Assembly (NCBI RefSeq): GCF_947331435.1
Contig: NZ_CAMZOF010000007.1
Span: 62,001-126,000, forward strand
DNA length: 64,000 nucleotides
Direction: 5' to 3'
From: Pelagibius sp. Alg239-R121
Lineage (GTDB): Bacteria > Pseudomonadota > Alphaproteobacteria > Kiloniellales > Kiloniellaceae
Shown here one piece after another: positions 1 through 64,000 of this stretch (the stretch's first letter is position 1; every line of letters begins with the position of its first letter). The notes beneath the pieces are model-generated. The model did not search any database and had not been told where the DNA came from. It was given only the letters and a program-made list of their open reading frames with translations. The translations under genes were made by a program, and so were the position numbers.

Positions 1-835
1 TCAGTTGCCAAAGCGGGTTCTCCGCAGGCAAGGGCTCGGTTTCAAAAACATCCAGGGCGGCACCGGCGAGGCGCTGCGATTGCAGCGCGTCCAGTAGCGC
101 CGAATGGCAAACGATCCCGCCTCTGGAAATGTCGACCAGGACGGCACCGGGTTTCATGACCTTAAAGGCCGCCGCGTTAACCAGCCCGCGCGTGGCCTCA
201 AGCAGGGGAGCGCAGATGACGATGAAGTCCGCGTCAGCCCACAGATTTTTCAGTTCGCCGGTTGCGTAGACCTGATCGACATTTGCTGTCGCCCGTGGGT
301 GGGCACGCACACCCGTTACCCTCAAGCCGAAGGCTTTGGCGCGTTTGGCGATGGCTTCGCCGCTGTGTCCCAGTCCGACGATAAGAAGATTTTTGCCCTC
401 GATCGGGGTCATCATCCGCCCCGCCCAGATACGGTTTTCGCGGTCGCGCTCCAGCCCCGGCACGTCGAGCGTGAAGTGGAGAATGGAGCCCATGACATAC
501 TCGGCCATCATTCCGGCGGCGACCCCGGCCGCGTTGGTGACCGTGGTTTTTCTGCTGTCCCACTGGCCGAGATGATCGACACCGGAGCCGCCGACGGAAA
601 TCCATTTTGGACCCGAAAGTCCCAACAGTTCACGCGTCGGAAAGTTCGGTGTACCGGCAAAGCGGACGGTGAATACGACATCCGGCCGGAAACTTTCCAG
701 CACCGCGCCCAGGCCGTCGTAACTGTCGCACGGCATCACTGAAACATCGGGATGATGTCGCCGGAGTTCGTCGATCAGGGGCGCCGGCTCGGCATCGTGA
801 ACGACAACTTTAACATCTTGGTCGGGCTCGCTCAT
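1..835 (-). CDS. D-2-hydroxyacid dehydrogenase, 3' end beyond the window
   Basis: NAD-dependent oxidoreductase of the D-isomer-specific 2-hydroxyacid dehydrogenase family; these interconvert 2-oxo acids and D-2-hydroxy acids in the cytoplasm. The frame is open to base 1, giving 278 codons without a stop. I see a Rossmann motif GLGHSG near residues 154-159, the catalytic-arginine segment DISRGG (Arg238) and the catalytic-glutamate segment ETEPLP (Glu267). The catalytic histidine and C-terminus lie past the edge. The ATG at 835 overlaps the stop of the PrpD-like gene by ATGA, so it is the distal gene of the minus-strand operon. Substrate is unknown; a 2-oxo acid product of the upstream enzymes is an inference. 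Confidence 0.88.
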   Translation of the reverse strand, partial: MSEPDQDVKVVVHDAEPAPLIDELRRHHPDVSVMPCDSYDGLGAVLESFRPDVVFTVRFAGTPNFPTRELLGLSGPKWISVGGSGVDHLGQWDSRKTTVTNAAGVAAGMMAEYVMGSILHFTLDVPGLERDRENRIWAGRMMTPIEGKNLLIVGLGHSGEAIAKRAKAFGLRVTGVRAHPRATANVDQVYATGELKNLWADADFIVICAPLLEATRGLVNAAAFKVMKPGAVLVDISRGGIVCHSALLDALQSQRLAGAALDVFETEPLPAENPLWQL

Positions 836-2211
836 GTCAGGCCTCTGGCTGGCGGATAAACCAGATCGCTTAGGTGAGAGAAGGCAATGCCCTCTTTGAG
901 TAGGCATTCAGCGGCGGACTCGATCTGCCGTGACCGTTCCGGCTCGAGAGCCTGGGCGGTCATGCTGTGGAACTTCTCGAGGACTTCGTCCCTGGTCATA
1001 GGGGATTCCAAACCGCCCCGCGCATGAATGTCTCCGGACGCCAGACGGCGGCCGTCCGACAGCGTGACGGTTACGTCTGACCAACGGCTTGCGGGAAATC
1101 TTATGTTGTGGCGCTCGTCTTCGATCACTGTGATGCGCCCGACCAGTTCGGCGACGGACTGATCGGTGAGCGCTGCACCGGCCACGTGCTCGGGCGCAAT
1201 CCGGCCATGGCGAAGCATGAGCGCGACCGCGAAGGCCAGGCTGTACTGCGCATGGGACGTGGTTTCCGGCATGCCGGGAAAGAGGCGGGAGGCTTCGTGA
1301 AAGGTTCTAACCTCAACTGCGGCAACGTCGTTGTCGGTGAAATCATGTTCCAGCATCAAGGCACGTGCCGAATCGATCGCGGCATGAGCCCAACGGCAGA
1401 TCGGATAGGGTTTGATATAGTTCGCCTCAATGGTCCAGACCTGCGCAAGATCCTGCCAGATATCCCGTAGGTCTTCCGCCTCGACGGTGAGCGCCGGTGC
1501 GCCGCGAAAACCGCGTGATGCCAAGAGTGCTGCGCTGACACCGGTCAGAGCACCGACACCGGAGCCATCATGCAGCATGGTCGGATTGTCGATTTCACGC
1601 ATCATCTGACTGCGCGGCCCGTGATACTCGGCGATGCCAAAAGCCTGACGCAGTGTGTTGTTGTCACTTCCCATCAATCTGCAGCCGAGGGCCGCTACAC
1701 CGAGTGCATTCCAGGCACCGGAAGTGTGATAATCGGAGACGCTTTGGTGCAGGGCGATGCCCGTTCTGGCGGCGATTTCGTAGGAAATCACGAGCGCGGA
1801 AAGCGCGTCCCGGCCACTGAGGCCGCGATTGGTTTCGGCAAAGGCAAAGAGGGCGGGAACGACGGCACAGCCAATGTGACCCTTGGTCGGGTTGTAGCCG
1901 TCGTGGGCATCGAGATTGTCGATCTGTGTGGCGGCGGCATAAGCGGCTCCGGCGAGACTGGCGCGTCGTCCATCGAACAGCAGCCGCGCACTCGTGCTGT
2001 CATTGCTCGCTCCGTAAAAATCCAACGCAAAGTCACGGGCGATGCGACCGGCTTCCAGCGAGACGGCGCCTGCGGCCACGCCAATCGTATCGAGCAGGAG
2101 AGAGGCCCCCATCTGCAGGGCCGTGTCAGGTATTTCTTCGGAGGCATGAAGTGCAAAGGCAGCGATCCGGGCGAAACTGTCCGGGTCTGAGAGTCTCGTG
2201 CTTTCCGTCAT
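832..2211 (-). CDS. MmgE/PrpD family protein
   Basis: A 459-residue protein of the MmgE/PrpD fold, the family of 2-methylcitrate dehydratase and cis-aconitate decarboxylase. The family works on small polycarboxylates without an iron-sulfur cluster. The length matches, and so does the N-terminal helical half with the NLDAHDGYNPTKGHIG stretch followed by the KPYPICRWAHAAID segment that contributes to the active site. It is coupled by ATGA overlaps to the MttB-like gene upstream and the D-hydroxyacid dehydrogenase downstream. No prpB or prpC is nearby, so methylcitrate metabolism is not indicated. A dehydratase, decarboxylase or isomerase role on a pathway acid is more likely. Family assignment is firm; reaction unknown. 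Confidence 0.88.
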   Translation of the reverse strand: MTESTRLSDPDSFARIAAFALHASEEIPDTALQMGASLLLDTIGVAAGAVSLEAGRIARDFALDFYGASNDSTSARLLFDGRRASLAGAAYAAATQIDNLDAHDGYNPTKGHIGCAVVPALFAFAETNRGLSGRDALSALVISYEIAARTGIALHQSVSDYHTSGAWNALGVAALGCRLMGSDNNTLRQAFGIAEYHGPRSQMMREIDNPTMLHDGSGVGALTGVSAALLASRGFRGAPALTVEAEDLRDIWQDLAQVWTIEANYIKPYPICRWAHAAIDSARALMLEHDFTDNDVAAVEVRTFHEASRLFPGMPETTSHAQYSLAFAVALMLRHGRIAPEHVAGAALTDQSVAELVGRITVIEDERHNIRFPASRWSDVTVTLSDGRRLASGDIHARGGLESPMTRDEVLEKFHSMTAQALEPERSRQIESAAECLLKEGIAFSHLSDLVYPPARGLT

Positions 2212-3752
2212 GGTTCGCCGTCGCCGATCTCTTCGCGCCGTCGCGCCATATAGGCGTCCAGTTCTTCGCGAATGGCGGGATCCATCGCAGGTTGCTCATA
2301 CTCCTGTAAAGCCTGCTTCCAGATGTCAGTGGCGCGTTCCTCTGCCGTCTGGCTGCCGGCCTGCTCCCAGTTCTCGTAGTTCTGCCAATTGGAGACCAAG
2401 GGTTGGTAGAAGGCGTCTTCGTAACGCTCCATGGTGTGCTCGGTGCCGAAGAAATGGCCGCCCGTGGGTACCGACTTGATGGCGTCGAATCCCAGTTCGG
2501 CCTCGTCGACCTTGATGGGCTCCAAAAACTCCACCATGTTTTGGAGCATCTCCACGTCGAGAACGAACTTTTCGTAGGAAGCCGTCAGCCCGCCTTCCAG
2601 CCAGCCGGCGGCGTGATAAAGCAGATTGCCGTGCCCCAGCACACAGCCCCACAGCGCCATTTCGGTTTCATAGGTTGCCTGGGAGTCAGCGGCGTTGGAG
2701 GCATTCGTCGGCGAGCATCGGTAGGGCAGGTTGTACTTACGCGCCAATTGGCCGCTCGCAATGTTGGCTTTGGTGTTTTCCGGCGTTCCGAAGGCCGGCG
2801 CCCCCGAGCGCATATCCACGTTGGATGTATAGGCGCCGTACATGACTGGCGCGCCCGGATTGACCAACTGTGTCAGCGCGATCCCGAAGAGAGCCTCGGC
2901 ATTCTGCTGCGCCAGTCCGGCGGCGATCGTCACCGGCGTCATGGCGCCCATCAGGGTAAAGGGTGTGACGGCCACCGGCTGACCGTATTCGGCCATGGTC
3001 ATCAGGCCCTCGGCCATTGCATCGTCGAACTTGCGCGGGCTGTTGACCGAGATGATGGTCATGACGCCCGGATCCTTGCGGATCTCGTCCAGGGTCAAAC
3101 CGCGCGAAATCGCCATCATCGCGATCCCGTCGAGTGCCCGGTTGCGCCCGATCGCCGAAACCAGATAGCAAAGATCGGCGTAGGTGATGTTGGCGTCGTA
3201 GGCGTCCAGATGGCGGGAGTTCGCCGGGAGTTCGATCGGCGCGACGACCTGATTGCCGATCAGGTGGACGACGTTGAAGTGATGCGCCAAGCGGATGAAA
3301 TTGCAGTAGTCGTCGTAGTTGCCCGATCGCCGGCCCCGCTCGCGGTCGTGGACGTTCGGCGGTCCCGCGACCATCGAAAAGTTGAGATGGTTGCCGCCGA
3401 GTAGAATCTGGCGTTCTGGATTTCTAGGTGTTAGCGCAAATTTTGCGGGAGCACTGCTGATTGCGGTCATGACCAATTCGGGATCAAGCCTGACCGTGTT
3501 GGTGGCGCGATCGATCTCGCCGCCGGCCTTTTCGAAAACATCGAGCGCGTGGTCGCTGACCACTTCGATCCCAAGCTCCTGAAGGATGCGCAGTGAGCTG
3601 AGATGGATGGTCTCCAACTGGTCTGCGGACAGGATCTCCATGGGCGGGTAGGGGTTGATCACCTGGCGCCAAGGCAACTGAGTGAGGTTTTTAGCTGCGC
3701 TTCTGCGTTCGCGGCGTGACGAGCCCCTTCGCGGAGCTGATGATTGATTCAC
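2208..3752 (-). CDS. MttB-family (trimethylamine methyltransferase-like) protein
   Basis: A 514-residue TIM-barrel protein of the trimethylamine:corrinoid methyltransferase superfamily (COG5598). Members demethylate quaternary or tertiary amines onto a corrinoid protein. The frame has no internal TAG, so this is a non-pyrrolysine member like the glycine betaine and proline betaine methyltransferases. Segments such as AGPPNVHD and the Cys-containing LGHGNLLYHAAGWLEGG fit the family. No gene for a cognate corrinoid protein or its corrinoid:folate methyltransferase is visible in the window. It overlaps the PrpD-like gene by ATGA and lies 19 bases from the isomerase gene upstream. The substrate is probably an N-methylated compound (inference). 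Confidence 0.85.
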   Translation of the reverse strand: MNQSSAPRRGSSRRERRSAAKNLTQLPWRQVINPYPPMEILSADQLETIHLSSLRILQELGIEVVSDHALDVFEKAGGEIDRATNTVRLDPELVMTAISSAPAKFALTPRNPERQILLGGNHLNFSMVAGPPNVHDRERGRRSGNYDDYCNFIRLAHHFNVVHLIGNQVVAPIELPANSRHLDAYDANITYADLCYLVSAIGRNRALDGIAMMAISRGLTLDEIRKDPGVMTIISVNSPRKFDDAMAEGLMTMAEYGQPVAVTPFTLMGAMTPVTIAAGLAQQNAEALFGIALTQLVNPGAPVMYGAYTSNVDMRSGAPAFGTPENTKANIASGQLARKYNLPYRCSPTNASNAADSQATYETEMALWGCVLGHGNLLYHAAGWLEGGLTASYEKFVLDVEMLQNMVEFLEPIKVDEAELGFDAIKSVPTGGHFFGTEHTMERYEDAFYQPLVSNWQNYENWEQAGSQTAEERATDIWKQALQEYEQPAMDPAIREELDAYMARRREEIGDGEP

Positions 3753-3771
3753 TATGACGTTCCTCTCTGTG

Positions 3772-4584
3772 TCAGGCCGGCTTGCAATAAGATTCTAGTC
3801 CTGCCTCGATGCAATGACTTGGTTCTGCTCGACTCTCATTGTTCGTTCGTTGCCAAAAGAGGCGACCTAGGGATTTTTGTTGCGACTCTATGTCAAGCAA
3901 CTGCAGGGCTTCGAAGAACATCGCCTGATTGGAGGTGATGACCGGTTTGCCGAGCGCCGCTTCCAGAGGTTCGATAATCTCGACACTGCGCATATCGGTA
4001 CAAGAGAGCACGATGGCTTCGGCATCATTCGAGTCTGCGCGTTTGCCCAGCGCGAAAACCTCGTCCGGCGTCAGTTCGCCTTGACCGTAGTTGCCGAGTG
4101 CGACACCGACGTCAGCCTGCGAGACGCATTCAAACCCGGCGTCGGTAAGGAAGGAGACGGCGAGAGAGTTGATGTCGTCGACATAGGGCGAGGCAAATCC
4201 GACCCGTGTCACGCCAAGTGCCTTCAGCGCGTGAACGAGCGCGCCGGCGGCCGTCACCGTATGAGCGCCCGTGCGACCCTTGATCTGCTGCGCCAAGTCG
4301 CGGTCAAAAGCTGTGCCGTGTGTCAGAGTGGCCGAAGTACAGCCGTAGAGGATGACTTCGGGCCGGACGCCTGCGATGAGCCGCAGAGGTTCTTCCAGCG
4401 AGGCGGCGCCCAGGCCTGCCATCTGTTCGGCATCGGGAATCTCGTCGAGATCGTATCCGCCGAGCCGGGCGAAATGGATGGAAACACCCTCGGGCCTCAG
4501 CAACGCACTATCCGCTTCCAGGTTGATATTGGAAAAGGGCACCAGAACGCCGATCCGGGCGCGGCCACGCGAAGAGGTCATCAT
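3772..4584 (-). CDS. Maleate isomerase / arylmalonate decarboxylase-like Asp/Glu racemase family enzyme
   Basis: A 270-residue cytoplasmic enzyme of the Asp/Glu racemase superfamily. Two cysteines sit where the family's catalytic pair lies: Cys82 in YGCTSAT and Cys195 in LSCTDM. That arrangement is typical of maleate cis-trans isomerase and arylmalonate decarboxylase. Likely chemistry is cofactor-free isomerisation, racemisation or decarboxylation of a dicarboxylate. Its start overlaps the stop of the aminotransferase by ATGA, so translation is coupled. Beside HyuA/HyuB it could also be a hydantoin racemase relative, but the SCTDM motif favours the maleate isomerase branch. Substrate not determinable. 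Confidence 0.85.
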   Translation of the reverse strand: MMTSSRGRARIGVLVPFSNINLEADSALLRPEGVSIHFARLGGYDLDEIPDAEQMAGLGAASLEEPLRLIAGVRPEVILYGCTSATLTHGTAFDRDLAQQIKGRTGAHTVTAAGALVHALKALGVTRVGFASPYVDDINSLAVSFLTDAGFECVSQADVGVALGNYGQGELTPDEVFALGKRADSNDAEAIVLSCTDMRSVEIIEPLEAALGKPVITSNQAMFFEALQLLDIESQQKSLGRLFWQRTNNESRAEPSHCIEAGLESYCKPA

Positions 4585-5666
4585 TGCAGCTTCTCCTTTG
4601 TATGCCAGAGGGTCAGTTGATTTGCTGCCAATTCCATGTCGGCTTCGCTGCCGATGGTGGCACGCAGGCAGTTGGCCAGTCCGTAACCGGCCATACTCCG
4701 CATCAAAATGCCTTCTGATCGCAGGAAGTGGTCTGCGCGCAGAGCCGCACTGGAATCAGCAAAGGCGATGAGCAAGAAGTTTGTGAAGCTCGCTGGGACC
4801 GTGAGGTCCAGCGCCCTCATGTGCGCTGCAAAGCTGTCGCGCTGCGCGGCTGTCTTGCTGCAGACGGCGCGCATGTAATCCTGATCTTGCAGGGCGGCGG
4901 TCGCAGCCGCCTGGCTGGCGACGCTGATATTGTTGGGGTTCAACACTTTACGGACCTCGGCGGCGACAGCCGGCGGGAAGAGGCCCCAGCCGACCCGCGA
5001 TCCCGCGAGGCCATAGGCCTTCGAGAGCGTTCGGAGGACCACTGTGTTGCCGGCCCCGACCAGATCGAAAGTCGCTTCGCCGGGCCGGTCGGCGAACTCG
5101 CCGTAGGCTTCGTCGATGACCAATAAAATCTTGTCAGGAAGCCCGCCGCGCAGACGCAAGATTTCACTGCGGGCAACACGCGTGCCGGTCGGGTTGCCGG
5201 GGTTGGCGACAAAGACGATCCGGGTCTCAGGTCTGACAACTGACAGCAGGGCGTCGACCGACAGGGTGAAATCCGACTCCGCCGCGGCATCGTAGGCAGC
5301 TCCGACCGCCAGAGCCGCTGTGCGGAAGAAGGCATAGCCGTATTCACTCGAAAGAACGCGATTGTCCGGCCCGCAATAGCAACGGACAAGGCAGCCAATC
5401 AGTTCCATCGACCCGGCACCGCAGAGGATTTGCTGGGGTGGAAGCGCATGTACCTGTGCAATGGCCTGGCATAATTCGGTCCAGTCTGGATCGGGATAGA
5501 GCCGCGAAGATGCCAGGGTGTCCTGCGCCGCTGCGATGGCTCGGGGGCTCGGCGGCACTGCGCTTTCATTCTGTGCCAGGGAAATTAAGGTTTTGCCGCC
5601 GGGCGCGGTGAGATCGGCAAGAGCATAAGATGCCATGGCGGCGATGTGGTCGTTAGGCTTGATCAT
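4581..5666 (-). CDS. HisC-like class I/II aminotransferase
   Basis: A 361-residue PLP-dependent aminotransferase related to histidinol-phosphate aminotransferase. Visible motifs are NPGNPTG at 155-161, DEAY at 185-188, and the SKAYGLAG segment holding the PLP lysine (Lys216). I chose the ATG at 5666 because a strong GGAGGTGGAGG ribosome-binding site lies just upstream; an earlier ATG at 5708 would overlap hyuB by 56 bases. The gene overlaps the end of hyuB by 14 bases and the isomerase by four. There is no histidine operon here, so an amino-acid or amino-phosphonate-like pathway intermediate is more likely than histidinol phosphate (inference). Confidence 0.88.
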   Translation of the reverse strand: MIKPNDHIAAMASYALADLTAPGGKTLISLAQNESAVPPSPRAIAAAQDTLASSRLYPDPDWTELCQAIAQVHALPPQQILCGAGSMELIGCLVRCYCGPDNRVLSSEYGYAFFRTAALAVGAAYDAAAESDFTLSVDALLSVVRPETRIVFVANPGNPTGTRVARSEILRLRGGLPDKILLVIDEAYGEFADRPGEATFDLVGAGNTVVLRTLSKAYGLAGSRVGWGLFPPAVAAEVRKVLNPNNISVASQAAATAALQDQDYMRAVCSKTAAQRDSFAAHMRALDLTVPASFTNFLLIAFADSSAALRADHFLRSEGILMRSMAGYGLANCLRATIGSEADMELAANQLTLWHTKEKLQ

Positions 5667-7326
5667 CACTTGCCTCCACCTCCTCGAGACCATAATCGAG
5701 CAGCGCACTTTTGGGCGAGATCAGGCCATCGGCCAGGTCTCTGCGCAGCAACTCGCCCGGCCGGGAGCGAGGGTCTCCAAAGCCGCCGCCGCCCGGCGTT
5801 TCAAAAACCAGCGTCTCGCCCGCTTCGACTCTCACTTCCCCCTTGCCGGGCAAGTTTGGGCCATCACCGATCCTGATAGAGCCGGGTGCACCTGCACCGC
5901 CGCCGCCGCGGCCCTGTGCCGGAAACTTAATTCGATCGACGGAGAGGAACACCAGGAAGGGTTTGTCGTTGGCGGCGCGCAGTTCGATGCGCTGTCCAAG
6001 TCCGCCGCGCCATTTGCCTGGCCCGCCGCTGTCGCGCCGCAGTTCGCGCCTGGTGATGAGAACCGGCGCCACGGATTCGGTAATCTCGACCTGACTGCCC
6101 CAGACCCCGCTTGGAAAGGCGGTGGCCGACAGGCCGTCTTTGCTTGGCCGCGCGCCGGTACCTCCATTGTGGGCCAGTTCGACGGCAAAGACCCTGCCGC
6201 CGGCGCGGGCCACTTCCGGCGCACTGCGCAAGGGAAGATCATACATGCACGATGCTCCTTCGGACGGTATCCGGTCCGGGAGAGCCTGGTGCAGGCAGCC
6301 GAACACGAGATCGGGCGTTAACTGACCGATCGTGTGACGCATGGCGACCGCGGCGGGGGGCTGGGCGTTAAGGATGCAACCTGCCGGTGCCGTCACCTTG
6401 AAGGGTTCCAATGAACCGGCGTTGTTCGGGATATCCGGGCCGATGATACAGCGCAGCGCAAAGACGGAGTACGCGGTGGCGTAGTTCAAGGGCACGTTGA
6501 TGCCCTTCGAGGAGCAGCCGGAGGTGCCGGTGAAGTCAAGAGCAATGCCGTCTTCGGCAACCGTCAGGCTGGCGCTCAGTTCGATCTCGGTTTCGTAACC
6601 GTCGATCCGCAGGCTATTGCGGTAGGTGCCCGCCGGAACTTCGGCAATGGCGGCCAGCGTACCGCGTCTCGAAGTTTCGATGATGTGTTCGGACAGGGGG
6701 TCGAGATGATCAAGCCCGAACTCCTGCATCATTCCGCTCAGGCGCTGGGCGCCGATTTCACAGCAGGCGATAAGGGCATAGATGTCGCCTTCGTTGGCGA
6801 TGGGTTCCCGGGAATTGGCCTTGATGATGTCGAGCAGCAACGCGTTGACCTCACCTTCATCAACCAGTTTGCAGGGTGGGATCAGCAGGCCTTCGTCGTA
6901 GATGTCAGACCCTTCCGGTCCCATCCCGAGGCCGCCGAGGTCCACCAGATGCGAGGTGCAGGATGTGAAGCCGATGACGCGGCCGTCGCGGAACGCCGGC
7001 ATGACCAGCAGGAAATCGTTCAGATGTCCCGATGCGATCCAGGGGTCGTTCGTCATATAGATGTCGCCGGGTTTCATCTCCTGCAGAGGGAAGCGCCCGC
7101 GCAGGTCCTTGACTGCTTCGGCCATGGTGTTGATGTGGCCGGGTGTCCCGGTGACGGCCTGGGCGAGCATGCGGCCCTGGAAATCGAAAATTCCGGCTGA
7201 GACGTCTCCGCACTCGCGCACGATGGGGGAAAAAGCGGCACGGATCAGGGCCTGAGCCTGTTCCTCCACGACTGCGAGGAGCCGGTTCCACATAACCTGA
7301 TATTGCGATGCGGTGAAGCGGGTCAT
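5653..7326 (-). CDS. Hydantoinase B / oxoprolinase family subunit
   Basis: A 557-residue HyuB subunit. HyuA/HyuB pairs carry out ATP-dependent ring opening (N-methylhydantoinase, 5-oxoprolinase, caprolactamase) or carboxylation (acetone or acetophenone carboxylase). The family hallmark NDPWIASGHLND lies at residues 93-104. The C-terminal third carries glycine-rich segments near GGPGKWRGG and TPGGGGFGDP. Its ATG overlaps the hyuA stop by ATGA. The pair is separate rather than fused. No biotin or third carboxylase subunit is present, which favours a lactam or hydantoin hydrolase role over acetone carboxylase (inference). Confidence 0.92.
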   Translation of the reverse strand: MTRFTASQYQVMWNRLLAVVEEQAQALIRAAFSPIVRECGDVSAGIFDFQGRMLAQAVTGTPGHINTMAEAVKDLRGRFPLQEMKPGDIYMTNDPWIASGHLNDFLLVMPAFRDGRVIGFTSCTSHLVDLGGLGMGPEGSDIYDEGLLIPPCKLVDEGEVNALLLDIIKANSREPIANEGDIYALIACCEIGAQRLSGMMQEFGLDHLDPLSEHIIETSRRGTLAAIAEVPAGTYRNSLRIDGYETEIELSASLTVAEDGIALDFTGTSGCSSKGINVPLNYATAYSVFALRCIIGPDIPNNAGSLEPFKVTAPAGCILNAQPPAAVAMRHTIGQLTPDLVFGCLHQALPDRIPSEGASCMYDLPLRSAPEVARAGGRVFAVELAHNGGTGARPSKDGLSATAFPSGVWGSQVEITESVAPVLITRRELRRDSGGPGKWRGGLGQRIELRAANDKPFLVFLSVDRIKFPAQGRGGGGAGAPGSIRIGDGPNLPGKGEVRVEAGETLVFETPGGGGFGDPRSRPGELLRRDLADGLISPKSALLDYGLEEVEASDDQA

Positions 7327-9428
7327 ATCAGGACTCCTTCGGCGTCCATTGCGGTCAGCCGCAGATTTCCGGCGCCGTCGACTTCGGCGCTAAATCCGGA
7401 ACTGACCAGGGTCGTGGTCTGTGGTTCGACGATCAGCGCCGGGCTCGGGATGCGGTCGCCGGGCTTGAGTTGCGCACGGTGAAACAGGCCGGCGGTCAGG
7501 GTTTCGCCGCTGATCTCGCAGCGGATGGCACGGGTCTGATTCGGGGCCGGATACTGCGCATCGTCAGCCGCAGCCACGGCCTGCGGCTGCCGGTCCGCGG
7601 TGGAGACCCGTATCGCCCAATTCAGTATCTCGATCTCCATGCCCGGCACGGCGCGGGAAAACTGGCGCTGGTATTCGCTTTCGAATGCCGTTCTCAGCGC
7701 GGGAACGTCCTCCGCCATGACCTCGCGGTCCGGCATCGCGATTTCGATTTCATGGCCTTGGCCGTGATAGCGCATGAAGGCTGTGCGCGTGCATAGCAAT
7801 TCGTCGTCCGGCGCCGCAATGCGGACCACGTCCTCCGCTTCCATGATCATGGCATCGAACAGGCGGTTCAGGTCGGCGATATCGAGCCTGTCGAGCAGGG
7901 CGTAGCGGCTGCGCACGATTTCGAAGGCGACCGGGGCGAAGAGAAAACCCACCGCCGAGCCGACGCCGGGATCGCGCGGTATCAGAATGTCGCTCACCCC
8001 GGCGCGGCGCGCGACCCGGGTCGCGTGGAGCGGACCGTTGCCGCCGAACGCGATCATGGTACGTGCGCTGAGGTCTTTGCCGGACTCGACCGCATGCATG
8101 CGTCCGGCGCTGGCCATGCTTTCATCGACGATCTGGCTGACGCCGATGGCGGCGCCCGCGGCATCCGTCTCAAGCGGGTTGCCGACCTCGATCTGCAGCG
8201 CCGCCTGGGCGGCCGGTACGTCGATGTTCAAGCGCCCCTCGGCAAAGGCATCGGGATCGATGAAGCCCAGAACAACGTCGGCGTCCGTCACCGTTGCTGA
8301 TGTGCCGCCCTTGCCGAAGGCGGCCGGTCCCGGTTCGCTGCCCGCACTTTGCGGTCCGACAGAGAGCCGGCCCAGGCGGTCGACCGAGGCCATGGAGCCG
8401 CCGCCAGCGCCGATTTCAATCATCTCGACCACCGGAATGCGCGCCGGCATGCCGCTGCCCTTGATAAAGCGCGCCGCTCGGGAGATCTCGAACTGCCGTG
8501 AGGTCTGGGGTCTGTAGTCGTCGATCAGGCAGAGTTTGGCTGTCGTGCCGCCCATATCGAAGGAAAGCACGCTATCGGCACCGCAGCTCGCCGCGACCTG
8601 CGCGGCCAGGATCGCACCGCCGGCCGGTCCCGATTCCACCAGTCGGATCGGCAGGCGTGACGCGGTCTCAATGGTGGTCATGCCACCGCCGGCAGTCATC
8701 ATCAAGATCGGGCAGGAGAGACCTTTGGCGGCAAAGGTTTCGGCAAAATCCGTGAGATAAGCCGACATAAGGGGCTGTACGTAGGCGTTTGCGATGGTCG
8801 TACAAAGCCGTTCGAACTCACGGGCTTCGGGACTGACATCGCTGGAAAGCGAGAGGGTAAGTGCGGGCCGGCGCGCCTGCAGCAAGTCCCGCAGACGCTG
8901 TTCGTGAGCGGGGTTTGCATAAGCATGCAGCAGGCAGATCGCAACCGCCTCGGCACCACTGGTATCCAGCTCGTCGATCAGTCCATCGATGGCCGCTTCG
9001 TCCAGAGGTGTGATGACCGCGCCGTCCGCCGACATGCGCTCCGGTACTGTAAAGCAGCGGGCGCGCGGCACCAGAAAATCGGGTTTTTCGAGATTGATTT
9101 CGTACTGGCTGTAACGCCGTTCATAGGCGATCTCGAGTATATCGCGGAAACCCGCCGTGGTGATCCCGGCGACCTTTGCACCGCGCCGCTCGATCAGCGC
9201 ATTGGTTGCCAGGGTCGTTCCGTGGATAAAGCCACCGATATCACCCATCGCGATTCCGGCTTCGGCGATCACCTGCTCAACACCGCCGACGGCCCCGATC
9301 GTCGGATTGCTTGATGTGGTCGGGGTTTTGGTGGTGGCGAGGATCCTGTCGCCGGCACCGGCAAGTACAACGTCTGTGAAGGTTCCGCCGATATCAACGG
9401 CGATCCGCAAGCGGGTGGGAGATTCCAT
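7323..9428 (-). CDS. Hydantoinase A / oxoprolinase family subunit
   Basis: A 701-residue HyuA subunit with the actin/HSP70-type ATPase fold. The phosphate-binding motif IGGTFTDV is at residues 13-20, and the second ATPase motif FDMGGTTAKLC is near 290-300. Together with HyuB it should use ATP to phosphorylate a ring amide or carbonyl and open it. It is the first gene of the hyuA-hyuB-aminotransferase-isomerase-mttB-prpD-dehydrogenase run, in which neighbours mostly overlap by four bases. A 245-base gap separates it from the RraA-like gene, so an internal promoter is possible. Exact substrate unknown. Confidence 0.92.
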   Translation of the reverse strand: MESPTRLRIAVDIGGTFTDVVLAGAGDRILATTKTPTTSSNPTIGAVGGVEQVIAEAGIAMGDIGGFIHGTTLATNALIERRGAKVAGITTAGFRDILEIAYERRYSQYEINLEKPDFLVPRARCFTVPERMSADGAVITPLDEAAIDGLIDELDTSGAEAVAICLLHAYANPAHEQRLRDLLQARRPALTLSLSSDVSPEAREFERLCTTIANAYVQPLMSAYLTDFAETFAAKGLSCPILMMTAGGGMTTIETASRLPIRLVESGPAGGAILAAQVAASCGADSVLSFDMGGTTAKLCLIDDYRPQTSRQFEISRAARFIKGSGMPARIPVVEMIEIGAGGGSMASVDRLGRLSVGPQSAGSEPGPAAFGKGGTSATVTDADVVLGFIDPDAFAEGRLNIDVPAAQAALQIEVGNPLETDAAGAAIGVSQIVDESMASAGRMHAVESGKDLSARTMIAFGGNGPLHATRVARRAGVSDILIPRDPGVGSAVGFLFAPVAFEIVRSRYALLDRLDIADLNRLFDAMIMEAEDVVRIAAPDDELLCTRTAFMRYHGQGHEIEIAMPDREVMAEDVPALRTAFESEYQRQFSRAVPGMEIEILNWAIRVSTADRQPQAVAAADDAQYPAPNQTRAIRCEISGETLTAGLFHRAQLKPGDRIPSPALIVEPQTTTLVSSGFSAEVDGAGNLRLTAMDAEGVLI

Positions 9429-9673
9429 GTGAATTAGACACTAGATTGAATGACTGAACAGCAGAGCACGGTAAGGTGTTGCGGCGCTCGTTCAGGAGAC
9501 CGTCACCGGAGGGCGGTAAGCCCAACCCGCAAGTTCAAACGACCAGATCGCAGCCTGTCGCGCGTCGGTCGTTGCATCCAATGTGTGCCAAGTCGGTCAT
9601 GGTCTTTAGAGTTGATCGAAGTTGGTCCTGGCGTCAATAGGCAATCTGAGGCCCGGGAATCGACGACGAGATC
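9429..9673. other. Intergenic gap inside the long minus-strand series
   Basis: This 245-base gap between the RraA-like gene and hyuA is the longest in the catabolic series. I found no gene, no clear terminator and no convincing copy of the LacI-type operator seen at 16.4 and 20.8 kb. It may hold a separate promoter for the hyuA operon, but I could not assign one. Confidence 0.4.
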
Positions 9674-10378
9674 TCACACCCGCGCCCGCTCGAACGCTTC
9701 CCAGGCGGCCTTGAATTTCTCGAAGTTGAAGCCGGGTTCGCGGGCAGGGCCCAGGACCAGGGCTTCGGAGGACTGCATCTTGTGAATGGCGTCGGCGAGC
9801 CGGGGCAGGACCTCTTCAGGGACGACGACGGCGCCATGCCGGTCGGCGTGGACGAACTCGCCCGGCGCAACCTGAAGGCCGAAAAGCGCGACCGGCTGAT
9901 CGAAGTCGACGATGTGAACGAAACCATGGCTCGGGCCGATGGAGCCGGCCAGAACCTGAAACGCCGGCGCCAGATCACCCAGGTCGCGCATCACGCCGTT
10001 GGTGAAGGCACCGGACAATCCAAACCCTTTGTGCACCTGGGTGTTGATCTCGCCCCAATAGGCACCGATGCAATCCGGATGGTCGAGGTCCTCGATCACG
10101 GCGACCGCCGGCCGCGGTCCCTCGGCCATGTAGCGGTAATAGTTCATACGCCGCTCCCGCACAGCCTCGGGGGCGTCATCGGGAGGCGCCAAGGCGCGGA
10201 TACGGGCCGTGCGGGCGAAGCCGCAGATCGCGGGCAGGGCGGGATCTGCGGCGAGCAGCGTGCCGCGGGTGAAACGGTCAAAGCCGCGCTTGCCTTCGGC
10301 GACCTCGATCGCGTTACAGACCGTGGGCGTATCGACCTGTTGCAGAAGCTCGATCAATGTCTCCGAAATATCCGACAT
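9674..10378 (-). CDS. RraA-like / HMG aldolase family protein
   Basis: A 234-residue protein of the RraA-like fold, which includes 4-hydroxy-4-methyl-2-oxoglutarate/oxaloacetate aldolases and the RNase E inhibitor RraA. The metal- and substrate-binding segment G-x(5)-N-G-V-M-R-D is present, with Arg131 and Asp132 in the positions used by the aldolases. A short tail follows DRHGAVVVP. An AAGGA ribosome-binding site precedes the ATG. The catabolic context favours an aldolase or decarboxylase of a 2-oxo acid over RNase E regulation. A decarboxylating aldolase would suit a pathway that ends in pyruvate (inference). Confidence 0.85.
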   Translation of the reverse strand: MSDISETLIELLQQVDTPTVCNAIEVAEGKRGFDRFTRGTLLAADPALPAICGFARTARIRALAPPDDAPEAVRERRMNYYRYMAEGPRPAVAVIEDLDHPDCIGAYWGEINTQVHKGFGLSGAFTNGVMRDLGDLAPAFQVLAGSIGPSHGFVHIVDFDQPVALFGLQVAPGEFVHADRHGAVVVPEEVLPRLADAIHKMQSSEALVLGPAREPGFNFEKFKAAWEAFERARV

Positions 10379-10395
10379 CCTTTTGTTTTCCTTAT

Positions 10396-11100
10396 TTATA
10401 TGCTCGTTAAAAATTCATCCATCAAGCGCGTGACGGAGTCGGCTTGTTCGAGCGTTGAGATGTGACCGGCGCCATGAACGACATGGAGCGTGGCTGCCTT
10501 CAGCAGGCCGGCCATGGCCTGGTGACGGGCGGGTGGACAAAGCGCGTCTTCCGCACCGCAGAGAAGCAGAACCGGCTGCGGCCAACGGGATAAGACATCG
10601 CTGTAATCCCGGCGCGTCATCAGCGCTCGGGACTGTGCGATGAAAACCTCTTCACCGAGATCCATCGCCATCTCGACCAGCTGATCGAGCAACCCGTGAT
10701 CGCCTCGGTTACCTTCGGCGAGGTAGTGCGGTTTCATCTCCTTGACGATGATCTGTCTGAGGTGTCCGGCCCGCACGTCGGCGATCTGGCGTTCGCGAAT
10801 GGTGCGGCGTTCGGCGGTGTCAGCGAGATGATTGCTGTCCAGGATGATCACCCGTTCGATCCGCGCGGGGGCCTGGGACATCATCTCCATGGCGGCGATC
10901 CCGCCCATCGAGAGACCCGCGAGCGAGAAGCGCTCGAACCGAATCCGCTTCAACGCCGCTTCGACAAGAGCCTCCATTGTGTCGCCGTCCGCGAGGCTGG
11001 CGACGTGCAGGTCGAACCGCTGTTCGAAGTGAGCTATCTGTGGTTCGAACAAACGTGCGTCGCACATCATGCCGGGCAGGAGGACGAGGCCGGGTTTCAT
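10396..11100 (-). CDS. Alpha/beta hydrolase
   Basis: A 234-residue cytoplasmic alpha/beta-hydrolase with no signal peptide. The nucleophile elbow is GLSMGG with Ser64. A likely acid is Asp in GAEDALCPP near residue 185, and the histidine is in GAGHIST near 215. Family members hydrolyse esters, lactones, thioesters or C-C bonds. It sits between the MetE-like and RraA-like genes of the same strand, 47 bases after the first and 17 before the second. It probably acts on a pathway ester or lactone; the substrate cannot be read from the sequence. Confidence 0.85.
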   Translation of the reverse strand: MKPGLVLLPGMMCDARLFEPQIAHFEQRFDLHVASLADGDTMEALVEAALKRIRFERFSLAGLSMGGIAAMEMMSQAPARIERVIILDSNHLADTAERRTIRERQIADVRAGHLRQIIVKEMKPHYLAEGNRGDHGLLDQLVEMAMDLGEEVFIAQSRALMTRRDYSDVLSRWPQPVLLLCGAEDALCPPARHQAMAGLLKAATLHVVHGAGHISTLEQADSVTRLMDEFLTSI

Positions 11101-11147
11101 GACGGGCGTTTCATGAATTGTTTATCATGATGAGGGCTCGGTTCAGC

Positions 11148-12275
11148 TCACTGCCCTGCGATGGCGGCTCCGTCGGATAGCGCTTTGAGCTTGGCATAGG
11201 CGATTTCGGGATCGACGGCGCCGAAGCCGGCGAAGGTTCCGAAGCCGCAGTCGGAGCCGGCAATTACGCGATCCGGTCCGACGATGTTTGTGAAGCGCTG
11301 AATACGCTGAGCGACCAGTTCCGGATGCTCCACGAAGTTGGTGGTGGTGTCGACCACGCCCGGCACAAGGACTTTGTCGTCGGGGATTTCAGATTTGCGG
11401 TCCCGGAAAACGGTCCATTCGTGGGCGTGGCGCGGGTTCGAGGTCTCGAAGAGAACATAGCGCGCGCGCGTCTTCATCAGCACAGGAAAGACTTTCGCCA
11501 TATCGATATCGCAGACATGGGGACCTTCGTAGTTGCCCCAGCAGATATGGATCCGAACACGCTCCTGTGGCACGTCGCGCAGGGCGTGATTGAGAGCCTC
11601 GACGTGGCTCTCGGCGATTTTGACGAAGTCTTCATCGGAGAGATCGGCGAAGAGCATGTGGCGGGACAGCGCCAGGTCCGGACAATCCAGTTGCAAGTCC
11701 AGTCCGGATGCCACGATGGTTTCGTATTCCATCTTCATGGCCTCGGCGAGAGCAGCCAGATAGTCTTCGCGCGACGCATAGTGCTGGTTCTGCAGAAACA
11801 GCGAGATCACGCCGGGAGAGGCGGCGTTCATAAATCCGCGCGCCGCACCGTGCTTGACCATAGCGGCCTTGAGATTGGCGATATCTTTGTTGAGTTCGTC
11901 CTGCCCCTTAGACGTGACGTCACCGGTGCACATGGGGCGGGCATATTGCGGTGTGCCGCCTGCTTTGGCGAGCCGCTCCAGAAAGGTTGGGTAGAGCTTC
12001 AGGTCGGCCGGCGCGTTGCGCGGACTGTCGCCCGAAAAGCCGCTGTAGCGATCCTTGACGTAGGTCGCGTAGGAGATCTTGGAGGTTTCCCCATCCGAGA
12101 CAATGTCGACACCGGCCTCCACCTGCCTGCGGACCGTTTCGTCAGCGGCTGCGGTCATGGCCGAGTCGAAGGCCGACTGATCGAATTCCTCGCCGCGTTC
12201 ACGCGCAAAGATGAAGTCGACGACGTCTTGCGTCCGGGGGAGTGAACCCACATGGGTAGTCGTTATTTTGGTCAT
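11148..12275 (-). CDS. MetE C-terminal-like zinc methyltransferase family protein
   Basis: A 375-residue protein of the cobalamin-independent methionine synthase catalytic-domain family (COG0620), which also includes epoxyalkane:coenzyme M transferase. The zinc ligand set is visible: His243 and Cys245 in RIHICWG, Glu277 in LFETSN and Cys343 in AGSDCGFG. The N-terminal MetE domain is absent, so it is not a folate-using MetE of normal length. Enzymes of this size activate a thiol on zinc for alkyl transfer. It is the only gene in the series able to act as a thiol methyl acceptor, of interest given the MttB-like gene downstream. Physiological reaction unknown. Confidence 0.88.
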   Translation of the reverse strand: MTKITTTHVGSLPRTQDVVDFIFARERGEEFDQSAFDSAMTAAADETVRRQVEAGVDIVSDGETSKISYATYVKDRYSGFSGDSPRNAPADLKLYPTFLERLAKAGGTPQYARPMCTGDVTSKGQDELNKDIANLKAAMVKHGAARGFMNAASPGVISLFLQNQHYASREDYLAALAEAMKMEYETIVASGLDLQLDCPDLALSRHMLFADLSDEDFVKIAESHVEALNHALRDVPQERVRIHICWGNYEGPHVCDIDMAKVFPVLMKTRARYVLFETSNPRHAHEWTVFRDRKSEIPDDKVLVPGVVDTTTNFVEHPELVAQRIQRFTNIVGPDRVIAGSDCGFGTFAGFGAVDPEIAYAKLKALSDGAAIAGQ

Positions 12276-12294
12276 GTAAAAGCTCTCTCGAAGA

Positions 12295-13263
12295 TCACAT
12301 CAGGGCGTGGGTGGGGCCGGCGGGATCGTCTGTGTTTACGACGCGGTAGAGACTGGCTTCGCCGGTCATGGATGGAACCAGGCTTCTGTCGAATCCTGGC
12401 GGCAATGAGCAGGTGTCGCCCGGTGCGAGCACGGTTTCGCGGCCGTTCCAGGTCAGCCGCCAGTGACCGCGCATGACCATCAGGACTTCGTGCCGGTTAC
12501 TGCTGTAGGGCGTTTCCGGGATCGAGCCGCGGGTCAGCAGCTCGACCTCGAAACCGGGGCGGTCAGCGATGATCCCCTCTGCTCCGATGACCTTGACTGG
12601 GGCGCCGGACGCCATTGCCATCAGGTTCCAGTAGCGCTGTACGAAGTTCGGTACGACCTTGCTGGCGGGAACCTCCGGGAAAGCCTGCAGCTCTTCGTCG
12701 GTGAGAAGCGGCATGGGCTTTACGTTGTCGGGCGGGCCTTCGCCTTTTTTGCTGTCGTAGAGGATCCCGTTCTCACCCAGGATCAGGCCGTGGTCTTTGG
12801 CTTCTTCAATCACTTGCGGCGCCCAGATCACGCCGCCGCCGGAATCGTCGCCGCCCAGGATTGACATAATCATACCGTAGTCGGTGCCGACGTTTTCGAA
12901 ACCGCGGAAGACACCTGTCGGGATGTTGAAGATATCGCCTTCTTCCAGCACCACTTCGCCCGCCGTGCCCCAGCGGCCCCAAAAAAAGCGCCAACGCCCT
13001 TTGAGCACGAAGAAGACCTCGGCAGTGCGATGGGTGTGCAGGGAGTTCTTGCACTTGGGCGGTTGCCCGGCGGCGCCGATGTTAAAGCCGGGGGTATCCT
13101 TGATGTGCACGTGCTGGTCGGGACTCTCCGAGACACCGCCGCCGATGATGGTGAAGTTTTCCTTCTGATCCGAGCCGGGCGTGTGCGCGTCGATGAACGC
13201 CGTCCTGCAGGGTTTCAGATCGCCGTAGCGAACGATGTGCCGTTCCATATCTTGCGGTGTCAT
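12295..13263 (-). CDS. Two-domain cupin protein
   Basis: A 322-residue bicupin. The N-terminal cupin shows the metal-binding pattern HTHRTAEVFFVLKG followed by EEGDIFNIPTGVFRGFEN near residues 75-125. The C-terminal copy shows SNRHEVLMVMRGHW and APGDTCSLPPGFDRSL near 260-300 but lacks the HxH pair, so only the first is likely to bind a metal. Bicupins are often dioxygenases or isomerases acting on small acids. It lies seven bases from the SnoaL-like gene and 19 from the MetE-like gene, so it is co-transcribed. A catalytic rather than regulatory role is inferred because it has no DNA-binding domain. Confidence 0.8.
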   Translation of the reverse strand: MTPQDMERHIVRYGDLKPCRTAFIDAHTPGSDQKENFTIIGGGVSESPDQHVHIKDTPGFNIGAAGQPPKCKNSLHTHRTAEVFFVLKGRWRFFWGRWGTAGEVVLEEGDIFNIPTGVFRGFENVGTDYGMIMSILGGDDSGGGVIWAPQVIEEAKDHGLILGENGILYDSKKGEGPPDNVKPMPLLTDEELQAFPEVPASKVVPNFVQRYWNLMAMASGAPVKVIGAEGIIADRPGFEVELLTRGSIPETPYSSNRHEVLMVMRGHWRLTWNGRETVLAPGDTCSLPPGFDRSLVPSMTGEASLYRVVNTDDPAGPTHALM

Positions 13264-13269
13264 ACCTGA

Positions 13270-14244
13270 TTACCCGGTGTGTAGGAGGATCTGCTTCCAG
13301 ATCGAAATTTCATCAAAGAGCGTGAACTCGCGGCGCAGGCCCCAGGGCCCGAATTCGGCGTGACTGAAGCCCATCACATGCACCTGCGCGCCGCTCGGGG
13401 CACCGAAGAGGCCAAAGCCGTCGTGTTTGCCGGTCAGGGACCAGCGGATTGCGGCTCGCGGCGGCATCATAGGATCCTCGCGCCCGATCTGATGATGGAT
13501 TTCAAAGTCGGCGGAGGGGAAGGACGAACGCAGGCTCATCCAGAACTTCTCGGCAGCGTCCCAGGAATGTCCGCCATGGCCGCCCGGATGTTCGATCCGG
13601 CAAGCGCGGTCGTAATGCGACCGGATGACCGCGACGTCGGCCTTGCTGATACGTGTCAGGATTTCCGCAAGGCGCAGACCGTATTCGTTGTCATTGCCAC
13701 GCCCGTGGTAGCCGCCGTCAATGTCCTGGTCCGGCATGAAGGGCCTCACGCAGTTTTCGGGACCGCCCTCGCGCGCGATCAGGTCGCCGGCGAAGTTCAT
13801 CGGCTCCATTCCGAGTTGACGCACAATCGCACCAGAATCCCGGATCAGCCATTCGTCGTAGATCGTATTGTTCCGCGCGGCACAATCCGCGATGGCGCGG
13901 GCCGTGAAGCGCTTACCCGTGGCCGGTCCGAAGTAACCATCGCCCAAATGTGTGCCCGTCGAGAGGATCCGATGCGATGAAAGAAAACCCTCGTCCTCAT
14001 TCCCTGACCAGATCACATCCTCGCCCAGAAGCTGGCGGTCGGGAAATTCGGCCAGCGTCGCCAGCGTACCTTCGATGACAGCTTCATTGCCCTGCACGAG
14101 ACCCGAAGGAAAACGCATGGGAATGTCTTTGGCGTAGTAGTGGTGGAGGGATGCGATACCGCGCTCTTCCCAGATCTCCCGGGTGATCCCGATGATGTAG
14201 TCGGGAAAATCCTTCCATTTGGGATCGAAGCCCTTGAGTGACAT
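13270..14244 (-). CDS. Double SnoaL-like (NTF2-fold) protein
   Basis: A 324-residue protein that looks like two SnoaL/ester-cyclase-type NTF2 domains in tandem, roughly residues 15-150 and 180-320. Each has the W-E/Y-H-Y-A pattern of the fold, for example HHYYAKDI near 34 and the RHLGDG-like segment near 100. NTF2-fold enzymes include isomerases, dehydratases and cyclases acting on pocket-bound small molecules. It follows the SDR gene by 13 bases on the minus strand. Its constant company with dehydrogenases suggests a dehydration or isomerisation step. Function is not established. Confidence 0.7.
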   Translation of the reverse strand: MSLKGFDPKWKDFPDYIIGITREIWEERGIASLHHYYAKDIPMRFPSGLVQGNEAVIEGTLATLAEFPDRQLLGEDVIWSGNEDEGFLSSHRILSTGTHLGDGYFGPATGKRFTARAIADCAARNNTIYDEWLIRDSGAIVRQLGMEPMNFAGDLIAREGGPENCVRPFMPDQDIDGGYHGRGNDNEYGLRLAEILTRISKADVAVIRSHYDRACRIEHPGGHGGHSWDAAEKFWMSLRSSFPSADFEIHHQIGREDPMMPPRAAIRWSLTGKHDGFGLFGAPSGAQVHVMGFSHAEFGPWGLRREFTLFDEISIWKQILLHTG

Positions 14245-14257
14245 TGACGCCGCTCCC

Positions 14258-15022
14258 TTAACCTGCGGTCCAGCCGCCGTCGATCAGCAGCGAACTGCCG
14301 GTGACCATGGCCGAGGCATCGCTGGCCAGATAGACGACCGCGCCCATGACGTCTTCAACCTCGCCGACGCGCCCCAGCTTGATCTTGGACTCGATCCAGG
14401 CGACCCGCTCCGGGTCGGCAAAGGTGGCTTCGGTGAAGGGCGTGCGGATGAAAGTCGGACAGATGCTGTTAATGCGGATCTTCTTAGGACCCCATTCGAT
14501 CGCCATGGCCTTCACCATGCCTTCGATGGCGTGCTTGGAGGCACAGTAGACCGAGCGGTCGATGCCGCCGACGTGACCCATCTGCGAGGAGATCTGGATG
14601 ATTGAGCCGGGTTTGTTTTCGCGCTGCATACCGCGCGCTGCCTCGACCGAGAGGAAATAGGCGCCCCGCAGATTGACGTCCATCACCGCATCATAGTCCT
14701 CCGGCGCAGTCTCGAGCGCCGGTGCGTGCCGGGCGATCCCTGCGGAATTTACGACTATGTCGAATGCGGCCTGCGTCTTCAGCGCGTTTGTCATGCCCGC
14801 AAGGTCGGCGACATCCATTACCAGCGCCTCGGCGCTCCAATCTTCTGCGTGCAGCTGCTTCACCGTCTCGTTCAGAGCTGTTTTACCACGGGCAGCGCAG
14901 ACCACATGGGCACCGGCTTCCGCGAGCGCCACCGCGCAACCCAAACCGATGCCCCGCGAAGCGCCTGTTACCAGCGCCCGCTTGCCATCCAGCCGGAAGG
15001 AGGGAGTGCGGGGAAGGTGCAC
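14258..15022 (-). CDS. Short-chain dehydrogenase/reductase
   Basis: A 254-residue classical SDR. The cofactor motif TGASRGIGLG is near residues 19-28, NSAG near 92, and the catalytic S-x(12)-YCASK segment near residues 145-165. The end VTGSSLLIDGGWTAG is typical of gluconate 5-dehydrogenase-like members. It starts at a GTG that overlaps the stop of the HpsN/HisD-type gene by one base (TAGTG). SDRs beside HpsN in sulfopropanediol clusters epimerise the substrate by oxidation and reduction at C2, a role that would also fit here, but no sulfo-lyase gene is seen. Substrate is open. Confidence 0.88.
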   Translation of the reverse strand: MHLPRTPSFRLDGKRALVTGASRGIGLGCAVALAEAGAHVVCAARGKTALNETVKQLHAEDWSAEALVMDVADLAGMTNALKTQAAFDIVVNSAGIARHAPALETAPEDYDAVMDVNLRGAYFLSVEAARGMQRENKPGSIIQISSQMGHVGGIDRSVYCASKHAIEGMVKAMAIEWGPKKIRINSICPTFIRTPFTEATFADPERVAWIESKIKLGRVGEVEDVMGAVVYLASDASAMVTGSSLLIDGGWTAG

Positions 15023-16347
15023 TACTCCGCCACCTCCCGTGGCTCCGCTGCTGCACCGTAAGGGATGTTGCGGCCGCCGTAACGCCGCACCCGCACGTTG
15101 GCCTGCTCGGCATGACCGACGAAGCCCTCCAGCATGCAGAGTCGCGAGCAGTATTCGCCGACCATGGCGGAGGCCTGATCGGTGAGGATCTTCTGGTAGC
15201 TGTGGGTCTTGATGAACTTACCGACCCAGAGGCCGCCGGTGTAGCGGCCCGCCTTCTTCGTCGGCAGGGTGTGGTTGGTGCCGATCACCTTGTCGCCATA
15301 GGAAACGTTGGTGCGGGGGCCGAGGAAGAGCGCGCCGTAGTCGGTCATGTTCTCCAGGAACCAGTCGTCCCGGTCGGTCATGACCTGGACATGCTCGGAC
15401 GCGATGAATTCTGATTGTTCCAGCATCTCTTCGTAGGTCTCGCAGAGGATCACTTCGCCGTAGTCTTCCCAGGCTTTGGCCGCAATATCGGCGGTCGGCA
15501 GGATGGAAAGCAGGCGCTCTACCTCCGCAATGGTTTCGCGCGCCAGTTTTTCGGAGTTGGTCAGCAGCACGGCGGGGGAGGTCGGGCCGTGTTCGGCCTG
15601 TCCCAGCAGGTCGGTGGCACAGATCTCGGCATCCACGGTCTCGTCGGCGATCACCATGGTTTCGGTCGGACCGGCGAAGAGATCGATCCCGACCTTGCCG
15701 AAGAGCTGGCGTTTGGCTTCCGCCACGAAGGCATTACCGGGTCCTACCAGCATGGCGACCGGTTCGATGGACTCTGTGCCGATTGCCATCGCGCCGACCG
15801 CCTGTACGCCGCCGAGGCAGTAGATCTCGTCGGCGCCACCCATATGCATGGCCGTGACGATGGCCGGGTGAGGGGCACCCTCATGTGGCGGGGCGGAGGC
15901 GATGATGCGCTTTACGCCCGCCACCTTCGCCGTCACCACACTCATGTGGGCAGAGGCGACCATGGGGTACTTGCCGCCCGGTACGTAGCAGCCGACCGAA
16001 TTCACCGGGATGTTCTTATGGCCAAGGATGACGCCGGGAAGGGTTTCGACCTCGATGTCCTGCAGGGCCGCTTTCTGATGTTCCGCAAAGTTACGCACCT
16101 GAGTGTGGGCAAAGCGGATGTCGTCGCGATCGCGTTTCGAGACCTTGGAGAGCGCGTTCTCAATCTCCTGTTCGCTGAGACGGAAGTTTTCCGGACTGTA
16201 GCCGTCGAACTTCTCCGACAGCTCCCGGATCGCCGCGTCGCCGCGTCCGCCGATGTCGGCCAGAATGCCTTCCACGATGGCGCGGATCTTTGCGTCATCT
16301 TCTGCCCGTTCTTCAAGAGGTTTCGCCGTTTTCAGATGGCGTGCCAT
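15022..16347 (-). CDS. HpsN/HisD-type zinc alcohol dehydrogenase
   Basis: A 441-residue member of the histidinol dehydrogenase family, which oxidises an alcohol to a carboxylate with two NAD. Zinc ligands expected from E. coli HisD are present: Gln250 and His253 in LLGQAEHGP, Asp352 and His412. The catalytic pair is Glu318-His319 in ASEHVQ. The lid sequence [20 protein letters not shown] differs from HisD and resembles sulfopropanediol 3-dehydrogenase (HpsN). No histidine biosynthesis gene is near. It is the first gene of its transcription unit and has a LacI-type operator 71 bases upstream. It likely oxidises a hydroxymethyl group of the imported substrate to an acid. Confidence 0.85.
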
Positions 16348-16417
16348 GTTAAACCTTTCGTTCCAATCTGGGTGGCGTTTTCCGATGACTCAATTCTGTT
16401 CTCTGCTTGCCGGTCAA

Positions 16418-16431
16418 TGCATACGTATTCA
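16418..16431. promoter_or_regulatory. LacI-type operator upstream of the HpsN-type gene
   Basis: TGCATACGTATTCA is a near palindrome centred on CG. It matches the two sites at 20.8 kb in the left half and in the TGNATxCGxATNCA pattern. It lies 71 bases upstream of the dehydrogenase start, in the 125-base gap after the ABC ATPase gene. The local LacI protein is the likely ligand. Confidence 0.65.
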
Positions 16432-16472
16432 GAACCGATGGTGTTTATTGCCATAGAATCTCACGACGCTTT

Positions 16473-17531
16473 CTAGTTTCGGATTCGCTCTCCCGAGCTT
16501 TGATCGAAGAGATAGAGGTGCTTTTGATCGACCGACATTCCGGTCATCTCCTCGATCTCCCGCTTCAGGTAGCGATCGCCCTTGGCGATCACGCGCTGGC
16601 GGTTGAACTGACCGGTGATCTGAACACTCTCGCCAGTGTTTTCGAAGGCGTAGACCGGCACGTCGAAATCGCCCGTGCCGGGCTCGACGATGGTCAGGTC
16701 TTCCGGACGGACCCCCAGAACCAGACCGCTCCGGTTCGGCGCCTCGACCTTCGTGACGGCGAACCCGCCCTGGGTCACGAAGACACCGTTTTCGATCCGC
16801 CCCTCGATCAGGTTCATCGCCGGTGAGCCGATAAAGCCCGCGACGAAGAGGTTGGCCGGATCGTTGTAGATCTCATCGGGTGTGCCGAGTTGCTGGATGC
16901 GTCCGTTTTTCATAACGGCGACCCGGTCGGCCAGGGTCATAGCCTCAATCTGGTCGTGGGTCACGTAGACCGTGGTGACCTGCAGCATGTGCGAGAGGTG
17001 TTTGAGTTCCGCGCGCATGGAGACCCGCAGTTTGGCGTCCAGGTTCGACAGCGGCTCGTCCATCAGGAAGACCTGGGGATGACGCACAATGGCGCGGGCC
17101 AGAGCCACACGCTGCCGCTGTCCGCCGGAGAGTGCTTTGGGTTTACGATGCAGAAATTCGGTCAGTTCTACCTGTTCGGCGGCTTTTTGAACGCGGGGCT
17201 CGATCTCCGGCTTGGGGGTGCCGCGGACCTTCAGCGGATAGGCAATGTTGTCGTAGATGGTCATGTGCGGGTAGAGGCCGTAGTTCTGGAACACCATCGC
17301 GATGTCCCGGTCCTTGGGCAGGGCATCGTTGACCACGCGATCGCCGATCCGGATCTCGCCTGCCGTGGGATCCTCCAGGCCTGCGATCATGCGCATGGTG
17401 GTGGTTTTGCCACAGCCGGACGGGCCGAGCAGCACCAGGAATTCCTTGTCGTGAATTTCCAGGGACTGGTTGTCCACGCCGACGAAATCGCCCCAGCGCT
17501 TGGTCAGATTTGTCAGAACGACCTTGGCCAT
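16473..17531 (-). CDS. UgpC/MalK-type ABC transporter ATP-binding protein
   Basis: A 352-residue carbohydrate-importer ATPase. The Walker A motif GPSGCGKT is at residues 36-43, the signature LSGGQRQR near 134, then Walker B VFLMDEP. A C-terminal TOBE-type regulatory region (about 235-352) is typical of MalK and UgpC. I chose the ATG at 17531, which overlaps the stop of the permease gene (TAATG). A longer reading from 17738 would only add non-conserved sequence overlapping that gene. It energises the importer formed with the two permeases and binding protein encoded upstream. Confidence 0.93.
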
Positions 17532-18364
17532 TAGCGTACCGCTCCCATGGTCATGCCTTGTACGAAGTGTTTCTGAATGATGAGGGCGAGCACAAACATG
17601 GGCACCATGATGATAATCCCGGCGGCGGCCAGCAGGTTCCAGAGATCGCCTTCCTCGGCCTTGAAAAGCGCCAGTCCGATGGGCAGCGTGACGGCGTCCT
17701 TGGAGGTGAGAATGAGCGCGAAGAGAAACTCGTTCCAACCGATTATGAAACAGAAGATTGCGGCCGTGACGATGCCCGGCGCGGCCATGGGCAGAACGAT
17801 GTTGCGGATGACCTGCATGCGGGTCGAACCGTCCACCAGAGCCGCTTCTTCGGTGTCCATGGGAATGCCGTCGATGAAGCCCTTGATCATCCAGATAGCG
17901 AAGGGCATGACGATGGACAGGTTCACCAGGATCAGACCGAGCCGCGTGTCCAGCAGACCGATATCCCGGAACATCACGAAGAAGGGCAGCACGATGACCA
18001 CCGCCGGCACAAACTGCGTTGCCAGGATCATCACAAGCAAGACCGTTTGTCCCCTCAATGTGAAGCGGGAGAAGGAATAGGCGGCGCAGGTCGCGATCGG
18101 GATTGCGAGCACCACGGTGACGAAGGCGACGATGGTGGAGTTGAAGAGCTTCTGTTCAAGATGGTACGGCGCCTGGAACACCGTCTTGAAATTCTCCAGA
18201 GTCGGCGCAAAGAAGAGCTTGAGCTGGTAGACGTCCACATGGGTCTTAAAGGCCGCCATGGCGATCCAGACAATCGGCACCAGCATGATGAAAGCCGCGA
18301 TCAGGATCAAGACGATCTGAAGCGCGTTCCAGCTTTGCTTTTTCTGTTTTCCGGTCAGGGCCAT
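17531..18364 (-). CDS. Carbohydrate ABC transporter permease (MalG/UgpE type)
   Basis: A 277-residue inner-membrane permease with about six hydrophobic segments. The first is near residues 13-35. The cytoplasmic EAA-type loop reads [27 protein letters not shown] near 170-197. Length and topology match MalG/UgpE partners of sugar importers. It starts seven bases after the other permease and overlaps the ATPase start by one base, so the three are translationally linked. Confidence 0.92.
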
Positions 18365-18371
18365 GACGCTG

Positions 18372-19244
18372 TCACTTCTTCTGAAACACGAACTTGGCGT
18401 AGGCGTAGGTGAGGAAGATCATCGGGATCACCATCAGCCAGGCCACGGCGGCGGAGTAACCGATCTGGGAGTACTTCAAGCCGTTGAAGTAGACGTAGTG
18501 CGAGAGGGTCTGGGTTGCGGTTCCCGGCCCGCCATTTGTCAGCATATAGACCTGATCGAAGGTCTTGAGCGAGAAGATCGCCTTTAGGATCAGCACCACC
18601 GCGAGCACAGGTACGAGCTGGGGCAGGGTGACGTCCTTCAGTACGCGCCAGCCGGAGGCGCCGTCGACCTGGGCGGCTTCGATGGTGTCGCGCGGGATGG
18701 AGGCGAGACCGCCGATCAGAACCAGCGTCAGGAAGGGAATCCAGCCCCAGACATCGGCCATGATGCAGACCCAGAAGGCCAGCGTCGGATCGGAGAGCCA
18801 GGAGATGGTGGCAAGAGGCGGGAAGACGATGCCGAAAAAAGCATCGAACAGGCCGAACTCCGGATTGAACATGAAGCGGAAGGAAACGCCGATCAGCGCC
18901 GGGCTCATGGCGAAGGGAATGATCAGCAGAGACTGAACCGTCACCCGCAACCGGCCGCCGGGTGCGAGCAGAAGTGCCAGGCCCAGGGCGAGCAGGGTGG
19001 TCAGCAGGACGGTCCAGAAAGTATAGGTTGCGGTCACCCATACTGAGTTCCAGAAGGCAGGTTCCTCCAGGAAGGCCCAGGTGTAGTTCTCCACTCCCAG
19101 AAAACTCTGCGGGAAGGCGGGGCGCGAGAGCCGGCCTTCATAGAAGGAAAGGCGCAGCGACTCGACCAGTGGCCAGATCGCGGTCGCGAAAACCACGATG
19201 ACCGCCGGCAGCACCAGCAGGTATTTGAGATGTCGATCCCGCAT
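18372..19244 (-). CDS. Carbohydrate ABC transporter permease (MalF/UgpA type)
   Basis: A 290-residue inner-membrane permease with about six membrane segments. The EAA loop reads DTIEAAQVDGASGWRVLKDVTLPQL near residues 190-215. It pairs with the MalG-type permease just downstream. A strong intercistronic stem-loop at 19313-19339 separates it from the binding-protein gene, the usual arrangement where the binding protein is made in excess. Confidence 0.92.
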   Translation of the reverse strand: MRDRHLKYLLVLPAVIVVFATAIWPLVESLRLSFYEGRLSRPAFPQSFLGVENYTWAFLEEPAFWNSVWVTATYTFWTVLLTTLLALGLALLLAPGGRLRVTVQSLLIIPFAMSPALIGVSFRFMFNPEFGLFDAFFGIVFPPLATISWLSDPTLAFWVCIMADVWGWIPFLTLVLIGGLASIPRDTIEAAQVDGASGWRVLKDVTLPQLVPVLAVVLILKAIFSLKTFDQVYMLTNGGPGTATQTLSHYVYFNGLKYSQIGYSAAVAWLMVIPMIFLTYAYAKFVFQKK

Positions 19245-19312
19245 TCAGGACTCCGCCTTGCTAGAGCAGTTTGAGTCAAACAGGGCACAGATTTTTGCCG
19301 AGGGCGTAAAGT

Positions 19313-19339
19313 CCGGGATGAGCGTTAGGCCCATCCCGG
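19313..19339 (-). other. Intercistronic stem-loop after the binding-protein gene
   Basis: CCGGGATG at 19313-19320 and CATCCCGG at 19332-19339 form a perfect 8-bp stem with an 11-base loop. It lies between the binding-protein gene and the first permease of the same operon. There is no long U tail, so it is more likely an mRNA 3'-end stabiliser or partial attenuator than a full terminator. Confidence 0.6.
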
Positions 19340-19362
19340 TAAGTTGTAGTCTACAGGGAAAA

Positions 19363-20706
19363 CTACTTGATGCGGCCAGCCCGTTTCAGGACTTTGTCCG
19401 ACTGCTTGGCAGCCGCCATCATCAGTTCGCGGGTATCGCCGCCGGCTGCAGCCTTGGCGATGGCCGCGGAGAGCAGATCACCTACCTCCGGCCATTCCGG
19501 AATTTGCGGCATGATGTCGGACTCTTTGAGCGACTCCCATGCGGCGGCCTGGATACCGTCGTTGGCGGCATTGACCTCCGGATCCTGAAGACTCGAGACA
19601 TGGGTAACGACGTTGTTCACGATGTCCTTGTCGCCGACCTTGCGGACGGTCGCGTTGGCTTTGTCCATTTCCGGATTGGAGAGCCACTTCATGAATTCCC
19701 AGGCTGCATCCTGATGCTTCGAATAGTTCGAGATCGAGAAGGGCATGGAGATCGCGTAGGTTTTGGTTTTGCCCAGATAGGACGGCATGCCGGAGAAGGC
19801 GACCTGCTCCTTGGTAAGGGTCGAGGACTTGGGATTGGTGAAGCCCGAGTAAGCCCACCACCAGACCGGAATCATGGCTGATTTGCCTTGCATGAAGGAC
19901 TGGCGTGCATCCTGCTCCACGAAGGAGAGGGAGGAGGGGTTGGTGACCTTGTGCTTGGTGTGCAGGCCGATGTAGTCCTCGGTCGCCTTCAGTCCCGCTT
20001 CGCTGGCCCAAGCGGCCTTGAAGCCCTCGTCGAAGACATCCGCGCCGGCGGCCCAGAGGAAATTCAGCCAGATGAAGAGGTTCTGCCGGTTGCCGTCGTT
20101 GTTGTAGTAGAGGGCCAGCGGCGCGACATCCGGATGATCGACCTTGAGCTTATTGCCGATCTCGACCAGTTCGTCCCAGGTCTTGGGCGCCTCGGGAATG
20201 AGATCCTGGCGGCGGAACATCAGCTGGGCGTGGGCACGCAGCGGGAAGCCGAGTGTCTTGCCCTCGAACTGTGCAGAACGGGCAAAGGCCGCCGGGTAAC
20301 GCTCCATGGAGATTCCGTCACGCGCCATCATCTCGTCGATCGGCGTCAGCCAATGGGCATTGGGCGGCCCCCAGGAATCGAGATAATTGATCACGTCGAA
20401 CTGGCCGTTCGCGGCGATGCCTTCGGTAGCGACCTTTTCCTGCAGGGAGCCGAAGGGAATGAAGGTCCATTCCGTTTCGATGCCTGTGAGCTCCTTGAAC
20501 TCACCGGCCCGCAGCATCAGGCCGTCAAACTGCGGCGTCACGACCGAAAGAATGTTCAGCTTGGTTCCGGCGAAGGGCTTGCCTTCCAGCAGGCCGTACT
20601 TGATCTGGCCGGCTGCCTGCGCTGTTCCCGCAAGACTGGCGGGCAAGCCGGCAGCCAGTGCGGCACCAGCCGCCGATACCATCAACTCACGTCTGGTCAG
20701 TTTCAT
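19363..20706 (-). CDS. Sugar ABC transporter substrate-binding protein
   Basis: A 447-residue periplasmic binding protein of the UgpB/MalE-like family 1. The N-terminus KLTRRELMVSAAGAALAAG carries a twin-arginine-like signal ending at about AQA near residue 32. The body has the family pattern, including FPLRAHAQLMF and the VWWWAYSGF segment that could line an aromatic ligand pocket. The ATG at 20706 is preceded by GGGAGG; an upstream GTG has no ribosome-binding site. It is the first gene of the importer operon, with two LacI-type operators upstream. The ligand is unknown; the family takes sugars, polyols and glycerol esters. Confidence 0.92.
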   Translation of the reverse strand: MKLTRRELMVSAAGAALAAGLPASLAGTAQAAGQIKYGLLEGKPFAGTKLNILSVVTPQFDGLMLRAGEFKELTGIETEWTFIPFGSLQEKVATEGIAANGQFDVINYLDSWGPPNAHWLTPIDEMMARDGISMERYPAAFARSAQFEGKTLGFPLRAHAQLMFRRQDLIPEAPKTWDELVEIGNKLKVDHPDVAPLALYYNNDGNRQNLFIWLNFLWAAGADVFDEGFKAAWASEAGLKATEDYIGLHTKHKVTNPSSLSFVEQDARQSFMQGKSAMIPVWWWAYSGFTNPKSSTLTKEQVAFSGMPSYLGKTKTYAISMPFSISNYSKHQDAAWEFMKWLSNPEMDKANATVRKVGDKDIVNNVVTHVSSLQDPEVNAANDGIQAAAWESLKESDIMPQIPEWPEVGDLLSAAIAKAAAGGDTRELMMAAAKQSDKVLKRAGRIK

Positions 20707-20792
20707 CTTTTTTCCTCCCACTCATTATCGGATGGCGGTCCGGGGCAGGATAACCTGAAGCGCAGCCGGCCGCTGTCTCAATTCTTTTATCG

Positions 20793-20806
20793 TGCATACG
20801 CATGCA
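20793..20806. promoter_or_regulatory. LacI-type operator, proximal copy
   Basis: TGCATACGCATGCA has arms TGCAT and ATGCA around a central CG. It lies 87 bases upstream of the binding-protein start. An identical 14-mer lies 46 bases further upstream, which would suit cooperative binding or looping by a LacI-family dimer or tetramer. Confidence 0.72.
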
Positions 20807-20838
20807 ACCTCATCTAAGTAGAAATCGCAAGCTCTTTT

Positions 20839-20852
20839 TGCATACGCATGCA
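20839..20852. promoter_or_regulatory. LacI-type operator, distal copy
   Basis: A second identical TGCATACGCATGCA, here extended by flanking T and A runs to a longer palindrome. It lies between the LacI gene stop and the importer operon, the expected control region. Confidence 0.72.
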
Positions 20853-20926
20853 AAAATTTTCGCAAGCACAGCCTTGTGTTCAGTGCCATAGATGTCAGCT
20901 TTGGCGCCTGGTAGGATTGGCGGAAT

Positions 20927-21937
20927 CTAGGAGTTCTTCGGTTTTCTGGCCGAACTGCGGACGATAAGTTCCGACGGCACGACGGCGGCACGTTTCTTGA
21001 CCACGCGCTTCTCGATCTGCTCAAGCAGGATCGACACAGTCGCCTCAATCATGTTCTGCGACGACTGCGAGATTGTCGTAAGATCGTAACCCTTCCAGGC
21101 CGCTTCGGGGACGTCGTCATACCCTACGACGGAAACATCCTCGGGAATGCGCAAATCCAACTCACCGCGCAGGACGTCCATGACCGAAAAGGCCATGTGG
21201 TCATTGGCGACGAAGACCGCGTCTGGCCGGTCTTTCCTGGAAAAGAGTTCGCGGGCGGCCGCTGCGGCGCCTTCGAAGTTGTAGCCGCCGACCGCGCGCG
21301 CCCAGACGGTCATGCCGTGTTCCGCCAGCCCCTTGAAAAATCCAGCTTCCCTATCGCGGTTGGTCGAGGAGTCTTCGGCGCCGGCGATGAAGGCAATGCG
21401 CTCGTGTCCACCCTCCACCAGGAATCTGGCAAGTAGTCGGCCACCTTCGATATTGTCCGAGGTCACGCTGCTGGCAGGCGAGGAGGGGACGTAGCGGTTG
21501 AAGAGCACCACCGGGATGCCGGTCTTCGCGCATTCGCGTGCTAGGGTGGAGGAGAGAGTTGCGGAGGCCATGACCACGCCTTCCACCTGATACTCCAGGA
21601 TCCGTTGGACGACCCGGTCCTGCTTGCCGGTCTCGGTCATGAAGAGCAGCACCTGATAACCCTGGTCCTGCAGCGCTCGCGAGAGCTTTTCCAGCACGAT
21701 CGGATAGAACTGATTGTCCAGATAGGCAACCATCATGGCAATCAGGCGCGATCTGCCGCTGATCATGGCGCGTGCCAGGGCGTTGGGGCGATAACCGAGT
21801 TCCCTTGCCGCCTTTAGGACCTTCTCTCGGGTTTCGGCGGATACGCTGGCACCGGGTGTGAAGGTACGGCTGACGGCCGACTGTGACACCTTGGCCAGCT
21901 TGGCGACATCGCCGGAGGTCGGGGCTGACTTGTTCAT
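20927..21937 (-). CDS. LacI-family transcriptional regulator
   Basis: A 336-residue regulator with the LacI helix-turn-helix at the N-terminus (VAKLAKVSQSAVSRTF near residues 11-26), the hinge helix PNALARAMISGRS, and a periplasmic-binding-protein-like effector domain. It is the upstream gene on the same strand as the ABC importer and probably binds the three TGCATxCGxATGCA-type sites. The ATG at 21937 puts the helix-turn-helix at the usual position. Its AGGAGG is only one base away, so an upstream GTG or the ATG at 22111 cannot be excluded. The effector is presumably the imported compound or a derivative. Confidence 0.92.
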   Translation of the reverse strand: MNKSAPTSGDVAKLAKVSQSAVSRTFTPGASVSAETREKVLKAARELGYRPNALARAMISGRSRLIAMMVAYLDNQFYPIVLEKLSRALQDQGYQVLLFMTETGKQDRVVQRILEYQVEGVVMASATLSSTLARECAKTGIPVVLFNRYVPSSPASSVTSDNIEGGRLLARFLVEGGHERIAFIAGAEDSSTNRDREAGFFKGLAEHGMTVWARAVGGYNFEGAAAAARELFSRKDRPDAVFVANDHMAFSVMDVLRGELDLRIPEDVSVVGYDDVPEAAWKGYDLTTISQSSQNMIEATVSILLEQIEKRVVKKRAAVVPSELIVRSSARKPKNS

Positions 21938-22029
21938 GCCTCCTATATCGCTGTTTTCCAACCGCACGTCTACAGGCGGTGCAGTCGGCGTTCCTTCGTT
22001 CCGGAACGGCTCCCGTTCCCTGGCCCTGA

Positions 22030-22590
<561 letters not shown>

Positions 22591-22606
22591 ACTTCAGGCC
22601 CCTCGC

Positions 22607-23515
22607 TTACTCCACCAGTGCGAGGAAGTTTTTGATCAGTGTCGTAAACTCGCGGGGTTTGCGGTAGGGGCCGTCATGGTTAGCCCCCGATAACGTGATC
22701 AGCAACGCGTTTGCCTGGCAGTTGGCGAGGCGTTCCGCCATCATCGAATAGCGTGTGTAGGTGTTCTTTCCCTGGACGATGAGCGTAGGAACCGTCATTG
22801 CGCCCAGCTGATCGCACGAGATCGGGCCACCCGGGGCCATGGCGAGAAACGGTGGAATGGTGCGTCCGTTCGCGCGCCAGTAACTCGGCCAGGGCTCGGG
22901 TTCAGTGGCTGCGTTGCCCTCGGGCAGCTTGAAGACCGCTTCGATGAATCTGAGTGCCGCGTCCTCGGCCTTACCCGCTTTCATGGCTGTAATCGCGGGG
23001 CCAAAATTCTTGAACATCTCGGTGCGGGCTGCCGAGCTTCCGGGCAGGCCTGAAAGCAGAGCCCGCGCGGAGGGTTCGTAGTGAATGATCGAGCGAAACA
23101 GATCCGGCCGCCTGAGTGATGCATAAGTGCCGATCCCCCCGCTATAGGACCAGGTGACGAGGTGCACCGGTCCTGCGTCGAGTCCTTCGATAAAGGCAAT
23201 CAGGTCGTCGATATGGGTTTCGCGCGAAAAGTGCTCCGCCTTGTCAGACCAGGCGGCGGTCCCGAAGTAGCGTTGGGTGTATGCGATGAAACGCCGTTCG
23301 CTGGCGATCTCCGGCCGATAGGGATCCCAGGCACGCATGTCGGAAATCGCGCCATGGACAAAAACGACCGGAGTGCCGGTTCCTTCTTCGACATAGGTCA
23401 ACTTTGTGCCGTTCAGGGCCATCAGTTTTTCTTGCGGCGTTGCCAATACCAAGGGTGCAGTCGCAAGGCTGCCAAGAGCCACTGCGGCGGCAAGCAAGAT
23501 CTGTCGATAGGTCAT
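22607..23515 (-). CDS. Exported alpha/beta hydrolase
   Basis: A 302-residue alpha/beta-hydrolase with an N-terminal signal peptide (about residues 1-25, cleavage after VLA), so it is probably periplasmic. The oxyanion region is FVHGAISD, the nucleophile elbow TWSYSGG with its serine near residue 127, and the histidine is in SGANHDGP near 283. It is convergent with the VOC gene and divergent from the SARP-type regulator. Heptamer direct repeats in the shared upstream region suggest it is a target of that regulator. Substrate unknown. Confidence 0.87.
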   Translation of the reverse strand: MTYRQILLAAAVALGSLATAPLVLATPQEKLMALNGTKLTYVEEGTGTPVVFVHGAISDMRAWDPYRPEIASERRFIAYTQRYFGTAAWSDKAEHFSRETHIDDLIAFIEGLDAGPVHLVTWSYSGGIGTYASLRRPDLFRSIIHYEPSARALLSGLPGSSAARTEMFKNFGPAITAMKAGKAEDAALRFIEAVFKLPEGNAATEPEPWPSYWRANGRTIPPFLAMAPGGPISCDQLGAMTVPTLIVQGKNTYTRYSMMAERLANCQANALLITLSGANHDGPYRKPREFTTLIKNFLALVE

Positions 23516-23591
23516 TTGGACTCCTCCCGTGATTTATTCGGTCGATCTGCGCCAAGAAGGCACGCAGCGACCTGGGGAGTGTTTCGCATCA

Positions 23592-23621
23592 AGCGTCACG
23601 ACAGCGTCATTTGAAGCGTCA
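23592..23621 (+). repeat. Three AGCGTCA heptamer direct repeats, SARP-type box
   Basis: AGCGTCA occurs at 23592-23598, 23603-23609 and 23615-23621, at 11- and 12-base spacing. SARP/OmpR-fold regulators bind heptamer direct repeats with about 11-base periodicity. The array lies between the divergent hydrolase gene (start 23515) and the SARP-like regulator gene (start 23775), so it could control either. Confidence 0.6.
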
Positions 23622-23774
23622 GGCTCGCGATTCGGAGGTGTTTTTCTGACGGTTTCAGTTCAGTTCGAGACGAATGCTGATTTCAGCGAGAAAGAACGTG
23701 AATCGACACAATCATCGCGGTCATGTATGCTTGCAAACAAGTTGTTCCTGTGAAAGGACGACGGGTGAGACGTC

Positions 23775-24890
23775 ATGGCTGATCTCAAGCTCCTGATCCT
23801 CGGGCCGGTGCGTCTGGAGACCGCCGACGGAAAAGGTGTCGGACGTCTCGGCGTGAAAGCCAAAGCACTCCTGGCTTACCTGGCGATGCAGCCGCACGGC
23901 AATGCGGACCGTGACCTGCTGGCAAATCTGCTCTGGGATTCACGCCCACAGGCAGAGGCGCGACATGCTCTACGTCAGGCGCTGCTGACGCTTCGGACTC
24001 AATTGGGCAATCACGCGGACAGCCTGTTGAAGTCGGACCGTACGAGCCTGCAGCTGCGCCTGGATGTCGTCGACGTCGACTTACTGCAGTTCAAAGATGC
24101 GTTTCGCTCAGGGGATGATGGTGGCTTGGTCGGTGCCTGCGGCCTCTGGCGCGGATCCTTCTGCGACGGACTGGATGTGGGTGCGGAACCCTTCGAATGC
24201 TGGCTGCTCAGCGAACGTGCCCGATTGGACGAACTGGCCGCCATTGGTTTCAGGCGCATCGCCAATTTAGAGGCGTCCGTCGGCCGCTTCGAAGCCGCCG
24301 TCGAGGCAGCACAGCGCTGCGTTGCGCTCAATCCATTCGACGACTCGGTGCATGCCGATCTGATCGACCTTTACGGGCAACGTGGTTGGCCCGGCCCGGC
24401 CCGAAAGGCCTATCGCCGTTGTATCGATCTGTTTCAACGGGAGCTTGGTGAGGTGCCGGATGAAAGCGTTCACGCGGCAATGGCCCGTGCGCTGGACCGG
24501 CGCGGTTGTCAATCCGATCCTCATCAATTTCGGCCAACTCCAGGGCGGCGGCTCCCCCCTGTGGCGGTGCCAGGGAAACCTGCCGCTAACTTGCATATCA
24601 GTGCTGTGGCTTTGTCCGTTGTTGCCGTCTTCAGTGCCTCGATTTTTGCCGGTGCATTTCTGAGAGATGAATCAAAAGTGACGGTGTCGCGACAGGAGCC
24701 GGCTCCACTTGCCTGGGTGGGCACGGGAGCGGCGGAAGCTTATCCACAGACACGCAGCGCAGTTTTTTCAAATCGTTCGGCGGAGATTTCCAGGATCGGA
24801 AGTGCCCAGCGGATCACGGCGGGGGAAGCCATCTCGCGGGCGCTTCAACTGGATCCCGATTACGCTTATCTCTATCCAGCGGGGTGCTGA
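23775..24890 (+). CDS. SARP/BTAD-type transcriptional regulator with a membrane helix
   Basis: A 371-residue protein. Residues 1-95 form an OmpR-like winged helix, beginning LKLLILGPVRL and including LANLLWDSRPQAEARHALRQAL. Residues 97-245 are a bacterial transcriptional activation (BTAD) domain. A hydrophobic segment near 274-296 predicts one membrane helix, leaving a short periplasmic tail. The tail ends at ALQLDPDYAYLYP, which looks like the start of a TPR helix, so the sensor part may be truncated. It lies three bases before a secreted-protein gene. Heptamer repeats upstream may be its own binding sites. The family is common in actinobacteria; membrane-bound proteobacterial forms are less studied. 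Confidence 0.82.
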   Translation: MADLKLLILGPVRLETADGKGVGRLGVKAKALLAYLAMQPHGNADRDLLANLLWDSRPQAEARHALRQALLTLRTQLGNHADSLLKSDRTSLQLRLDVVDVDLLQFKDAFRSGDDGGLVGACGLWRGSFCDGLDVGAEPFECWLLSERARLDELAAIGFRRIANLEASVGRFEAAVEAAQRCVALNPFDDSVHADLIDLYGQRGWPGPARKAYRRCIDLFQRELGEVPDESVHAAMARALDRRGCQSDPHQFRPTPGRRLPPVAVPGKPAANLHISAVALSVVAVFSASIFAGAFLRDESKVTVSRQEPAPLAWVGTGAAEAYPQTRSAVFSNRSAEISRIGSAQRITAGEAISRALQLDPDYAYLYPAGC

Positions 24891-24892
24891 TC

Positions 24893-25459
24893 ATGACAAA
24901 ATCGTTCGCGCGAAATTACGGTCTAATCCGGTTGGCCTTTGTCGCGGCAATCTTGACTGCAGGAGCAATCGGCGCAGGTCACGCCGTGGCAGAGGACATC
25001 TCGGGGGAAGGGCCATTTACCGTCAATTTCACGTCGATTGCGATCAGTCCCACGCCGCCGGTCTCGCTGTCCGATGATCGTCACATGGGCATTGCCGAGA
25101 ATTTCATGACCGCGACCAACGCCAGCGGCAAAGGTCTCTTGCACAATCTGACGGGACGCTGCATTGGCTGGTTCATCGTTTACAAGAGCAGCGCGTCTTA
25201 TGAATTCCACGGTCACTGCAACTACATCGATGCTGACGGCGACACCGTTTTCGAGAAGGCCGATTTCGATGTTCAGCCTCTCGACTCACTTCGCGTGGGA
25301 ACCGGCAAATGGCTTGGCGGTACTGGTAAGTACACGGATTTGAGTGGGGTCTTTGAAATCCGCACCAGTCCGCTAAAGCCGATCAGGGAAGGCTTCGTCC
25401 AAGGCATCGGCACAAAGCAGGGGAACTACAGCCTGCCGCCGTCGAAAGCGTCGAAGTAG
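24893..25459 (+). CDS. Secreted protein of unknown function, AOC-barrel-like
   Basis: A 188-residue protein with a signal peptide (residues 1-33, cleavage near HAVA). The mature part has alternating short beta strands, two cysteines (in GRCIG and GHCNY) that could form a disulfide, and a glycine-rich WLGGTGKYTDLSGVF motif. This motif is typical of small beta-barrel proteins resembling the allene oxide cyclase barrel fold. I chose the ATG at 24893; a GTG three codons earlier is possible. It starts two bases after the SARP gene stop, so it is co-expressed. No enzyme motif is recognised. Confidence 0.7.
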   Translation: MTKSFARNYGLIRLAFVAAILTAGAIGAGHAVAEDISGEGPFTVNFTSIAISPTPPVSLSDDRHMGIAENFMTATNASGKGLLHNLTGRCIGWFIVYKSSASYEFHGHCNYIDADGDTVFEKADFDVQPLDSLRVGTGKWLGGTGKYTDLSGVFEIRTSPLKPIREGFVQGIGTKQGNYSLPPSKASK

Positions 25460-25582
25460 TCTTTGGATTTCGCACGCGCCTCATACGCTCAATGCCTTCT
25501 TGTCCTCCAGCACCTTCCGCGCAACTCGGATGCATTCGTGTGGCTGCCAACCAATGCCGGCTCGACGCAAACGGAAAAATCT

Positions 25583-26674
25583 CTAACCATCAATGGCTTC
25601 GCGTATCCAGCTCTGCAGATACTTTAAGGAATGTTCCGATCGCACACCGTGGTTAGGGTCCAGCACCAGGGGACCGGGGCGGTAGCCGCGATTCTTGAGA
25701 CCGCGCTGTACCGATTCCACCAGATGAATATCTTCCTCGACCGTGGTGGCCCGATCCTGGACGGCGAGGCGGCGGACAACCTCCGAGTCCACGCCGTTGA
25801 TGCTGTACCAGCCGCGCCAGACCACGACGTGCTCTTCGTCGAGCGCACGCCAGTGATAGGTGTTCAGCACGTTGCCGGGATAGACCTGGAAGGAAAACAT
25901 CGGCCAGAGAAACCAGGAGGAATAGTCACCTGCATGTTCGTTGGCTTCGAGGTCGATGGGGTAGCTCATCTGATCCAGGTTCTGGCACTCGGTGGTATGG
26001 CGCAGGCAGTAACCCCGCGGCTGGATGTCGTAGGTCTCCGGCTTGACCACGCCGGTTGCGAAGGTCGGGTGGTTGAGCTGGCAGTGATAGCATTCGGAAT
26101 AGTTCTCGATCGAGACTTTCCAATTGCAGTTTTCCTGGATCTCGACCCACTCGAGCGGCTTCAGGCGCTCGATGTCCGGCACGAAGGCTGAAAGCTGTTC
26201 GCGCGCTTCAGGGAACCATTCGTCCATGGGCGCCGCGCCGGGATCCAGGTTGACGAAAAGAAAGCCGCAGAAGTCTTCGATTAGGACGGAACTCAGGCAG
26301 ACCTTCTCTTTGTCGAAGCCGGGCACTGCGCGGATGTTGGGTCCGGCTTTGAGTTGGCCCGTGAGCTCATAGGTCCAGGCGTGGTAGGGACAGACGATGC
26401 TGCGCGCATTGCCCGAGCCGGCGACCAGTTCGTGGGCGCGGTGCTGACAGACGTTGTAGAAGGCGCGGATTTCGTCGTCCCGGCCGCGCACGCAGAAAAG
26501 GTTCTGTCCACCGACTTCGAAGGCGAAGTAGTCGCCGCGCTTTTCCAGTTGCGAACTGTGCCCTGCGAACTGCCAGGTCTTTGCCAGCAGGCCCTGCTGT
26601 TCGATCCGGAAGACCTCCGGGTCGGTGTAATAGCGCGCGTCAAGTGAGTGCACGATGTCGACGGCCTCGCTCAC
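25583..26674 (-). CDS. Rieske non-heme iron oxygenase alpha subunit
   Basis: A 363-residue ring-hydroxylating-type oxygenase. The Rieske [2Fe-2S] cluster ligands are C76-x-H78 in CQHRAHEL and C95-x2-H98 in CPYHAW. The mononuclear iron histidines are His197 and His202 in ECYHCQLNHP, with an acid further on. The pattern is closest to oxygenases that demethylate quaternary amines (glycine betaine GbcA, stachydrine, carnitine CntA types) rather than aromatic dioxygenases. Its start overlaps the RpiR gene stop by four bases. No ferredoxin-reductase gene for electron supply is seen in the window. Betaine N-demethylation is inferred from the neighbours. Confidence 0.88.
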   Translation of the reverse strand: MSEAVDIVHSLDARYYTDPEVFRIEQQGLLAKTWQFAGHSSQLEKRGDYFAFEVGGQNLFCVRGRDDEIRAFYNVCQHRAHELVAGSGNARSIVCPYHAWTYELTGQLKAGPNIRAVPGFDKEKVCLSSVLIEDFCGFLFVNLDPGAAPMDEWFPEAREQLSAFVPDIERLKPLEWVEIQENCNWKVSIENYSECYHCQLNHPTFATGVVKPETYDIQPRGYCLRHTTECQNLDQMSYPIDLEANEHAGDYSSWFLWPMFSFQVYPGNVLNTYHWRALDEEHVVVWRGWYSINGVDSEVVRRLAVQDRATTVEEDIHLVESVQRGLKNRGYRPGPLVLDPNHGVRSEHSLKYLQSWIREAIDG

Positions 26675-27612
26675 TTCCCGTTTCCTTTTGGTTCGGCCCG
26701 CTCAGCGCTCGGATCTTCCCGGTAAATGCCCAGCGCGTGGCGGCGTTCGTGAAAGGCTTCGATGTTGGCGATCACCTCGGGGCTCGCATCCGCGATGACG
26801 AAGGCCATCAGGGTTTCCAAAAGCGCCACCGTAGCGACGGTTGAGGGAAAGAACTGCGGCGTATCCGATTGCACCACGAAGCCGTGGTCGCTGCCGGCAA
26901 CAATGGGGGAGGCCGGGCTGTCCGAAATGCCGATAATGGTGACGCCCTGTTCCCGTGCCACTTCAACCGCGTCGACGACTTCGCTTCGGTAGGGTTTGAA
27001 GGTCATGGCCAGCAGCACGTCGTCGGGTCCGGCGCGGGCGATGTCGTCGATGGCGACGCTGCCGCTACGCGGAATGGCCTCGATGGTGTCCACCGCCATG
27101 CCTGCGAGATAGGCGAAATTGCGCGCCAGCGCGTTGTTTACACCGACGCCGAGAACATAAGTGCGCCGCGCCTGCACAATCATGTCGGCTGCGGCCTGGA
27201 CGTGCGCTGCGTCGGTGGTGGCGAAACTCTCCTCGATGTTGGCGATGGCACTGGCGGCCATATCCGCATAAAGGCCGCCGAGTTTACCGCCCTTGGAGAG
27301 GGACTGCAGCCAGCGCGCGCGGTCCGGGAAGTCGGCCCGTCCGTTGCGGATCTCTTCGCGGAAGGGCTCACGGAAATCGTCGTAACCCTCGAAGCCGACC
27401 GAGCGGGCCATGCGCACGAAGGTGTTGGGTTTGACTTGCGCAGCCTCGGCGATCTCGCGGATAGAAGACACGCCGACGTCGTTCGGATTTTCCAGCACAT
27501 AGGCGGCAGCCTTGCGGGTCTCCGGCGTCAGGCTCTCCAACTCCACGGCCAGTTCGCGCAACAGGTCCCGGGGCGTCGGAAGTTCTGAAAATGGTACGTT
27601 CGTATTATTCAT
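26671..27612 (-). CDS. MurR/RpiR-family transcriptional regulator
   Basis: A 313-residue regulator with an N-terminal RpiR helix-turn-helix (residues 20-95, SIREIAEAAQVKPNTFVRMARS) and a C-terminal SIS domain (about 130-275, TYVLGVGVNNALARN). SIS domains bind phosphosugars or related acids. It is transcribed with the Rieske gene and divergently from the flavoprotein operon, so it probably controls both. A repeated ATGGTAC element lies around its start. Confidence 0.9.
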   Translation of the reverse strand: MNNTNVPFSELPTPRDLLRELAVELESLTPETRKAAAYVLENPNDVGVSSIREIAEAAQVKPNTFVRMARSVGFEGYDDFREPFREEIRNGRADFPDRARWLQSLSKGGKLGGLYADMAASAIANIEESFATTDAAHVQAAADMIVQARRTYVLGVGVNNALARNFAYLAGMAVDTIEAIPRSGSVAIDDIARAGPDDVLLAMTFKPYRSEVVDAVEVAREQGVTIIGISDSPASPIVAGSDHGFVVQSDTPQFFPSTVATVALLETLMAFVIADASPEVIANIEAFHERRHALGIYREDPSAERAEPKGNGK

Positions 27613-27627
27613 GATTGACGATGGTAC
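27591..27627. promoter_or_regulatory. ATGGTAC direct repeats, candidate RpiR operator
   Basis: ATGGTAC occurs at 27591-27597 and again at 27621-27627, each followed by an AT-rich half. The copies are 30 bases apart, about three helical turns, and flank the RpiR start in the divergent control region. An autoregulatory RpiR site is plausible but rests on one repeat pair. Confidence 0.4.
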
Positions 27628-27690
27628 AAATATACATTTAGCCTGTCTATCGAAATTCGCGTCTTTTTGTCAGGTCAGGGAACAGTCAGC

Positions 27691-30144
27691 GTGCCGTCAG
27701 ATCAATCCTCGAATTTGCCGTCTACGGCCCGCGTGGTGATCGTCGGCGGAGGCATCATGGGCTGCGGCCTGGCCTATCATCTGGCACATGAAGGCTGGCG
27801 CGATATCCTGTTGCTGGAAAAGGCAGAACTGACCTCGGGCTCCACCTGGCACGCGGCAGGGCAGATCACCCACTCCACCTCCAGCTTCGGCCTCGGGCGC
27901 TGCGTCGACTACAACATCGGACTCTATGCCGGAAAGCTGGAGCAGGAGACCGGCCAATCGGTGACCTGGCACGGTTGCGGTTCCTTCCGGCTTGCCTACA
28001 GCGACGATGAGATGGACTGGCTGCGTCATACCCTAAGCGTGGGCCGGGCACTGGGCTTCAACATTGAGCTGGTCGGTCCGGAACGTATCCGGGAACTGCA
28101 TCCCTTCTATAACCTGGAGGGCGTTCAGGGCGCGCTTCATACGCCGGACGACGGCCATGCCGATCCCTCCGGCATCACTCAGGCGCTGGCCACCGGTGCG
28201 CGGCAGCAGGGCGTGAAGATCGTCCGCCGCTGCCGGACCACCGATATCAAGCAACTCCCGAGCGGCGAGTGGAAAGTCACTACAGAGCTGGGCGACGTCA
28301 CCTGCGAGCATGTTGTGAACGCCGGCGGAACCTATGCCCGCCAGATGGGCGAATGGAGCGGGCTCCAACTCCCCATGACCTCCATGACCCACCACTACTT
28401 CGTGACCGACACCGTGCCCCAGTTCCTGGAACTGAAAAGGGAGCTGCCGGTGATCCGCGATGACAAACTGGTTTCCGGCTACATCCGCATGGAGCAGAAG
28501 TCAGGCCTGATCGGGATCTACGAAAAAGAAAACCCCAACGCCGTCTGGCTCGACGAATGCCCCTGGGAGGCCGAGAACGAACTCTTCGAGGCGGACTACG
28601 ACCGGGTCATGCCATGGCTGGAAAATGCCATCGACCGCATGCCGATCTTCACCGAGCTAGGGATCAAGCGCGAAGTGCATGGCGCGATCTCCCATCCGCC
28701 GGACGGCAATCCGCTGATCGGTCCCGCGCCGGGTGTGAAGAACTACTGGTGCTGCTGCGGCACCCAGATCGGAATTGGCTGGGGTCCGGGCCTGACCCGC
28801 GAACTGGCCCGCTGGATGGTTCACGGGGCCGCGGATATCTCCATGCGGGAGTTCGATCCGCGCCGTTTCGGCGATTACGCCGACAAGGACTGGCAGGTGA
28901 TCAAGGCGGAGGAAGATTACTGTCTGCGTCACGAGATTCCCTTTCCGCACTTCAACCGCCTCGCGGGCCGGCCGGTCAAACCCAGTCCACTCTACGAGCG
29001 TCTTAAGGCAAAGGGTGCGGTCTATGAGGAGGTCTATGGACATGAACGTCCGCGCTGGTTTGCGCGCGAGAGTACGGCGCAGGAAGACCACTACTCCTTC
29101 CGCCGGAATGTAGTTCACGACATGGTGGCGGCCGAGGTGAAGGTCGTGCGTGAAGCTGTTGGAATTATGGATATTTCCGCCTTCACGAAGGTCGAGGTAT
29201 CGGGGCCTGAGGCTGAGAGCTTCCTCGATCGCCTGGTGCCCAACCGATTGCCGAAGAAAGTTGGCGGGATTGCGCTGACGCACCTGTTGAACCGGCGCGG
29301 GCGCATTGAAATCGAACTGACCGTCGTGCGTCTGGTGGAGGATCGTTTCTATCTGGTCTGCGCGGCCTTTTTCGAACAACGCCTGCTCGATCATCTGGCG
29401 CAGCAGCGCGATGGCGAGACGGTGGAAATCATCAAACGTTCCGACGATTGGGCGGCCATCACGATCCAGGGGCCGAGATCCCGTGATGTGCTCGCGGCTG
29501 CCACCCCGGCACTGCTCAACAATGCGAATTTCCGTTGGCTCTGCGCCCGGGAGATCGAAATCGCAGGCAAAGAAATGTGGGCCTTCAGAATGTCTTATGC
29601 CGGTGAGTTGGGATGGGAGATTCATGGTCCGCGTGAAGACATGCTGGCCGTCTACGACGCTCTCTGGGCTGCGGGCGAAGCGCACGGCATAGCTGACTAT
29701 GGTTCCTTCGCCATGAATGTCCTGCGCATGGAGAAGGGCTTCAAGGGGGCAAGCGAGCTGACCAACGAAGTGACCCTGCCAGAGGCTGACGTGATGCGTT
29801 TTGTGAAGTTGGACAAGGACTTCCTGGGTAAAGCTGAGACGGAAGTGAGTCTCGGAAGTGCTCTGCCGTGGGTCTGTGCCTATCTGGCCATCGAAGCGGA
29901 CGACCGGACTGACGGACACGGTGGCGAGGCGGTCTTGTTGAATGGCGCGGTCGTGGGCACGACCAGTTCCGTCGCCTACGGACATTCGGTCGGCAGCATT
30001 CTGGCCTTTGCTTACGTAAAGCCGGAAGCCGCCGACACGGAAACGGACCTCGAGGTGGTGATCATGGGCGAAGCCCGCAAGGCGCGGGTGCTCGGGACGG
30101 CGGCCTACGACCCGGAAAACCTCCTGCCACGGAGCGATGCCTGA
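27691..30144 (+). CDS. DMGDH/sarcosine dehydrogenase-like FAD oxidoreductase with GcvT-type domain
   Basis: An 817-residue flavoenzyme. The N-terminal DAO domain has GGGIMG at 19-24 and the TSGSTWHAAG motif, whose histidine (His54) carries covalent FAD in dimethylglycine dehydrogenase. The second half (about 430-800) is the aminomethyltransferase/GcvT fold that passes formaldehyde to tetrahydrofolate. Likely reaction: oxidative N-demethylation of a tertiary or secondary amine. The GTG at 27691 has CAGGG ten bases upstream; a TTG at 27667 is an alternative. It fits as the step after Rieske demethylation of a betaine (inference). Confidence 0.9.
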   Translation: MPSDQSSNLPSTARVVIVGGGIMGCGLAYHLAHEGWRDILLLEKAELTSGSTWHAAGQITHSTSSFGLGRCVDYNIGLYAGKLEQETGQSVTWHGCGSFRLAYSDDEMDWLRHTLSVGRALGFNIELVGPERIRELHPFYNLEGVQGALHTPDDGHADPSGITQALATGARQQGVKIVRRCRTTDIKQLPSGEWKVTTELGDVTCEHVVNAGGTYARQMGEWSGLQLPMTSMTHHYFVTDTVPQFLELKRELPVIRDDKLVSGYIRMEQKSGLIGIYEKENPNAVWLDECPWEAENELFEADYDRVMPWLENAIDRMPIFTELGIKREVHGAISHPPDGNPLIGPAPGVKNYWCCCGTQIGIGWGPGLTRELARWMVHGAADISMREFDPRRFGDYADKDWQVIKAEEDYCLRHEIPFPHFNRLAGRPVKPSPLYERLKAKGAVYEEVYGHERPRWFARESTAQEDHYSFRRNVVHDMVAAEVKVVREAVGIMDISAFTKVEVSGPEAESFLDRLVPNRLPKKVGGIALTHLLNRRGRIEIELTVVRLVEDRFYLVCAAFFEQRLLDHLAQQRDGETVEIIKRSDDWAAITIQGPRSRDVLAAATPALLNNANFRWLCAREIEIAGKEMWAFRMSYAGELGWEIHGPREDMLAVYDALWAAGEAHGIADYGSFAMNVLRMEKGFKGASELTNEVTLPEADVMRFVKLDKDFLGKAETEVSLGSALPWVCAYLAIEADDRTDGHGGEAVLLNGAVVGTTSSVAYGHSVGSILAFAYVKPEAADTETDLEVVIMGEARKARVLGTAAYDPENLLPRSDA

Positions 30145-31253
30145 TGGCCGACAGTTCCCAAATTCCCGAAACCATGCGCGCAGTCGTGCTGACCGGCCAC
30201 GGTGGTTTCGACAAGCTGGTTTACCGCGAGGACTGGCCGACACCGCAGCCCGGCCCTGGAGAGCTGCTCATCAAGGTGCAGGCCTGCGGCCTCAACAACA
30301 CTGATGTCAACACCCGCACGGCCTGGTACTCCAAGAGCGTCACCGACGAGACGACCGGTGGCGCTTTCGAAACCGCCGAAGAGGAAGATGCGACCTGGGG
30401 CGGGGCGGCGATCACCTTTCCACGCATTCAGGGCGCCGATGCGGCAGGCACGGTTGTTGCCGCCGGCGAGGGCGCGGATGCCGGCCTGATCGGCAAGCGG
30501 GTTCTTATCGACGTCTGGCTGCGGGATTGGGTCGATCCCCTGAACAAGGACAAATGCGGTTATTTCGGCTCGGAGTGCGATGGCGGCTTTGCCGAGTTTA
30601 CCAAGGCCGATCAGCGCAACGTGCATCCGGTCGAGAGCAATCTGAGTCATGCAGAGCTGGCAACATTTGCGACGTCATATGTGACTGCGGAGAATATGCT
30701 GAACCGGGCCCGGGTGGGGCAGGGCGATAGTGTGCTGATTCCCGGGGCGTCCGGTGGCGTCGGCTCCGCGCTCATCCAGCTCGCGAAACGCCGGGGTGCG
30801 ACCGCGATCGCTATGGCCAGTGAAGCCAAGTGGGACTCTGTTAAAGCCGTGGGCGCCGATGCCTTGTTGCCGCGTGCGCCGGAAAATTTGAAGGCGGCGT
30901 TGAAAAAGGCGATCGGAAGCGAAAGCGTCACGGTGGTCGCGGATGTGGTCGGCGGCGAAGGCTGGCCGGCCCTGATTGATGCTCTGGCGCGCGGCGGGCG
31001 CTACACCTGTGCGGGTGCTATTGCTGGACCGATGGTGACCATGGATCTGCGCACCTTCTATCTGCGTGACCTTACCTTTACCGGCGCCACCGTCGTCCCG
31101 CCTGGTGTCTTCGCCGATCTGGTCGGTTACATCGCGCGCGGTGAAATCAAACCGCTGCTGGCGGCTAGTTATCCCCTGGAAAAGCTCGTCGAGGCCCAAC
31201 AGGCTTTCATCGACAAGAGGCACACCGGCAATATCGTCGTGACCTTGGAGTAA
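30144..31253 (+). CDS. MDR-family quinone oxidoreductase/alcohol dehydrogenase-like protein
   Basis: A 369-residue medium-chain dehydrogenase/reductase. The N-terminal GroES-like domain starts AVVLTGHGGFDKL, and the NAD(P) motif GASGGVGSALIQLAKRRG is near residues 200-217. The usual catalytic zinc cysteine is replaced in ACGLNNTDV, so it belongs to the quinone oxidoreductase-like side of the family. The ATG overlaps the flavoprotein stop (TGATG). Its substrate in a betaine pathway is unclear; an aldehyde, enone or hydroxy intermediate is possible. Confidence 0.88.
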   Translation: MADSSQIPETMRAVVLTGHGGFDKLVYREDWPTPQPGPGELLIKVQACGLNNTDVNTRTAWYSKSVTDETTGGAFETAEEEDATWGGAAITFPRIQGADAAGTVVAAGEGADAGLIGKRVLIDVWLRDWVDPLNKDKCGYFGSECDGGFAEFTKADQRNVHPVESNLSHAELATFATSYVTAENMLNRARVGQGDSVLIPGASGGVGSALIQLAKRRGATAIAMASEAKWDSVKAVGADALLPRAPENLKAALKKAIGSESVTVVADVVGGEGWPALIDALARGGRYTCAGAIAGPMVTMDLRTFYLRDLTFTGATVVPPGVFADLVGYIARGEIKPLLAASYPLEKLVEAQQAFIDKRHTGNIVVTLE

Positions 31254-31258
31254 ATGCC

Positions 31259-32368
31259 GTGAAGATCACGCGCATCACCGTCTGGCAGATGGACCTCCCG
31301 CTTTCCGCGCCCTATTGGCTCTCGGGCGGGCGGCTGAAATTCGAAGAGCTGGATTCCACCTTCGTCCGCCTTGATACTGACCAAGGTCTTTCCGGTTGGG
31401 GAGAAGGCTGTCCCTGGGGCGAGACCTACCTGCCGGCGCACGGCCGGGGTATCCGAGCCGGGCTGGAAATTCTGGCCCCGGTGTTGCTTGGCGAAGATCC
31501 CTGCGCGCTCGATCACATCAATCGCCTGATGGACATCACTTTGCCGGGGCATTTGTACGTCAAATCAGCGCTGGATGTGGCCTGTTGGGATCTTCTCGGC
31601 AAAGCCGCGGGCATGCCGCTCTGGCGGCTGATGGGCGCGCAGAAGGCCGCGCCGGTCGCGGTCAATTCCTCGATCTCGACCGGCACGCCCGAGGAGATGA
31701 TAAGCCTCATCCAAAAAGCGAGCGCCAAGGGATATCGTACTCATTCCGCTAAGATCGGCGGCAGTGATACCCATGCGGACATCGCCCGGATCGAGGCCAT
31801 CTCTGCGGCTCTCCCGGCGGTGGAAAAGCTGACCTTCGACGTTAACCGCGCCTGGACGCCTGGTGTCGCCATTCAGGTTCTGAACTCTGTCGCGGCACGC
31901 GATTGGATCGAACAGCCCTGCGAAACCCTCGATCTCTGCGCCCAAGTCGCCAAACGTGTTCCCCAACCGATCATGCTGGATGAATGCCTTCAGACCTTTC
32001 AGAACCATCTAGAAGCCTGGAGACGCGGCGCCTGCGAGGGCGTGAAGGTGAAGCCGAACCGGGTTGGCGGTCTCACAAAAGCGCGGCAGATTAGAGACTT
32101 CGGAATTTCGGTCGGCTGGCAGATGCACATCGAGGACGTCGGCGGCTCGGCACTGGCCGATACGGCTGCGCTTCATCTGGCGGCCTCGACTCCCGACGAA
32201 CACCGACTGGCGAGCTGGCTCTGCCATGATCATCTGGCCGTCGATCCGGTGCCCGGTCAGGGCGTACGGAATCAGGATGGCTTTGTCACGCTGCCCGTTG
32301 CTCCGGGGCTTGGCGTTGTGCCCGATCCCGATCTATTGGGCATGCCGGTGGCGATTTACGAGGCGTGA
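31259..32368 (+). CDS. Enolase-superfamily (MR/MLE) enzyme, first copy
   Basis: A 369-residue enolase-superfamily enzyme of the muconate lactonising subgroup. Metal ligands fit Asp194 (DVNRAW), Glu218 (IEQP) and Asp241 (LDEC). The general-base lysines fit Lys165 in HSAKIGG and Lys265 in VKVKPNRVGGL. The usual KxK is SxK here. Members beside Rieske and DMGDH-like genes include 4-hydroxyproline betaine 2-epimerase and cis-3-hydroxyproline dehydratase, so a racemase, epimerase or dehydratase of a cyclic betaine or amino acid is plausible. It starts at a GTG five bases after the MDR gene. Confidence 0.87.
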   Translation: MKITRITVWQMDLPLSAPYWLSGGRLKFEELDSTFVRLDTDQGLSGWGEGCPWGETYLPAHGRGIRAGLEILAPVLLGEDPCALDHINRLMDITLPGHLYVKSALDVACWDLLGKAAGMPLWRLMGAQKAAPVAVNSSISTGTPEEMISLIQKASAKGYRTHSAKIGGSDTHADIARIEAISAALPAVEKLTFDVNRAWTPGVAIQVLNSVAARDWIEQPCETLDLCAQVAKRVPQPIMLDECLQTFQNHLEAWRRGACEGVKVKPNRVGGLTKARQIRDFGISVGWQMHIEDVGGSALADTAALHLAASTPDEHRLASWLCHDHLAVDPVPGQGVRNQDGFVTLPVAPGLGVVPDPDLLGMPVAIYEA

Positions 32369-32369
32369 C

Positions 32370-33473
32370 ATGAAGATCACTCGTGTCACGCTCTGGCGCG
32401 TGCCCCTGACCAGCCACGAGACCTACTACATGGCGGCGGGCAAAGCCTGCGCGACGATCGAGACCGTTGTGGTTCGCCTGGACTGCGATTCGGGTTTGAG
32501 TGGCTGGGGGGAAGTCTGTCCGATCCCGCATTACCTTCCGGCCTATGCGCGTGGCGTGGAACCGGCAATCGAGGAAATGGCGCCGGTGTTGTTGGGTGCC
32601 GATCCCATCGGTCCTGAAGCGTTGATGACACGCCTGGATGCTCATTTACAGGGGCATCCCTACGCCAAGTCCGCGATCGATATCGCACTCTGGGATCTCA
32701 CCGCCAAGGCCGCAGAGCTGCCGCTCTACCGTCTTCTCGGCGGGCGGCAAGCGGAGGACCTGCCACTCTATCATTCGATCACCTGCGTCGAACCTGAGGT
32801 TATGGCGGAAATCGCGCAGGAAGCCCGGGGGACTGGGATCAAACAGTTTCAAGTGAAACTGGGCGCCGACAAGGATTGGCAGGCAGATGTCGCCCGGCTG
32901 CGGCTGGTGCGTGAGGCGGTCGGGTCGGGGCCGCTGGTCTATGGTGATTGGAATTGCGGCGCCAAGCGCCTGGAGGCTACACGGGTCGGTCGGGCCGTGG
33001 CGGATCTCGACATCATGTTGGAACAACCCTGCGCGACGCTCGAGGATTGCGCCTCGGTGCGGGCGGCGACAGGCCTGCCCATGAAGATCGACGAGAACGC
33101 GCATGATACAGAATCGCTGCTAAAAGCCCATGCGCTCGGCTGTATGGATGCGGTCGCGCTCAAGCTCTCCAAGTTCGGCGGCCTGAGCGCGTTGAGGCGC
33201 GCCCGGGACCTCTGCCTGCATCTCGGCGCGAAGCTCTGTATCGAGGATACCTGGGGTTCGGATATCTGCACGGCGGCCGCCCTGCATCTCGCAGCCGCAA
33301 CCCCGCCGGATGCCGTTCTCAACGTCTGTGATCTTTCCGGTTATGTATCGCCGCGCCTGGACCCGGCGGCGCCGGTGAGGAAGAATGGCCGGATTGCGCC
33401 GCCGGACGGGCTGGGTCTCGGTGTCGCGCCCGAACTGGATGCGCTCGGCGAACCTTGCCGGGTTTTTGATTAA
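32370..33473 (+). CDS. Enolase-superfamily (MR/MLE) enzyme, second copy
   Basis: A 367-residue paralogue of the preceding enzyme, with the same N-terminal MKITRxTxW start. Ligands fit Asp193 (GDWN), Glu218 (LEQP) and Asp241 (IDEN). The bases fit Lys163 in FQVKLG and Lys265 in LKLSKFGG. The first lysine of KxK is Gln161. The ATG at 32370 overlaps the end of the first copy's stop region closely (TGACATG). Having two divergent copies with different residues at the first lysine suggests two reactions on one pathway, for example epimerase and dehydratase. Confidence 0.87.
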   Translation: MKITRVTLWRVPLTSHETYYMAAGKACATIETVVVRLDCDSGLSGWGEVCPIPHYLPAYARGVEPAIEEMAPVLLGADPIGPEALMTRLDAHLQGHPYAKSAIDIALWDLTAKAAELPLYRLLGGRQAEDLPLYHSITCVEPEVMAEIAQEARGTGIKQFQVKLGADKDWQADVARLRLVREAVGSGPLVYGDWNCGAKRLEATRVGRAVADLDIMLEQPCATLEDCASVRAATGLPMKIDENAHDTESLLKAHALGCMDAVALKLSKFGGLSALRRARDLCLHLGAKLCIEDTWGSDICTAAALHLAAATPPDAVLNVCDLSGYVSPRLDPAAPVRKNGRIAPPDGLGLGVAPELDALGEPCRVFD

Positions 33474-33486
33474 GAGGAACACGCCC

Positions 33487-34767
33487 ATGGACGCCCATAT
33501 TTCCCAGCAGGACTGGATCACCCGTGCGCAAAAAGTGCTGCCCGGAGGCGGTTTTGGGAATTTCGAACCGGGCATCGTCATCCGTGAAGGCCGCGGCTCG
33601 CGGGTCTGGGACGAGGATGGCAACGAGTATATCGATTATCTGATCGGCTCAGGCCCCATGCTGCTGGGACATGGCCATCCCGAGGTGCTCGAGGCGGTGC
33701 AGGAACAGCTCGCCAAGGGCATGACCTTTTTTGCCAACAATGCCCGTGGCATCGAACTGGCGGAGGAAATCTGCAGCGCGGTTGCTTGCGCCGACCAGGT
33801 GCGTTTTGTCAGCACCGGCGGCGAAGCGGATATGTACGCCATGCGCCTGGCGCGCGCTCATACCGGTCGTGATAAGATCGTGAAGTTTGAGGGCGGCTAC
33901 CACGGAATGTCGGCGGAAGCTCTGATGAGCCTAGCGCCCACGCGGCTGGCGAACTTTCCCATGGCCGTGCCCGATTCGGCGGGGATTCCCGATTCAGTGC
34001 GGGACCATATGCTGATCGCGCCCTTCAACGACATTGAGTTTATCCGGCAGCTTCTCGCGGAACACGCCGGAGAGATTGCAGCGGTGATCGCCGAACCCTT
34101 GCAGCGGCTAATTCCGCCGGAGCCGGGTTTTCTGGAGGCCCTGCGCGAGGAAACCGAAAAGCACGGCATCCTCCTGATCTTCGACGAGGTAGTGACCGGT
34201 TTCCGTCTGGCTTACGGTGGCGCGCAGGAACTCTACGGCGTTACGCCGGATCTCTGCAGCCTCGGCAAGATCATCGGTGGCGGGCTTCCCCTGGCCGCCA
34301 TCGCCGGTAAGGCCGAGGTCATGGCCCACTTCGACAAGGCTAAAGTGGGGGAGGATGGCTTCACGCTTCAGATCGGAACACTGAGCGGCAATCCAGTTGC
34401 CTCTGCGGCGGGCTTGAAGACCATGGAAATTCTCCGGCGTCCGGGCAGTTACGATCGCTTGAGAGCGCACGGCAAAGCCATCATGGCGGCGCTCGCCGAG
34501 CACTTGTCGGCGGTGGGTGTCGAACATCAGATTGTGGGAGACCCCGTGCTTTTCGATGTGGTTTTCGCGTCTGACAAGATCACCGGCTATCGCGGTGTGT
34601 TACGTGGCGAGGCAAGCCTGGGGAAGAACTTCAACAAGCTGTTGCGGCAAAAAGGCATCTTCAAACCGGACGGCAAGATCTATCCCTCGCTCGCGCTCAC
34701 CGATGAAGATATTTCGCAGACCGTGGATGCCATCGCCTATGCGGCAAAACACATTCACGACTCCTAA
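33487..34767 (+). CDS. Class III aminotransferase / glutamate-1-semialdehyde aminomutase-like
   Basis: A 426-residue PLP enzyme of the class III aminotransferase group. It has the DEVVTGFR motif at 233-240, the PLP lysine Lys261 in SLGKIIGGGLPL, and the STGGEADMYAMRLAR phosphate-binding segment near 109-123. It resembles glutamate-1-semialdehyde 2,1-aminomutase but lies in a catabolic operon, so an omega- or alpha-transaminase role is more likely than haem synthesis. AGAGGAACACGCCC precedes the ATG at 33487. It is the last gene of the betaine-type operon and converges on soxS. Confidence 0.9.
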   Translation: MDAHISQQDWITRAQKVLPGGGFGNFEPGIVIREGRGSRVWDEDGNEYIDYLIGSGPMLLGHGHPEVLEAVQEQLAKGMTFFANNARGIELAEEICSAVACADQVRFVSTGGEADMYAMRLARAHTGRDKIVKFEGGYHGMSAEALMSLAPTRLANFPMAVPDSAGIPDSVRDHMLIAPFNDIEFIRQLLAEHAGEIAAVIAEPLQRLIPPEPGFLEALREETEKHGILLIFDEVVTGFRLAYGGAQELYGVTPDLCSLGKIIGGGLPLAAIAGKAEVMAHFDKAKVGEDGFTLQIGTLSGNPVASAAGLKTMEILRRPGSYDRLRAHGKAIMAALAEHLSAVGVEHQIVGDPVLFDVVFASDKITGYRGVLRGEASLGKNFNKLLRQKGIFKPDGKIYPSLALTDEDISQTVDAIAYAAKHIHDS

Positions 34768-34781
34768 GGAACCAGCCACAT

Positions 34782-35159
34782 TTACTTTACCGCGGCCTGT
34801 TCTTTCGGCAGGCGGTCGATGAGCTCGGCGAGGAGACCCCAGAAAAAATCTTCGCCCGGGTAACCTTGGATGCGTCCGATTTCGCGGCCCTCGTCGACCA
34901 GAACAAAGGTCGGGGTGAAGCGCACGGCTTTTACGTCGCGCAGGTCTTCCGGCCGCGTGGCGTGAAGGTCGACACGGCGCAGCGGGGCTCGCTTGCCTTC
35001 TGTTGTCTTGGGATAGATCTCAGAGATTTCCTCGTCCCAGACCTCGCACCATTCGCAGCCGGCCTGCTCGAACATGATCAATTGCGCCGCACCTGCTGGA
35101 GCAGCTGGCATCAGAAAAAGAGCTGCGAAGCTCAAGCAAAGTGCCTGAAGGAGCCTCAT
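34782..35159 (-). CDS. soxS: SoxS-like periplasmic thioredoxin-fold protein
   Basis: A 125-residue protein with a signal peptide (residues 1-24, APAGAA) and a thioredoxin-like redox motif C35-E-W-C38. SoxS in Paracoccus is a periplasmic thioredoxin that keeps SoxY and SoxX maturation thiols reduced. The ATG at 35159 has AAGGA eight bases upstream; an earlier ATG at 35207 lacks one. It is divergent from the transporter and soxV genes, and its upstream inverted repeat at 35195 suggests control. A generic exported thioredoxin is the alternative. Confidence 0.8.
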   Translation of the reverse strand: MRLLQALCLSFAALFLMPAAPAGAAQLIMFEQAGCEWCEVWDEEISEIYPKTTEGKRAPLRRVDLHATRPEDLRDVKAVRFTPTFVLVDEGREIGRIQGYPGEDFFWGLLAELIDRLPKEQAAVK

Positions 35160-35194
35160 TCCGCCGATCCTTGTGGCTTTCTGTTTTCTATGCA

Positions 35195-35213
35195 TATCAT
35201 AAAACATATGATA
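35195..35213. promoter_or_regulatory. Inverted repeat upstream of soxS
   Basis: TATCATA at 35195-35201 and TATGATA at 35207-35213 are a perfect 7-bp inverted repeat with a 5-base spacer. It lies 36 bases upstream of the chosen soxS start. It differs from the ATATTC-N8-GAATAT sites deeper in the cluster. Confidence 0.5.
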
Positions 35214-35427
35214 AATGGAATATGAAGGCGAGTGCCAGTGAATACTGGTCGAGGTGCGTCAGACGATCAGAACATGCCTTCTGAGCCATCAGGACTGTCC
35301 ATCAGATTCGAAGTCAAAAGAGTATCATAGAAAGCAACGGGAAACCATTTGTGCCGGTCATGGTCTTGTGTTGGAAACCTGCATAATGTATCCGCCTGTT
35401 CCCCTTTATGACCGGGTTGTTTCTCCT

Positions 35428-36315
35428 ATGTCGGCTTCAGATTTGTTTCGTGTGATCTCGATTGTGTTCGCCGCGGTGACCTTTGTTGTGTTGGGGGACA
35501 CTGCCGGCAAATTGCTGACGGCGGACGGCGTCGATCCTTTTATCATTGCCTGGACGAGATTTGCGCTGGCGGCTGTCTTCTTTCTGCCTTTCAGTGGTTT
35601 GAAGCTGGGAGAGCTGTCTTGTCTCAAGGATTGGAGAGTTCTTCTGCGCGCAGCCTTTATTGCAGGCGGAATCTGCTCAATCCTGACTGCGCTGAAGACC
35701 GAACCCATTGCCAACGTCTTCGGTGCATTCTTTATCGGCCCGGTCGTGTCTTATCTTTTGGCAATCCTCTTTCTTGGTGAAAAACCTTCGCAGACCAGGG
35801 GATTTTTGCTCGGGTTCGGGTTTATTGGCGTCATGCTGGTTGTTAAACCCGGCTTCGGCGTGACACCCGGCATCGTCTTCGCACTGGTTGCCGGGGTATG
35901 CTATGGGGCATATCTCGTAACAACCAAGATGACGGCGGGCGATTACAGACCGCGCTTGCTTTTGTTCTCGCAGCTGCTGGTCGGTTCAATCCTTCTCACG
36001 CCTGCAGCGCTATCTGCGGAACTGCCGCAACTCGATGTCACTGTATCTCTGCTGATCGCGGGAAGCGCCTTCGGTTCCACCCTGGGCAATTACCTGCTTG
36101 TGATCGCACATCGCAAAGCGGAAGCCAGTCTGATTGCGCCACTGGTCTACACACAGCTTATTTCGGCGACGCTCCTGGGCATTCTGGTGTTTGGTGACTG
36201 GCCCGATATCTATTCGCTCCTCGGCCTCACAATTATCGTTTTATCCGGCCTGGGATCGTTGCTCGCCACAAGGCGGGACGCATCGCGGGCGACCGCGGTT
36301 GTGGAAAGAAGTTAA
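35428..36315 (+). CDS. DMT/EamA-family transporter
   Basis: A 295-residue inner-membrane protein with about ten hydrophobic segments in two EamA repeats. This is the RhaT/YdcZ-like drug/metabolite exporter fold. I chose the ATG at 35428 because the first membrane helix begins a few residues later; an ATG at 35386 with a weak GGAAA is possible, so the start is uncertain. It sits between soxS and soxV, but nothing in it is sox-specific. Its many hydrophobic stretches and base use match neighbours. Substrate unknown. Confidence 0.8.
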   Translation: MSASDLFRVISIVFAAVTFVVLGDTAGKLLTADGVDPFIIAWTRFALAAVFFLPFSGLKLGELSCLKDWRVLLRAAFIAGGICSILTALKTEPIANVFGAFFIGPVVSYLLAILFLGEKPSQTRGFLLGFGFIGVMLVVKPGFGVTPGIVFALVAGVCYGAYLVTTKMTAGDYRPRLLLFSQLLVGSILLTPAALSAELPQLDVTVSLLIAGSAFGSTLGNYLLVIAHRKAEASLIAPLVYTQLISATLLGILVFGDWPDIYSLLGLTIIVLSGLGSLLATRRDASRATAVVERS

Positions 36316-36392
36316 CCCAGGGTCCTGCCGGTTTTCGCAGTTGGCGGAATGATGGCAATCGGGCCCCGTGATGGAATTGGAGACCGATCTTC

Positions 36393-37127
36393 GTGAGCTT
36401 CGACGTCACCTTTGGTGGAGCCTTTGTTGCCGGCCTGCTCTCGTTTCTCTCGCCGTGCGTCCTTCCGCTGGTCCCGCCCTACATCTGTTTTATCTCAGGT
36501 GTGTCCTACGAAGAATTGGCGGACGGCAGCGGACAGGGGATTGCCGGCCGTGCAGCGCGGTCGGCGCTGGCTTTTGTTCTCGGGTTTTCTGTCGTGTTCG
36601 TGGCTTTGGGCGCGAGTGCCAGCGCCATCGGTCAGCTTTTTGCGAGCTACGTCGATGTCCTCAGCTACCTTGCGGGGGCGGTGATTATCGTAATGGGGCT
36701 CCATTTCCTGGGGCTCTTTCGCATTGCATTCCTGTACCGCGAGGCGCGGCTTCACCTGGAGCGTAAGCCGGTGGGACTGATTGGTGCCTTTGTCATCGGC
36801 CTGACCTTTGCGTTTGGTTGGACGCCCTGCGTCGGTCCGGTGCTGGCGGCCATTCTCTTCATCGCCGGCAGTGAGGATACGGTCGTCCAAGGAGCAAGCC
36901 TTCTGTCCGTCTACTCACTGGGAATCGGCGTGCCTTTCCTGCTGGCGGCCCTGTTTGCCAGCCAATTCGTGCAGCTGATGTCCCGATTCCGGCGTCATCT
37001 GGGATTGGTCGAGAAGATCAGTGGGCTGCTGCTGGTCCTGACCGGTGTTCTGATCATGACGGGTTCAATGAATTGGATAGCCTATTGGTTATTGGAGACT
37101 TTTCCGGGTTTGGGCAGCAGCGGTTAA
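36393..37127 (+). CDS. soxV: SoxV / CcdA-type thiol-disulfide transporter
   Basis: A 244-residue CcdA-family membrane protein with six hydrophobic segments. The redox cysteines are Cys22 in LSPCVLPLVP and Cys146 in TPCVGPV, the pair that relays electrons from cytoplasmic thioredoxin to the periplasm. SoxV in sulfur oxidisers feeds SoxW. It starts at a GTG (36393). It lies 66 bases after the DMT transporter gene and upstream of soxX. A housekeeping CcdA for cytochrome c biogenesis is the alternative, but the position points to SoxV. Confidence 0.85.
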   Translation: MSFDVTFGGAFVAGLLSFLSPCVLPLVPPYICFISGVSYEELADGSGQGIAGRAARSALAFVLGFSVVFVALGASASAIGQLFASYVDVLSYLAGAVIIVMGLHFLGLFRIAFLYREARLHLERKPVGLIGAFVIGLTFAFGWTPCVGPVLAAILFIAGSEDTVVQGASLLSVYSLGIGVPFLLAALFASQFVQLMSRFRRHLGLVEKISGLLLVLTGVLIMTGSMNWIAYWLLETFPGLGSSG

Positions 37128-37145
37128 AGCTGTCTAAATCTCATC

Positions 37146-37165
37146 GCATTCAAATATTGCAATAT
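37146..37165. promoter_or_regulatory. Candidate sox operator upstream of soxX
   Basis: GCATTC-N8-CAATAT overlaps a perfect ATATTGCAATAT palindrome at 37154-37165. The layout matches the ATATTC-N8-GAATAT sites at 41473 and 45442 with one weakened position per arm. It lies about 150 bases upstream of soxX, just before a possible promoter. Confidence 0.5.
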
Positions 37166-37170
37166 GTTTC

Positions 37171-37200
37171 TTGATTTAAGAAGCGATGTCTGGTCATTAT
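37171..37200 (+). promoter_or_regulatory. Possible sigma-70-type promoter for soxXYZABCD
   Basis: TTGATT at 37171-37176 and CATTAT at 37195-37200 are 18 bases apart. They lie just downstream of the inverted repeat at 37146-37165. The match is modest and alphaproteobacterial promoters vary, so this is a suggestion only. Confidence 0.35.
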
Positions 37201-37311
37201 CAACCTGTCGCGAAGTAGCGCGGTTGAAAAAAGAACGAATGGGCCAAGGCGAGCGGGACAACCCGACGAGACCTAAGCGCCCGATCAAACTGACAGGGAG
37301 AGGTGGACGCT

Positions 37312-37797
37312 GTGCAAAGCAGACACACAACAGGACTCAAGCTTTTTGCTAGCCTCGGGGCTTTGGCCGTATCGATCGGGTTTGCGGCCGGTGCCGTTGC
37401 CGCGCCGATTGCGCCCCAGGATGTCAAGATCGTCGATCATAAGATCGACGCATCGCTGACCGGGGCTGCCGGCAATGTCGAAGCCGGCAAAAAATGGTTC
37501 AAGGGACGCAAGGCCGGCAATTGTCTGGCTTGTCACGAAAACAGCGATATGGCGAGCGAAGCCTTTCATGGTGAAATCGGCCCCTCGCTGGACGGCGTTG
37601 CCGGCCGCTATTCGGAAGGCCAGCTGCGCGCCATCCTGGTAAACTCCAAAGCGGTGTTCGGCGGCGAGACGATCATGCCGAGCTTTTATCGTGCCAACTT
37701 TGGGCACCGCATCGCGAAGTCGTTCAAGGATAAGACCATCCTCTCGGCCGAGCAGGTCGAGGATGTGGTCGCCTATCTGAAGACGCTTGGCGAATAG
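37312..37797 (+). CDS. soxX: SoxX c-type cytochrome
   Basis: A 161-residue periplasmic monohaem cytochrome with a signal peptide (about residues 1-31). The haem motif is C71-L-A-C74-H75, and the axial methionine is Met122 in ETIMPSFY. SoxX pairs with SoxA to attach thiosulfate to the SoxYZ carrier oxidatively. The GTG at 37312 has AGGGAGAGG eight bases upstream; an in-frame GTG at 37303 lies inside that site. It opens the soxXYZABCD run. Confidence 0.95.
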   Translation: MQSRHTTGLKLFASLGALAVSIGFAAGAVAAPIAPQDVKIVDHKIDASLTGAAGNVEAGKKWFKGRKAGNCLACHENSDMASEAFHGEIGPSLDGVAGRYSEGQLRAILVNSKAVFGGETIMPSFYRANFGHRIAKSFKDKTILSAEQVEDVVAYLKTLGE

Positions 37798-37865
37798 ATC
37801 GAAATCTGCGTTGAACCGGCACGCCACATCGGATCCAAGGGCCACCGGTTGTTAGGAGAAAAACT

Positions 37866-38318
37866 ATGAAGGAAATGTCACGTCGACAAGCGCTTGCGCT
37901 GGGTTCGGGGCTGGTGGCCATCACCCTGTTACCCCTGCCGGCCACTGCGTCGATCGAAGAAGTGAACGAAGACATCAAGAAGTTCACCGGCGGCGCCGAG
38001 GCGGCCGAAAGTGCGATCATCAAACTGGAAGTGCCGGAGATTGCTGAGAACGGCAACACCGTGCCGCTTTCGGTTTCCGTGGACAGCCCCATGACGGCGG
38101 ACAACTACGTCAAACGGGTCATTCTGCTGGCGGAGAAGAACCCAAATCCAGGAGTTGCCACCTTCCACTTCACTGCCAGAAGCGGTGTCGCGGAGGCTTC
38201 CACGCGGATGCGTCTCGCCACCACCCAGAATGTCGTAGCCGTTGCCGAGCTTTCGGATGGTTCGTTCCACATGACGAAGTCAACGGTCAAGGTCACGATC
38301 GGCGGCTGCGGCGGCTGA
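37866..38318 (+). CDS. soxY: SoxY sulfur-carrier protein
   Basis: A 150-residue carrier with a twin-arginine signal (SRRQALALG near residues 5-13). The C-terminal swinging arm ends GGCGG, with Cys148 the covalent site for thiosulfate and sulfane intermediates. SoxY forms the SoxYZ complex that carries substrate between SoxXA, SoxB and SoxCD. It lies 68 bases after soxX. A single soxY is present in the window. Confidence 0.96.
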   Translation: MKEMSRRQALALGSGLVAITLLPLPATASIEEVNEDIKKFTGGAEAAESAIIKLEVPEIAENGNTVPLSVSVDSPMTADNYVKRVILLAEKNPNPGVATFHFTARSGVAEASTRMRLATTQNVVAVAELSDGSFHMTKSTVKVTIGGCGG

Positions 38319-38343
38319 GCGAAGAGTTAAGGAGACTATAGCG

Positions 38344-38670
38344 ATGGCAAAATCAAAGCCGCGCGTGAAGGCGCCCAAGTCTGCATCCAAGGGCGAGGTG
38401 ATCACGATCAAGACCCTGATCTCGCACAAGATGGAATCGGGCCAGCGCAAGGATAAGCAGGGCAACGTGATTCCCCGCAGCATCATCAACCACTTTACTG
38501 CCAAGTTTAACGGCGAGGTGGTCTTCGAGGTGGATATCGAGCCGGCGATTTCGGCGAACCCCTATCTGCAATTCAAGATGCGGGTCGACGAGCCGGGCGA
38601 GTTCGAGTTCATCTGGAATGATGATGACGGCTCGGTCTACACGAAAAAACAAAAACTAAAGGTCGGATAA
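38344..38670 (+). CDS. soxZ: SoxZ, partner of SoxY
   Basis: A 108-residue protein without a signal peptide, matching SoxZ in length and in the TLISHKMESGQRKD and PGEFEFIWNDDDGSV stretches. It is co-exported with SoxY, on whose Tat signal it depends. It begins 25 bases after soxY. The SoxYZ complex is the scaffold of the sulfur-oxidising cycle. Confidence 0.96.
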   Translation: MAKSKPRVKAPKSASKGEVITIKTLISHKMESGQRKDKQGNVIPRSIINHFTAKFNGEVVFEVDIEPAISANPYLQFKMRVDEPGEFEFIWNDDDGSVYTKKQKLKVG

Positions 38671-38727
38671 GACCTGCTCTACCGCGACAAACAAAAACAA
38701 TCGCGGAACTGCACGGGGAGGAATGAG

Positions 38728-39582
38728 ATGGAACTGAAGAACAAAGCGACGGTTTCTGCGCTTGGGGTTGCCTTTGCTGCCCTGCTGGTGCCGGGCTTGC
38801 TGGCCGGTGGTGAAGCGCTGGCTTTGCCTGAAGGCATTGAGACGGTGAAGGTCGCGCCGACATCCAAAGATCATCCGCTCGACGAGATTCTGTCGGGCTG
38901 GCACTTCCGTTCGCCGGAAACCCAGGCACTTCAGGAAGACGACTTCGAAAATCCGGCGTTTCTCTGGGTCGAGCAGGGTGAGGAACTCTGGTCGACTGTC
39001 GAAGGCGCCGCGAACAAGTCCTGTTCGAGCTGTCATGACGATGCGTCCGAGACCATGGCCACCGCGGGCGCGAATATGCCCAAGTGGAACGAAGCTCTGG
39101 GCAAGCCGGTGAACCTGGAGCAGCAGATCAATCACTGCCGTACCGAGCGCATGGAAGCAGATGCCTGGAAGTGGGAGTCGACGCAACTCTTGGCCATGAC
39201 GGCCTACGTCCGGAATCAGTCGCGCGGCGAGCCGGTGGCGGTTCAGACCGACGGCCCGATGAAGCCCTGGTTCGAAAAGGGCAAGGACATCTACTACACC
39301 CGGGTCGGCCAACTGGATATGGCCTGCTCGTCCTGTCACGAAGGTTATTACGGTCAGCAGATCCGAGCCGACCGGCTCAGTCAGGGGCAGACCAACGGCT
39401 TTCCGACCTATCGCTTCAAGTGGCAGAAAATCGGTTCGCTCCACCGCCGTTTCAAAGGCTGTATGAAGAACATCCGGGCGACACCTTATAAGGTCGGGTC
39501 CGACGAGTTCCTGGCACTCGAACTCTATACTGCCTGGCGGGGGCAAGGGCTCCCGGTCGAGGCACCTGCCGTGAGGCAGTAG
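38728..39582 (+). CDS. soxA: SoxA dihaem c-type cytochrome
   Basis: A 284-residue periplasmic cytochrome with a signal peptide (residues 1-27). Two haem motifs CSSCH are seen near residues 99-103 and 200-204. The active-site cysteine, modified to persulfide in SoxA, is Cys245 in FKGCMKNIRA. Having both haem sites places this SoxXA in the triheme class like Paracoccus and Rhodovulum, rather than the diheme class. It lies 57 bases after soxZ. Confidence 0.95.
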   Translation: MELKNKATVSALGVAFAALLVPGLLAGGEALALPEGIETVKVAPTSKDHPLDEILSGWHFRSPETQALQEDDFENPAFLWVEQGEELWSTVEGAANKSCSSCHDDASETMATAGANMPKWNEALGKPVNLEQQINHCRTERMEADAWKWESTQLLAMTAYVRNQSRGEPVAVQTDGPMKPWFEKGKDIYYTRVGQLDMACSSCHEGYYGQQIRADRLSQGQTNGFPTYRFKWQKIGSLHRRFKGCMKNIRATPYKVGSDEFLALELYTAWRGQGLPVEAPAVRQ

Positions 39583-39595
39583 AACGAATGCGGAG

Positions 39596-39625
39596 AACGG
39601 GTGGTGTGCAGGAGCGCCACCCGTT
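39596..39625 (+). other. Stem-loop between soxA and soxB
   Basis: AACGGGTGG at 39596-39604 and CCACCCGTT at 39617-39625 form a perfect 9-bp stem with a 12-base loop. It is followed by TTCTG with no U run. It could stabilise upstream soxXYZA mRNA or attenuate into soxB. Confidence 0.55.
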
Positions 39626-39727
39626 TCTGCGCAGTCCTGAAAACAATTTGATTTTGGTTGCAAGGGCAGCGCGCGCCAGATTGCTTCGGCGGAGCGGTGG
39701 CGTCAGCTTTGCCGGAGGAGAACAAGG

Positions 39728-41416
39728 ATGTTGTCGAGGCGCGATTTTCTGCAGGTCAGTCTAGCGGCCGGAGCTGTCTGGGGTGCGGGCATTCCCTGGG
39801 CGCGGGCTGCGGCGCAGCAGAAACTGACTCAGGACGACCTCCTGGCATTCGAGCCTCTGGGCAATGTGACCCTGCTGCATATCACAGATATTCACGCCCA
39901 GCTCGTGCCGGTCTATTTTCGCGAGCCCAGCGTCAACATCGGCGTTGGTGAAGCGCAGGGATTACCGCCGCACGTGACCGGCGAAGCTTTTCTGAAAAAA
40001 TACGGCCTTTCGGGTGGCAGCGCGTCGGCTTATGCGCTGACCGATCAGGACTTTGGCGCGCTGGCACAGGCCTATGGCAAGGTCGGTGGTATCGACCGTC
40101 TGGCAACGCTGATCAAGGCGGTACGGGCCGAGCGCCCGAATCAGACTCTCTTCTTTGACGGCGGAGACACCTGGCAGGGCTCCTACACCTCTCATGAATC
40201 TCAGGGCGGGGACATGGTGCGCGTGATGAACGCGCTGGGCACCGATGCCATGACCGCCCATTGGGAGTTCACCTACGGCAGCGACCGGGTGGAGGAGCTG
40301 ATCGAGATGATCGAGTTTCCCTTCCTGGCGAACAACGTGCGCGACACAGAATGGGAAGAATCCGTTTTCGAGGGTGTCAGCACGTTCGAGCGGGGCGGGG
40401 CCAAGATCGCCGTGATCGGTCAGGCGTTCCCCTATACCCCGGTAGCCAATCCCCGCTACAAGGTGCCGACCTGGTCGTTCGGTATCCGCGAAGAGGCCAT
40501 CCAGGAACGGGTCGAAGAGGTGCGTGCTGCAGGGGCGGATCTGGTGGTGCTGTTGTCTCATAACGGCTTCGATGTTGACCGGAAGCTTGCCAGCCGCGTA
40601 AAGGGGATCGACGTGATCCTCACCGGGCATACGCACGACGCCCTGCCGGAAGTGGTCATGGTCGGTAAGACGGTCCTGGTTGCCAGCGGGTCGCATGGAA
40701 AGTTTCTGTCTCGTCTGGATCTGGACGTACGCGATGGTGAACTGAAGGGCTTTCGATACAAGTTGATGCCGGTCTTTTCCGATGTGATTGCACCGGACCC
40801 GGAAATGACGGCGCTCGTCGAAGACATCCGGGCACCCCATAAAGCGCTTCTGGAAAAGGTGGTGGGGACAACGGATTCGCTGCTTTTCCGCCGCGGCAAT
40901 TTCAACGGCACCTTCGATGATCTGATCTGTCAGGCTTTGCTGGAAGAGCGCGACGCCGAGATCGCATTGTCGCCTGGTTTCCGTTGGGGGGCGTCCCTTC
41001 TGCCGGGCCAGGAGATCACGATGGAAGACGTTCATAATGCGACCTCCATCACCTATCCGGCGGCCTATCGGACCGAGATGACGGGCGCGTTCCTGAAGAC
41101 CGTTATGGAGGACGTGGCCGACAATCTCTTCAATCCCGATCCCTACTACCAGCAGGGCGGGGACATGGTCCGCGTCGGCGGCTTCGGCTACACCATCGAT
41201 CCGACCGAGAGCATCGGCAGCCGCATTTCCAACATGACATTACTCTCCAGCGGCGCGCCGATCGATCCGGTCAAGAGCTATGCCGTCACCGGCTGGGCGA
41301 GTGTGAACGAGGGAACCGAAGGGCCGCCGATCTGGGATGTGGTGGAGTCCTACGTCACCAAGCATAAGGCCGTTTCCGTGGCACCAAACGATGCGGTGAA
41401 GGTCGTCGGTGTCTGA
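39728..41416 (+). CDS. soxB: SoxB, dimanganese thiosulfohydrolase
   Basis: A 562-residue periplasmic enzyme with a twin-arginine signal (SRRDFLQVSLAAG). It belongs to the 5'-nucleotidase family; metal ligands include Asp54 and His56 in ITDIHAQ and the ILTGHTHD segment. SoxB hydrolyses SoxY-bound thiosulfonate to release sulfate. Length matches Paracoccus SoxB. It follows soxA after a 145-base gap holding a stem-loop. Confidence 0.96.
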   Translation: MLSRRDFLQVSLAAGAVWGAGIPWARAAAQQKLTQDDLLAFEPLGNVTLLHITDIHAQLVPVYFREPSVNIGVGEAQGLPPHVTGEAFLKKYGLSGGSASAYALTDQDFGALAQAYGKVGGIDRLATLIKAVRAERPNQTLFFDGGDTWQGSYTSHESQGGDMVRVMNALGTDAMTAHWEFTYGSDRVEELIEMIEFPFLANNVRDTEWEESVFEGVSTFERGGAKIAVIGQAFPYTPVANPRYKVPTWSFGIREEAIQERVEEVRAAGADLVVLLSHNGFDVDRKLASRVKGIDVILTGHTHDALPEVVMVGKTVLVASGSHGKFLSRLDLDVRDGELKGFRYKLMPVFSDVIAPDPEMTALVEDIRAPHKALLEKVVGTTDSLLFRRGNFNGTFDDLICQALLEERDAEIALSPGFRWGASLLPGQEITMEDVHNATSITYPAAYRTEMTGAFLKTVMEDVADNLFNPDPYYQQGGDMVRVGGFGYTIDPTESIGSRISNMTLLSSGAPIDPVKSYAVTGWASVNEGTEGPPIWDVVESYVTKHKAVSVAPNDAVKVVGV

Positions 41417-41472
41417 GGCCAATCCACAAATTACAGTTGGAATCAGAGTCGCCTGTCATGGCTCGACTTTAC

Positions 41473-41492
41473 ATATTCAAAAAAACGAATAT
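41473..41492. promoter_or_regulatory. Candidate sox operator before soxC
   Basis: ATATTC-N8-GAATAT is a perfect 6-bp inverted repeat with an 8-base spacer. The same layout recurs at 45442-45463 with longer arms. It lies 39 bases upstream of the soxC start, suggesting an internal regulated promoter for soxCD. Confidence 0.6.
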
Positions 41493-41530
41493 TATTCCTG
41501 CAGAAGAATGCTGCTGTCAGAGGAAGCGTT

Positions 41531-42814
41531 ATGAGTGAGTCGGGGAAGGCAAAAGGCCGGACAACGCGCCGCGGATTTCTATCAGGTGCGGCCGCGGTCG
41601 GTGGAACGCTGGCGACGGCCGGGCTGGTCCGGCCTGCGGCTGCGGAGAGCGACCCGGAAAACCTGCCGCCCAATGTTGCCGACTGGTCCCGCTATCTTGG
41701 CGAGGGCGTTGACGCACGGCCCTACGGCATGCCTTCGGAATTCGAAGAGCATGTGGTCCGGCGCAACGTCGCCTGGCTGACCGCTTCGACCGAGAGCTCG
41801 GTCAATTTTACGCCGCTTCACGAACTCGACGGCATTATCACACCGAATGGTCTGTGCTTTGAACGCCATCACGGCGGGATCGCAGAGGTCGATCCCAGTG
41901 ACTTCCGGTTGATGATCAATGGACTGGTCGACAAGCCCCTCATCTTCACCATGGATGACATAAAACGCTTCCCGCGCACCAACAAACTCTACTTTCTGGA
42001 ATGCGCGGCGAACTCGGGCATGGAGTGGCGCGGGGCGCAGCTCAACGGCTGTCAGTTCACCCACGGTATGATCCACTGTGTGATGTACACCGGTGTGCCA
42101 CTGAAGTTCATCCTGGAAGAAGCAGGGCTGAAGACCAACGCCAAATGGATCATGCCGGAGGGCGGAGACGCTTCGGCCATGAACCGTTCTATCCCCCTGG
42201 AAAAAGCGCTCGACGACTGCCTTGTTGCCTTCAAGATGAATGGCGAAGCGCTGCGGCCAGAACAAGGCTATCCCCTGCGCCTGGTGGTGCCCGGGTGGGA
42301 AGGGAACATGTGGGTCAAGTGGCTGCGCCGGATTGAAGTCGGCGATCAACCCTGGCATGCCCGTGAAGAGACGTCGAAATACACCGATCTGCTGGAAAAC
42401 GGCCAGTCCCGGCGCTTTACCTGGGCCATGGACTGCAAGTCGATCGTCACCAATCCAAGCCCGCAGGCGCCGCTGTTGCACAAGGGCCATAATATCCTGA
42501 GCGGACTTGCCTGGTCGGGGCGCGGCACGGTAGATCGAGTGGATGTCACTCTGGACGGCGGCAAGAACTGGCGCAATGCACGGATTGACGGACCCAGCTT
42601 CGATAAGGCTGTGCATCGCTTCTATTACGAATTCGACTGGAACGGCGAACCCTTGCTGGTCCAATCGCGGGCGATCGATTCCACCGGCTACGTGCAACCC
42701 ACCAAGGACGAGCTTCGAGCAGTGCGCGGAACCAACTCGATCTACCACAACAACGGGATCCAGACCTGGCACATCCGCGAGAACGGCGAGGTCGAGAATG
42801 TTGAGATCAGTTAA
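41531..42814 (+). CDS. soxC: SoxC, molybdenum sulfane dehydrogenase subunit
   Basis: A 427-residue periplasmic molybdoenzyme of the sulfite oxidase family with a twin-arginine signal (Arg13-Arg14, RRGFLSGAA). The molybdenum-ligating cysteine fits Cys158 in LECAANSG. SoxC with SoxD oxidises the sulfane sulfur bound to SoxYZ, so thiosulfate can go fully to sulfate without sulfur globules. It overlaps soxD by 17 bases. Confidence 0.95.
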   Translation: MSESGKAKGRTTRRGFLSGAAAVGGTLATAGLVRPAAAESDPENLPPNVADWSRYLGEGVDARPYGMPSEFEEHVVRRNVAWLTASTESSVNFTPLHELDGIITPNGLCFERHHGGIAEVDPSDFRLMINGLVDKPLIFTMDDIKRFPRTNKLYFLECAANSGMEWRGAQLNGCQFTHGMIHCVMYTGVPLKFILEEAGLKTNAKWIMPEGGDASAMNRSIPLEKALDDCLVAFKMNGEALRPEQGYPLRLVVPGWEGNMWVKWLRRIEVGDQPWHAREETSKYTDLLENGQSRRFTWAMDCKSIVTNPSPQAPLLHKGHNILSGLAWSGRGTVDRVDVTLDGGKNWRNARIDGPSFDKAVHRFYYEFDWNGEPLLVQSRAIDSTGYVQPTKDELRAVRGTNSIYHNNGIQTWHIRENGEVENVEIS

Positions 42815-43457
42815 AATTCTTGCCGTTGCGTTGATCCTGTCCGCGCCAGTTGCGCTGTCTGCGCAGGCCGAGTCTCTCGGGCTGGGCCGCCCGGCTACGG
42901 CAGAGGAAATTGCCGCCTGGGACATCGACGTGCGGCCCGACGGGCAGGGCCTGCCTGAAGGCCGTGGGACTGTGACCGAAGGCGAGGAGGTCTTTCAGGA
43001 ACGCTGTGCAAATTGTCACGGCGAGTTCGGTGAGGGCACGGGGCGTTGGCCGGTACTGGCCGGCGGTTTCGAAACCCTGGCAACGGAAGATCCGGTGAAA
43101 ACCATCGGCTCCTATTGGCCCTATCTCTCAACAGTGTACGACTACGTCAACCGGGCCATGCCTTTCGGTGATGCCCAATCGCTGACGCCGGACGAGACCT
43201 ACGCGGTCGTTGCCTATCTGCTCTATCTGAACGACATCGTCGAGGATGAGGAATTCGAACTTTCGAAAGCCAACTTCACCGAGGTTCGCCTGCCCAACGA
43301 AGCGAATTTCGTCGAGGATGCCCGCCCTGATACGGCCAAGGTGGCACAGCAGGAACCCTGCATGACCGATTGCAAGGCCGAGGTGGAGATCACGGCCCGC
43401 GCCCGCATCATCGACGTGACGCCGGAAGACGAGAGCGCCGGCTCTGCGCTCGACTAA
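42798..43457 (+). CDS. soxD: SoxD-type c-type cytochrome, monohaem form
   Basis: A 219-residue cytochrome with a signal peptide (residues 1-24, cleavage near SAQA). One haem motif, CANCH at 70-74, and a likely axial methionine in NRAMPFGDA near residue 122. Paracoccus SoxD is much longer and has two haems; the second is missing here. The C-terminal CMTDC is not a haem site. The ATG at 42798 lies inside the end of soxC, which couples translation. It accepts electrons from SoxC. Confidence 0.9.
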   Translation: MLRSVKILAVALILSAPVALSAQAESLGLGRPATAEEIAAWDIDVRPDGQGLPEGRGTVTEGEEVFQERCANCHGEFGEGTGRWPVLAGGFETLATEDPVKTIGSYWPYLSTVYDYVNRAMPFGDAQSLTPDETYAVVAYLLYLNDIVEDEEFELSKANFTEVRLPNEANFVEDARPDTAKVAQQEPCMTDCKAEVEITARARIIDVTPEDESAGSALD

Positions 43458-43493
43458 ACCTTATCCACCCAATTAGTCCCGGGGAGTCGCGCC

Positions 43494-44414
43494 ATGAGGT
43501 TATCGAATCTTTTCGCTTGTGCCCTCGCTTTGGCGGGATTTGCGACCGCTATGCCGTCCTCTTCATTTGCACAAGAGACACGTGAGGTCGAACTGAAACA
43601 TGACGGGCTTACGCTGCTCGGCGATCTGGTCATGCCTGATGATGGCAGTCTCAGCGATGGCGCCGTTCTGCTGCTGCATGGTACCTTGGCGCACAAGGAC
43701 ATGGAGCTGATCGAGACGCTGCAGGTCGCCTTGGCCGAGCGCGGTGTGGCCAGCCTCGCACCGACACTCTCCCACGCCATCGACAGTCGCCGGGGCATGT
43801 ACGACTGCGGTACACCGCACAGGTACCGCTACGAAGACGCGCAGAATGAGCTCGCTGCCTGGATCGACTGGCTGAAATCCGAGGGGACGGGACCGGTCAC
43901 GCTGATGGGGCACAGCCGTGGTGGCAATCAGGTGGCCTGGTTTGCCGCAGCAGCGGCGGGAGACGGCGTGGCCAAGGCCGTTCTCCTGGCGCCCGCCATG
44001 TGGACCGGTCCGGAAGCCGTCGAGGCCAACTACGCCAAGCGATATGGTGCCCAGCTGTCACCCGTTATGGGAGAAGCGGAAAAATTGCTCGCCGCGGGAA
44101 AGGGCGATCAGCTTCTTTCCGTGCCCGGATTTATCTACTGTGGGAAGACCGAAGTTGCGGCGGTGAGTTTCGTCTCGAACTACGCGGTTGAGCCGCGGCG
44201 GGACACGGCCGGGCTTGTCCGGAAAATCAAGATGCCGGTTCTTGTAATCGCAGGTTCCCTCGACGAGGTAGTGCCCCAGGTGCCTGCGCAGATCGGGCCA
44301 ATTGCCGACGGCGAAAAGATTCGCCTCGAAGTCGTCGAGGACGCCGATCATTTCTTTTTGGATTTTTACGCCGAAGACGCCGCAGATCTGGTGGTTGAGT
44401 TTGTTACGGAATAG
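43494..44414 (+). CDS. Exported alpha/beta hydrolase of the sox cluster
   Basis: A 306-residue alpha/beta-hydrolase with a signal peptide (about residues 1-25). The nucleophile elbow is MGHSRGGNQ with the serine near residue 143. The histidine fits EDADHFF near 286. It starts 36 bases after soxD on the same strand, so it is likely transcribed with the sox genes. It is not one of the established Sox proteins; some sox clusters carry accessory hydrolases of unknown role. Confidence 0.82.
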   Translation: MRLSNLFACALALAGFATAMPSSSFAQETREVELKHDGLTLLGDLVMPDDGSLSDGAVLLLHGTLAHKDMELIETLQVALAERGVASLAPTLSHAIDSRRGMYDCGTPHRYRYEDAQNELAAWIDWLKSEGTGPVTLMGHSRGGNQVAWFAAAAAGDGVAKAVLLAPAMWTGPEAVEANYAKRYGAQLSPVMGEAEKLLAAGKGDQLLSVPGFIYCGKTEVAAVSFVSNYAVEPRRDTAGLVRKIKMPVLVIAGSLDEVVPQVPAQIGPIADGEKIRLEVVEDADHFFLDFYAEDAADLVVEFVTE

Positions 44415-44441
44415 CTTTCGGCCGAAACAAACTGACTGTGT

Positions 44442-45419
44442 CTATTCAAATTCCATCTGCTCGAACACCCGTCCCGCATTCCGCGTGGCCAGTTGCTCGT
44501 AGGTGTCCAGGTGCGCATAAGGGCTCTGGTCGACGTAATAGGCCTTGTCCAGTTCGCCGCCGTTATCCAGATGCTCCTGGATCTTGCCTCGCAGATAAAC
44601 CAGATAGTCTTTGGTGTAGCGGCGGACCTGATCCATGTTGGTGGGATGGCCGTGGCCGGGAATGACATAGTGCGCGCCCAGGGCCTCGAAGTTTTCCCAG
44701 CTCTCCAGCCAGGCGGCGGTGTCGGTGTCGTCGAAGATCGGCAGCATGCGCTCGTGGAAGGCCATGTCACCGGCGATCACCAGTTTCTGTTCGGGCAGCC
44801 AGACCGCGATGTCGCCCGGCGAATGTGCCGGGCCAAGGTTCCGAATCTCAATCTTGAAGCGACCCATCTCGATCAGCTTTTCATCTTCAAAGGTTTCGCT
44901 GGGGCCTTGCAGGGTCGTCTTGTCGGCTTTCTCTTTGTTGTAGCGCTGCATGGTGGCGAGGATCTGTGCGCTACGGTCGTCGAATTCCTCGGCAGCCTCG
45001 ACGTGAGCGAGGATGGGAACGCCTATCTCGGCCCAATAGGAATTGCCGAGCATGGCGTGGCCCTGGCCGTTCTCGTTGACCACCAGTTTGACCGGCTGAT
45101 CGGTGACGACCTTGATTTCATCGTGGAGCGCCTTGGCCAGCAGGTAGGCGGCGCTGCCGTTGATCACCACGACACCATCGCCGGTCACGATGAAGGAAAG
45201 ATTATTGTTGTGGCCCGAGTTTTCGTAGCCCGGCGGCGCCGTTGCGCCGATTGCAGACCAGACGCCGGGGATGATTTCGACGGGTTTGGCGTAGAGCAGG
45301 GACTGTGGATACTGATCGGGAATGTCTTCACTGGCGAAGGTGGCGGGCGCCGTAAAGAGGAGAGCCGGAAGAAGAAATTTAGCAACTGCCGCGAAACCGA
45401 TAGGACGCATTGAGTTCAC
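44442..45419 (-). CDS. soxH: SoxH-like metallo-beta-lactamase-fold protein with degenerate metal motif
   Basis: A 325-residue exported protein with a signal peptide (residues 1-29) and the metallo-beta-lactamase fold. SoxH and the quinoprotein relay hydrolases have this architecture. Unusually, the HxHxDH metal motif reads NGQGHA around residues 117-122, so three of its ligands are changed. Later ligands are kept: His199 in AHSPGD, Asp218 in IAGDMAF and His256 in VIPGHGHP. It may bind one metal or have a non-hydrolytic role. SoxH is not essential for sulfur oxidation in Paracoccus. It is divergent from soxW. Confidence 0.82.
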   Translation of the reverse strand: MNSMRPIGFAAVAKFLLPALLFTAPATFASEDIPDQYPQSLLYAKPVEIIPGVWSAIGATAPPGYENSGHNNNLSFIVTGDGVVVINGSAAYLLAKALHDEIKVVTDQPVKLVVNENGQGHAMLGNSYWAEIGVPILAHVEAAEEFDDRSAQILATMQRYNKEKADKTTLQGPSETFEDEKLIEMGRFKIEIRNLGPAHSPGDIAVWLPEQKLVIAGDMAFHERMLPIFDDTDTAAWLESWENFEALGAHYVIPGHGHPTNMDQVRRYTKDYLVYLRGKIQEHLDNGGELDKAYYVDQSPYAHLDTYEQLATRNAGRVFEQMEFE

Positions 45420-45441
45420 CCCGGATTGTTTGGCAAAACAT

Positions 45442-45463
45442 TATATTCAGAAAATTGAATATA
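45442..45463. promoter_or_regulatory. Candidate sox operator between soxH and soxW
   Basis: TATATTC-N8-GAATATA is a perfect 7-bp inverted repeat with an 8-base spacer, the best of the sox set. It lies 23 bases upstream of the soxH start in the divergent region. A weaker relative, ATATAT-N8-GAATGT, is at 45539-45558 nearer soxW. Confidence 0.65.
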
Positions 45464-45605
45464 CAAGTGTTGGATTTCCGCCTCTGGAAATCCACAAGCT
45501 CAGAGAACCGCAGTTACCGGTTGTCGGGGCGTGGTTATATATATAAAATATTGAATGTAATAAGGCTCAAGGAACACAAAACACGAGCCGGGGAGGGATG
45601 TCGTG

Positions 45606-46223
45606 ATGTTGGATCGAAGAGCAGTGCTCATTGGATCTTTGGCGGCTGTCGGGCTTGGGGCCGGACCAGGCCAGGCTTTGGCCGCAGCAGAGCCGGAACT
45701 CGCGGACAACGGCCTGCACAGCCAGGACTGGTTTCTCCAGTCTTTTCTGGACCTTCAGGAAGATCTGGGCGATGCGGAAAGCGGCGGCAAGCACTTTGCG
45801 GTGTTGTGGGAACAGGCCGGCTGCCCCTATTGCCGGGAACTACATGCCGTCAACCTGATGCGCCCCACGCTGGTGCGCTATCTCAAGGAAAATTTCGAAG
45901 TGCTTCAGCTCGATCTCTGGGGCAGCCGGGCGGTCACGGATTTCGACGGCGAGGAGTTGGAGGAGCGTGCGCTCGCCCGCAAGTGGCAAATCAACTTCAC
46001 GCCGACGATCTCTTTCTTTCCCAGGGATTCCGGCGCCGTTGCGGGTAAGAACGGCCGCGAAGCCGAGGTCGCACGCATGCCCGGCTATTTTAAGCCGTTC
46101 CACTTTTTGTCGATGTTCGAATATGTCCGGGACGGGCGCTACGCCGACCAGTCCTTTCAGCGCTATCTCCAGGATAAATTCGCGCGGATCGAAGCGGAGG
46201 GCGGTACGGCCGATGTCTGGTGA
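45606..46223 (+). CDS. soxW: SoxW-like thioredoxin-fold protein
   Basis: A 205-residue exported thioredoxin-like protein with a twin-arginine-like signal (DRRAVLIGSLAAVG). The redox motif is C73-P-Y-C76 in AGCPYCREL. A cis-proline loop fits INFTPTISFF. SoxW receives electrons from SoxV to reduce Sox thiols. The ATG at 45606 has GGAGGG eight bases upstream; the GTG three bases earlier is an alternative. The next gene, the YeeE-type transporter, starts 30 bases after its stop. Confidence 0.83.
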   Translation: MLDRRAVLIGSLAAVGLGAGPGQALAAAEPELADNGLHSQDWFLQSFLDLQEDLGDAESGGKHFAVLWEQAGCPYCRELHAVNLMRPTLVRYLKENFEVLQLDLWGSRAVTDFDGEELEERALARKWQINFTPTISFFPRDSGAVAGKNGREAEVARMPGYFKPFHFLSMFEYVRDGRYADQSFQRYLQDKFARIEAEGGTADVW

Positions 46224-46252
46224 TTGCCGGTCGCGGGGTGTAACCTTGTTGC

Positions 46253-47365
46253 ATGGATAGCCTGCCGACCCCGACGCTCCTGGCGATTTGCGGCCTGGCC
46301 ATCGGCGTTATTGTCGGTGCCGTAGCGCGGTCGGCGCGCTTTTGCACCTTCGGTGCGATCGAAGACCGGGTGCTGATGGAGGACTCGCGGCGGGTGCGGG
46401 CCTGGGGTTTGGCGATTGCCGTTGCAATGGCCGTCGTCCAACTGCTCAACGTTTTTGGGATCGTTCCCATCGAGGAGAGCTTTTATCTCTCGGCGGATTT
46501 CGGCTGGGCCGGGGCGATAGTGGGTGGACTGCTGTTCGGCTTTGGTATGGCCCTGATCGGCACCTGTGGTTACGGCTCTCTGATTCGGCTCGGCGGCGGC
46601 GACCTGCGCGCTTTCGTGGTCACTCTGATCATTGGGTTAAGCGCCTACATGACCGCCCGCGGCTTGACAGGTGTGTTGCGCGAAGCGGTCATCGAACCGC
46701 TCAGTCTCGATCTGAGCGCGATCGGAGGACAGGGGCTCTTCCACCTTGTTGCCTGGTCCTTGGAAACCTCTCAGGCAACGGCGAGCTTTTGGTGTTGCCT
46801 GGTCGTCGTCGGCGCTATTCTGTTCTGGTGTTTTCGTGATGCGGCCTTTCGCGCATCCCCTACCGATGTTCTTGCGGGCAGCCTGATCGGTCTCGCCGTG
46901 GCTGCCGGCTTTGCCGCAACGGGTATTTGGGGGCAGGATCCTTTCGATCCCCAGCAGATCGAATCCCTGACCTATGTTCTGCCGCCGGGCGAAGCGATCG
47001 TTTATCTGATTACCTTTACCGGCGCGACAGCCAACTTCGGGATTGGCGTCGTGCCGGGAACGATCCTGGGGGCTTTTCTCGTGGCCGCCAAAAAGCGGGA
47101 GCTACGTTTAGAGGCCTTCGATGACGCCCGTGAGATGCGCCGCTATCTGATCGGTGCCTGCCTGATGGGCGTCGGCGGCGTTACGGCGCTGGGTTGCACC
47201 GTCGGGCAGGGGATCTCCGGCATGGCCACCCTCTCGCTCTCGGCGCCGCTCGCCCTGGCGTCGATTTTTGCCGGTGCGAGCTTTGGCCTTCATTATCTCA
47301 TTACAGGAAGTCTGCGCGAGGCACTCGCGTCCTTCGAGCTCACGCGTCGGATTGCGCCGCGGTGA
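46253..47365 (+). CDS. YeeE/YedE-family sulfur transporter (SoxT-like)
   Basis: A 370-residue inner-membrane protein with about ten hydrophobic segments. Three conserved cysteine motifs are seen: ARFCTFG (Cys31), GTCGYG (Cys105) and LGCTVGQG (near 315). In the TsuA/YeeE thiosulfate transporters such cysteines relay the substrate through the membrane. SoxT proteins in sox clusters belong to this family. It probably imports thiosulfate or another sulfur compound for signalling or assimilation. It ends the sox cluster. Confidence 0.87.
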   Translation: MDSLPTPTLLAICGLAIGVIVGAVARSARFCTFGAIEDRVLMEDSRRVRAWGLAIAVAMAVVQLLNVFGIVPIEESFYLSADFGWAGAIVGGLLFGFGMALIGTCGYGSLIRLGGGDLRAFVVTLIIGLSAYMTARGLTGVLREAVIEPLSLDLSAIGGQGLFHLVAWSLETSQATASFWCCLVVVGAILFWCFRDAAFRASPTDVLAGSLIGLAVAAGFAATGIWGQDPFDPQQIESLTYVLPPGEAIVYLITFTGATANFGIGVVPGTILGAFLVAAKKRELRLEAFDDAREMRRYLIGACLMGVGGVTALGCTVGQGISGMATLSLSAPLALASIFAGASFGLHYLITGSLREALASFELTRRIAPR

Positions 47366-47376
47366 GCACGATGATT

Positions 47377-48429
47377 TCACGCAAACCGGCTTCCTGCAGT
47401 CGGCGCTGATATCAGACGGCGGATCTCCGGGCGCATGGCGAGGCTTTGGCTTTCGCGTAGCGCTGCGCGGAACGCTCTGGGAGTCTGTCCGAACTGGGCC
47501 TTGAAGACGCGGGAGAAGACGGCCGGGTAGGAAAAACCGCAGGCAATGGCGACGTCCTTGATGGAGAACTCTTCGTAGAAGAGGAAATTGCGAGCGGCCT
47601 GCAGGCGGACATGGAGGTAGAGCCGCATTGGCGATTCTCCGAATGTACGCTTGCAAAGGCGTGAGAGTGAGCGCTGGGAAAGCCCAAGCTCGCTTGCGAG
47701 CTCGTTGAGCCCAAGTGGGAAATCGAGGTTCCGTTCCATCAGGGAAACAATCCGCTCCGATGGCGAATTCTGTTCCGATTCCAGTTGTCCGTCGTCGCGC
47801 TGTTGCGCCATCGGTTCGCGGCGGCTGTGTACCAGGGCATTGGCGACCTCATTTGCCAGGGCGTCGCCGTTAAAGCGGGCGATAAGATCCAGAACCATGT
47901 CGAGCGTTGCGACCCCACCTGCGCAATGTACCTGATTGTCATTGATCAGATAGATCTGGTTTTTCAGGGTGGCTGTGGGGAAGCGCTCCTGAAAGGCGGG
48001 AACGGCCTCCCAATGCAGCACGAGTTCGTTGTTCCCGCTACCACCCACCAGGCCGGCCTGGGCCAGGGCGAAGGCGCCGGTATCAACACCGCCGACTATC
48101 GCGCCAAAGCGTGCCGCGGCTCTGAGGTGTCCAAGGAGGCGTTGCGAATTGCGCTGGGTCGGCAGATTGCCTTCGAATAGCAGATAAACGTCGGCCACGG
48201 GCATGTCCTGAATCGCGGAATCGACGTCGAACCACATGCCGTTGCTTGCACGGACAGGCTCACCTGATTCCGAAATGAACGACCAGTCGAAGAGCTGACG
48301 CCCGGAGTTCTGGTTAGCAATCCGCAAGGCGTCGCTGGCGAGGATCAGAGCATTGAGTGGAAACTCCGGCTGGAGCAGGAAATTGAATCGCGGTGGGGCT
48401 CCGGAATTTGACGCTTCGAGCGAGTCCAT
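47377..48429 (-). CDS. GlxA-type AraC-family regulator with DJ-1/PfpI-like domain
   Basis: A 350-residue regulator with an N-terminal glutamine-amidotransferase-like (GATase1/DJ-1) domain (about residues 15-200) and a C-terminal AraC helix-turn-helix pair (about 240-340, with ELGLSQRSLSRLCKRTFGESP and DVAIACGFSYPAVFSRVFKAQF). Members include GbdR and CdhR, regulators of glycine betaine and carnitine catabolism, though others sense different amines and sugar acids. It is divergent from the DapA-family and NMT1-importer operon, its likely target. Confidence 0.9.
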   Translation of the reverse strand: MDSLEASNSGAPPRFNFLLQPEFPLNALILASDALRIANQNSGRQLFDWSFISESGEPVRASNGMWFDVDSAIQDMPVADVYLLFEGNLPTQRNSQRLLGHLRAAARFGAIVGGVDTGAFALAQAGLVGGSGNNELVLHWEAVPAFQERFPTATLKNQIYLINDNQVHCAGGVATLDMVLDLIARFNGDALANEVANALVHSRREPMAQQRDDGQLESEQNSPSERIVSLMERNLDFPLGLNELASELGLSQRSLSRLCKRTFGESPMRLYLHVRLQAARNFLFYEEFSIKDVAIACGFSYPAVFSRVFKAQFGQTPRAFRAALRESQSLAMRPEIRRLISAPTAGSRFA

Positions 48430-48649
48430 AGGTAAATACCTGCGCAGTCTGGCTGAAATTATATATATTATGGCTTAAAAAATCAATTTATGTTGCTGTT
48501 CCAATGCAAGACTATGACAGCATCAAGGACGGCCCAAGCGCAGTCCTCAGCATTTAGATCCGATATTTCTATGCCGCGGAAGCGGCCCAATTCCGCTGTC
48601 CATCCGGCGGGAAACAGGGAAGTTCTGCGGTGTGGCAGCGAGGTAGAAA

Positions 48650-49615
48650 GTGAATCCAGAACAACTGAAGTCCGCACTCGAGGGCTGTTATGTCACCATC
48701 CCCACGGCCTTTCAGGATGGTCCGGACTTTCCTGTCGACGAGGCTGCTATCCGCACACATGTAAGATTCCTGCTCGACGCCGGTTTGACAGCGGACTACG
48801 CGACCTTTCTGGCAGGCGGTGCCGCGGGCGACTTTTCGACCATGAGTTTCGACGAACGGCTTCAGGTGGCGTCTGTCGTAGTTGACGAGGTCGGGGGCAG
48901 AGTGCCCGTCGCGATGGGCGCGCAGACGACGAGCACGCTCGAACTTAAGCGGCTCGCCCGCGCCGCGAAGGAGCTTGGGGCACAGTTTATTCAGGTTTCC
49001 TGCCCGTTTTACTTCACTCACACCGAGGGCGATTTTGAAGCCTTTGTGCGTGCGGCGGCAGAGGCGGAGCCGGACATCGGTATCATCATCTACAACACCT
49101 TCTGGACCAGCCAGAATATCTCCTTCGAAATGGTTGAACGCCTGGCGGAGATTCCCAGCATTGTCGGCCTCAAGTGGGCGACGCCGCGTTCGGATGCCAT
49201 GGAGTTCGAGGATGTGACCTCGCACTTTTCAAACCGCTTCACCATCATCGACAACAATCTGCTTTTTCCCTACAGCGCCATGCCGACGCTCGGTGCCCGT
49301 GCCTTCGAAGTGCACAACTGTAACTTTTGGCCGGAGTGGGGAATCAAGCTGATCGACGAGGTGCGGGCCGGTAACTATCCCGAAATCGCGCGGATGCTCA
49401 TAAATGAGGCCATGCCATTTTATAAGCTTTGGCTCTCGATTGAGCAGAACTACACCAGCGGTGACGGTTACCTCGACAAGCTCTGCATGGAGTTGGTGGG
49501 TCTTCCGTCCAGCCGCTGCCGACCGCCAACCCGGGACATTCGGGAGCTCTATCGGACAGAGACGCTGGCAATGATGAAGCAGATCGGCGTGCCGCGCCTG
49601 ATGGCGGCGGCGTAA
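48650..49615 (+). CDS. DapA/NAL-family lyase
   Basis: A 321-residue TIM-barrel enzyme of the dihydrodipicolinate synthase/N-acetylneuraminate lyase family. The Schiff-base lysine fits Lys175 in VGLKWAT, and the partner tyrosine fits Tyr148 in IIIYNTF. The family forms or cleaves C-C bonds next to a 2-oxo acid, usually pyruvate. A GTG start (48650) follows GAGGTAGAAA. The association with an NMT1-type importer and GlxA regulator implies catabolism of the imported compound, not lysine synthesis. Product is open. Confidence 0.9.
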   Translation: MNPEQLKSALEGCYVTIPTAFQDGPDFPVDEAAIRTHVRFLLDAGLTADYATFLAGGAAGDFSTMSFDERLQVASVVVDEVGGRVPVAMGAQTTSTLELKRLARAAKELGAQFIQVSCPFYFTHTEGDFEAFVRAAAEAEPDIGIIIYNTFWTSQNISFEMVERLAEIPSIVGLKWATPRSDAMEFEDVTSHFSNRFTIIDNNLLFPYSAMPTLGARAFEVHNCNFWPEWGIKLIDEVRAGNYPEIARMLINEAMPFYKLWLSIEQNYTSGDGYLDKLCMELVGLPSSRCRPPTRDIRELYRTETLAMMKQIGVPRLMAAA

Positions 49616-49740
49616 CCGCCAAGGAAGCGAACTGGAAGTGGGAACAGGCCATCCCGACTTCCGGCAGCTAGCGAGATATGGAGCGAATTTCCGGCGGCCG
49701 CCTTAAAGCCGCGCAAAAAAAGAAGAAAGGGAGAGCAGCT

Positions 49741-50742
49741 ATGAAAGATCTAAGAATCCTCATAACCGGAACGGCCACGGCCGCCTTGATCGGGCTGGCT
49801 TCGACCGCCGCCGCGCAGGACGATGTCCGCTTGCGCCTGAATTGGATGTACTACGGCTCCCACGCCGGTTTCGCTCTCGGTAAGGATACGGGGAACTACA
49901 AGGACGCGGGCATCAATATCGATATCCGCTCCGGTAACGGTTCCAGCTCGGCACATCGTCTCGTGGCAAATGGCGATAGCGACTTCGCCTACGGCTCCTG
50001 TGGCGCCATGGTCAACTTGGCGTCGCAAGGTGCGCCGCTGGTCTCTGTCGCGGTGATCGATGCCATGGGCACGGAAGCCGTCATCGTCCGGCCCGACGCC
50101 GGAATTAAAGAGATCAAAGACCTGAAGGGCAAGAAGCTGCTGACGACAGCGAATGCCGGAGTGAACACCTTCTTCCCGATCGTTTTGGAAAATGCGGGCC
50201 TTTCGGCGAGCGACATCAATCTGACTAACGTCCCGGACGGTGCCTTGGTCTCCAGTTATCTGCAGGGGGCGGGAGATGCCATCGGAATCCTTGGCGGCCT
50301 CGATGACAAACCGGCCGAGATCAAGGCCAATGGCGGCGATACGCCAATCACCTTTCCCTATTCGGACTTCGGCGTGAATCAGGTCGGATACTGCATCTCG
50401 ACTCACACGGACACGCTCAAGAACAATCCGGACCTGGTGAAACGGTTCGTCGAAGCGACCGTGAAGTCCTACAAAGAGGCGGAGAAGGATCCCGATGCCG
50501 CTGTCAACTCCATGGCTGACATCGTCGGGGGAACCATGGCGGAAGAACAGGGAAAGGCACAGGCACGCGCCGTGCTCGACGTGACCCTGAGTGTCCTCTA
50601 CTCCTCGGCCAACAGCGATAAGAAGCTGGGGCTCAATGTTGCCTCCGACTGGGATGACATGGTCGATCTAATGAAGAAGTACAATGACCTCGATCCCAAG
50701 GCCGAACCCGCGTCATTCTACGACAACAGCTTCGTCAAATAA
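49741..50742 (+). CDS. NMT1/SsuA-type ABC transporter substrate-binding protein
   Basis: A 333-residue periplasmic binding protein with a signal peptide (about residues 1-23, cleavage near AAA). The first mature segment LRLNWMYYGSHAGFALGKDTG is typical of the NMT1/THI5-like family that takes pyrimidine precursors, sulfonates, taurine or nitrate. GGGAG six bases before the ATG at 49741 supports this start. It forms an importer with the ATPase and permease genes downstream. Ligand unknown; likely the substrate of the adjacent DapA-family enzyme. Confidence 0.9.
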   Translation: MKDLRILITGTATAALIGLASTAAAQDDVRLRLNWMYYGSHAGFALGKDTGNYKDAGINIDIRSGNGSSSAHRLVANGDSDFAYGSCGAMVNLASQGAPLVSVAVIDAMGTEAVIVRPDAGIKEIKDLKGKKLLTTANAGVNTFFPIVLENAGLSASDINLTNVPDGALVSSYLQGAGDAIGILGGLDDKPAEIKANGGDTPITFPYSDFGVNQVGYCISTHTDTLKNNPDLVKRFVEATVKSYKEAEKDPDAAVNSMADIVGGTMAEEQGKAQARAVLDVTLSVLYSSANSDKKLGLNVASDWDDMVDLMKKYNDLDPKAEPASFYDNSFVK

Positions 50743-50754
50743 CTGTGCCTATGA

Positions 50755-50783
50755 CGACCGGACGCGGGTTGTGCCTCCGGCCG
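50755..50783 (+). other. Stem-loop after the binding-protein gene
   Basis: CGACCGGA at 50755-50762 can pair with TCCGGCCG at 50776-50783, with one mismatch and a 13-base loop. It lies between the binding-protein and ATPase genes, as in the importer near 19.3 kb. An mRNA-stabilising or attenuating role is inferred. Confidence 0.4.
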
Positions 50784-50802
50784 TCGGAGTTCTGAAGCCA
50801 AA

Positions 50803-51570
50803 ATGACTTCTCTTATCGAACTAACGGCCGTGTCCAAGACTTTCGGATCGGGCGCCGATGCCGTGCACGCCTTCGGACCCGTCGATCTGGCAATTGAGGA
50901 CGGAGAGTTCATCTCTTTTCTTGGCCCTTCGGGGTGCGGAAAATCGACCCTGATGCTGATGATCGCCGGTCTGCTGGAGGTCAGCGAAGGTGACATCAGG
51001 CTCGCCGGCCAGACAGTCGCAGGCCCGCGAACCGACATCGGCATCATGTTCCAGGATAACACCCTGGTGCCCTGGCGGACTGTCCAGGGGAATATCGAAT
51101 TGCAGCTCGAGATGCGTGGCATGCCGGTGAGCAAGCACGGCGCGCGTATCGACATGCTGCTGGATTCCGTACATCTCAAAGACTTTGCGGAACGGCACCC
51201 CTACGAGCTGTCGGGCGGCATGCAGCAGCGTGCGGCCTTCTGTCAGGCCATGGTCCATGATCCTAAGACCATGCTGTTGGATGAACCGCTTGGGAAACTC
51301 GACGCCATGACCCGCGAGAGTATCCGCAAGGATCTCCAGGCACTCTGGATGCAGCAGCGTCCGACCGTAGTTTTCGTGACCCATTCGATCGAGGAGGCGG
51401 TCCAGCTTTCCAGCCGTGTTGCAGTCATAACACCACGTCCCGGACGTATTGAGGAGGTCATTCCCATCGACCTCCCGTTTCCCCGCGATCTCGACGTCAA
51501 AAACTCAAGTGAATTTGCGCGCTACGTGCGCGATATCCAGGAGATTTTCCGTGGCTATGGCGTCATCTGA
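50803..51570 (+). CDS. ABC transporter ATP-binding protein (SsuB/TauB type)
   Basis: A 255-residue ATPase. The Walker A motif GPSGCGKST is at 41-49, the Q loop is in IMFQDNTLVPWRT, the signature LSGGMQQRA near 137, and Walker B LLDEPLGKLDA. Size and sequence match SsuB, TauB and ThiZ partners of NMT1-type binding proteins. It overlaps the permease start by about 20 bases. Confidence 0.93.
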   Translation: MTSLIELTAVSKTFGSGADAVHAFGPVDLAIEDGEFISFLGPSGCGKSTLMLMIAGLLEVSEGDIRLAGQTVAGPRTDIGIMFQDNTLVPWRTVQGNIELQLEMRGMPVSKHGARIDMLLDSVHLKDFAERHPYELSGGMQQRAAFCQAMVHDPKTMLLDEPLGKLDAMTRESIRKDLQALWMQQRPTVVFVTHSIEEAVQLSSRVAVITPRPGRIEEVIPIDLPFPRDLDVKNSSEFARYVRDIQEIFRGYGVI

Positions 51571-52363
51571 CCGTCCGGGACTATTCGAGCGTACCGGAGC
51601 CTGGGTCCAGCGCTCCTGGATGTTCATTGCCTTTTTCGTCGGCTTTTTTCTGTTCTGGGAATGGTCGGTGGAGCTCTTCGACATCCCGCGCTACATCCTG
51701 ACGCCGCCGTCGCTGATCGTCGCGAAGGGCTGGGCGGATATCGATCGGCTGATTTACTACACTTACGTCACGGGGCTCGAGACCGTGATCGGCTACGTCG
51801 TCGCGTTGCTTGTGGGATTGCCGCTCGGTCTCGCAATATCCTTTTCCTCTATCCTGCGGCGCACGATCTATCCCTTTTTCGTCTGTATAGAGATGGTGCC
51901 GAAGATCGCTTTTGCGCCGTTGTTTATTTCCTGGCTCGGTTTCGGTTTGCTCCCGAAGGTTATCATCGTGTTTTTGGTGTGTTTCTTCCCGGTCGTATTG
52001 AACGCGATCCTCGCCTTCAATTCCTTGAGCGAAGAACTCACGCGCTTCTGCCGCTCGACCGGAGCGGGAGCCTGGACGACCTTCTTCAAGATCCGCCTGC
52101 CGGCCGCCATGCCGCAGTGCTTCGTCGGCTTTAAGTATGCTGCGATCAACGCGACGGTCGGGGCGGCCATTGCCGAATTCATCGGATCAGACGAGGGACT
52201 CGGATTTTACATCCAGATCGTCACCGGCAACATGCGGCCTGATCTGGCGTTCGCCGGGATCTTCTTTCTCACGCTGTTGGGGCTCGCGCTCTTCGGGTGC
52301 GTTACCTTGGCCGAGCGTCTGCTGATCCCCTGGCATATTTCAGTCCGGCGGTCTCGGCCGTGA
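51551..52363 (+). CDS. ABC transporter permease (SsuC/TauC type)
   Basis: A 270-residue inner-membrane permease with about six hydrophobic segments and the EAA-type loop FCRSTGAGAWTTFFKIRLPAAMPQ near residues 175-198. The GTG at 51551 has AGGAG seven bases upstream, so I preferred it to the ATG at 51557. It overlaps the ATPase gene end by 20 bases. It completes the importer. Confidence 0.9.
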   Translation: MAMASSDRPGLFERTGAWVQRSWMFIAFFVGFFLFWEWSVELFDIPRYILTPPSLIVAKGWADIDRLIYYTYVTGLETVIGYVVALLVGLPLGLAISFSSILRRTIYPFFVCIEMVPKIAFAPLFISWLGFGLLPKVIIVFLVCFFPVVLNAILAFNSLSEELTRFCRSTGAGAWTTFFKIRLPAAMPQCFVGFKYAAINATVGAAIAEFIGSDEGLGFYIQIVTGNMRPDLAFAGIFFLTLLGLALFGCVTLAERLLIPWHISVRRSRP

Positions 52364-52430
52364 CCAAGCGAAGAGTCGCGGTGAGCCCGGTCCGATCCTG
52401 CATGCAATTCATATCAACGACAAGAACGAT

Positions 52431-52440
52431 CGAACGTTCG
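52431..52440. promoter_or_regulatory. Palindrome upstream of the TRAP operon
   Basis: CGAACGTTCG is a perfect 10-bp palindrome inside ACGATCGAACGTTCGT, 38 bases before the dctP-like gene. It may be an operator, but no regulator gene is adjacent. Confidence 0.4.
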
Positions 52441-52477
52441 TAAAACTATCTGTAAATCACAGAAAAGGGAGTACCCG

Positions 52478-53503
52478 ATGAAACGTTTAGTCAAGAATCT
52501 TGCGGTGAGCGGTGGTCTATCTCTGCTTGCCGTTCTGGCGGCGCCCGTGCAGGCGGAAAGCGTAAAGATGACGATCCAGACCTCATCCTTGCCGAATGAT
52601 TTTGATACGCCTTATCTGGAGCAATGGGCCAAAGATGTAAATGTCATGACCGGCGGACAGGTCGATATCGAAATTGTGCCGATTGATGCTGTGGTGCGGT
52701 ATGACACGGCGCTGGACGCGGTCAAGAACGGTATTCTGCAGGGACAGATCGCTTCACCCGGCTATTGGTCCGGCTCCGATCCCGCCTTCGGTCTGGTCGG
52801 AAATACGGTGGGCGCCTGGAGCGATGCCGTGCAGGCGATGGACTACATTTATGCCGGCGGCGGTTTGGAGCTGATGCGCGAGCTCTATGCGCCTTATGGT
52901 CAATACGTTGTCGGCGTCAGCTGCCCGGGAGTCGAGGCATTCGTTTCGAATCGCAAGCTTGATGGCGTAGCAGATCTGAAGGGCTTGAAGCTGCGTGCAC
53001 CGGAAGGCATGGTCAGCGCGGTCTTTGCCGAGGCTGGAGCCGCACCGGTCAGCCTGCCATTGTCGGAGGTCTATGTTGCGATCGACAAGGGAGTCATCGA
53101 TGCATCCGATGTGGCGGGATTTGCGACCAATCACGCGGAAGGCTTTCACGATGTCGCGCGTTACCCGGTCTATCCTGGCTTTCATTCCACGACACTGCTG
53201 GCTCTGACGGTCAATCAGAAGGTCTGGGATGCGTTGGAGCCGGGGGATCAGAAAATACTGGAAACCTCCTATAAAGCGTTGTCCTTCTCCATTCGCGCCG
53301 GCCTGGATAAAGCGGACCGCGAAGCAGTCGCGGCCGCCAATGCCAATAAGGACATCACCGTTGTGGACTGGCCGCCAGAGGAACGTGCCCGCTTTCGTAA
53401 CATAGCCCAAAAAGTCTGGGCCGATTTCGCCGGTCAGTCGCCGAACGCAAAGAAGGTGTACGACTCGATCACGACCCATCTGAAAGCAAATGGCTTGATG
53501 TAG
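52478..53503 (+). CDS. TRAP transporter substrate-binding protein (DctP)
   Basis: A 341-residue periplasmic binding protein with a signal peptide (residues 1-26, cleavage near VQA). It shows the DctP family layout, including the conserved KLRAPEG segment (about residues 168-174), whose arginine binds the ligand carboxylate, and VYVAIDKGVIDA near 206-217. AAAAGGGAG precedes the ATG. TRAP systems use ion gradients to import organic acids. With a D-hydroxyacid dehydrogenase and enolase-superfamily enzyme downstream, the ligand is likely a sugar acid or hydroxy acid (inference). Confidence 0.93.
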   Translation: MKRLVKNLAVSGGLSLLAVLAAPVQAESVKMTIQTSSLPNDFDTPYLEQWAKDVNVMTGGQVDIEIVPIDAVVRYDTALDAVKNGILQGQIASPGYWSGSDPAFGLVGNTVGAWSDAVQAMDYIYAGGGLELMRELYAPYGQYVVGVSCPGVEAFVSNRKLDGVADLKGLKLRAPEGMVSAVFAEAGAAPVSLPLSEVYVAIDKGVIDASDVAGFATNHAEGFHDVARYPVYPGFHSTTLLALTVNQKVWDALEPGDQKILETSYKALSFSIRAGLDKADREAVAAANANKDITVVDWPPEERARFRNIAQKVWADFAGQSPNAKKVYDSITTHLKANGLM

Positions 53504-53634
53504 CCAGTCGTCTGCGCGGCTGTTGCTCTTGTTCCGGCGTCATGCTGGACAAGGGCGAAGCCCGTAACGCTTTTGCGACGCTGTCCGACAACCCAAAAAG
53601 TCTCGAGCAACGATCAGTCTCCAGAAAGCCGCTT

Positions 53635-54222
53635 ATGACATCACGCGACAATTCCCATTCCAAGCTTGACTCAGAGCTTTTCGATCAAGGCAAGATCAAC
53701 ACCAGAACTGATCACTCTCTTGACAGACTTGTCCGGCCAGTCGGCTGGTTGGTGCCATTCGTGGCAGTGATATCGGTCTACGAAGTTGTTGCACGGTACG
53801 TTCTCGATTCACCAACCATATGGGTTCATGAAACTTCGACTCTCTTGATCGCCGTTGTGTTTCTGATCGGTGGCGTGCGGGCCATGGCCAGAAACCAGCA
53901 TGTAAAGATTGACTTGCTGCGCTATCTCTTGCCGGTCAATTGGTTGCGCGGCTTGAATCTGGTGCGCAGCTTTCTCCTGATCCCGATCTGTGCGGCGCTG
54001 GTCTATGTGGCAGCACTCACTGCCTGGGACGCGACGCACGCGCGGCCTGGTTTGCTCTTCTACTTCGAGCGCTCCGGATCGTTCTGGAATCCGCCGTTTC
54101 CCGCATTTACCAAATTGGCGTTGCTTGTCGCCTGTGTTTTTCTTTTTGTTCAGTCTATCGCGCAGTTCCGACATGCGCTGAATCTCAAGACTTCTGACGC
54201 TCCGGACACCGAAGGCCAGTAA
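53635..54222 (+). CDS. TRAP transporter small permease (DctQ)
   Basis: A 195-residue inner-membrane protein with four hydrophobic segments after an N-terminal cytoplasmic stretch of about 35 residues. This matches the DctQ subunit. The ATG at 53635 is preceded by AGAAAG; an ATG at 53542 would lengthen it by 31 residues and lacks a ribosome-binding site. It overlaps the DctM start by one base (TAATG). Confidence 0.87.
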   Translation: MTSRDNSHSKLDSELFDQGKINTRTDHSLDRLVRPVGWLVPFVAVISVYEVVARYVLDSPTIWVHETSTLLIAVVFLIGGVRAMARNQHVKIDLLRYLLPVNWLRGLNLVRSFLLIPICAALVYVAALTAWDATHARPGLLFYFERSGSFWNPPFPAFTKLALLVACVFLFVQSIAQFRHALNLKTSDAPDTEGQ

Positions 54223-55532
54223 TGGGATTATCTTCCATTGGCATCGAAGCTGGAACCTGGCTGATTTTCGGCCTCGCGTTCGTCATCCTGCTCACCGGCG
54301 TACCGCTGGGCTTCGCGACGTCGGCCGTCGCGCTGATATTCGCCTTTGGTTGGTTCGGCCCCGACGCGATAACCATCGTGACCAGTCGAATGTACGGCAT
54401 CGTCACTGAATACAGTCTGATCGCCATTCCGATGTTTGTGTTGATGGCCTCGCTGCTGGACCGGTCCGGCTTGTCAGCGGACATGTTTCACGGCATGCGT
54501 ATTTTTGCCGGACGGCTGCGCGGCGGAGTCGCCATTCAAACGGTGATCGTTGCGTTCTTCATGGCCGCCATGTCGGGCATTATTGGGGGCGAGACCGTGC
54601 TCTTGGGTATGCTCGCACTGCCGCAGATGCTGAAGCTCGGCTACGCCAAGGATATCGCTATAGGTTCTGTCTGTGCAGGCGGTGCGCTCGGCACGATGAT
54701 TCCGCCTTCAATCGTCTTGATTATTTATGGAATGATCACCCGCACCTCGATCGGCGATCTCTTTATCGCCACGATCACGCCGGGCACCATATTGATGCTC
54801 TCCTATCTCATTTACATCGGCGTGCGCTGCCACCTCCGTCCCGCTGACGGCCCACCGCTGCCTGAAGCGGAGATCGAAACATCAAGCCATCGCGACGCAC
54901 TGCGTCTGGTTCTCCTACCTTTGATGCTCATCTTTCTTGTTCTTGGTACGATCTACGCAGGCATTGCCTCAATCACCGAGGCGGCCTCGCTGGGTGTCGC
55001 TGGGGCAGCGATAATCTTAGCCATCAAAAGGCGCTTCACGCCCGAGGTTTTGCAAAAAAGCGTCGATCAGACCTTCAATACCTGCGGAATCATCATCTGG
55101 GCAGGTATGGGTGCGATCGCCATTGTCGGCATCTATAATCTGATGGGGGGCGGGCGCTACGTGACGTCCGTTTTCACAAGCCTGGATGTCGCGCCGATCA
55201 TCATCATCATCATCATGATGGCGTCATTGTTCGTTCTTGGAACCTTCATGGACTGGATCGGTATCGCTATTCTGACCCTGCCGATTTTTGTGCCAATCGT
55301 GAAGGCGATCGGTTATGACCCGATCTGGTTCGGTATCCTCTTCTCGGTCAATATGCAGGTTGCCTTTATGACGCCGCCGTTAGGACCCTCCGCTTTCTTC
55401 CTGAAGAGTGTTGCGCCACCCGGCATCAGTCTCTTCGACATCTACCGGGCGTTTATCCCCTTCGTTTGCATTCAGATCTTCGTTCTGTCCCTGCTCATTT
55501 TATTTCCCGAAATTTCTCTTTGGCCTTTCTAA
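54222..55532 (+). CDS. TRAP transporter large permease (DctM)
   Basis: A 436-residue inner-membrane protein with about twelve hydrophobic segments, matching DctM. Typical motifs are GLSADMFHGMRIFAGRLRGG near 85-104, GGALGTMIPPSIVLIIYG near 150-167 and TPPLGPSAFFLK near 386-397. It forms the ion-coupled channel of the TRAP system with DctQ and DctP. Confidence 0.93.
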   Translation: MGLSSIGIEAGTWLIFGLAFVILLTGVPLGFATSAVALIFAFGWFGPDAITIVTSRMYGIVTEYSLIAIPMFVLMASLLDRSGLSADMFHGMRIFAGRLRGGVAIQTVIVAFFMAAMSGIIGGETVLLGMLALPQMLKLGYAKDIAIGSVCAGGALGTMIPPSIVLIIYGMITRTSIGDLFIATITPGTILMLSYLIYIGVRCHLRPADGPPLPEAEIETSSHRDALRLVLLPLMLIFLVLGTIYAGIASITEAASLGVAGAAIILAIKRRFTPEVLQKSVDQTFNTCGIIIWAGMGAIAIVGIYNLMGGGRYVTSVFTSLDVAPIIIIIIMMASLFVLGTFMDWIGIAILTLPIFVPIVKAIGYDPIWFGILFSVNMQVAFMTPPLGPSAFFLKSVAPPGISLFDIYRAFIPFVCIQIFVLSLLILFPEISLWPF

Positions 55533-55617
55533 GCCTACAAAATGACCGAATTGGGAGAAGGAATGCCTGCATGATGAAGGTCTGGCTGTTGAGCGCGAAA
55601 CTGGGAGGTCCAATTAG

Positions 55618-56550
55618 ATGGAAATTTTTGTGAGCCTCGATCTGAATGACAGGCAGGCGATTCGTCTGCGTGAGATCGCCGGAGAAGACAAGCTTCATCT
55701 CCATGGGTGCTTCGATGAGGGCGCACCGATAGAACCGTCATTCAGGCAGTGTGAAGTCGTACTTGGGAATCCGCCTGCTGATTGGATTGCACAGGCGCCG
55801 GCATTGCGGTGGGTACAGCTCGAATCGGTGGGTTTTGGTGAGTACACGGATCTGAATTGGCACGAACTGGGCGACCGGGTGACCATGACCAACCTGGCCG
55901 GCTTTTTCACCGAACCAGTCGCGGAATCCATTCTGGCTGGAATTCTCGCGCTCTATCGCGGGATCGATCGTCTGGTTTGCCTGCAGCGGGATAAGGACTG
56001 GCAGGGGGACGCGCTGCGCACGGAGTTGCGGACGCTGAAGGGTGCGGCCGTCGTGCTGTTCGGTTACGGAACGATCAGCCGGCGCCTGGCGGAACTGCTT
56101 CGGCCTTTTGATTGCGAGCTGATCCCCATTGGCCGGGAATGGGAGAGGGAGGCAATCGATACTGCGCTGGCGACTGCAGACGTCATTGTCTCGACGGTTC
56201 CCGACACTGCCGCGACCAGAGGCGCCTTCAGCCGCGAGCGGTTGGCCGGTTTGAAGGATACGGCGCTGTTCATAAATTTCGGCCGCGGTTCGGTGGTCGA
56301 TGAGGAGGCTCTAGCCGACGCTTTGACCGCGGGTAGTCTTGGCGGTGCGGTGGTGGACGTGACCTTGAGCGAACCTCTGCCGGACGGTCACAGGTTCTGG
56401 ACCTGTCCGAATATGATCTTGACGCAACACAGTGGCGGCGGGACCGCGGACGAGATCGATCGCAAACTAGAGGTCTTCTCACAGAAACTCGAGCGCTACC
56501 GCAGGGGCGACCAGCCTGCGGGAACAGTGGATTTTTTACGGGGCTATTGA
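55618..56550 (+). CDS. D-2-hydroxyacid dehydrogenase (GhrA-like)
   Basis: A 310-residue NAD(P)-dependent dehydrogenase. The Rossmann motif is GYGTISRRLAELL, the catalytic-arginine segment is NFGRGSVVDE near residues 219-228, the glutamate is in LSEPLP and the histidine in TQHSGGG near 268-274. It belongs to the hydroxypyruvate/glyoxylate reductase side of the family. A GGGAGG lies before the ATG. It overlaps the next gene by one base (TGATG). It probably reduces or oxidises a 2-oxo acid from the imported substrate. Confidence 0.9.
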   Translation: MEIFVSLDLNDRQAIRLREIAGEDKLHLHGCFDEGAPIEPSFRQCEVVLGNPPADWIAQAPALRWVQLESVGFGEYTDLNWHELGDRVTMTNLAGFFTEPVAESILAGILALYRGIDRLVCLQRDKDWQGDALRTELRTLKGAAVVLFGYGTISRRLAELLRPFDCELIPIGREWEREAIDTALATADVIVSTVPDTAATRGAFSRERLAGLKDTALFINFGRGSVVDEEALADALTAGSLGGAVVDVTLSEPLPDGHRFWTCPNMILTQHSGGGTADEIDRKLEVFSQKLERYRRGDQPAGTVDFLRGY

Positions 56551-57749
56551 TGTCGAAAGTAAACCAAGTTCGGTGCATACTGCTCAGTTCACCCTACGCA
56601 GATGCAGATGATCCCGAGATCAAGGAGTGCTTTCCGAACGGACCCAAGCGTACCGTCGGCATGGTCGAGGTGACACTGGAGGACGGCACCACCGGAATCG
56701 GAGAGGGTTATCTGGCGGTCTTCGCGCCGTTGGTGTTCAAGTCCATCGTCGATTTGTGCCAGCCTTATATCGAAGGCAAGGATGCCTTTGATATCGAACG
56801 GCGGGTTCGGGACCTGCGCAGCATCTGCGATTACTGGTCGCTGCAGGGTGCAGCGCGTCATGTCATTTCTGCCTTCGAAATCGCGCTGCAGGATGCGAAG
56901 GCCAAGAGCCTGGGCATACCCGTTTACGAGCTCTTGGGGGGCGCTCGGGACTCCAGCATCCCGATCTATGGCAGTGGAGGCTGCTGTGATGCCAAAGATC
57001 AGTTTCTAAAGGAACTCGACCTGCTGGAATCGAAAGGGATCGATCTCTATAAAATCCGGTCCGTCAAAGGGGATGTGTACCGAACCGTCTGGATTCTGGA
57101 TGAGGCCGCCCGGCGCGGTATCAGGGTCGGTGTTGACATGTGTCAAAATCTTGCCGATCCACCCCAGGCGGTTGACGATGTGGTCGCCTTCGTCGAGGCC
57201 GTCCATACCAAGACCGACCAGCGTATGGTCTTCATTGAAGAGGCGATCGGCCCCGACAGCCCGGAAGGTTTCAAGGAATTGCGCGCGCGCATCGATGTAC
57301 AGGTCTGCGGCGGCGAGATTATCACGACACCCAAAGAAATGATCGAGCGCATCAACAACGATGTTTATGATTTCGTCCAGCCCGATGCCTCGGTGATCGG
57401 CGGCATCGGGGCGGTCATGGATATCTTTTCGGCTGCCCGCAAGAAAGACACCGCTGTCGTTGTGCATGCCTGGGGCGGTGCCGTCGCCATCATGGCCAGT
57501 TATCATGCCGCCTTTGCCGGCGACGGTAAGCTGGTCGAATATCCGATGCTGGCCTTTCCTTTGGGCGCCGAGATGCTGGGTGATCAGGGACATATTGAGG
57601 CTGGGCGGCTGCTCCGGCCCACGGCACCCGGGCTGGGGATCACGCTGTCACCGGAGATCGAGGCGCGCTACCCCTTCGACGAGACGGCCGTATACTCCTG
57701 TATGCTGAACGACTGGGGCCCACCGCCGGACGACAGCTGGAAACAGTAA
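56550..57749 (+). CDS. Enolase-superfamily enzyme, mandelate racemase subgroup
   Basis: A 399-residue enolase-superfamily enzyme. Candidate catalytic residues are Lys168 and Arg170 in YKIRSVKG (KxR in place of KxK), Asp196, Glu230/231, Glu256 in CGGEI, Asp279 in VQPDAS and His306 in VVHAWGG. The histidine at the seventh strand is the mandelate racemase/sugar acid dehydratase signature. Sugar-acid dehydration to a 2-keto-3-deoxy acid is likely, given the TRAP importer and hydroxyacid dehydrogenase upstream. It converges on an SDR gene nine bases away. Confidence 0.88.
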   Translation: MSKVNQVRCILLSSPYADADDPEIKECFPNGPKRTVGMVEVTLEDGTTGIGEGYLAVFAPLVFKSIVDLCQPYIEGKDAFDIERRVRDLRSICDYWSLQGAARHVISAFEIALQDAKAKSLGIPVYELLGGARDSSIPIYGSGGCCDAKDQFLKELDLLESKGIDLYKIRSVKGDVYRTVWILDEAARRGIRVGVDMCQNLADPPQAVDDVVAFVEAVHTKTDQRMVFIEEAIGPDSPEGFKELRARIDVQVCGGEIITTPKEMIERINNDVYDFVQPDASVIGGIGAVMDIFSAARKKDTAVVVHAWGGAVAIMASYHAAFAGDGKLVEYPMLAFPLGAEMLGDQGHIEAGRLLRPTAPGLGITLSPEIEARYPFDETAVYSCMLNDWGPPPDDSWKQ

Positions 57750-57757
57750 GGTTTCGA

Positions 57758-58534
57758 TTAGGCGAGCATTTTGATGTCGCCGCAGACCGAGATCGCCTGT
57801 CCAGAGATCGTGCAGCCGCGCGGGCTGGTTATGAACAGAATCTGATCTGCGATCTGCTCTTGAGTGACATAGTCTTTAATCGAGGTGTAGGAGAAGGCTT
57901 CGGCTTCAATCTCTTTGAAAGAGACACCCTTTTGCTGCGCCTTGGCTTCCATGACCCGGCGCTGGCGATCGCCCGCGACAATACCCGGCAGGATCGCGTT
58001 GACCCGGATGCCGTCGCCGCCGAGCTCGATCGACAGCGACTTCGTAAAACCGATCACGCCCCATTTGGCGGCGGCGTAGGGTGTGCGCATGGCAAAGCCC
58101 AGCTGCCCGGCGGCTGAGGAAAGGTTGACGATCGAGGCATTTTCGCTTTTGCGCAGGTGAGGGACAGCTGCGCGAGTACAATTGAACTGTCCGGTCAGAC
58201 AGACATCGAGGCAGCGGTCCCAGTCCTCCGGATTGATATCGTCGACGCGTGCGGTGGGGCCGGCATTGCCGGCGTTGTTGATGAGAACGTCAAGGCCGTT
58301 CATGTGCGTTGCGGCGGCGTCGATAAAGTTGGAGACGGCGCTCCGGTCGGTGACGTCACATGCCGTCGCCAGCACGCCGGGAAGTTTTTCTGCCACTTCG
58401 GCGACGGCGTCCGGGTCGACATCGCAGACAACAACTTGCGCACCTTCTTTCTGAAATGCGCGGGCAGTTGCCAGACCGATTCCCGCAGCGCCTGCAGTCA
58501 CGACAACTTTCAGTCCCACAATATTCAAGTCCAT
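57758..58534 (-). CDS. Short-chain dehydrogenase/reductase
   Basis: A 258-residue classical SDR. The TAGAAGIGLATA motif is at about 13-24, NNAG near 88-91 and YAAAKWGV near 152-159; the end CTISGQAISVCGD is conserved in 3-oxoacyl reductase-like and sugar dehydrogenase members. It is convergent with the enolase-superfamily gene and divergent from the carnitine dehydrogenase-like gene. It may act on the same sugar acid, but its own promoter makes this uncertain. Confidence 0.87.
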   Translation of the reverse strand: MDLNIVGLKVVVTAGAAGIGLATARAFQKEGAQVVVCDVDPDAVAEVAEKLPGVLATACDVTDRSAVSNFIDAAATHMNGLDVLINNAGNAGPTARVDDINPEDWDRCLDVCLTGQFNCTRAAVPHLRKSENASIVNLSSAAGQLGFAMRTPYAAAKWGVIGFTKSLSIELGGDGIRVNAILPGIVAGDRQRRVMEAKAQQKGVSFKEIEAEAFSYTSIKDYVTQEQIADQILFITSPRGCTISGQAISVCGDIKMLA

Positions 58535-58639
58535 GCCTCAATGCCTTTCCTGATCGCCGGGATGATCACGCGCGTGATTAACTGTGAGACCTTGCCCGGC
58601 AAATGACTCGACAGCGTTATCGCCTCTTAACATAATATC

Positions 58640-58649
58640 TTTGATCAAA
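58640..58649. promoter_or_regulatory. Palindrome upstream of the carnitine dehydrogenase-like gene
   Basis: TTTGATCAAA is a perfect 10-bp palindrome within an AT-rich divergent control region, 58 bases before the plus-strand gene. It could be a GntR-type site; the only GntR gene nearby is the remnant at 59831. Confidence 0.35.
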
Positions 58650-58706
58650 TATCAAAAGCATTCCAATTTTTGATTCCATCCAGAGTCGTAGTGAAAGGAA
58701 ACAGTC

Positions 58707-59651
58707 ATGCCGCAGGCCGCAATCGTTGGTTCTGGACTTATCGGTCGTGCTTGGGCGTTGGTTTTTGCCCGATCCGGTTGGACAGTCACTATGACGGATC
58801 CATCGGCCGAGGTGCGGGCGGGCTTGGAGAACTCTCTGACGCAGGATTGCAGCGTTCTCGAGCGGCATGGCCTGGCTGGTTCAGTTGGGGACGTTGTCGC
58901 GCGGATCACTGTAGCGGCGAAGTTGGAGGAAGCGGTCGCAGGCGCGGCATTCGTTCAAGAAAACGGCCCGGAGGACTGCGGCATCAAGCGCAGAATCTTT
59001 ACCGAGCTGGACCGGTTTGCCCCACCCGAAGCGATCCTGGCATCTTCGACATCTGCCATTGTTGGCTCACGATTTACCGAAGACCTGCCAGGCCGGGCGC
59101 GCTGTGTGGTCGGCCATCCGGTAAACCCGCCACATCTCGTTCCGCTGGTCGAAATATGCGCTGCGCCCTGGACAAGTGAGACGACGATCGAACGGACACG
59201 CGAAGTCTATAGTCAGATCGGCCAGATCCCGGTCATGGTCAAACGCGAAGTCGACGGTTTCGTGTTGAACCGGCTTCAGGGGGCTTTGCTTGCGGAAGCC
59301 TTCCGCTTGGTCCGCGACGGTGTGGTATCACCTGAAGACCTCGACAAGACGGTCAAACACGGGCTTGGTCTGCGCTGGTCGTTCATGGGACCGTTCGAGA
59401 CGATCGAACTCAATGCACCCGGTGGCATTGCAGATTACTGTGCACGCTACAACGGGTTTTACCAGCGCCTGATGGAAGATCCGCCGGGTGCAGATGCGTT
59501 TGCCATGGACGCCGTCGAAAAAGTTCTACGGAGCTGGCCGTACGAAGCGGATGTTGAACGCATTGCCGCTCTTACCGATTGGCGCAACGAACGTCTGGCG
59601 GCACTCCAGGCCCACAAGTCTTCGTGTGAATTGGGAGCGACTAAAGCATGA
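58707..59651 (+). CDS. 3-hydroxyacyl-CoA dehydrogenase-fold oxidoreductase, L-carnitine dehydrogenase-like
   Basis: A 314-residue NAD-dependent dehydrogenase of the 3-hydroxyacyl-CoA dehydrogenase/lambda-crystallin family. The NAD motif GSGLIGRAW is at 8-16, and the catalytic segment GHPVNPPHLVPLVE near 135-148 has the histidine in VGHP. Small members oxidise free 3-hydroxy acids such as L-carnitine or L-gulonate. The truncated BKACE gene immediately after, overlapping by ATGA, suggests carnitine dehydrogenase followed by dehydrocarnitine cleavage. The open reading frame is intact. Confidence 0.85.
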   Translation: MPQAAIVGSGLIGRAWALVFARSGWTVTMTDPSAEVRAGLENSLTQDCSVLERHGLAGSVGDVVARITVAAKLEEAVAGAAFVQENGPEDCGIKRRIFTELDRFAPPEAILASSTSAIVGSRFTEDLPGRARCVVGHPVNPPHLVPLVEICAAPWTSETTIERTREVYSQIGQIPVMVKREVDGFVLNRLQGALLAEAFRLVRDGVVSPEDLDKTVKHGLGLRWSFMGPFETIELNAPGGIADYCARYNGFYQRLMEDPPGADAFAMDAVEKVLRSWPYEADVERIAALTDWRNERLAALQAHKSSCELGATKA

Positions 59652-59830
59652 GCGAAAAAGTCATTATCACCTGCGCGGTCACCGGTTCGATCCATACGCC
59701 GAGTATGTCGCCGCACCTCCCAGTTACGTCTGAAGAAATCGCGGATGCGGCTATTGGTGCAGCAGAAGCCGGTGCCTCCATCGTTCATCTGCACGCACGG
59801 GATCCAATGAACGGCCAGCCGGATCAATAA
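59648..59830 (+). pseudogene. BKACE (beta-keto acid cleavage enzyme) N-terminal remnant
   Basis: Sixty codons matching the start of BKACE (DUF849, 3-keto-5-aminohexanoate cleavage) proteins, which are normally near 300 residues. The ITCAVTGSIHTPS opening and the zinc-ligand motif VHLHARDP (His47, His49) are intact, then TAA follows. The remaining barrel is missing. Sequence after the stop continues in the same frame into a GntR FCD domain, so a deletion joined two genes here. The fragment cannot be a working enzyme. Confidence 0.85.
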
Positions 59831-60292
59831 GTTCAGCCAAAAGCAGTAGAGTTTCCCGTCGCGCAACTGGACAGGGAGACCCTGCAGGACCTGCGTAACG
59901 TACATATCGAAACTGAAAGCCTGTCCGCCGAGTGGGCTGTCGACAAAATTACACCGGCCGGACTTGCAGTTCTCCAGGCGCAATACAAGAAAATGAAAGA
60001 GTCTATTGGCACAGGGGACGTGAAGGGTTTCCTGCGTGGCAATCGAGTGTTTCATTTCAAGACCTATCGCACTGCTGGATCGCCGGTTTCGCTCAGTGTA
60101 ATCGAGAATCTGTGGCTGCAGATTAGCCCTTATTTCAATTTGCTGCACGAGTCCGGCAATCCGAAGTTAGCCAACAAGCAGCATGCGGTGATGATTGCGG
60201 CGATCAAGAAGGGTGATAAAGCAGCGGTAAAGGCTGCGATCCGTTCCGATATAGACGGCGCCTACCAAGTATTGTTGAAACTCTTAGGCTGA
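59831..60292 (+). pseudogene. GntR-family regulator remnant (FCD domain only)
   Basis: About 154 codons in the BKACE frame, without its own start at the 5' end. They encode a GntR FCD ligand-binding domain: LDRETLQDLRNVHIE, RVFHFKTYRTAGS and NKQHAVMIAAIKKGDKAAVKAAI. The winged helix-turn-helix is absent. The last family histidine appears replaced (RSDID). An internal ATG at 59993 could start a 99-residue fragment, but nothing supports expression. It is the 3' half of a deletion-fused pair. Confidence 0.8.
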
Positions 60293-60325
60293 AGTTTCAA
60301 ATCCACTTCAATGCGAAAAAGAAAG

Positions 60326-60347
60326 AAGGGGCGCAAGAACGCCCCTT
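60326..60347. terminator. Bidirectional rho-independent terminator
   Basis: AAGGGGCG at 60326-60333 pairs perfectly with CGCCCCTT at 60340-60347 around a 6-base loop. TTTT follows on the plus strand and a pyrimidine-rich run on the minus strand. It separates the GntR remnant from the convergent sugar ABC operon. Confidence 0.8.
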
Positions 60348-60415
60348 TTGAGTATTGCGGACCGGCTGAGGGCAGAGAGTGCCTCTGTCGCCGGATTCCA
60401 GAGTATCGGCTTGTG

Positions 60416-61408
60416 TTACTGAACGAGGCAGCTATCGGCATTGTCCTTAGTGCAGACGTCCAGTCCTGTATAGATTGGATCTGCGACGGCTTTGCCAGCA
60501 GCCAGATCCTTCAGGATGAACATGGCTTTGTAGCCCATCTCGAAAGGACGCTGGCCGACCTGTCCGTTGGAAAGGCCGTCCTTCAACTGCTCCATCTGCA
60601 TAGGCAGCGTGTCGGCGACAATGATCGAAAGCGATCCGTCATCCACGCGGGCCTTGTGCGGTGCCACAGCCTGACGGTAGGCATTGTCGAACCACTGCGT
60701 GAAGGCGCCCGTTGAAATGAACGCGGTCAGGTCCGGTTCTTTGATCAGGATGTCGGTCATGCCCTGTATGGCCTTGTTGCCGTCATCGTCGGTGATCAAT
60801 GGGCAACCGGCGACTTCTGTCCAACCGTTTTCACCCTTCAACATGTTGCCAGGTGCCGTCGTGCCGGATGCGCCCGATAACGTATCGCGAATGCCTTGCA
60901 GGCGTTCGTTGTGGTTGGCTGCGGCTGCGCCGCCGGTCTGCAGGCAGACCTTGCCGCCGCTCGGCTGAAGTGTTTGAGCGATCTTGGCCAGATTGACTCC
61001 GATGTCGTAGTTCTTGGTCCCGACATAGGTCGAGCGCACACCGATATCCTTTGCGAGAACGTCGGAGTCCCAGGTCATCACCGGGATTCCAGCGGCGACG
61101 GCGGCCTTCAAGGCCTTACCCATCGCAGGCGCGTTCGAGGGGGCCACGGCAATGCCGTCCACACCCTGACTGATCAGATCCTGCACGATCTGGATCTGCT
61201 CCAGCTCGGTGTGTTCACCCGGACCGATGTAGACGCATTCAACATCGGACATTTCATCCTGCGCTTTGTAGCAGCCATCGCGCGCCAGATCGAAGAAGGG
61301 ATTGTTCATCGCCTTGGGCACAAGCGCCAATTTTAGTTTGTCCGCTGCCACGGCGCCGCCGGGTAAGGCCAGCGCGGCCAGACAGGTCGCTAGGATTAGC
61401 TTTTTCAC
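60416..61408 (-). CDS. Ribose/inositol-type ABC transporter substrate-binding protein
   Basis: A 330-residue periplasmic binding protein of the RbsB-like type 1 fold with a signal peptide (residues 1-22, cleavage near AVA). It opens LKLALVPKAMNNPFFDLARDG and carries the SQGVDGIAVAPSNAPA and PVMTWDSD segments of sugar-binding members. The GTG at 61408 has GGGAGGA eight bases upstream; a longer frame from 61534 runs into the permease gene. It is the last gene of the importer operon. Ligand probably a sugar or cyclitol. Confidence 0.92.
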   Translation of the reverse strand: MKKLILATCLAALALPGGAVAADKLKLALVPKAMNNPFFDLARDGCYKAQDEMSDVECVYIGPGEHTELEQIQIVQDLISQGVDGIAVAPSNAPAMGKALKAAVAAGIPVMTWDSDVLAKDIGVRSTYVGTKNYDIGVNLAKIAQTLQPSGGKVCLQTGGAAAANHNERLQGIRDTLSGASGTTAPGNMLKGENGWTEVAGCPLITDDDGNKAIQGMTDILIKEPDLTAFISTGAFTQWFDNAYRQAVAPHKARVDDGSLSIIVADTLPMQMEQLKDGLSNGQVGQRPFEMGYKAMFILKDLAAGKAVADPIYTGLDVCTKDNADSCLVQ

Positions 61409-61448
61409 TCTTGATCCTCCCTTTGGTTTATCAACTTGGAGACCCGTT

Positions 61449-62462
61449 TCAGGGTCCGCTTCTATTGCGAATACGCTCCAGCAGCACGGCGAGGATGATG
61501 AAGAGGCCGACAAAAAACTGCTGCCACAGGGCATCGATCCCGGCCAATAGCAGGGAATTTCGGATGAGTTCCATCAGGGCCGCACCGATGGGCGCCCCCA
61601 AAGCATAGGCGACTCCGCCCATGAGGTTTGCGCCGCCGATCACAGAAGCCGCGATCACGTTGAGCTCGTAAGTTAAGCCAAGAGCATTGGTGACCGATCC
61701 GAACCAGCCGACCAGCAGAAAGGCCGCCAGTCCGGCGCACATCGAGCAGATGACGTAAACCGAGACGATCACGCGTTCAACCGGAATACCGGCCAGCCGC
61801 GCGGCATCGGCGTTGCCGCCGACCGCGAAAACCCAGCGGCCCCATGTAGTGTAGCGGAAGGCGAGGAAGAACACGATGGTCAGGATGATCAGCACCCAGA
61901 CAGGATTGGGAACTCCGATCACACTCTCGCCGCCGATCCACTCGAAGAGTTCTTGGTCCGGACCGAATTCGTAGATCATCTTATTGTTGGAGGCGACCAT
62001 CGCCACCGAGCGCGTGATCGCCAGCATTCCTAGAGTGACTACGAAGGGTGCGAGCCTGAGATAGGCGATCAGCACGCCGTTGATCAGGCCTACCAGCCCC
62101 GCCATACCGATGCAGGCCAGGAACCCGAGGCCCACGCCAAAGCCCGCCTGCATCACCAACCCCGTGACGATCCCGGCCAGCCCCATCAGGGAACCCACTG
62201 AAAGGTCGATGCCAGCAGTCACGATCACCGCCGTCATTCCAAGCGCCATGATCCCAAAAAACGCGAAGTTGCGGGTGACGTTGAACATATTGCGGTCGGT
62301 CATGAAGACATCGGAGACGACGGACATCACGGCGCCGATTGCTAGGATGGACACGAGAACCCAAAATGGCTGGGTCCGCACAATTGCCTGAAGGCCCGAC
62401 ATCTCCTTGCGCGTGGTGACCGTCTGGTCGATGGCTGCGTGATCTCTCGTTTCCGTGGTCAT
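61449..62462 (-). CDS. RbsC-type ABC transporter permease
   Basis: A 337-residue inner-membrane permease of the RbsC/XylH family with about ten hydrophobic segments. The GIDLSVGSLMGLAG motif is near residues 87-100 and the conserved GGANLMGG segment near 278-285. Its ATG overlaps the ATPase stop by ATGA. It pairs with itself to form the channel of the ribose-type importer. Confidence 0.93.
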   Translation of the reverse strand: MTTETRDHAAIDQTVTTRKEMSGLQAIVRTQPFWVLVSILAIGAVMSVVSDVFMTDRNMFNVTRNFAFFGIMALGMTAVIVTAGIDLSVGSLMGLAGIVTGLVMQAGFGVGLGFLACIGMAGLVGLINGVLIAYLRLAPFVVTLGMLAITRSVAMVASNNKMIYEFGPDQELFEWIGGESVIGVPNPVWVLIILTIVFFLAFRYTTWGRWVFAVGGNADAARLAGIPVERVIVSVYVICSMCAGLAAFLLVGWFGSVTNALGLTYELNVIAASVIGGANLMGGVAYALGAPIGAALMELIRNSLLLAGIDALWQQFFVGLFIILAVLLERIRNRSGP

Positions 62463-63199
62463 GCCGCTTCGATCGCTCCTGTGATCAAGCCCGTTACCTC
62501 TTCAGGCGTGGATTGCGCGATAGCCTTGTCCGCAACTTTCCGGCCGCGACGCAGCACAGCCACCCGGTCGCAGACTTCGAAAACATCGGGCATGCGGTGC
62601 GAAATCAGAATGACCGCGTGGTTGGTTTCTTTCAGCCGCTTGATCAGATCGAGTACTTCGGCGACCTGGCGGACCGAGATCGCCGCGGTCGGTTCATCCA
62701 TCAGCACCAGCTTGGGATCGCTCAGGCGGGTCCGTGCAATCGCCACGGCCTGTCTTTGGCCGCCCGACATCTGCCGGACGTAATCACGGGGGCGTGTCTC
62801 GGACTTTAATTCGACGAACAGTTCTCCGGCCCTGTCGTACATGGCCTGATGATCGAGATAGGAGAAGGGGCCGATTCTGCGCTTGATCTCCCGGCCCAGG
62901 AAGACGTTGGCAGCGGCCGTAAGGTTGTCGCAGAGTGCGAGGTCCTGATAGACCACTTCAATTCCGGCGTGGCGTGCGTCGATCGGTTTATGGAACTGGA
63001 CCTGCCGGCCTTCGATCTCGATCGAACCGCCGCTTTGTGGGAAATTGCCCGCGATGATTTTGACCAGCGTGGATTTACCGGCGCCATTGTCTCCCATCAG
63101 GCCGACGGCTTCGCCAGGCTGAATCTCCAGATCAATCCCGGTGAGGGCCTGGATGGCGCCGAAGTTCTTGCTCACGCCTTTGAGCGACAGCAGAGTCAC
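62459..63199 (-). CDS. Sugar ABC transporter ATP-binding protein, single-domain
   Basis: A 246-residue ATPase with Walker A GDNGAGKST near residues 38-46, signature MSGGQRQAV near 144-152, and Walker B KLVLMDEP. It has one nucleotide-binding domain, like FrcA/inositol importers, rather than the fused pair of RbsA. The GTG at 63199 has GGGAGG upstream; a longer frame from 63268 lacks conserved sequence. It is the first gene of the operon. Confidence 0.9.
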   Translation of the reverse strand: MTLLSLKGVSKNFGAIQALTGIDLEIQPGEAVGLMGDNGAGKSTLVKIIAGNFPQSGGSIEIEGRQVQFHKPIDARHAGIEVVYQDLALCDNLTAAANVFLGREIKRRIGPFSYLDHQAMYDRAGELFVELKSETRPRDYVRQMSGGQRQAVAIARTRLSDPKLVLMDEPTAAISVRQVAEVLDLIKRLKETNHAVILISHRMPDVFEVCDRVAVLRRGRKVADKAIAQSTPEEVTGLITGAIEAA

Positions 63200-63327
63200 C
63201 GACTGTTCCTCCCTATTTGCTCCCGCTCTCTGCGGGTTCAAAGCCGTGCAAAGGACGCACAACCGCAAATTTTTATTCCAAACACCTTACAAGAGATATG
63301 CAAAATTTCAAGCAGTTTTTTTAATTC

Positions 63328-63349
63328 TGCAATTTTCATTGCAAAATTG
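63328..63349. promoter_or_regulatory. Candidate operator upstream of the sugar ABC operon
   Basis: TGCAAT-TTTC-ATTGCA at 63328-63343 and the overlapping CAATTTT-N6-AAAATTG at 63330-63349 are both perfect inverted repeats. A related TGCAAAATTT lies at 63299. The site is 129 bases before the ATPase start, in the gap after the Gfo/Idh gene. A LacI- or ROK-type regulator outside the window may bind it. Confidence 0.5.
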
Positions 63350-63403
63350 AATGAGTTATTGAAATCAAGAGAAAACAGATGGTTAGAGGTATCGCCTGCG
63401 AAG

Positions 63404-64000
63404 TTAGGACAGGCTTATCCAACGGTTTTCCGCTGCCGAACGGTACAGCATTTCAACCAGCTTCTGGACCTCATAGCCCTCGCGAAAGTCCGGACCTACG
63501 AGTCCCTGTCCGGCGATGGCGTTGAGAAAATCGCGCACCTCGATGGCTTTGAGATCATTGAAGCCGAGCTGATGCCCGGGAGCGACGCAAAAGTCTCCAT
63601 AGGGCGCATGATCGGGGCCGGCGAGGATGGTACGAAAGCCCTGCAGACCCGCGCGGTCATCCATGCTGTAAAACCGCAATTCATTCAGCCGTTCGCCTGA
63701 GAAGGCCACTGCAGCTTTTGAGCCGTAAACCTCGAAGTCGTGCTGCATCTTGCGGCCTGTCGCGACCCAATTTGCTTCGACCGATCCAGTTGCGCCGTTT
63801 TCGAAATTCACGAAGGCCTGCGCCACATCTTCGGTCTGCACTGTAGCAGTTTCCCGCGAGCCGGCCGCAGTCGGCCGTTCGGGGATCAGGGTTTTACAGG
63901 TACCCATGACCGAAACGATCGGGCCAAGCAGAAAACGAGCCGTTGCAAGAACATGACTGCCCAGATCGGCCAGGGCTCCGCCGCCGCCGGCCGGGTCGTG
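63404..64000 (-). CDS. Gfo/Idh/MocA-family oxidoreductase, 5' end beyond the window
   Basis: The C-terminal 198 codons of a Gfo/Idh/MocA dehydrogenase; the frame is open to base 64000 and no start is needed within it. The HDPAGGGGALADLGSH segment and the later GATGSVEANWVATGRK match the substrate domain of inositol and sugar dehydrogenases. The N-terminal NAD domain lies past the edge. It is upstream of the ribose-type importer on the same strand and probably oxidises the imported sugar or cyclitol. Confidence 0.87.
   Translation of the reverse strand, partial: HDPAGGGGALADLGSHVLATARFLLGPIVSVMGTCKTLIPERPTAAGSRETATVQTEDVAQAFVNFENGATGSVEANWVATGRKMQHDFEVYGSKAAVAFSGERLNELRFYSMDDRAGLQGFRTILAGPDHAPYGDFCVAPGHQLGFNDLKAIEVRDFLNAIAGQGLVGPDFREGYEVQKLVEMLYRSAAENRWISLS

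Follow-up and report, generated by a model that had tools for sequence, protein, structure and literature searches.

Fourteen consecutive catabolic genes of Pelagibius sp. Alg239-R121 probably form two abutting modules rather than one pathway

Fourteen consecutive minus-strand genes in Pelagibius sp. Alg239-R121 probably represent two independently distributed catabolic operons, here termed modules A and B, that happen to abut in this genome. The window, i.e., the whole stretch of 64,000 nucleotides that was analysed (contig NZ_CAMZOF010000007.1, positions 62,001 to 126,000), carries module A from position 22111 down to 9674 and module B from 9428 to 143 bases beyond its left edge. An initial annotation had read the fourteen genes as a single series for the breakdown of one compound. 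All fourteen reading frames are present in the order claimed, and Pfam or NCBIfam confirms the families assigned to them; the catabolic gene content and the absence of a recognised pathway are likewise supported as inference, and a literature search, with most subscription journals outside its reach, found no paper describing either module. The extent of the series had been drawn too narrowly, missing a LacI-family regulator and an ABC transporter upstream of the HisD-like gene as well as a further catabolic unit outside the window. In our best reading, module A would break down a polyol-like, perhaps methylated compound, and the substrate of module B would resemble a lactam or hydantoin and sometimes be N-methylated. 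The features are as follows.

20927..22111, minus strand: LacI-family regulator, 394-aa frame (Pfam LacI and Peripla_BP)
19363..20721, minus strand: extracellular solute-binding protein (nearest solved chain 5iai, 'Sugar ABC transporter', 86 bits)
18372..19244, minus strand: sugar-type ABC permease 1 (by position and sequence reading, without Pfam scan; kin in locus L139, 51%)
17531..18364, minus strand: sugar-type ABC permease 2 (by sequence reading, without Pfam scan; kin in L139, 60%)
16473..17531, minus strand: UgpC-type ABC ATPase, 352 aa (NF008653 UgpC, 454 bits against a cut-off of 432)
15022..16347, minus strand: HisD/HpsN-like dehydrogenase (PF00815; HpsN His126 is Met129 here)
14258..15022, minus strand: short-chain dehydrogenase, SDR (SDR family match)
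13270..14244, minus strand: double SnoaL protein (PF07366 and PF12680 in one protein)
12295..13263, minus strand: double cupin protein, 322 aa (Cupin_2)
11148..12275, minus strand: MetE-like protein, catalytic domain only (PF01717)
10396..11100, minus strand: PcaD-like alpha/beta hydrolase (abhydrolase family match)
9674..10378, minus strand: RraA/HMG-aldolase-like protein, last gene of module A (PF03737)
9429..9673, minus strand: gap between the modules, 245 bases from RraA to HyuA (distance)
7323..9428, minus strand: HyuA (PF05378, PF01968, PF19278)
5653..7326, minus strand: HyuB (PF02538, 496 bits)
4581..5708, minus strand: HisC-like aminotransferase, AT (PF00155; in-frame starts at 5708, 5693, 5669 and 5666)
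3772..4584, minus strand: Asp/Glu racemase - maleate isomerase family protein, Rac (Amdase / Asp-Glu racemase; C82, C195)
2208..3752, minus strand: MttB/MtgB-like methyltransferase (PF06253, 672 bits; tree)
832..2211, minus strand: MmgE/PrpD family protein (MmgE_PrpD; nearest solved chain IDS-epimerase)
1..907, minus strand: D-2-hydroxyacid dehydrogenase, 2HADH (2-Hacid_dh; extends 143 bases beyond the window)

Between HisD and RraA, the six junctions measure -1 to +47 bases, and the four-base overlaps ascribed to most downstream neighbours are characteristic of the downstream half (four of six junctions) but not of the series overall (four of thirteen); they join HyuA to HyuB, AT to Rac, MttB to PrpD and, if 2HADH starts at the ATG at 835, PrpD to 2HADH, the full gene of which spans L002:6858-7907 (window base 1 being L002:7001). 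A pattern scan of the 245-base gap revealed neither a convincing terminator nor a convincing sigma-70 promoter (fold z -0.42), so transcriptional read-through from A into B may occur.

The two halves part company in other genomes. A collection of 84,980 species genomes yielded 184 relatives of the racemase, and module B was followed at the best 80 of these, with flanks inspected up to 10 kb and several loci stopping at contig ends; L112 and L113 look like one contig in two assemblies, and L131/L037 and L153/L108 are probably identical records in two collections. Within these best 80 of 184, the order HyuA-HyuB-AT-Rac is intact in 72, and five of the eight exceptions start at a contig end; three loci carry Rac without HyuAB on a continuing contig (L066, L083, L104). 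About 58 of the 80 appear to belong to Rhodobacteraceae/Roseobacter-type bacteria, and relatives of PrpD and of 2HADH (at least 45%) are each present in 36. The double SnoaL, double cupin, MetE-like, hydrolase and RraA-like proteins were found at none of these 80 places (E <=1e-20, best hit per place), and three (L091, L095, L100) have a HisD-like gene (48%) in the vicinity. The open reading frame (at least 150 aa) preceding HyuA is at a median distance of 289 bases and closer than 100 in 4 of 69 loci, and HyuA tends to start its own unit; distance alone is no proof of this, since 46 of the 69 preceding frames share the strand of HyuA. A link to xanthine or allantoin metabolism, suggested by Ruegeria THAF33, was discarded: apart from the module B genes, nine ORF clusters recur in at least five of the 80 loci, and no such family is among them, although the ORF caller was crude and rarer links would escape this count.

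Module A, for which the double SnoaL protein served as the marker gene, retains its order, with losses, in 19 loci outside the window, where the HisD-like gene is present in 17, the MetE-like gene in 15 and the RraA-like gene in 9. These comprise three loci from the search of the taxonomic order, 14 of 16 other places from the class search (G133 and G143 being left out) and two plasmids from the 53 plasmid records with a match, a third plasmid (L155) holding a remnant outside the 19. HyuA, HyuB, AT and Rac were found in none of the 19 at E <=1e-10. Most of the other module A loci also contain a LacI gene; the permeases and binding protein of the window are close to those of L139 but not to those of most module A loci, and the UgpC query of the locus comparisons carried a few extra start residues (frame end 17549 instead of 17531). 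Because the order of each half recurs in many genomes, each is far beyond chance.

Both modules occur together in four other records (for plasmids, among the matches listed), never adjacent and at least 37 kb apart. In Ruegeria THAF33 they share one circular plasmid, 554 kb apart or about 256 kb by the short way; in Ruegeria AD91A they lie 557 kb apart in the record of one plasmid; in Ruegeria SCSIO 43209 they are on opposite strands of one plasmid, separated by 37.5 kb; and in G213 they sit at 0.87 and 3.20 Mb of one 4.19-Mb contig, its module B (L152) being without the aminotransferase. Among the 61 genomes of the order, module A is found in four and module B in three, and both only in the genome of the window; at 1e-50, module B matches came from 56 of 61 genomes, ordinary HisC-like genes among them, and only the three with E <1e-120 were counted. 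In a separate search, G093 (51%) has no other module B gene in L154. The patchy spread and the presence on plasmids suggest that each module moves horizontally.

The original proposal, in which all fourteen genes serve one pathway and its single substrate bears a hydroxymethyl group, a ring amide and an N-methyl group, could draw on the shared strand, the mostly small gaps within the halves, the contact of the halves in this genome and their 37.5-kb spacing in Ruegeria SCSIO 43209. It nevertheless appears highly improbable: the five specific enzymes of A are missing from every one of the best 80 of 184 B loci, the HyuA-HyuB-AT-Rac genes from every one of the 19 A loci, no order spans both halves at any of these places, the modules are apart in all four other records and even here 245 bases divide them. 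The genes fall into two unrelated units, and with regard to regulation it is the neighbouring regulator genes that differ. Since the modules occur apart elsewhere, the hydroxymethyl group (suggested by HisD) and the ring amide with N-methyl (suggested by HyuAB and MttB) would belong to two different compounds; a ring-amide enzyme accompanied by N-methyl chemistry survives on the HyuA side, but not the idea of one molecule.

The closest solved relative of the HisD-like enzyme is HpsN, a DHPS 3-dehydrogenase (8v35, 388 bits; the best HisD scores 254), and the zinc and catalytic equivalents Q250, H253, E318, H319, D352, K353 and H412 are kept in 17 of 17 aligned orthologues. The HpsN study (PMC11382572) names zinc ligands together with Glu318, His319 and Asp352, and assigns recognition of the sulfonate to His126. 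That position is Met129 in the window, and Met in 14, Ile in one and Leu in one of the 16 readable module A orthologues, one more being unreadable there. The proposed HpsN-type oxidation is thus borne out as kinship but lacks the diagnostic histidine, and a DHPS pathway was rejected on this test. The double cupin protein keeps H76, H78 and E82 together with Arg120, which we take to be the fourth expected metal position, and the HHER set is present in 20 of 20 loci including the window; the match to quercetin dioxygenase is weak (E 0.0026), so no dioxygenase is claimed. In the MetE-like protein, His243, Cys245, Glu277 and Cys343 were assigned by motif, and HCEC is found in 15 of 15 readable loci including the window, with one unreadable. 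Cysteine, histidine, cysteine and glutamate residues are needed for the activity of the core-MetE methionine synthase, according to PMC12478193. The module A protein resembles core-MetE in consisting of the catalytic domain only and keeping His-Cys-Glu-Cys; however, it reaches 101 bits with the best methionine synthase model (NCBIfam) against a cut-off of 406, and its gene sits in a catabolic operon in all 15 module A loci having it. From this gene content we infer a route in which the sugar-type ABC importer would take up a polyol- or cyclitol-like compound, the HisD-like enzyme would oxidise CH2OH to carboxylate with NAD, and the SDR a secondary alcohol. The product might then be rearranged or opened by the SnoaL and cupin proteins, the MetE-like zinc-site protein, where present, would move a methyl group (probably O- or S-methyl) to a thiol, and the hydrolase and aldolase would yield central metabolites.

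In module B, two adjacent genes carry the Hydant_A_N, Hydantoinase_A, Hydant_A_C and Hydantoinase_B domains. HyuA has as its nearest solved chain 7hk5 (389 bits), named N-methylhydantoinase by its depositors; it is similar over its whole length to both N-methylhydantoinase and caprolactamase, and both subunits match the CapA and CapB models, yet with 447.6 bits (CapA) and 179 bits (CapB) against NCBIfam cut-offs of 1000. The PLP lysine of AT, K230, is kept in 78 of 78 aligned loci, and no solved aminotransferase lies near it at E <=1e-40. Similarly, C82 and C195 of Rac are present in all of the best 80 of 184 loci, a cysteine pair that presumably marks a racemase or isomerase rather than a decarboxylase; its nearest solved chain is 2xec, a 'putative maleate isomerase', and EutA and arylmalonate decarboxylase were dismissed as identities (NCBIfam 102 against 318 and 92.5 against 225).

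The MttB-like protein matches PF06253 over its full length (672 bits) in one open frame under table 11, free of in-frame stops. The genome contains 14 PF06253 genes and two PF02607 genes, the family by which corrinoid proteins were sought; one PF02607 gene is stand-alone, its neighbours being DUF1638, MTHFR-like, Pterin_bind and RACo genes. This is an MtgC-MtgD-RamA-type locus, in which the MtgC corrinoid and MtgD pterin proteins and RamA are named by Pfam domains, not by orthology to published proteins. Such genes (pterin-binding, MTHFR-like, DUF1638, RACo) are tied in PMC12478193 to the MtgB-MtgC-MtgD route of glycine betaine demethylation in Ruegeria pomeroyi, a scheme that the MttB of the window fits. 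The likeness extends to pfam06253 methyltransferases, one stand-alone corrinoid protein and the accompanying genes, but the MttB of the window lies in a HyuAB operon, and that source reports up to seven pfam06253 ORFs against 14 here.

MttB kin (at least 45%) accompany module B in 14 of the best 80 of 184 loci, a DAO-GCV_T FAD demethylase in five, and in L069 a SoxA-like gene stands in an MttB unit. Module B could alternatively be a non-methyl lactam or hydantoin pathway with MttB as a passenger from a neighbouring betaine unit, a reading that deserves real though less than even credence: MttB is not seen (at least 45%) in 66 of the 80 loci, some of which are cut short, 13 of the 14 loci having it carry it on the opposite strand, and in Sinorhizobium meliloti a member of the same clade lies next to betaine-type transport genes, the 25 kb read there having no annotated HyuAB. 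Against such a passenger role, MttB always lies inside the module B gene run in the 14 loci, these share with the Leisingera plasmid L008 one MttB clade (support 100/99, midpoint-rooted tree), L132 and L153 carry the same MttB too (65-67%), and it extends the operon without a change of strand in the window and in L061. In a module B that acts on a sometimes N-methylated compound, HyuAB would open the ring amide with ATP; if the compound is N-methylated, the stand-alone corrinoid protein of MtgC type would accept a methyl group from MttB and hand it via the MtgD-like protein to folate, further methyl groups being removed by FAD demethylases, and the aminotransferase and hydroxyacid dehydrogenase would take over the freed amine.

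The next unit, module C, encodes ProVWX, a DapA-like protein, an aldehyde dehydrogenase, a second MttB, an HpbD-like epimerase, two SDRs and an FAD oxidase. It adjoins module B here, and relatives of the module C enzymes (60-76% identity) are neighbours of module B in L089 (Arenicellales), which could point to modules B and C jointly serving hydroxyproline-betaine catabolism. This is very unlikely, as module C kin occur in only one of the best 80 of 184 B loci, a GntR-family gene of opposite strand lies between B and C here, and the known route, to our knowledge, needs no HyuAB, racemase or PrpD. A 228-aa minus-strand frame after 2HADH (L001:19084-19770) was rejected as a gene and is read as antisense noise, since it has no Pfam or NCBIfam match and the GntR-family gene lies there on the other strand. 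A bacterial microcompartment was also dismissed, the genome having no PF00936 match.

A more specific proposal, which we regard as speculative and rather unlikely as a whole, is that the modules are two undescribed aerobic pathways: B a cobalamin-dependent one for a ring-bearing amino-acid betaine (e.g., of the hercynine/ergothioneine kind), and A one for an O-methylated cyclitol-like compound. In B, MttB and the FAD demethylases would strip the nitrogen, HyuAB would open a hydantoin-type ring, and the HisC-like aminotransferase, hydroxyacid dehydrogenase and PrpD-like protein would process the side chain; in A, the core-MetE-like protein would be a catabolic demethylase. If true, the cyclitol reading would give a use for aerobic marine core-MetE genes, whose function is called questionable in PMC12478193. 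Splitting the fourteen genes avoids a wrong experiment, because the halves need different test compounds. Moreover, the four-gene core HyuA-HyuB-AT-Rac is a ready knock-out target in strains carrying it, and the MttB link ties this core to the recently published cobalamin route for methylated osmolytes.

The fourteen minus-strand genes between position 16347 and the left edge of the window belong to the families given in the initial annotation, the last of them, 2HADH, extending 143 bases past that edge; their reading as a single pathway for one compound is replaced here by two conserved operons in a genome of 8.0 Mb in 48 contigs. Module A, the HisD half, runs from a HisD-like enzyme to RraA, which ends at 9674; module B, the HyuA half, begins with HyuA at 9428, with 245 bases between, and continues through HyuB, a HisC-like aminotransferase (AT), a two-cysteine racemase/isomerase (Rac), MttB, a PrpD-like protein and 2HADH. 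The four-base overlaps claimed for most downstream neighbours occur at 4 of the 13 junctions, all within the HyuA half's six. The transport and regulator genes upstream of HisD are placed in the HisD half because the same gene kinds flank that half elsewhere.

Genes flanking the fourteen
Upstream of HisD, minus strand: UgpC-type ATPase, two permeases, sugar-type binding protein, LacI regulator
Beyond the left edge, after 2HADH, plus strand: GntR-family gene
L001:7653-18914 (G000:C7, the window's genome), beyond the GntR-family gene, minus strand: ProV, ProW, ProX, DapA-family protein, aldehyde dehydrogenase, second MttB, enolase-superfamily protein, two SDRs, FAD oxidoreductase

Module A is a unit in its own right. 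Nineteen loci outside the window, some of which stop early, were obtained from order, class and plasmid searches and read by comparison with the window and Ruegeria proteins; their genes mostly run UgpC, binding protein, two permeases, small SnoaL, HisD, SnoaL, SDR, LacI, double SnoaL, cupin, MetE, hydrolase and RraA, UgpC following the permeases at certain loci. Of the 19, 17 carry HisD, 15 MetE and 9 RraA; four loci (L010, L134, L135, L145) are without MetE, two (L139, L151) are rearranged, and none carries HyuA, HyuB, AT or Rac (E <=1e-10). On a Phaeobacter inhibens plasmid, by annotation, an ATPase and a SnoaL protein are the sole remains, among insertion elements.

Module B is likewise a unit in its own right. 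A Rac profile search of 84,980 genomes gave 184 relatives, and among the best 80 of these, fetched as module B loci, the order HyuA-HyuB-AT-Rac is found in 72, the eight exceptions comprising five whose sequence opens with the end of a contig and three without HyuAB (L066, L083, L104). At identities of at least 45%, PrpD-like and 2HADH kin each occur in 36 of the 80 and MttB kin in 14; a DapA-family gene follows 2HADH in seven. The SnoaL2, Cupin2, MetE, hydrolase and RraA genes of module A occur in 0/80 (E <=1e-20, best hit per place), and HisD-like genes (48% identity) lie near module B in three, at least 4 kb before HyuA being visible in 65. In the 69 loci with a preceding ORF of at least 150 aa in view, its distance to HyuA has a median of 289 bases (<100 in four), and 46 of these ORFs share the strand of HyuA, the other 23 being on the opposite one; these distances, in themselves no proof, point to HyuA as the usual first gene, which as a rule probably opens its own unit. 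A gene order shared across both halves was seen in none of the 80 module B and 19 module A loci.

Several module B loci are variants. In L066, L083 and L104 the contig goes on and Rac is present without HyuAB, the first two retaining AT-Rac-PrpD-2HADH; a different ring-opening enzyme may replace HyuAB there. L152 (G213:C1:3188001-3208000) has HyuA, HyuB, Rac and 2HADH without aminotransferase kin, and an MttB-like gene (42% identity) nearby. L112 and L113, alike in length and neighbours, seem to be the same contig, catalogued once as part of a Flavobacteriia MAG and once as part of a Roseobacter MAG.

Of 61 genomes from the order, four have the module A marker, three the module B aminotransferase orthologue, and only the window's genome both; among 240 genomes of the class, the corresponding counts are 16, four and two. 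In G213, the second class genome with both, a single 4.19-Mb contig carries the modules at 0.87 and 3.20 Mb. Three Ruegeria plasmids also carry both: the distance is 554 kb in THAF33 (~256 kb by the shorter arc of the circular plasmid), 557 kb in the AD91A record, and 37.5 kb, on opposite strands, in SCSIO 43209. Since the modules adjoin in none of these four other records, their adjacency in the window is the exception among the records seen.

The nearest solved structure to the HisD-like enzyme is HpsN (388 bits vs 254 for the best HisD). According to PMC11382572, His126 sets DHPS dehydrogenases apart, and Glu318, His319 and Asp352 are important for activity. The equivalents of Gln248, His251, Glu318, His319, Asp352, Lys353 and His411 are kept in 17/17 aligned orthologues, whereas His126 is replaced by Met129 in the window and by Met (14), Ile (1) or Leu (1) in 16 readable orthologues. 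The HpsN identity was dropped, as His126 is not conserved; with the seven residues kept and His126 replaced, the enzyme should, judging from its sequence, carry out an HpsN- or HisD-like action on a different primary alcohol. The MetE-like protein conserves His243, Cys245, Glu277 and Cys343 in 15/15 readable loci, window included, and its gene's place in a conserved catabolic operon is as expected if proteins of this group serve catabolic methyl transfer. In the cupin protein, all 20 loci share His, His and Glu, and Arg occupies the fourth of the expected positions. A second operon in this genome (L136, about 4376-11334 of G000:C5:119001-138000) has a UgpC-type transporter, an alpha/beta hydrolase-cupin fusion and a MetE-like protein 54-55% identical to that of module A; no HisD or SnoaL2 kin were found in the 19 kb read.

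In module B, the nearest solved chain to HyuA is named N-methylhydantoinase (389 bits vs 296 for 6yra, deposited as 5-oxoprolinase, which we take to be caprolactamase). Rac, whose two cysteines are kept in 80/80 loci, most closely matches a putative maleate isomerase; for the PrpD-like protein the best match is IDS-epimerase, followed by IRG1/cis-aconitate decarboxylase chains. From these enzyme families, a lactam or hydantoin ring would be opened, the product racemised or isomerised, an amino group transferred, and a 2-oxo/2-hydroxy acid reduced or oxidised, with no order of steps implied.

Beyond the left edge, the enolase-superfamily protein scores 585 bits to 4e8g and 478 to 4h2h, presumably both hydroxyproline-betaine epimerases, and its unit resembles one for the catabolism of hydroxyproline betaine or proline betaine, equipped with an MttB-type methyltransferase and an HpbD-like epimerase; kin of its enzymes (60-76%) adjoin module B in an Arenicellales genome (L089). 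The module B MttB proteins form one clade (support 100/99) with a Leisingera and a Sinorhizobium meliloti copy, apart from the second MttB near the window. On the S. meliloti plasmid (L009), where no HyuAB is annotated in 25 kb, this MttB has as neighbours a DAO-GCV_T oxidoreductase, an isochorismatase-family protein, a protein of M24 peptidase fold whose closest model is DddP (under cut-off), and an ABC transporter of betaine type with a glycine-betaine-type binding protein, and so represents a second, unnamed use of module B-type MttB. By clustering, DAO-GCV_T (FAD demethylase-type) occurs in 5/80 module B loci, and a SoxA-like gene lies within the MttB-2HADH unit of L069.

Across the window's genome (loci L115-L128 and L137) there are 14 PF06253 methyltransferases as against a single stand-alone corrinoid protein found with PF02607. 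This protein is one of two with PF02607 and is grouped with DUF1638, MTHFR-like, pterin-binding and RACo genes; the other lies within an open frame of 1175 aa. PMC12478193 links such gene kinds to MtgC, MtgD, MetF2 and RamA and reports up to seven PF06253 methyltransferases; its R. pomeroyi loci are spread over several places.

Both modules are built from known enzyme families, in combinations not found in print in a literature search, and module B is the better target of the two.
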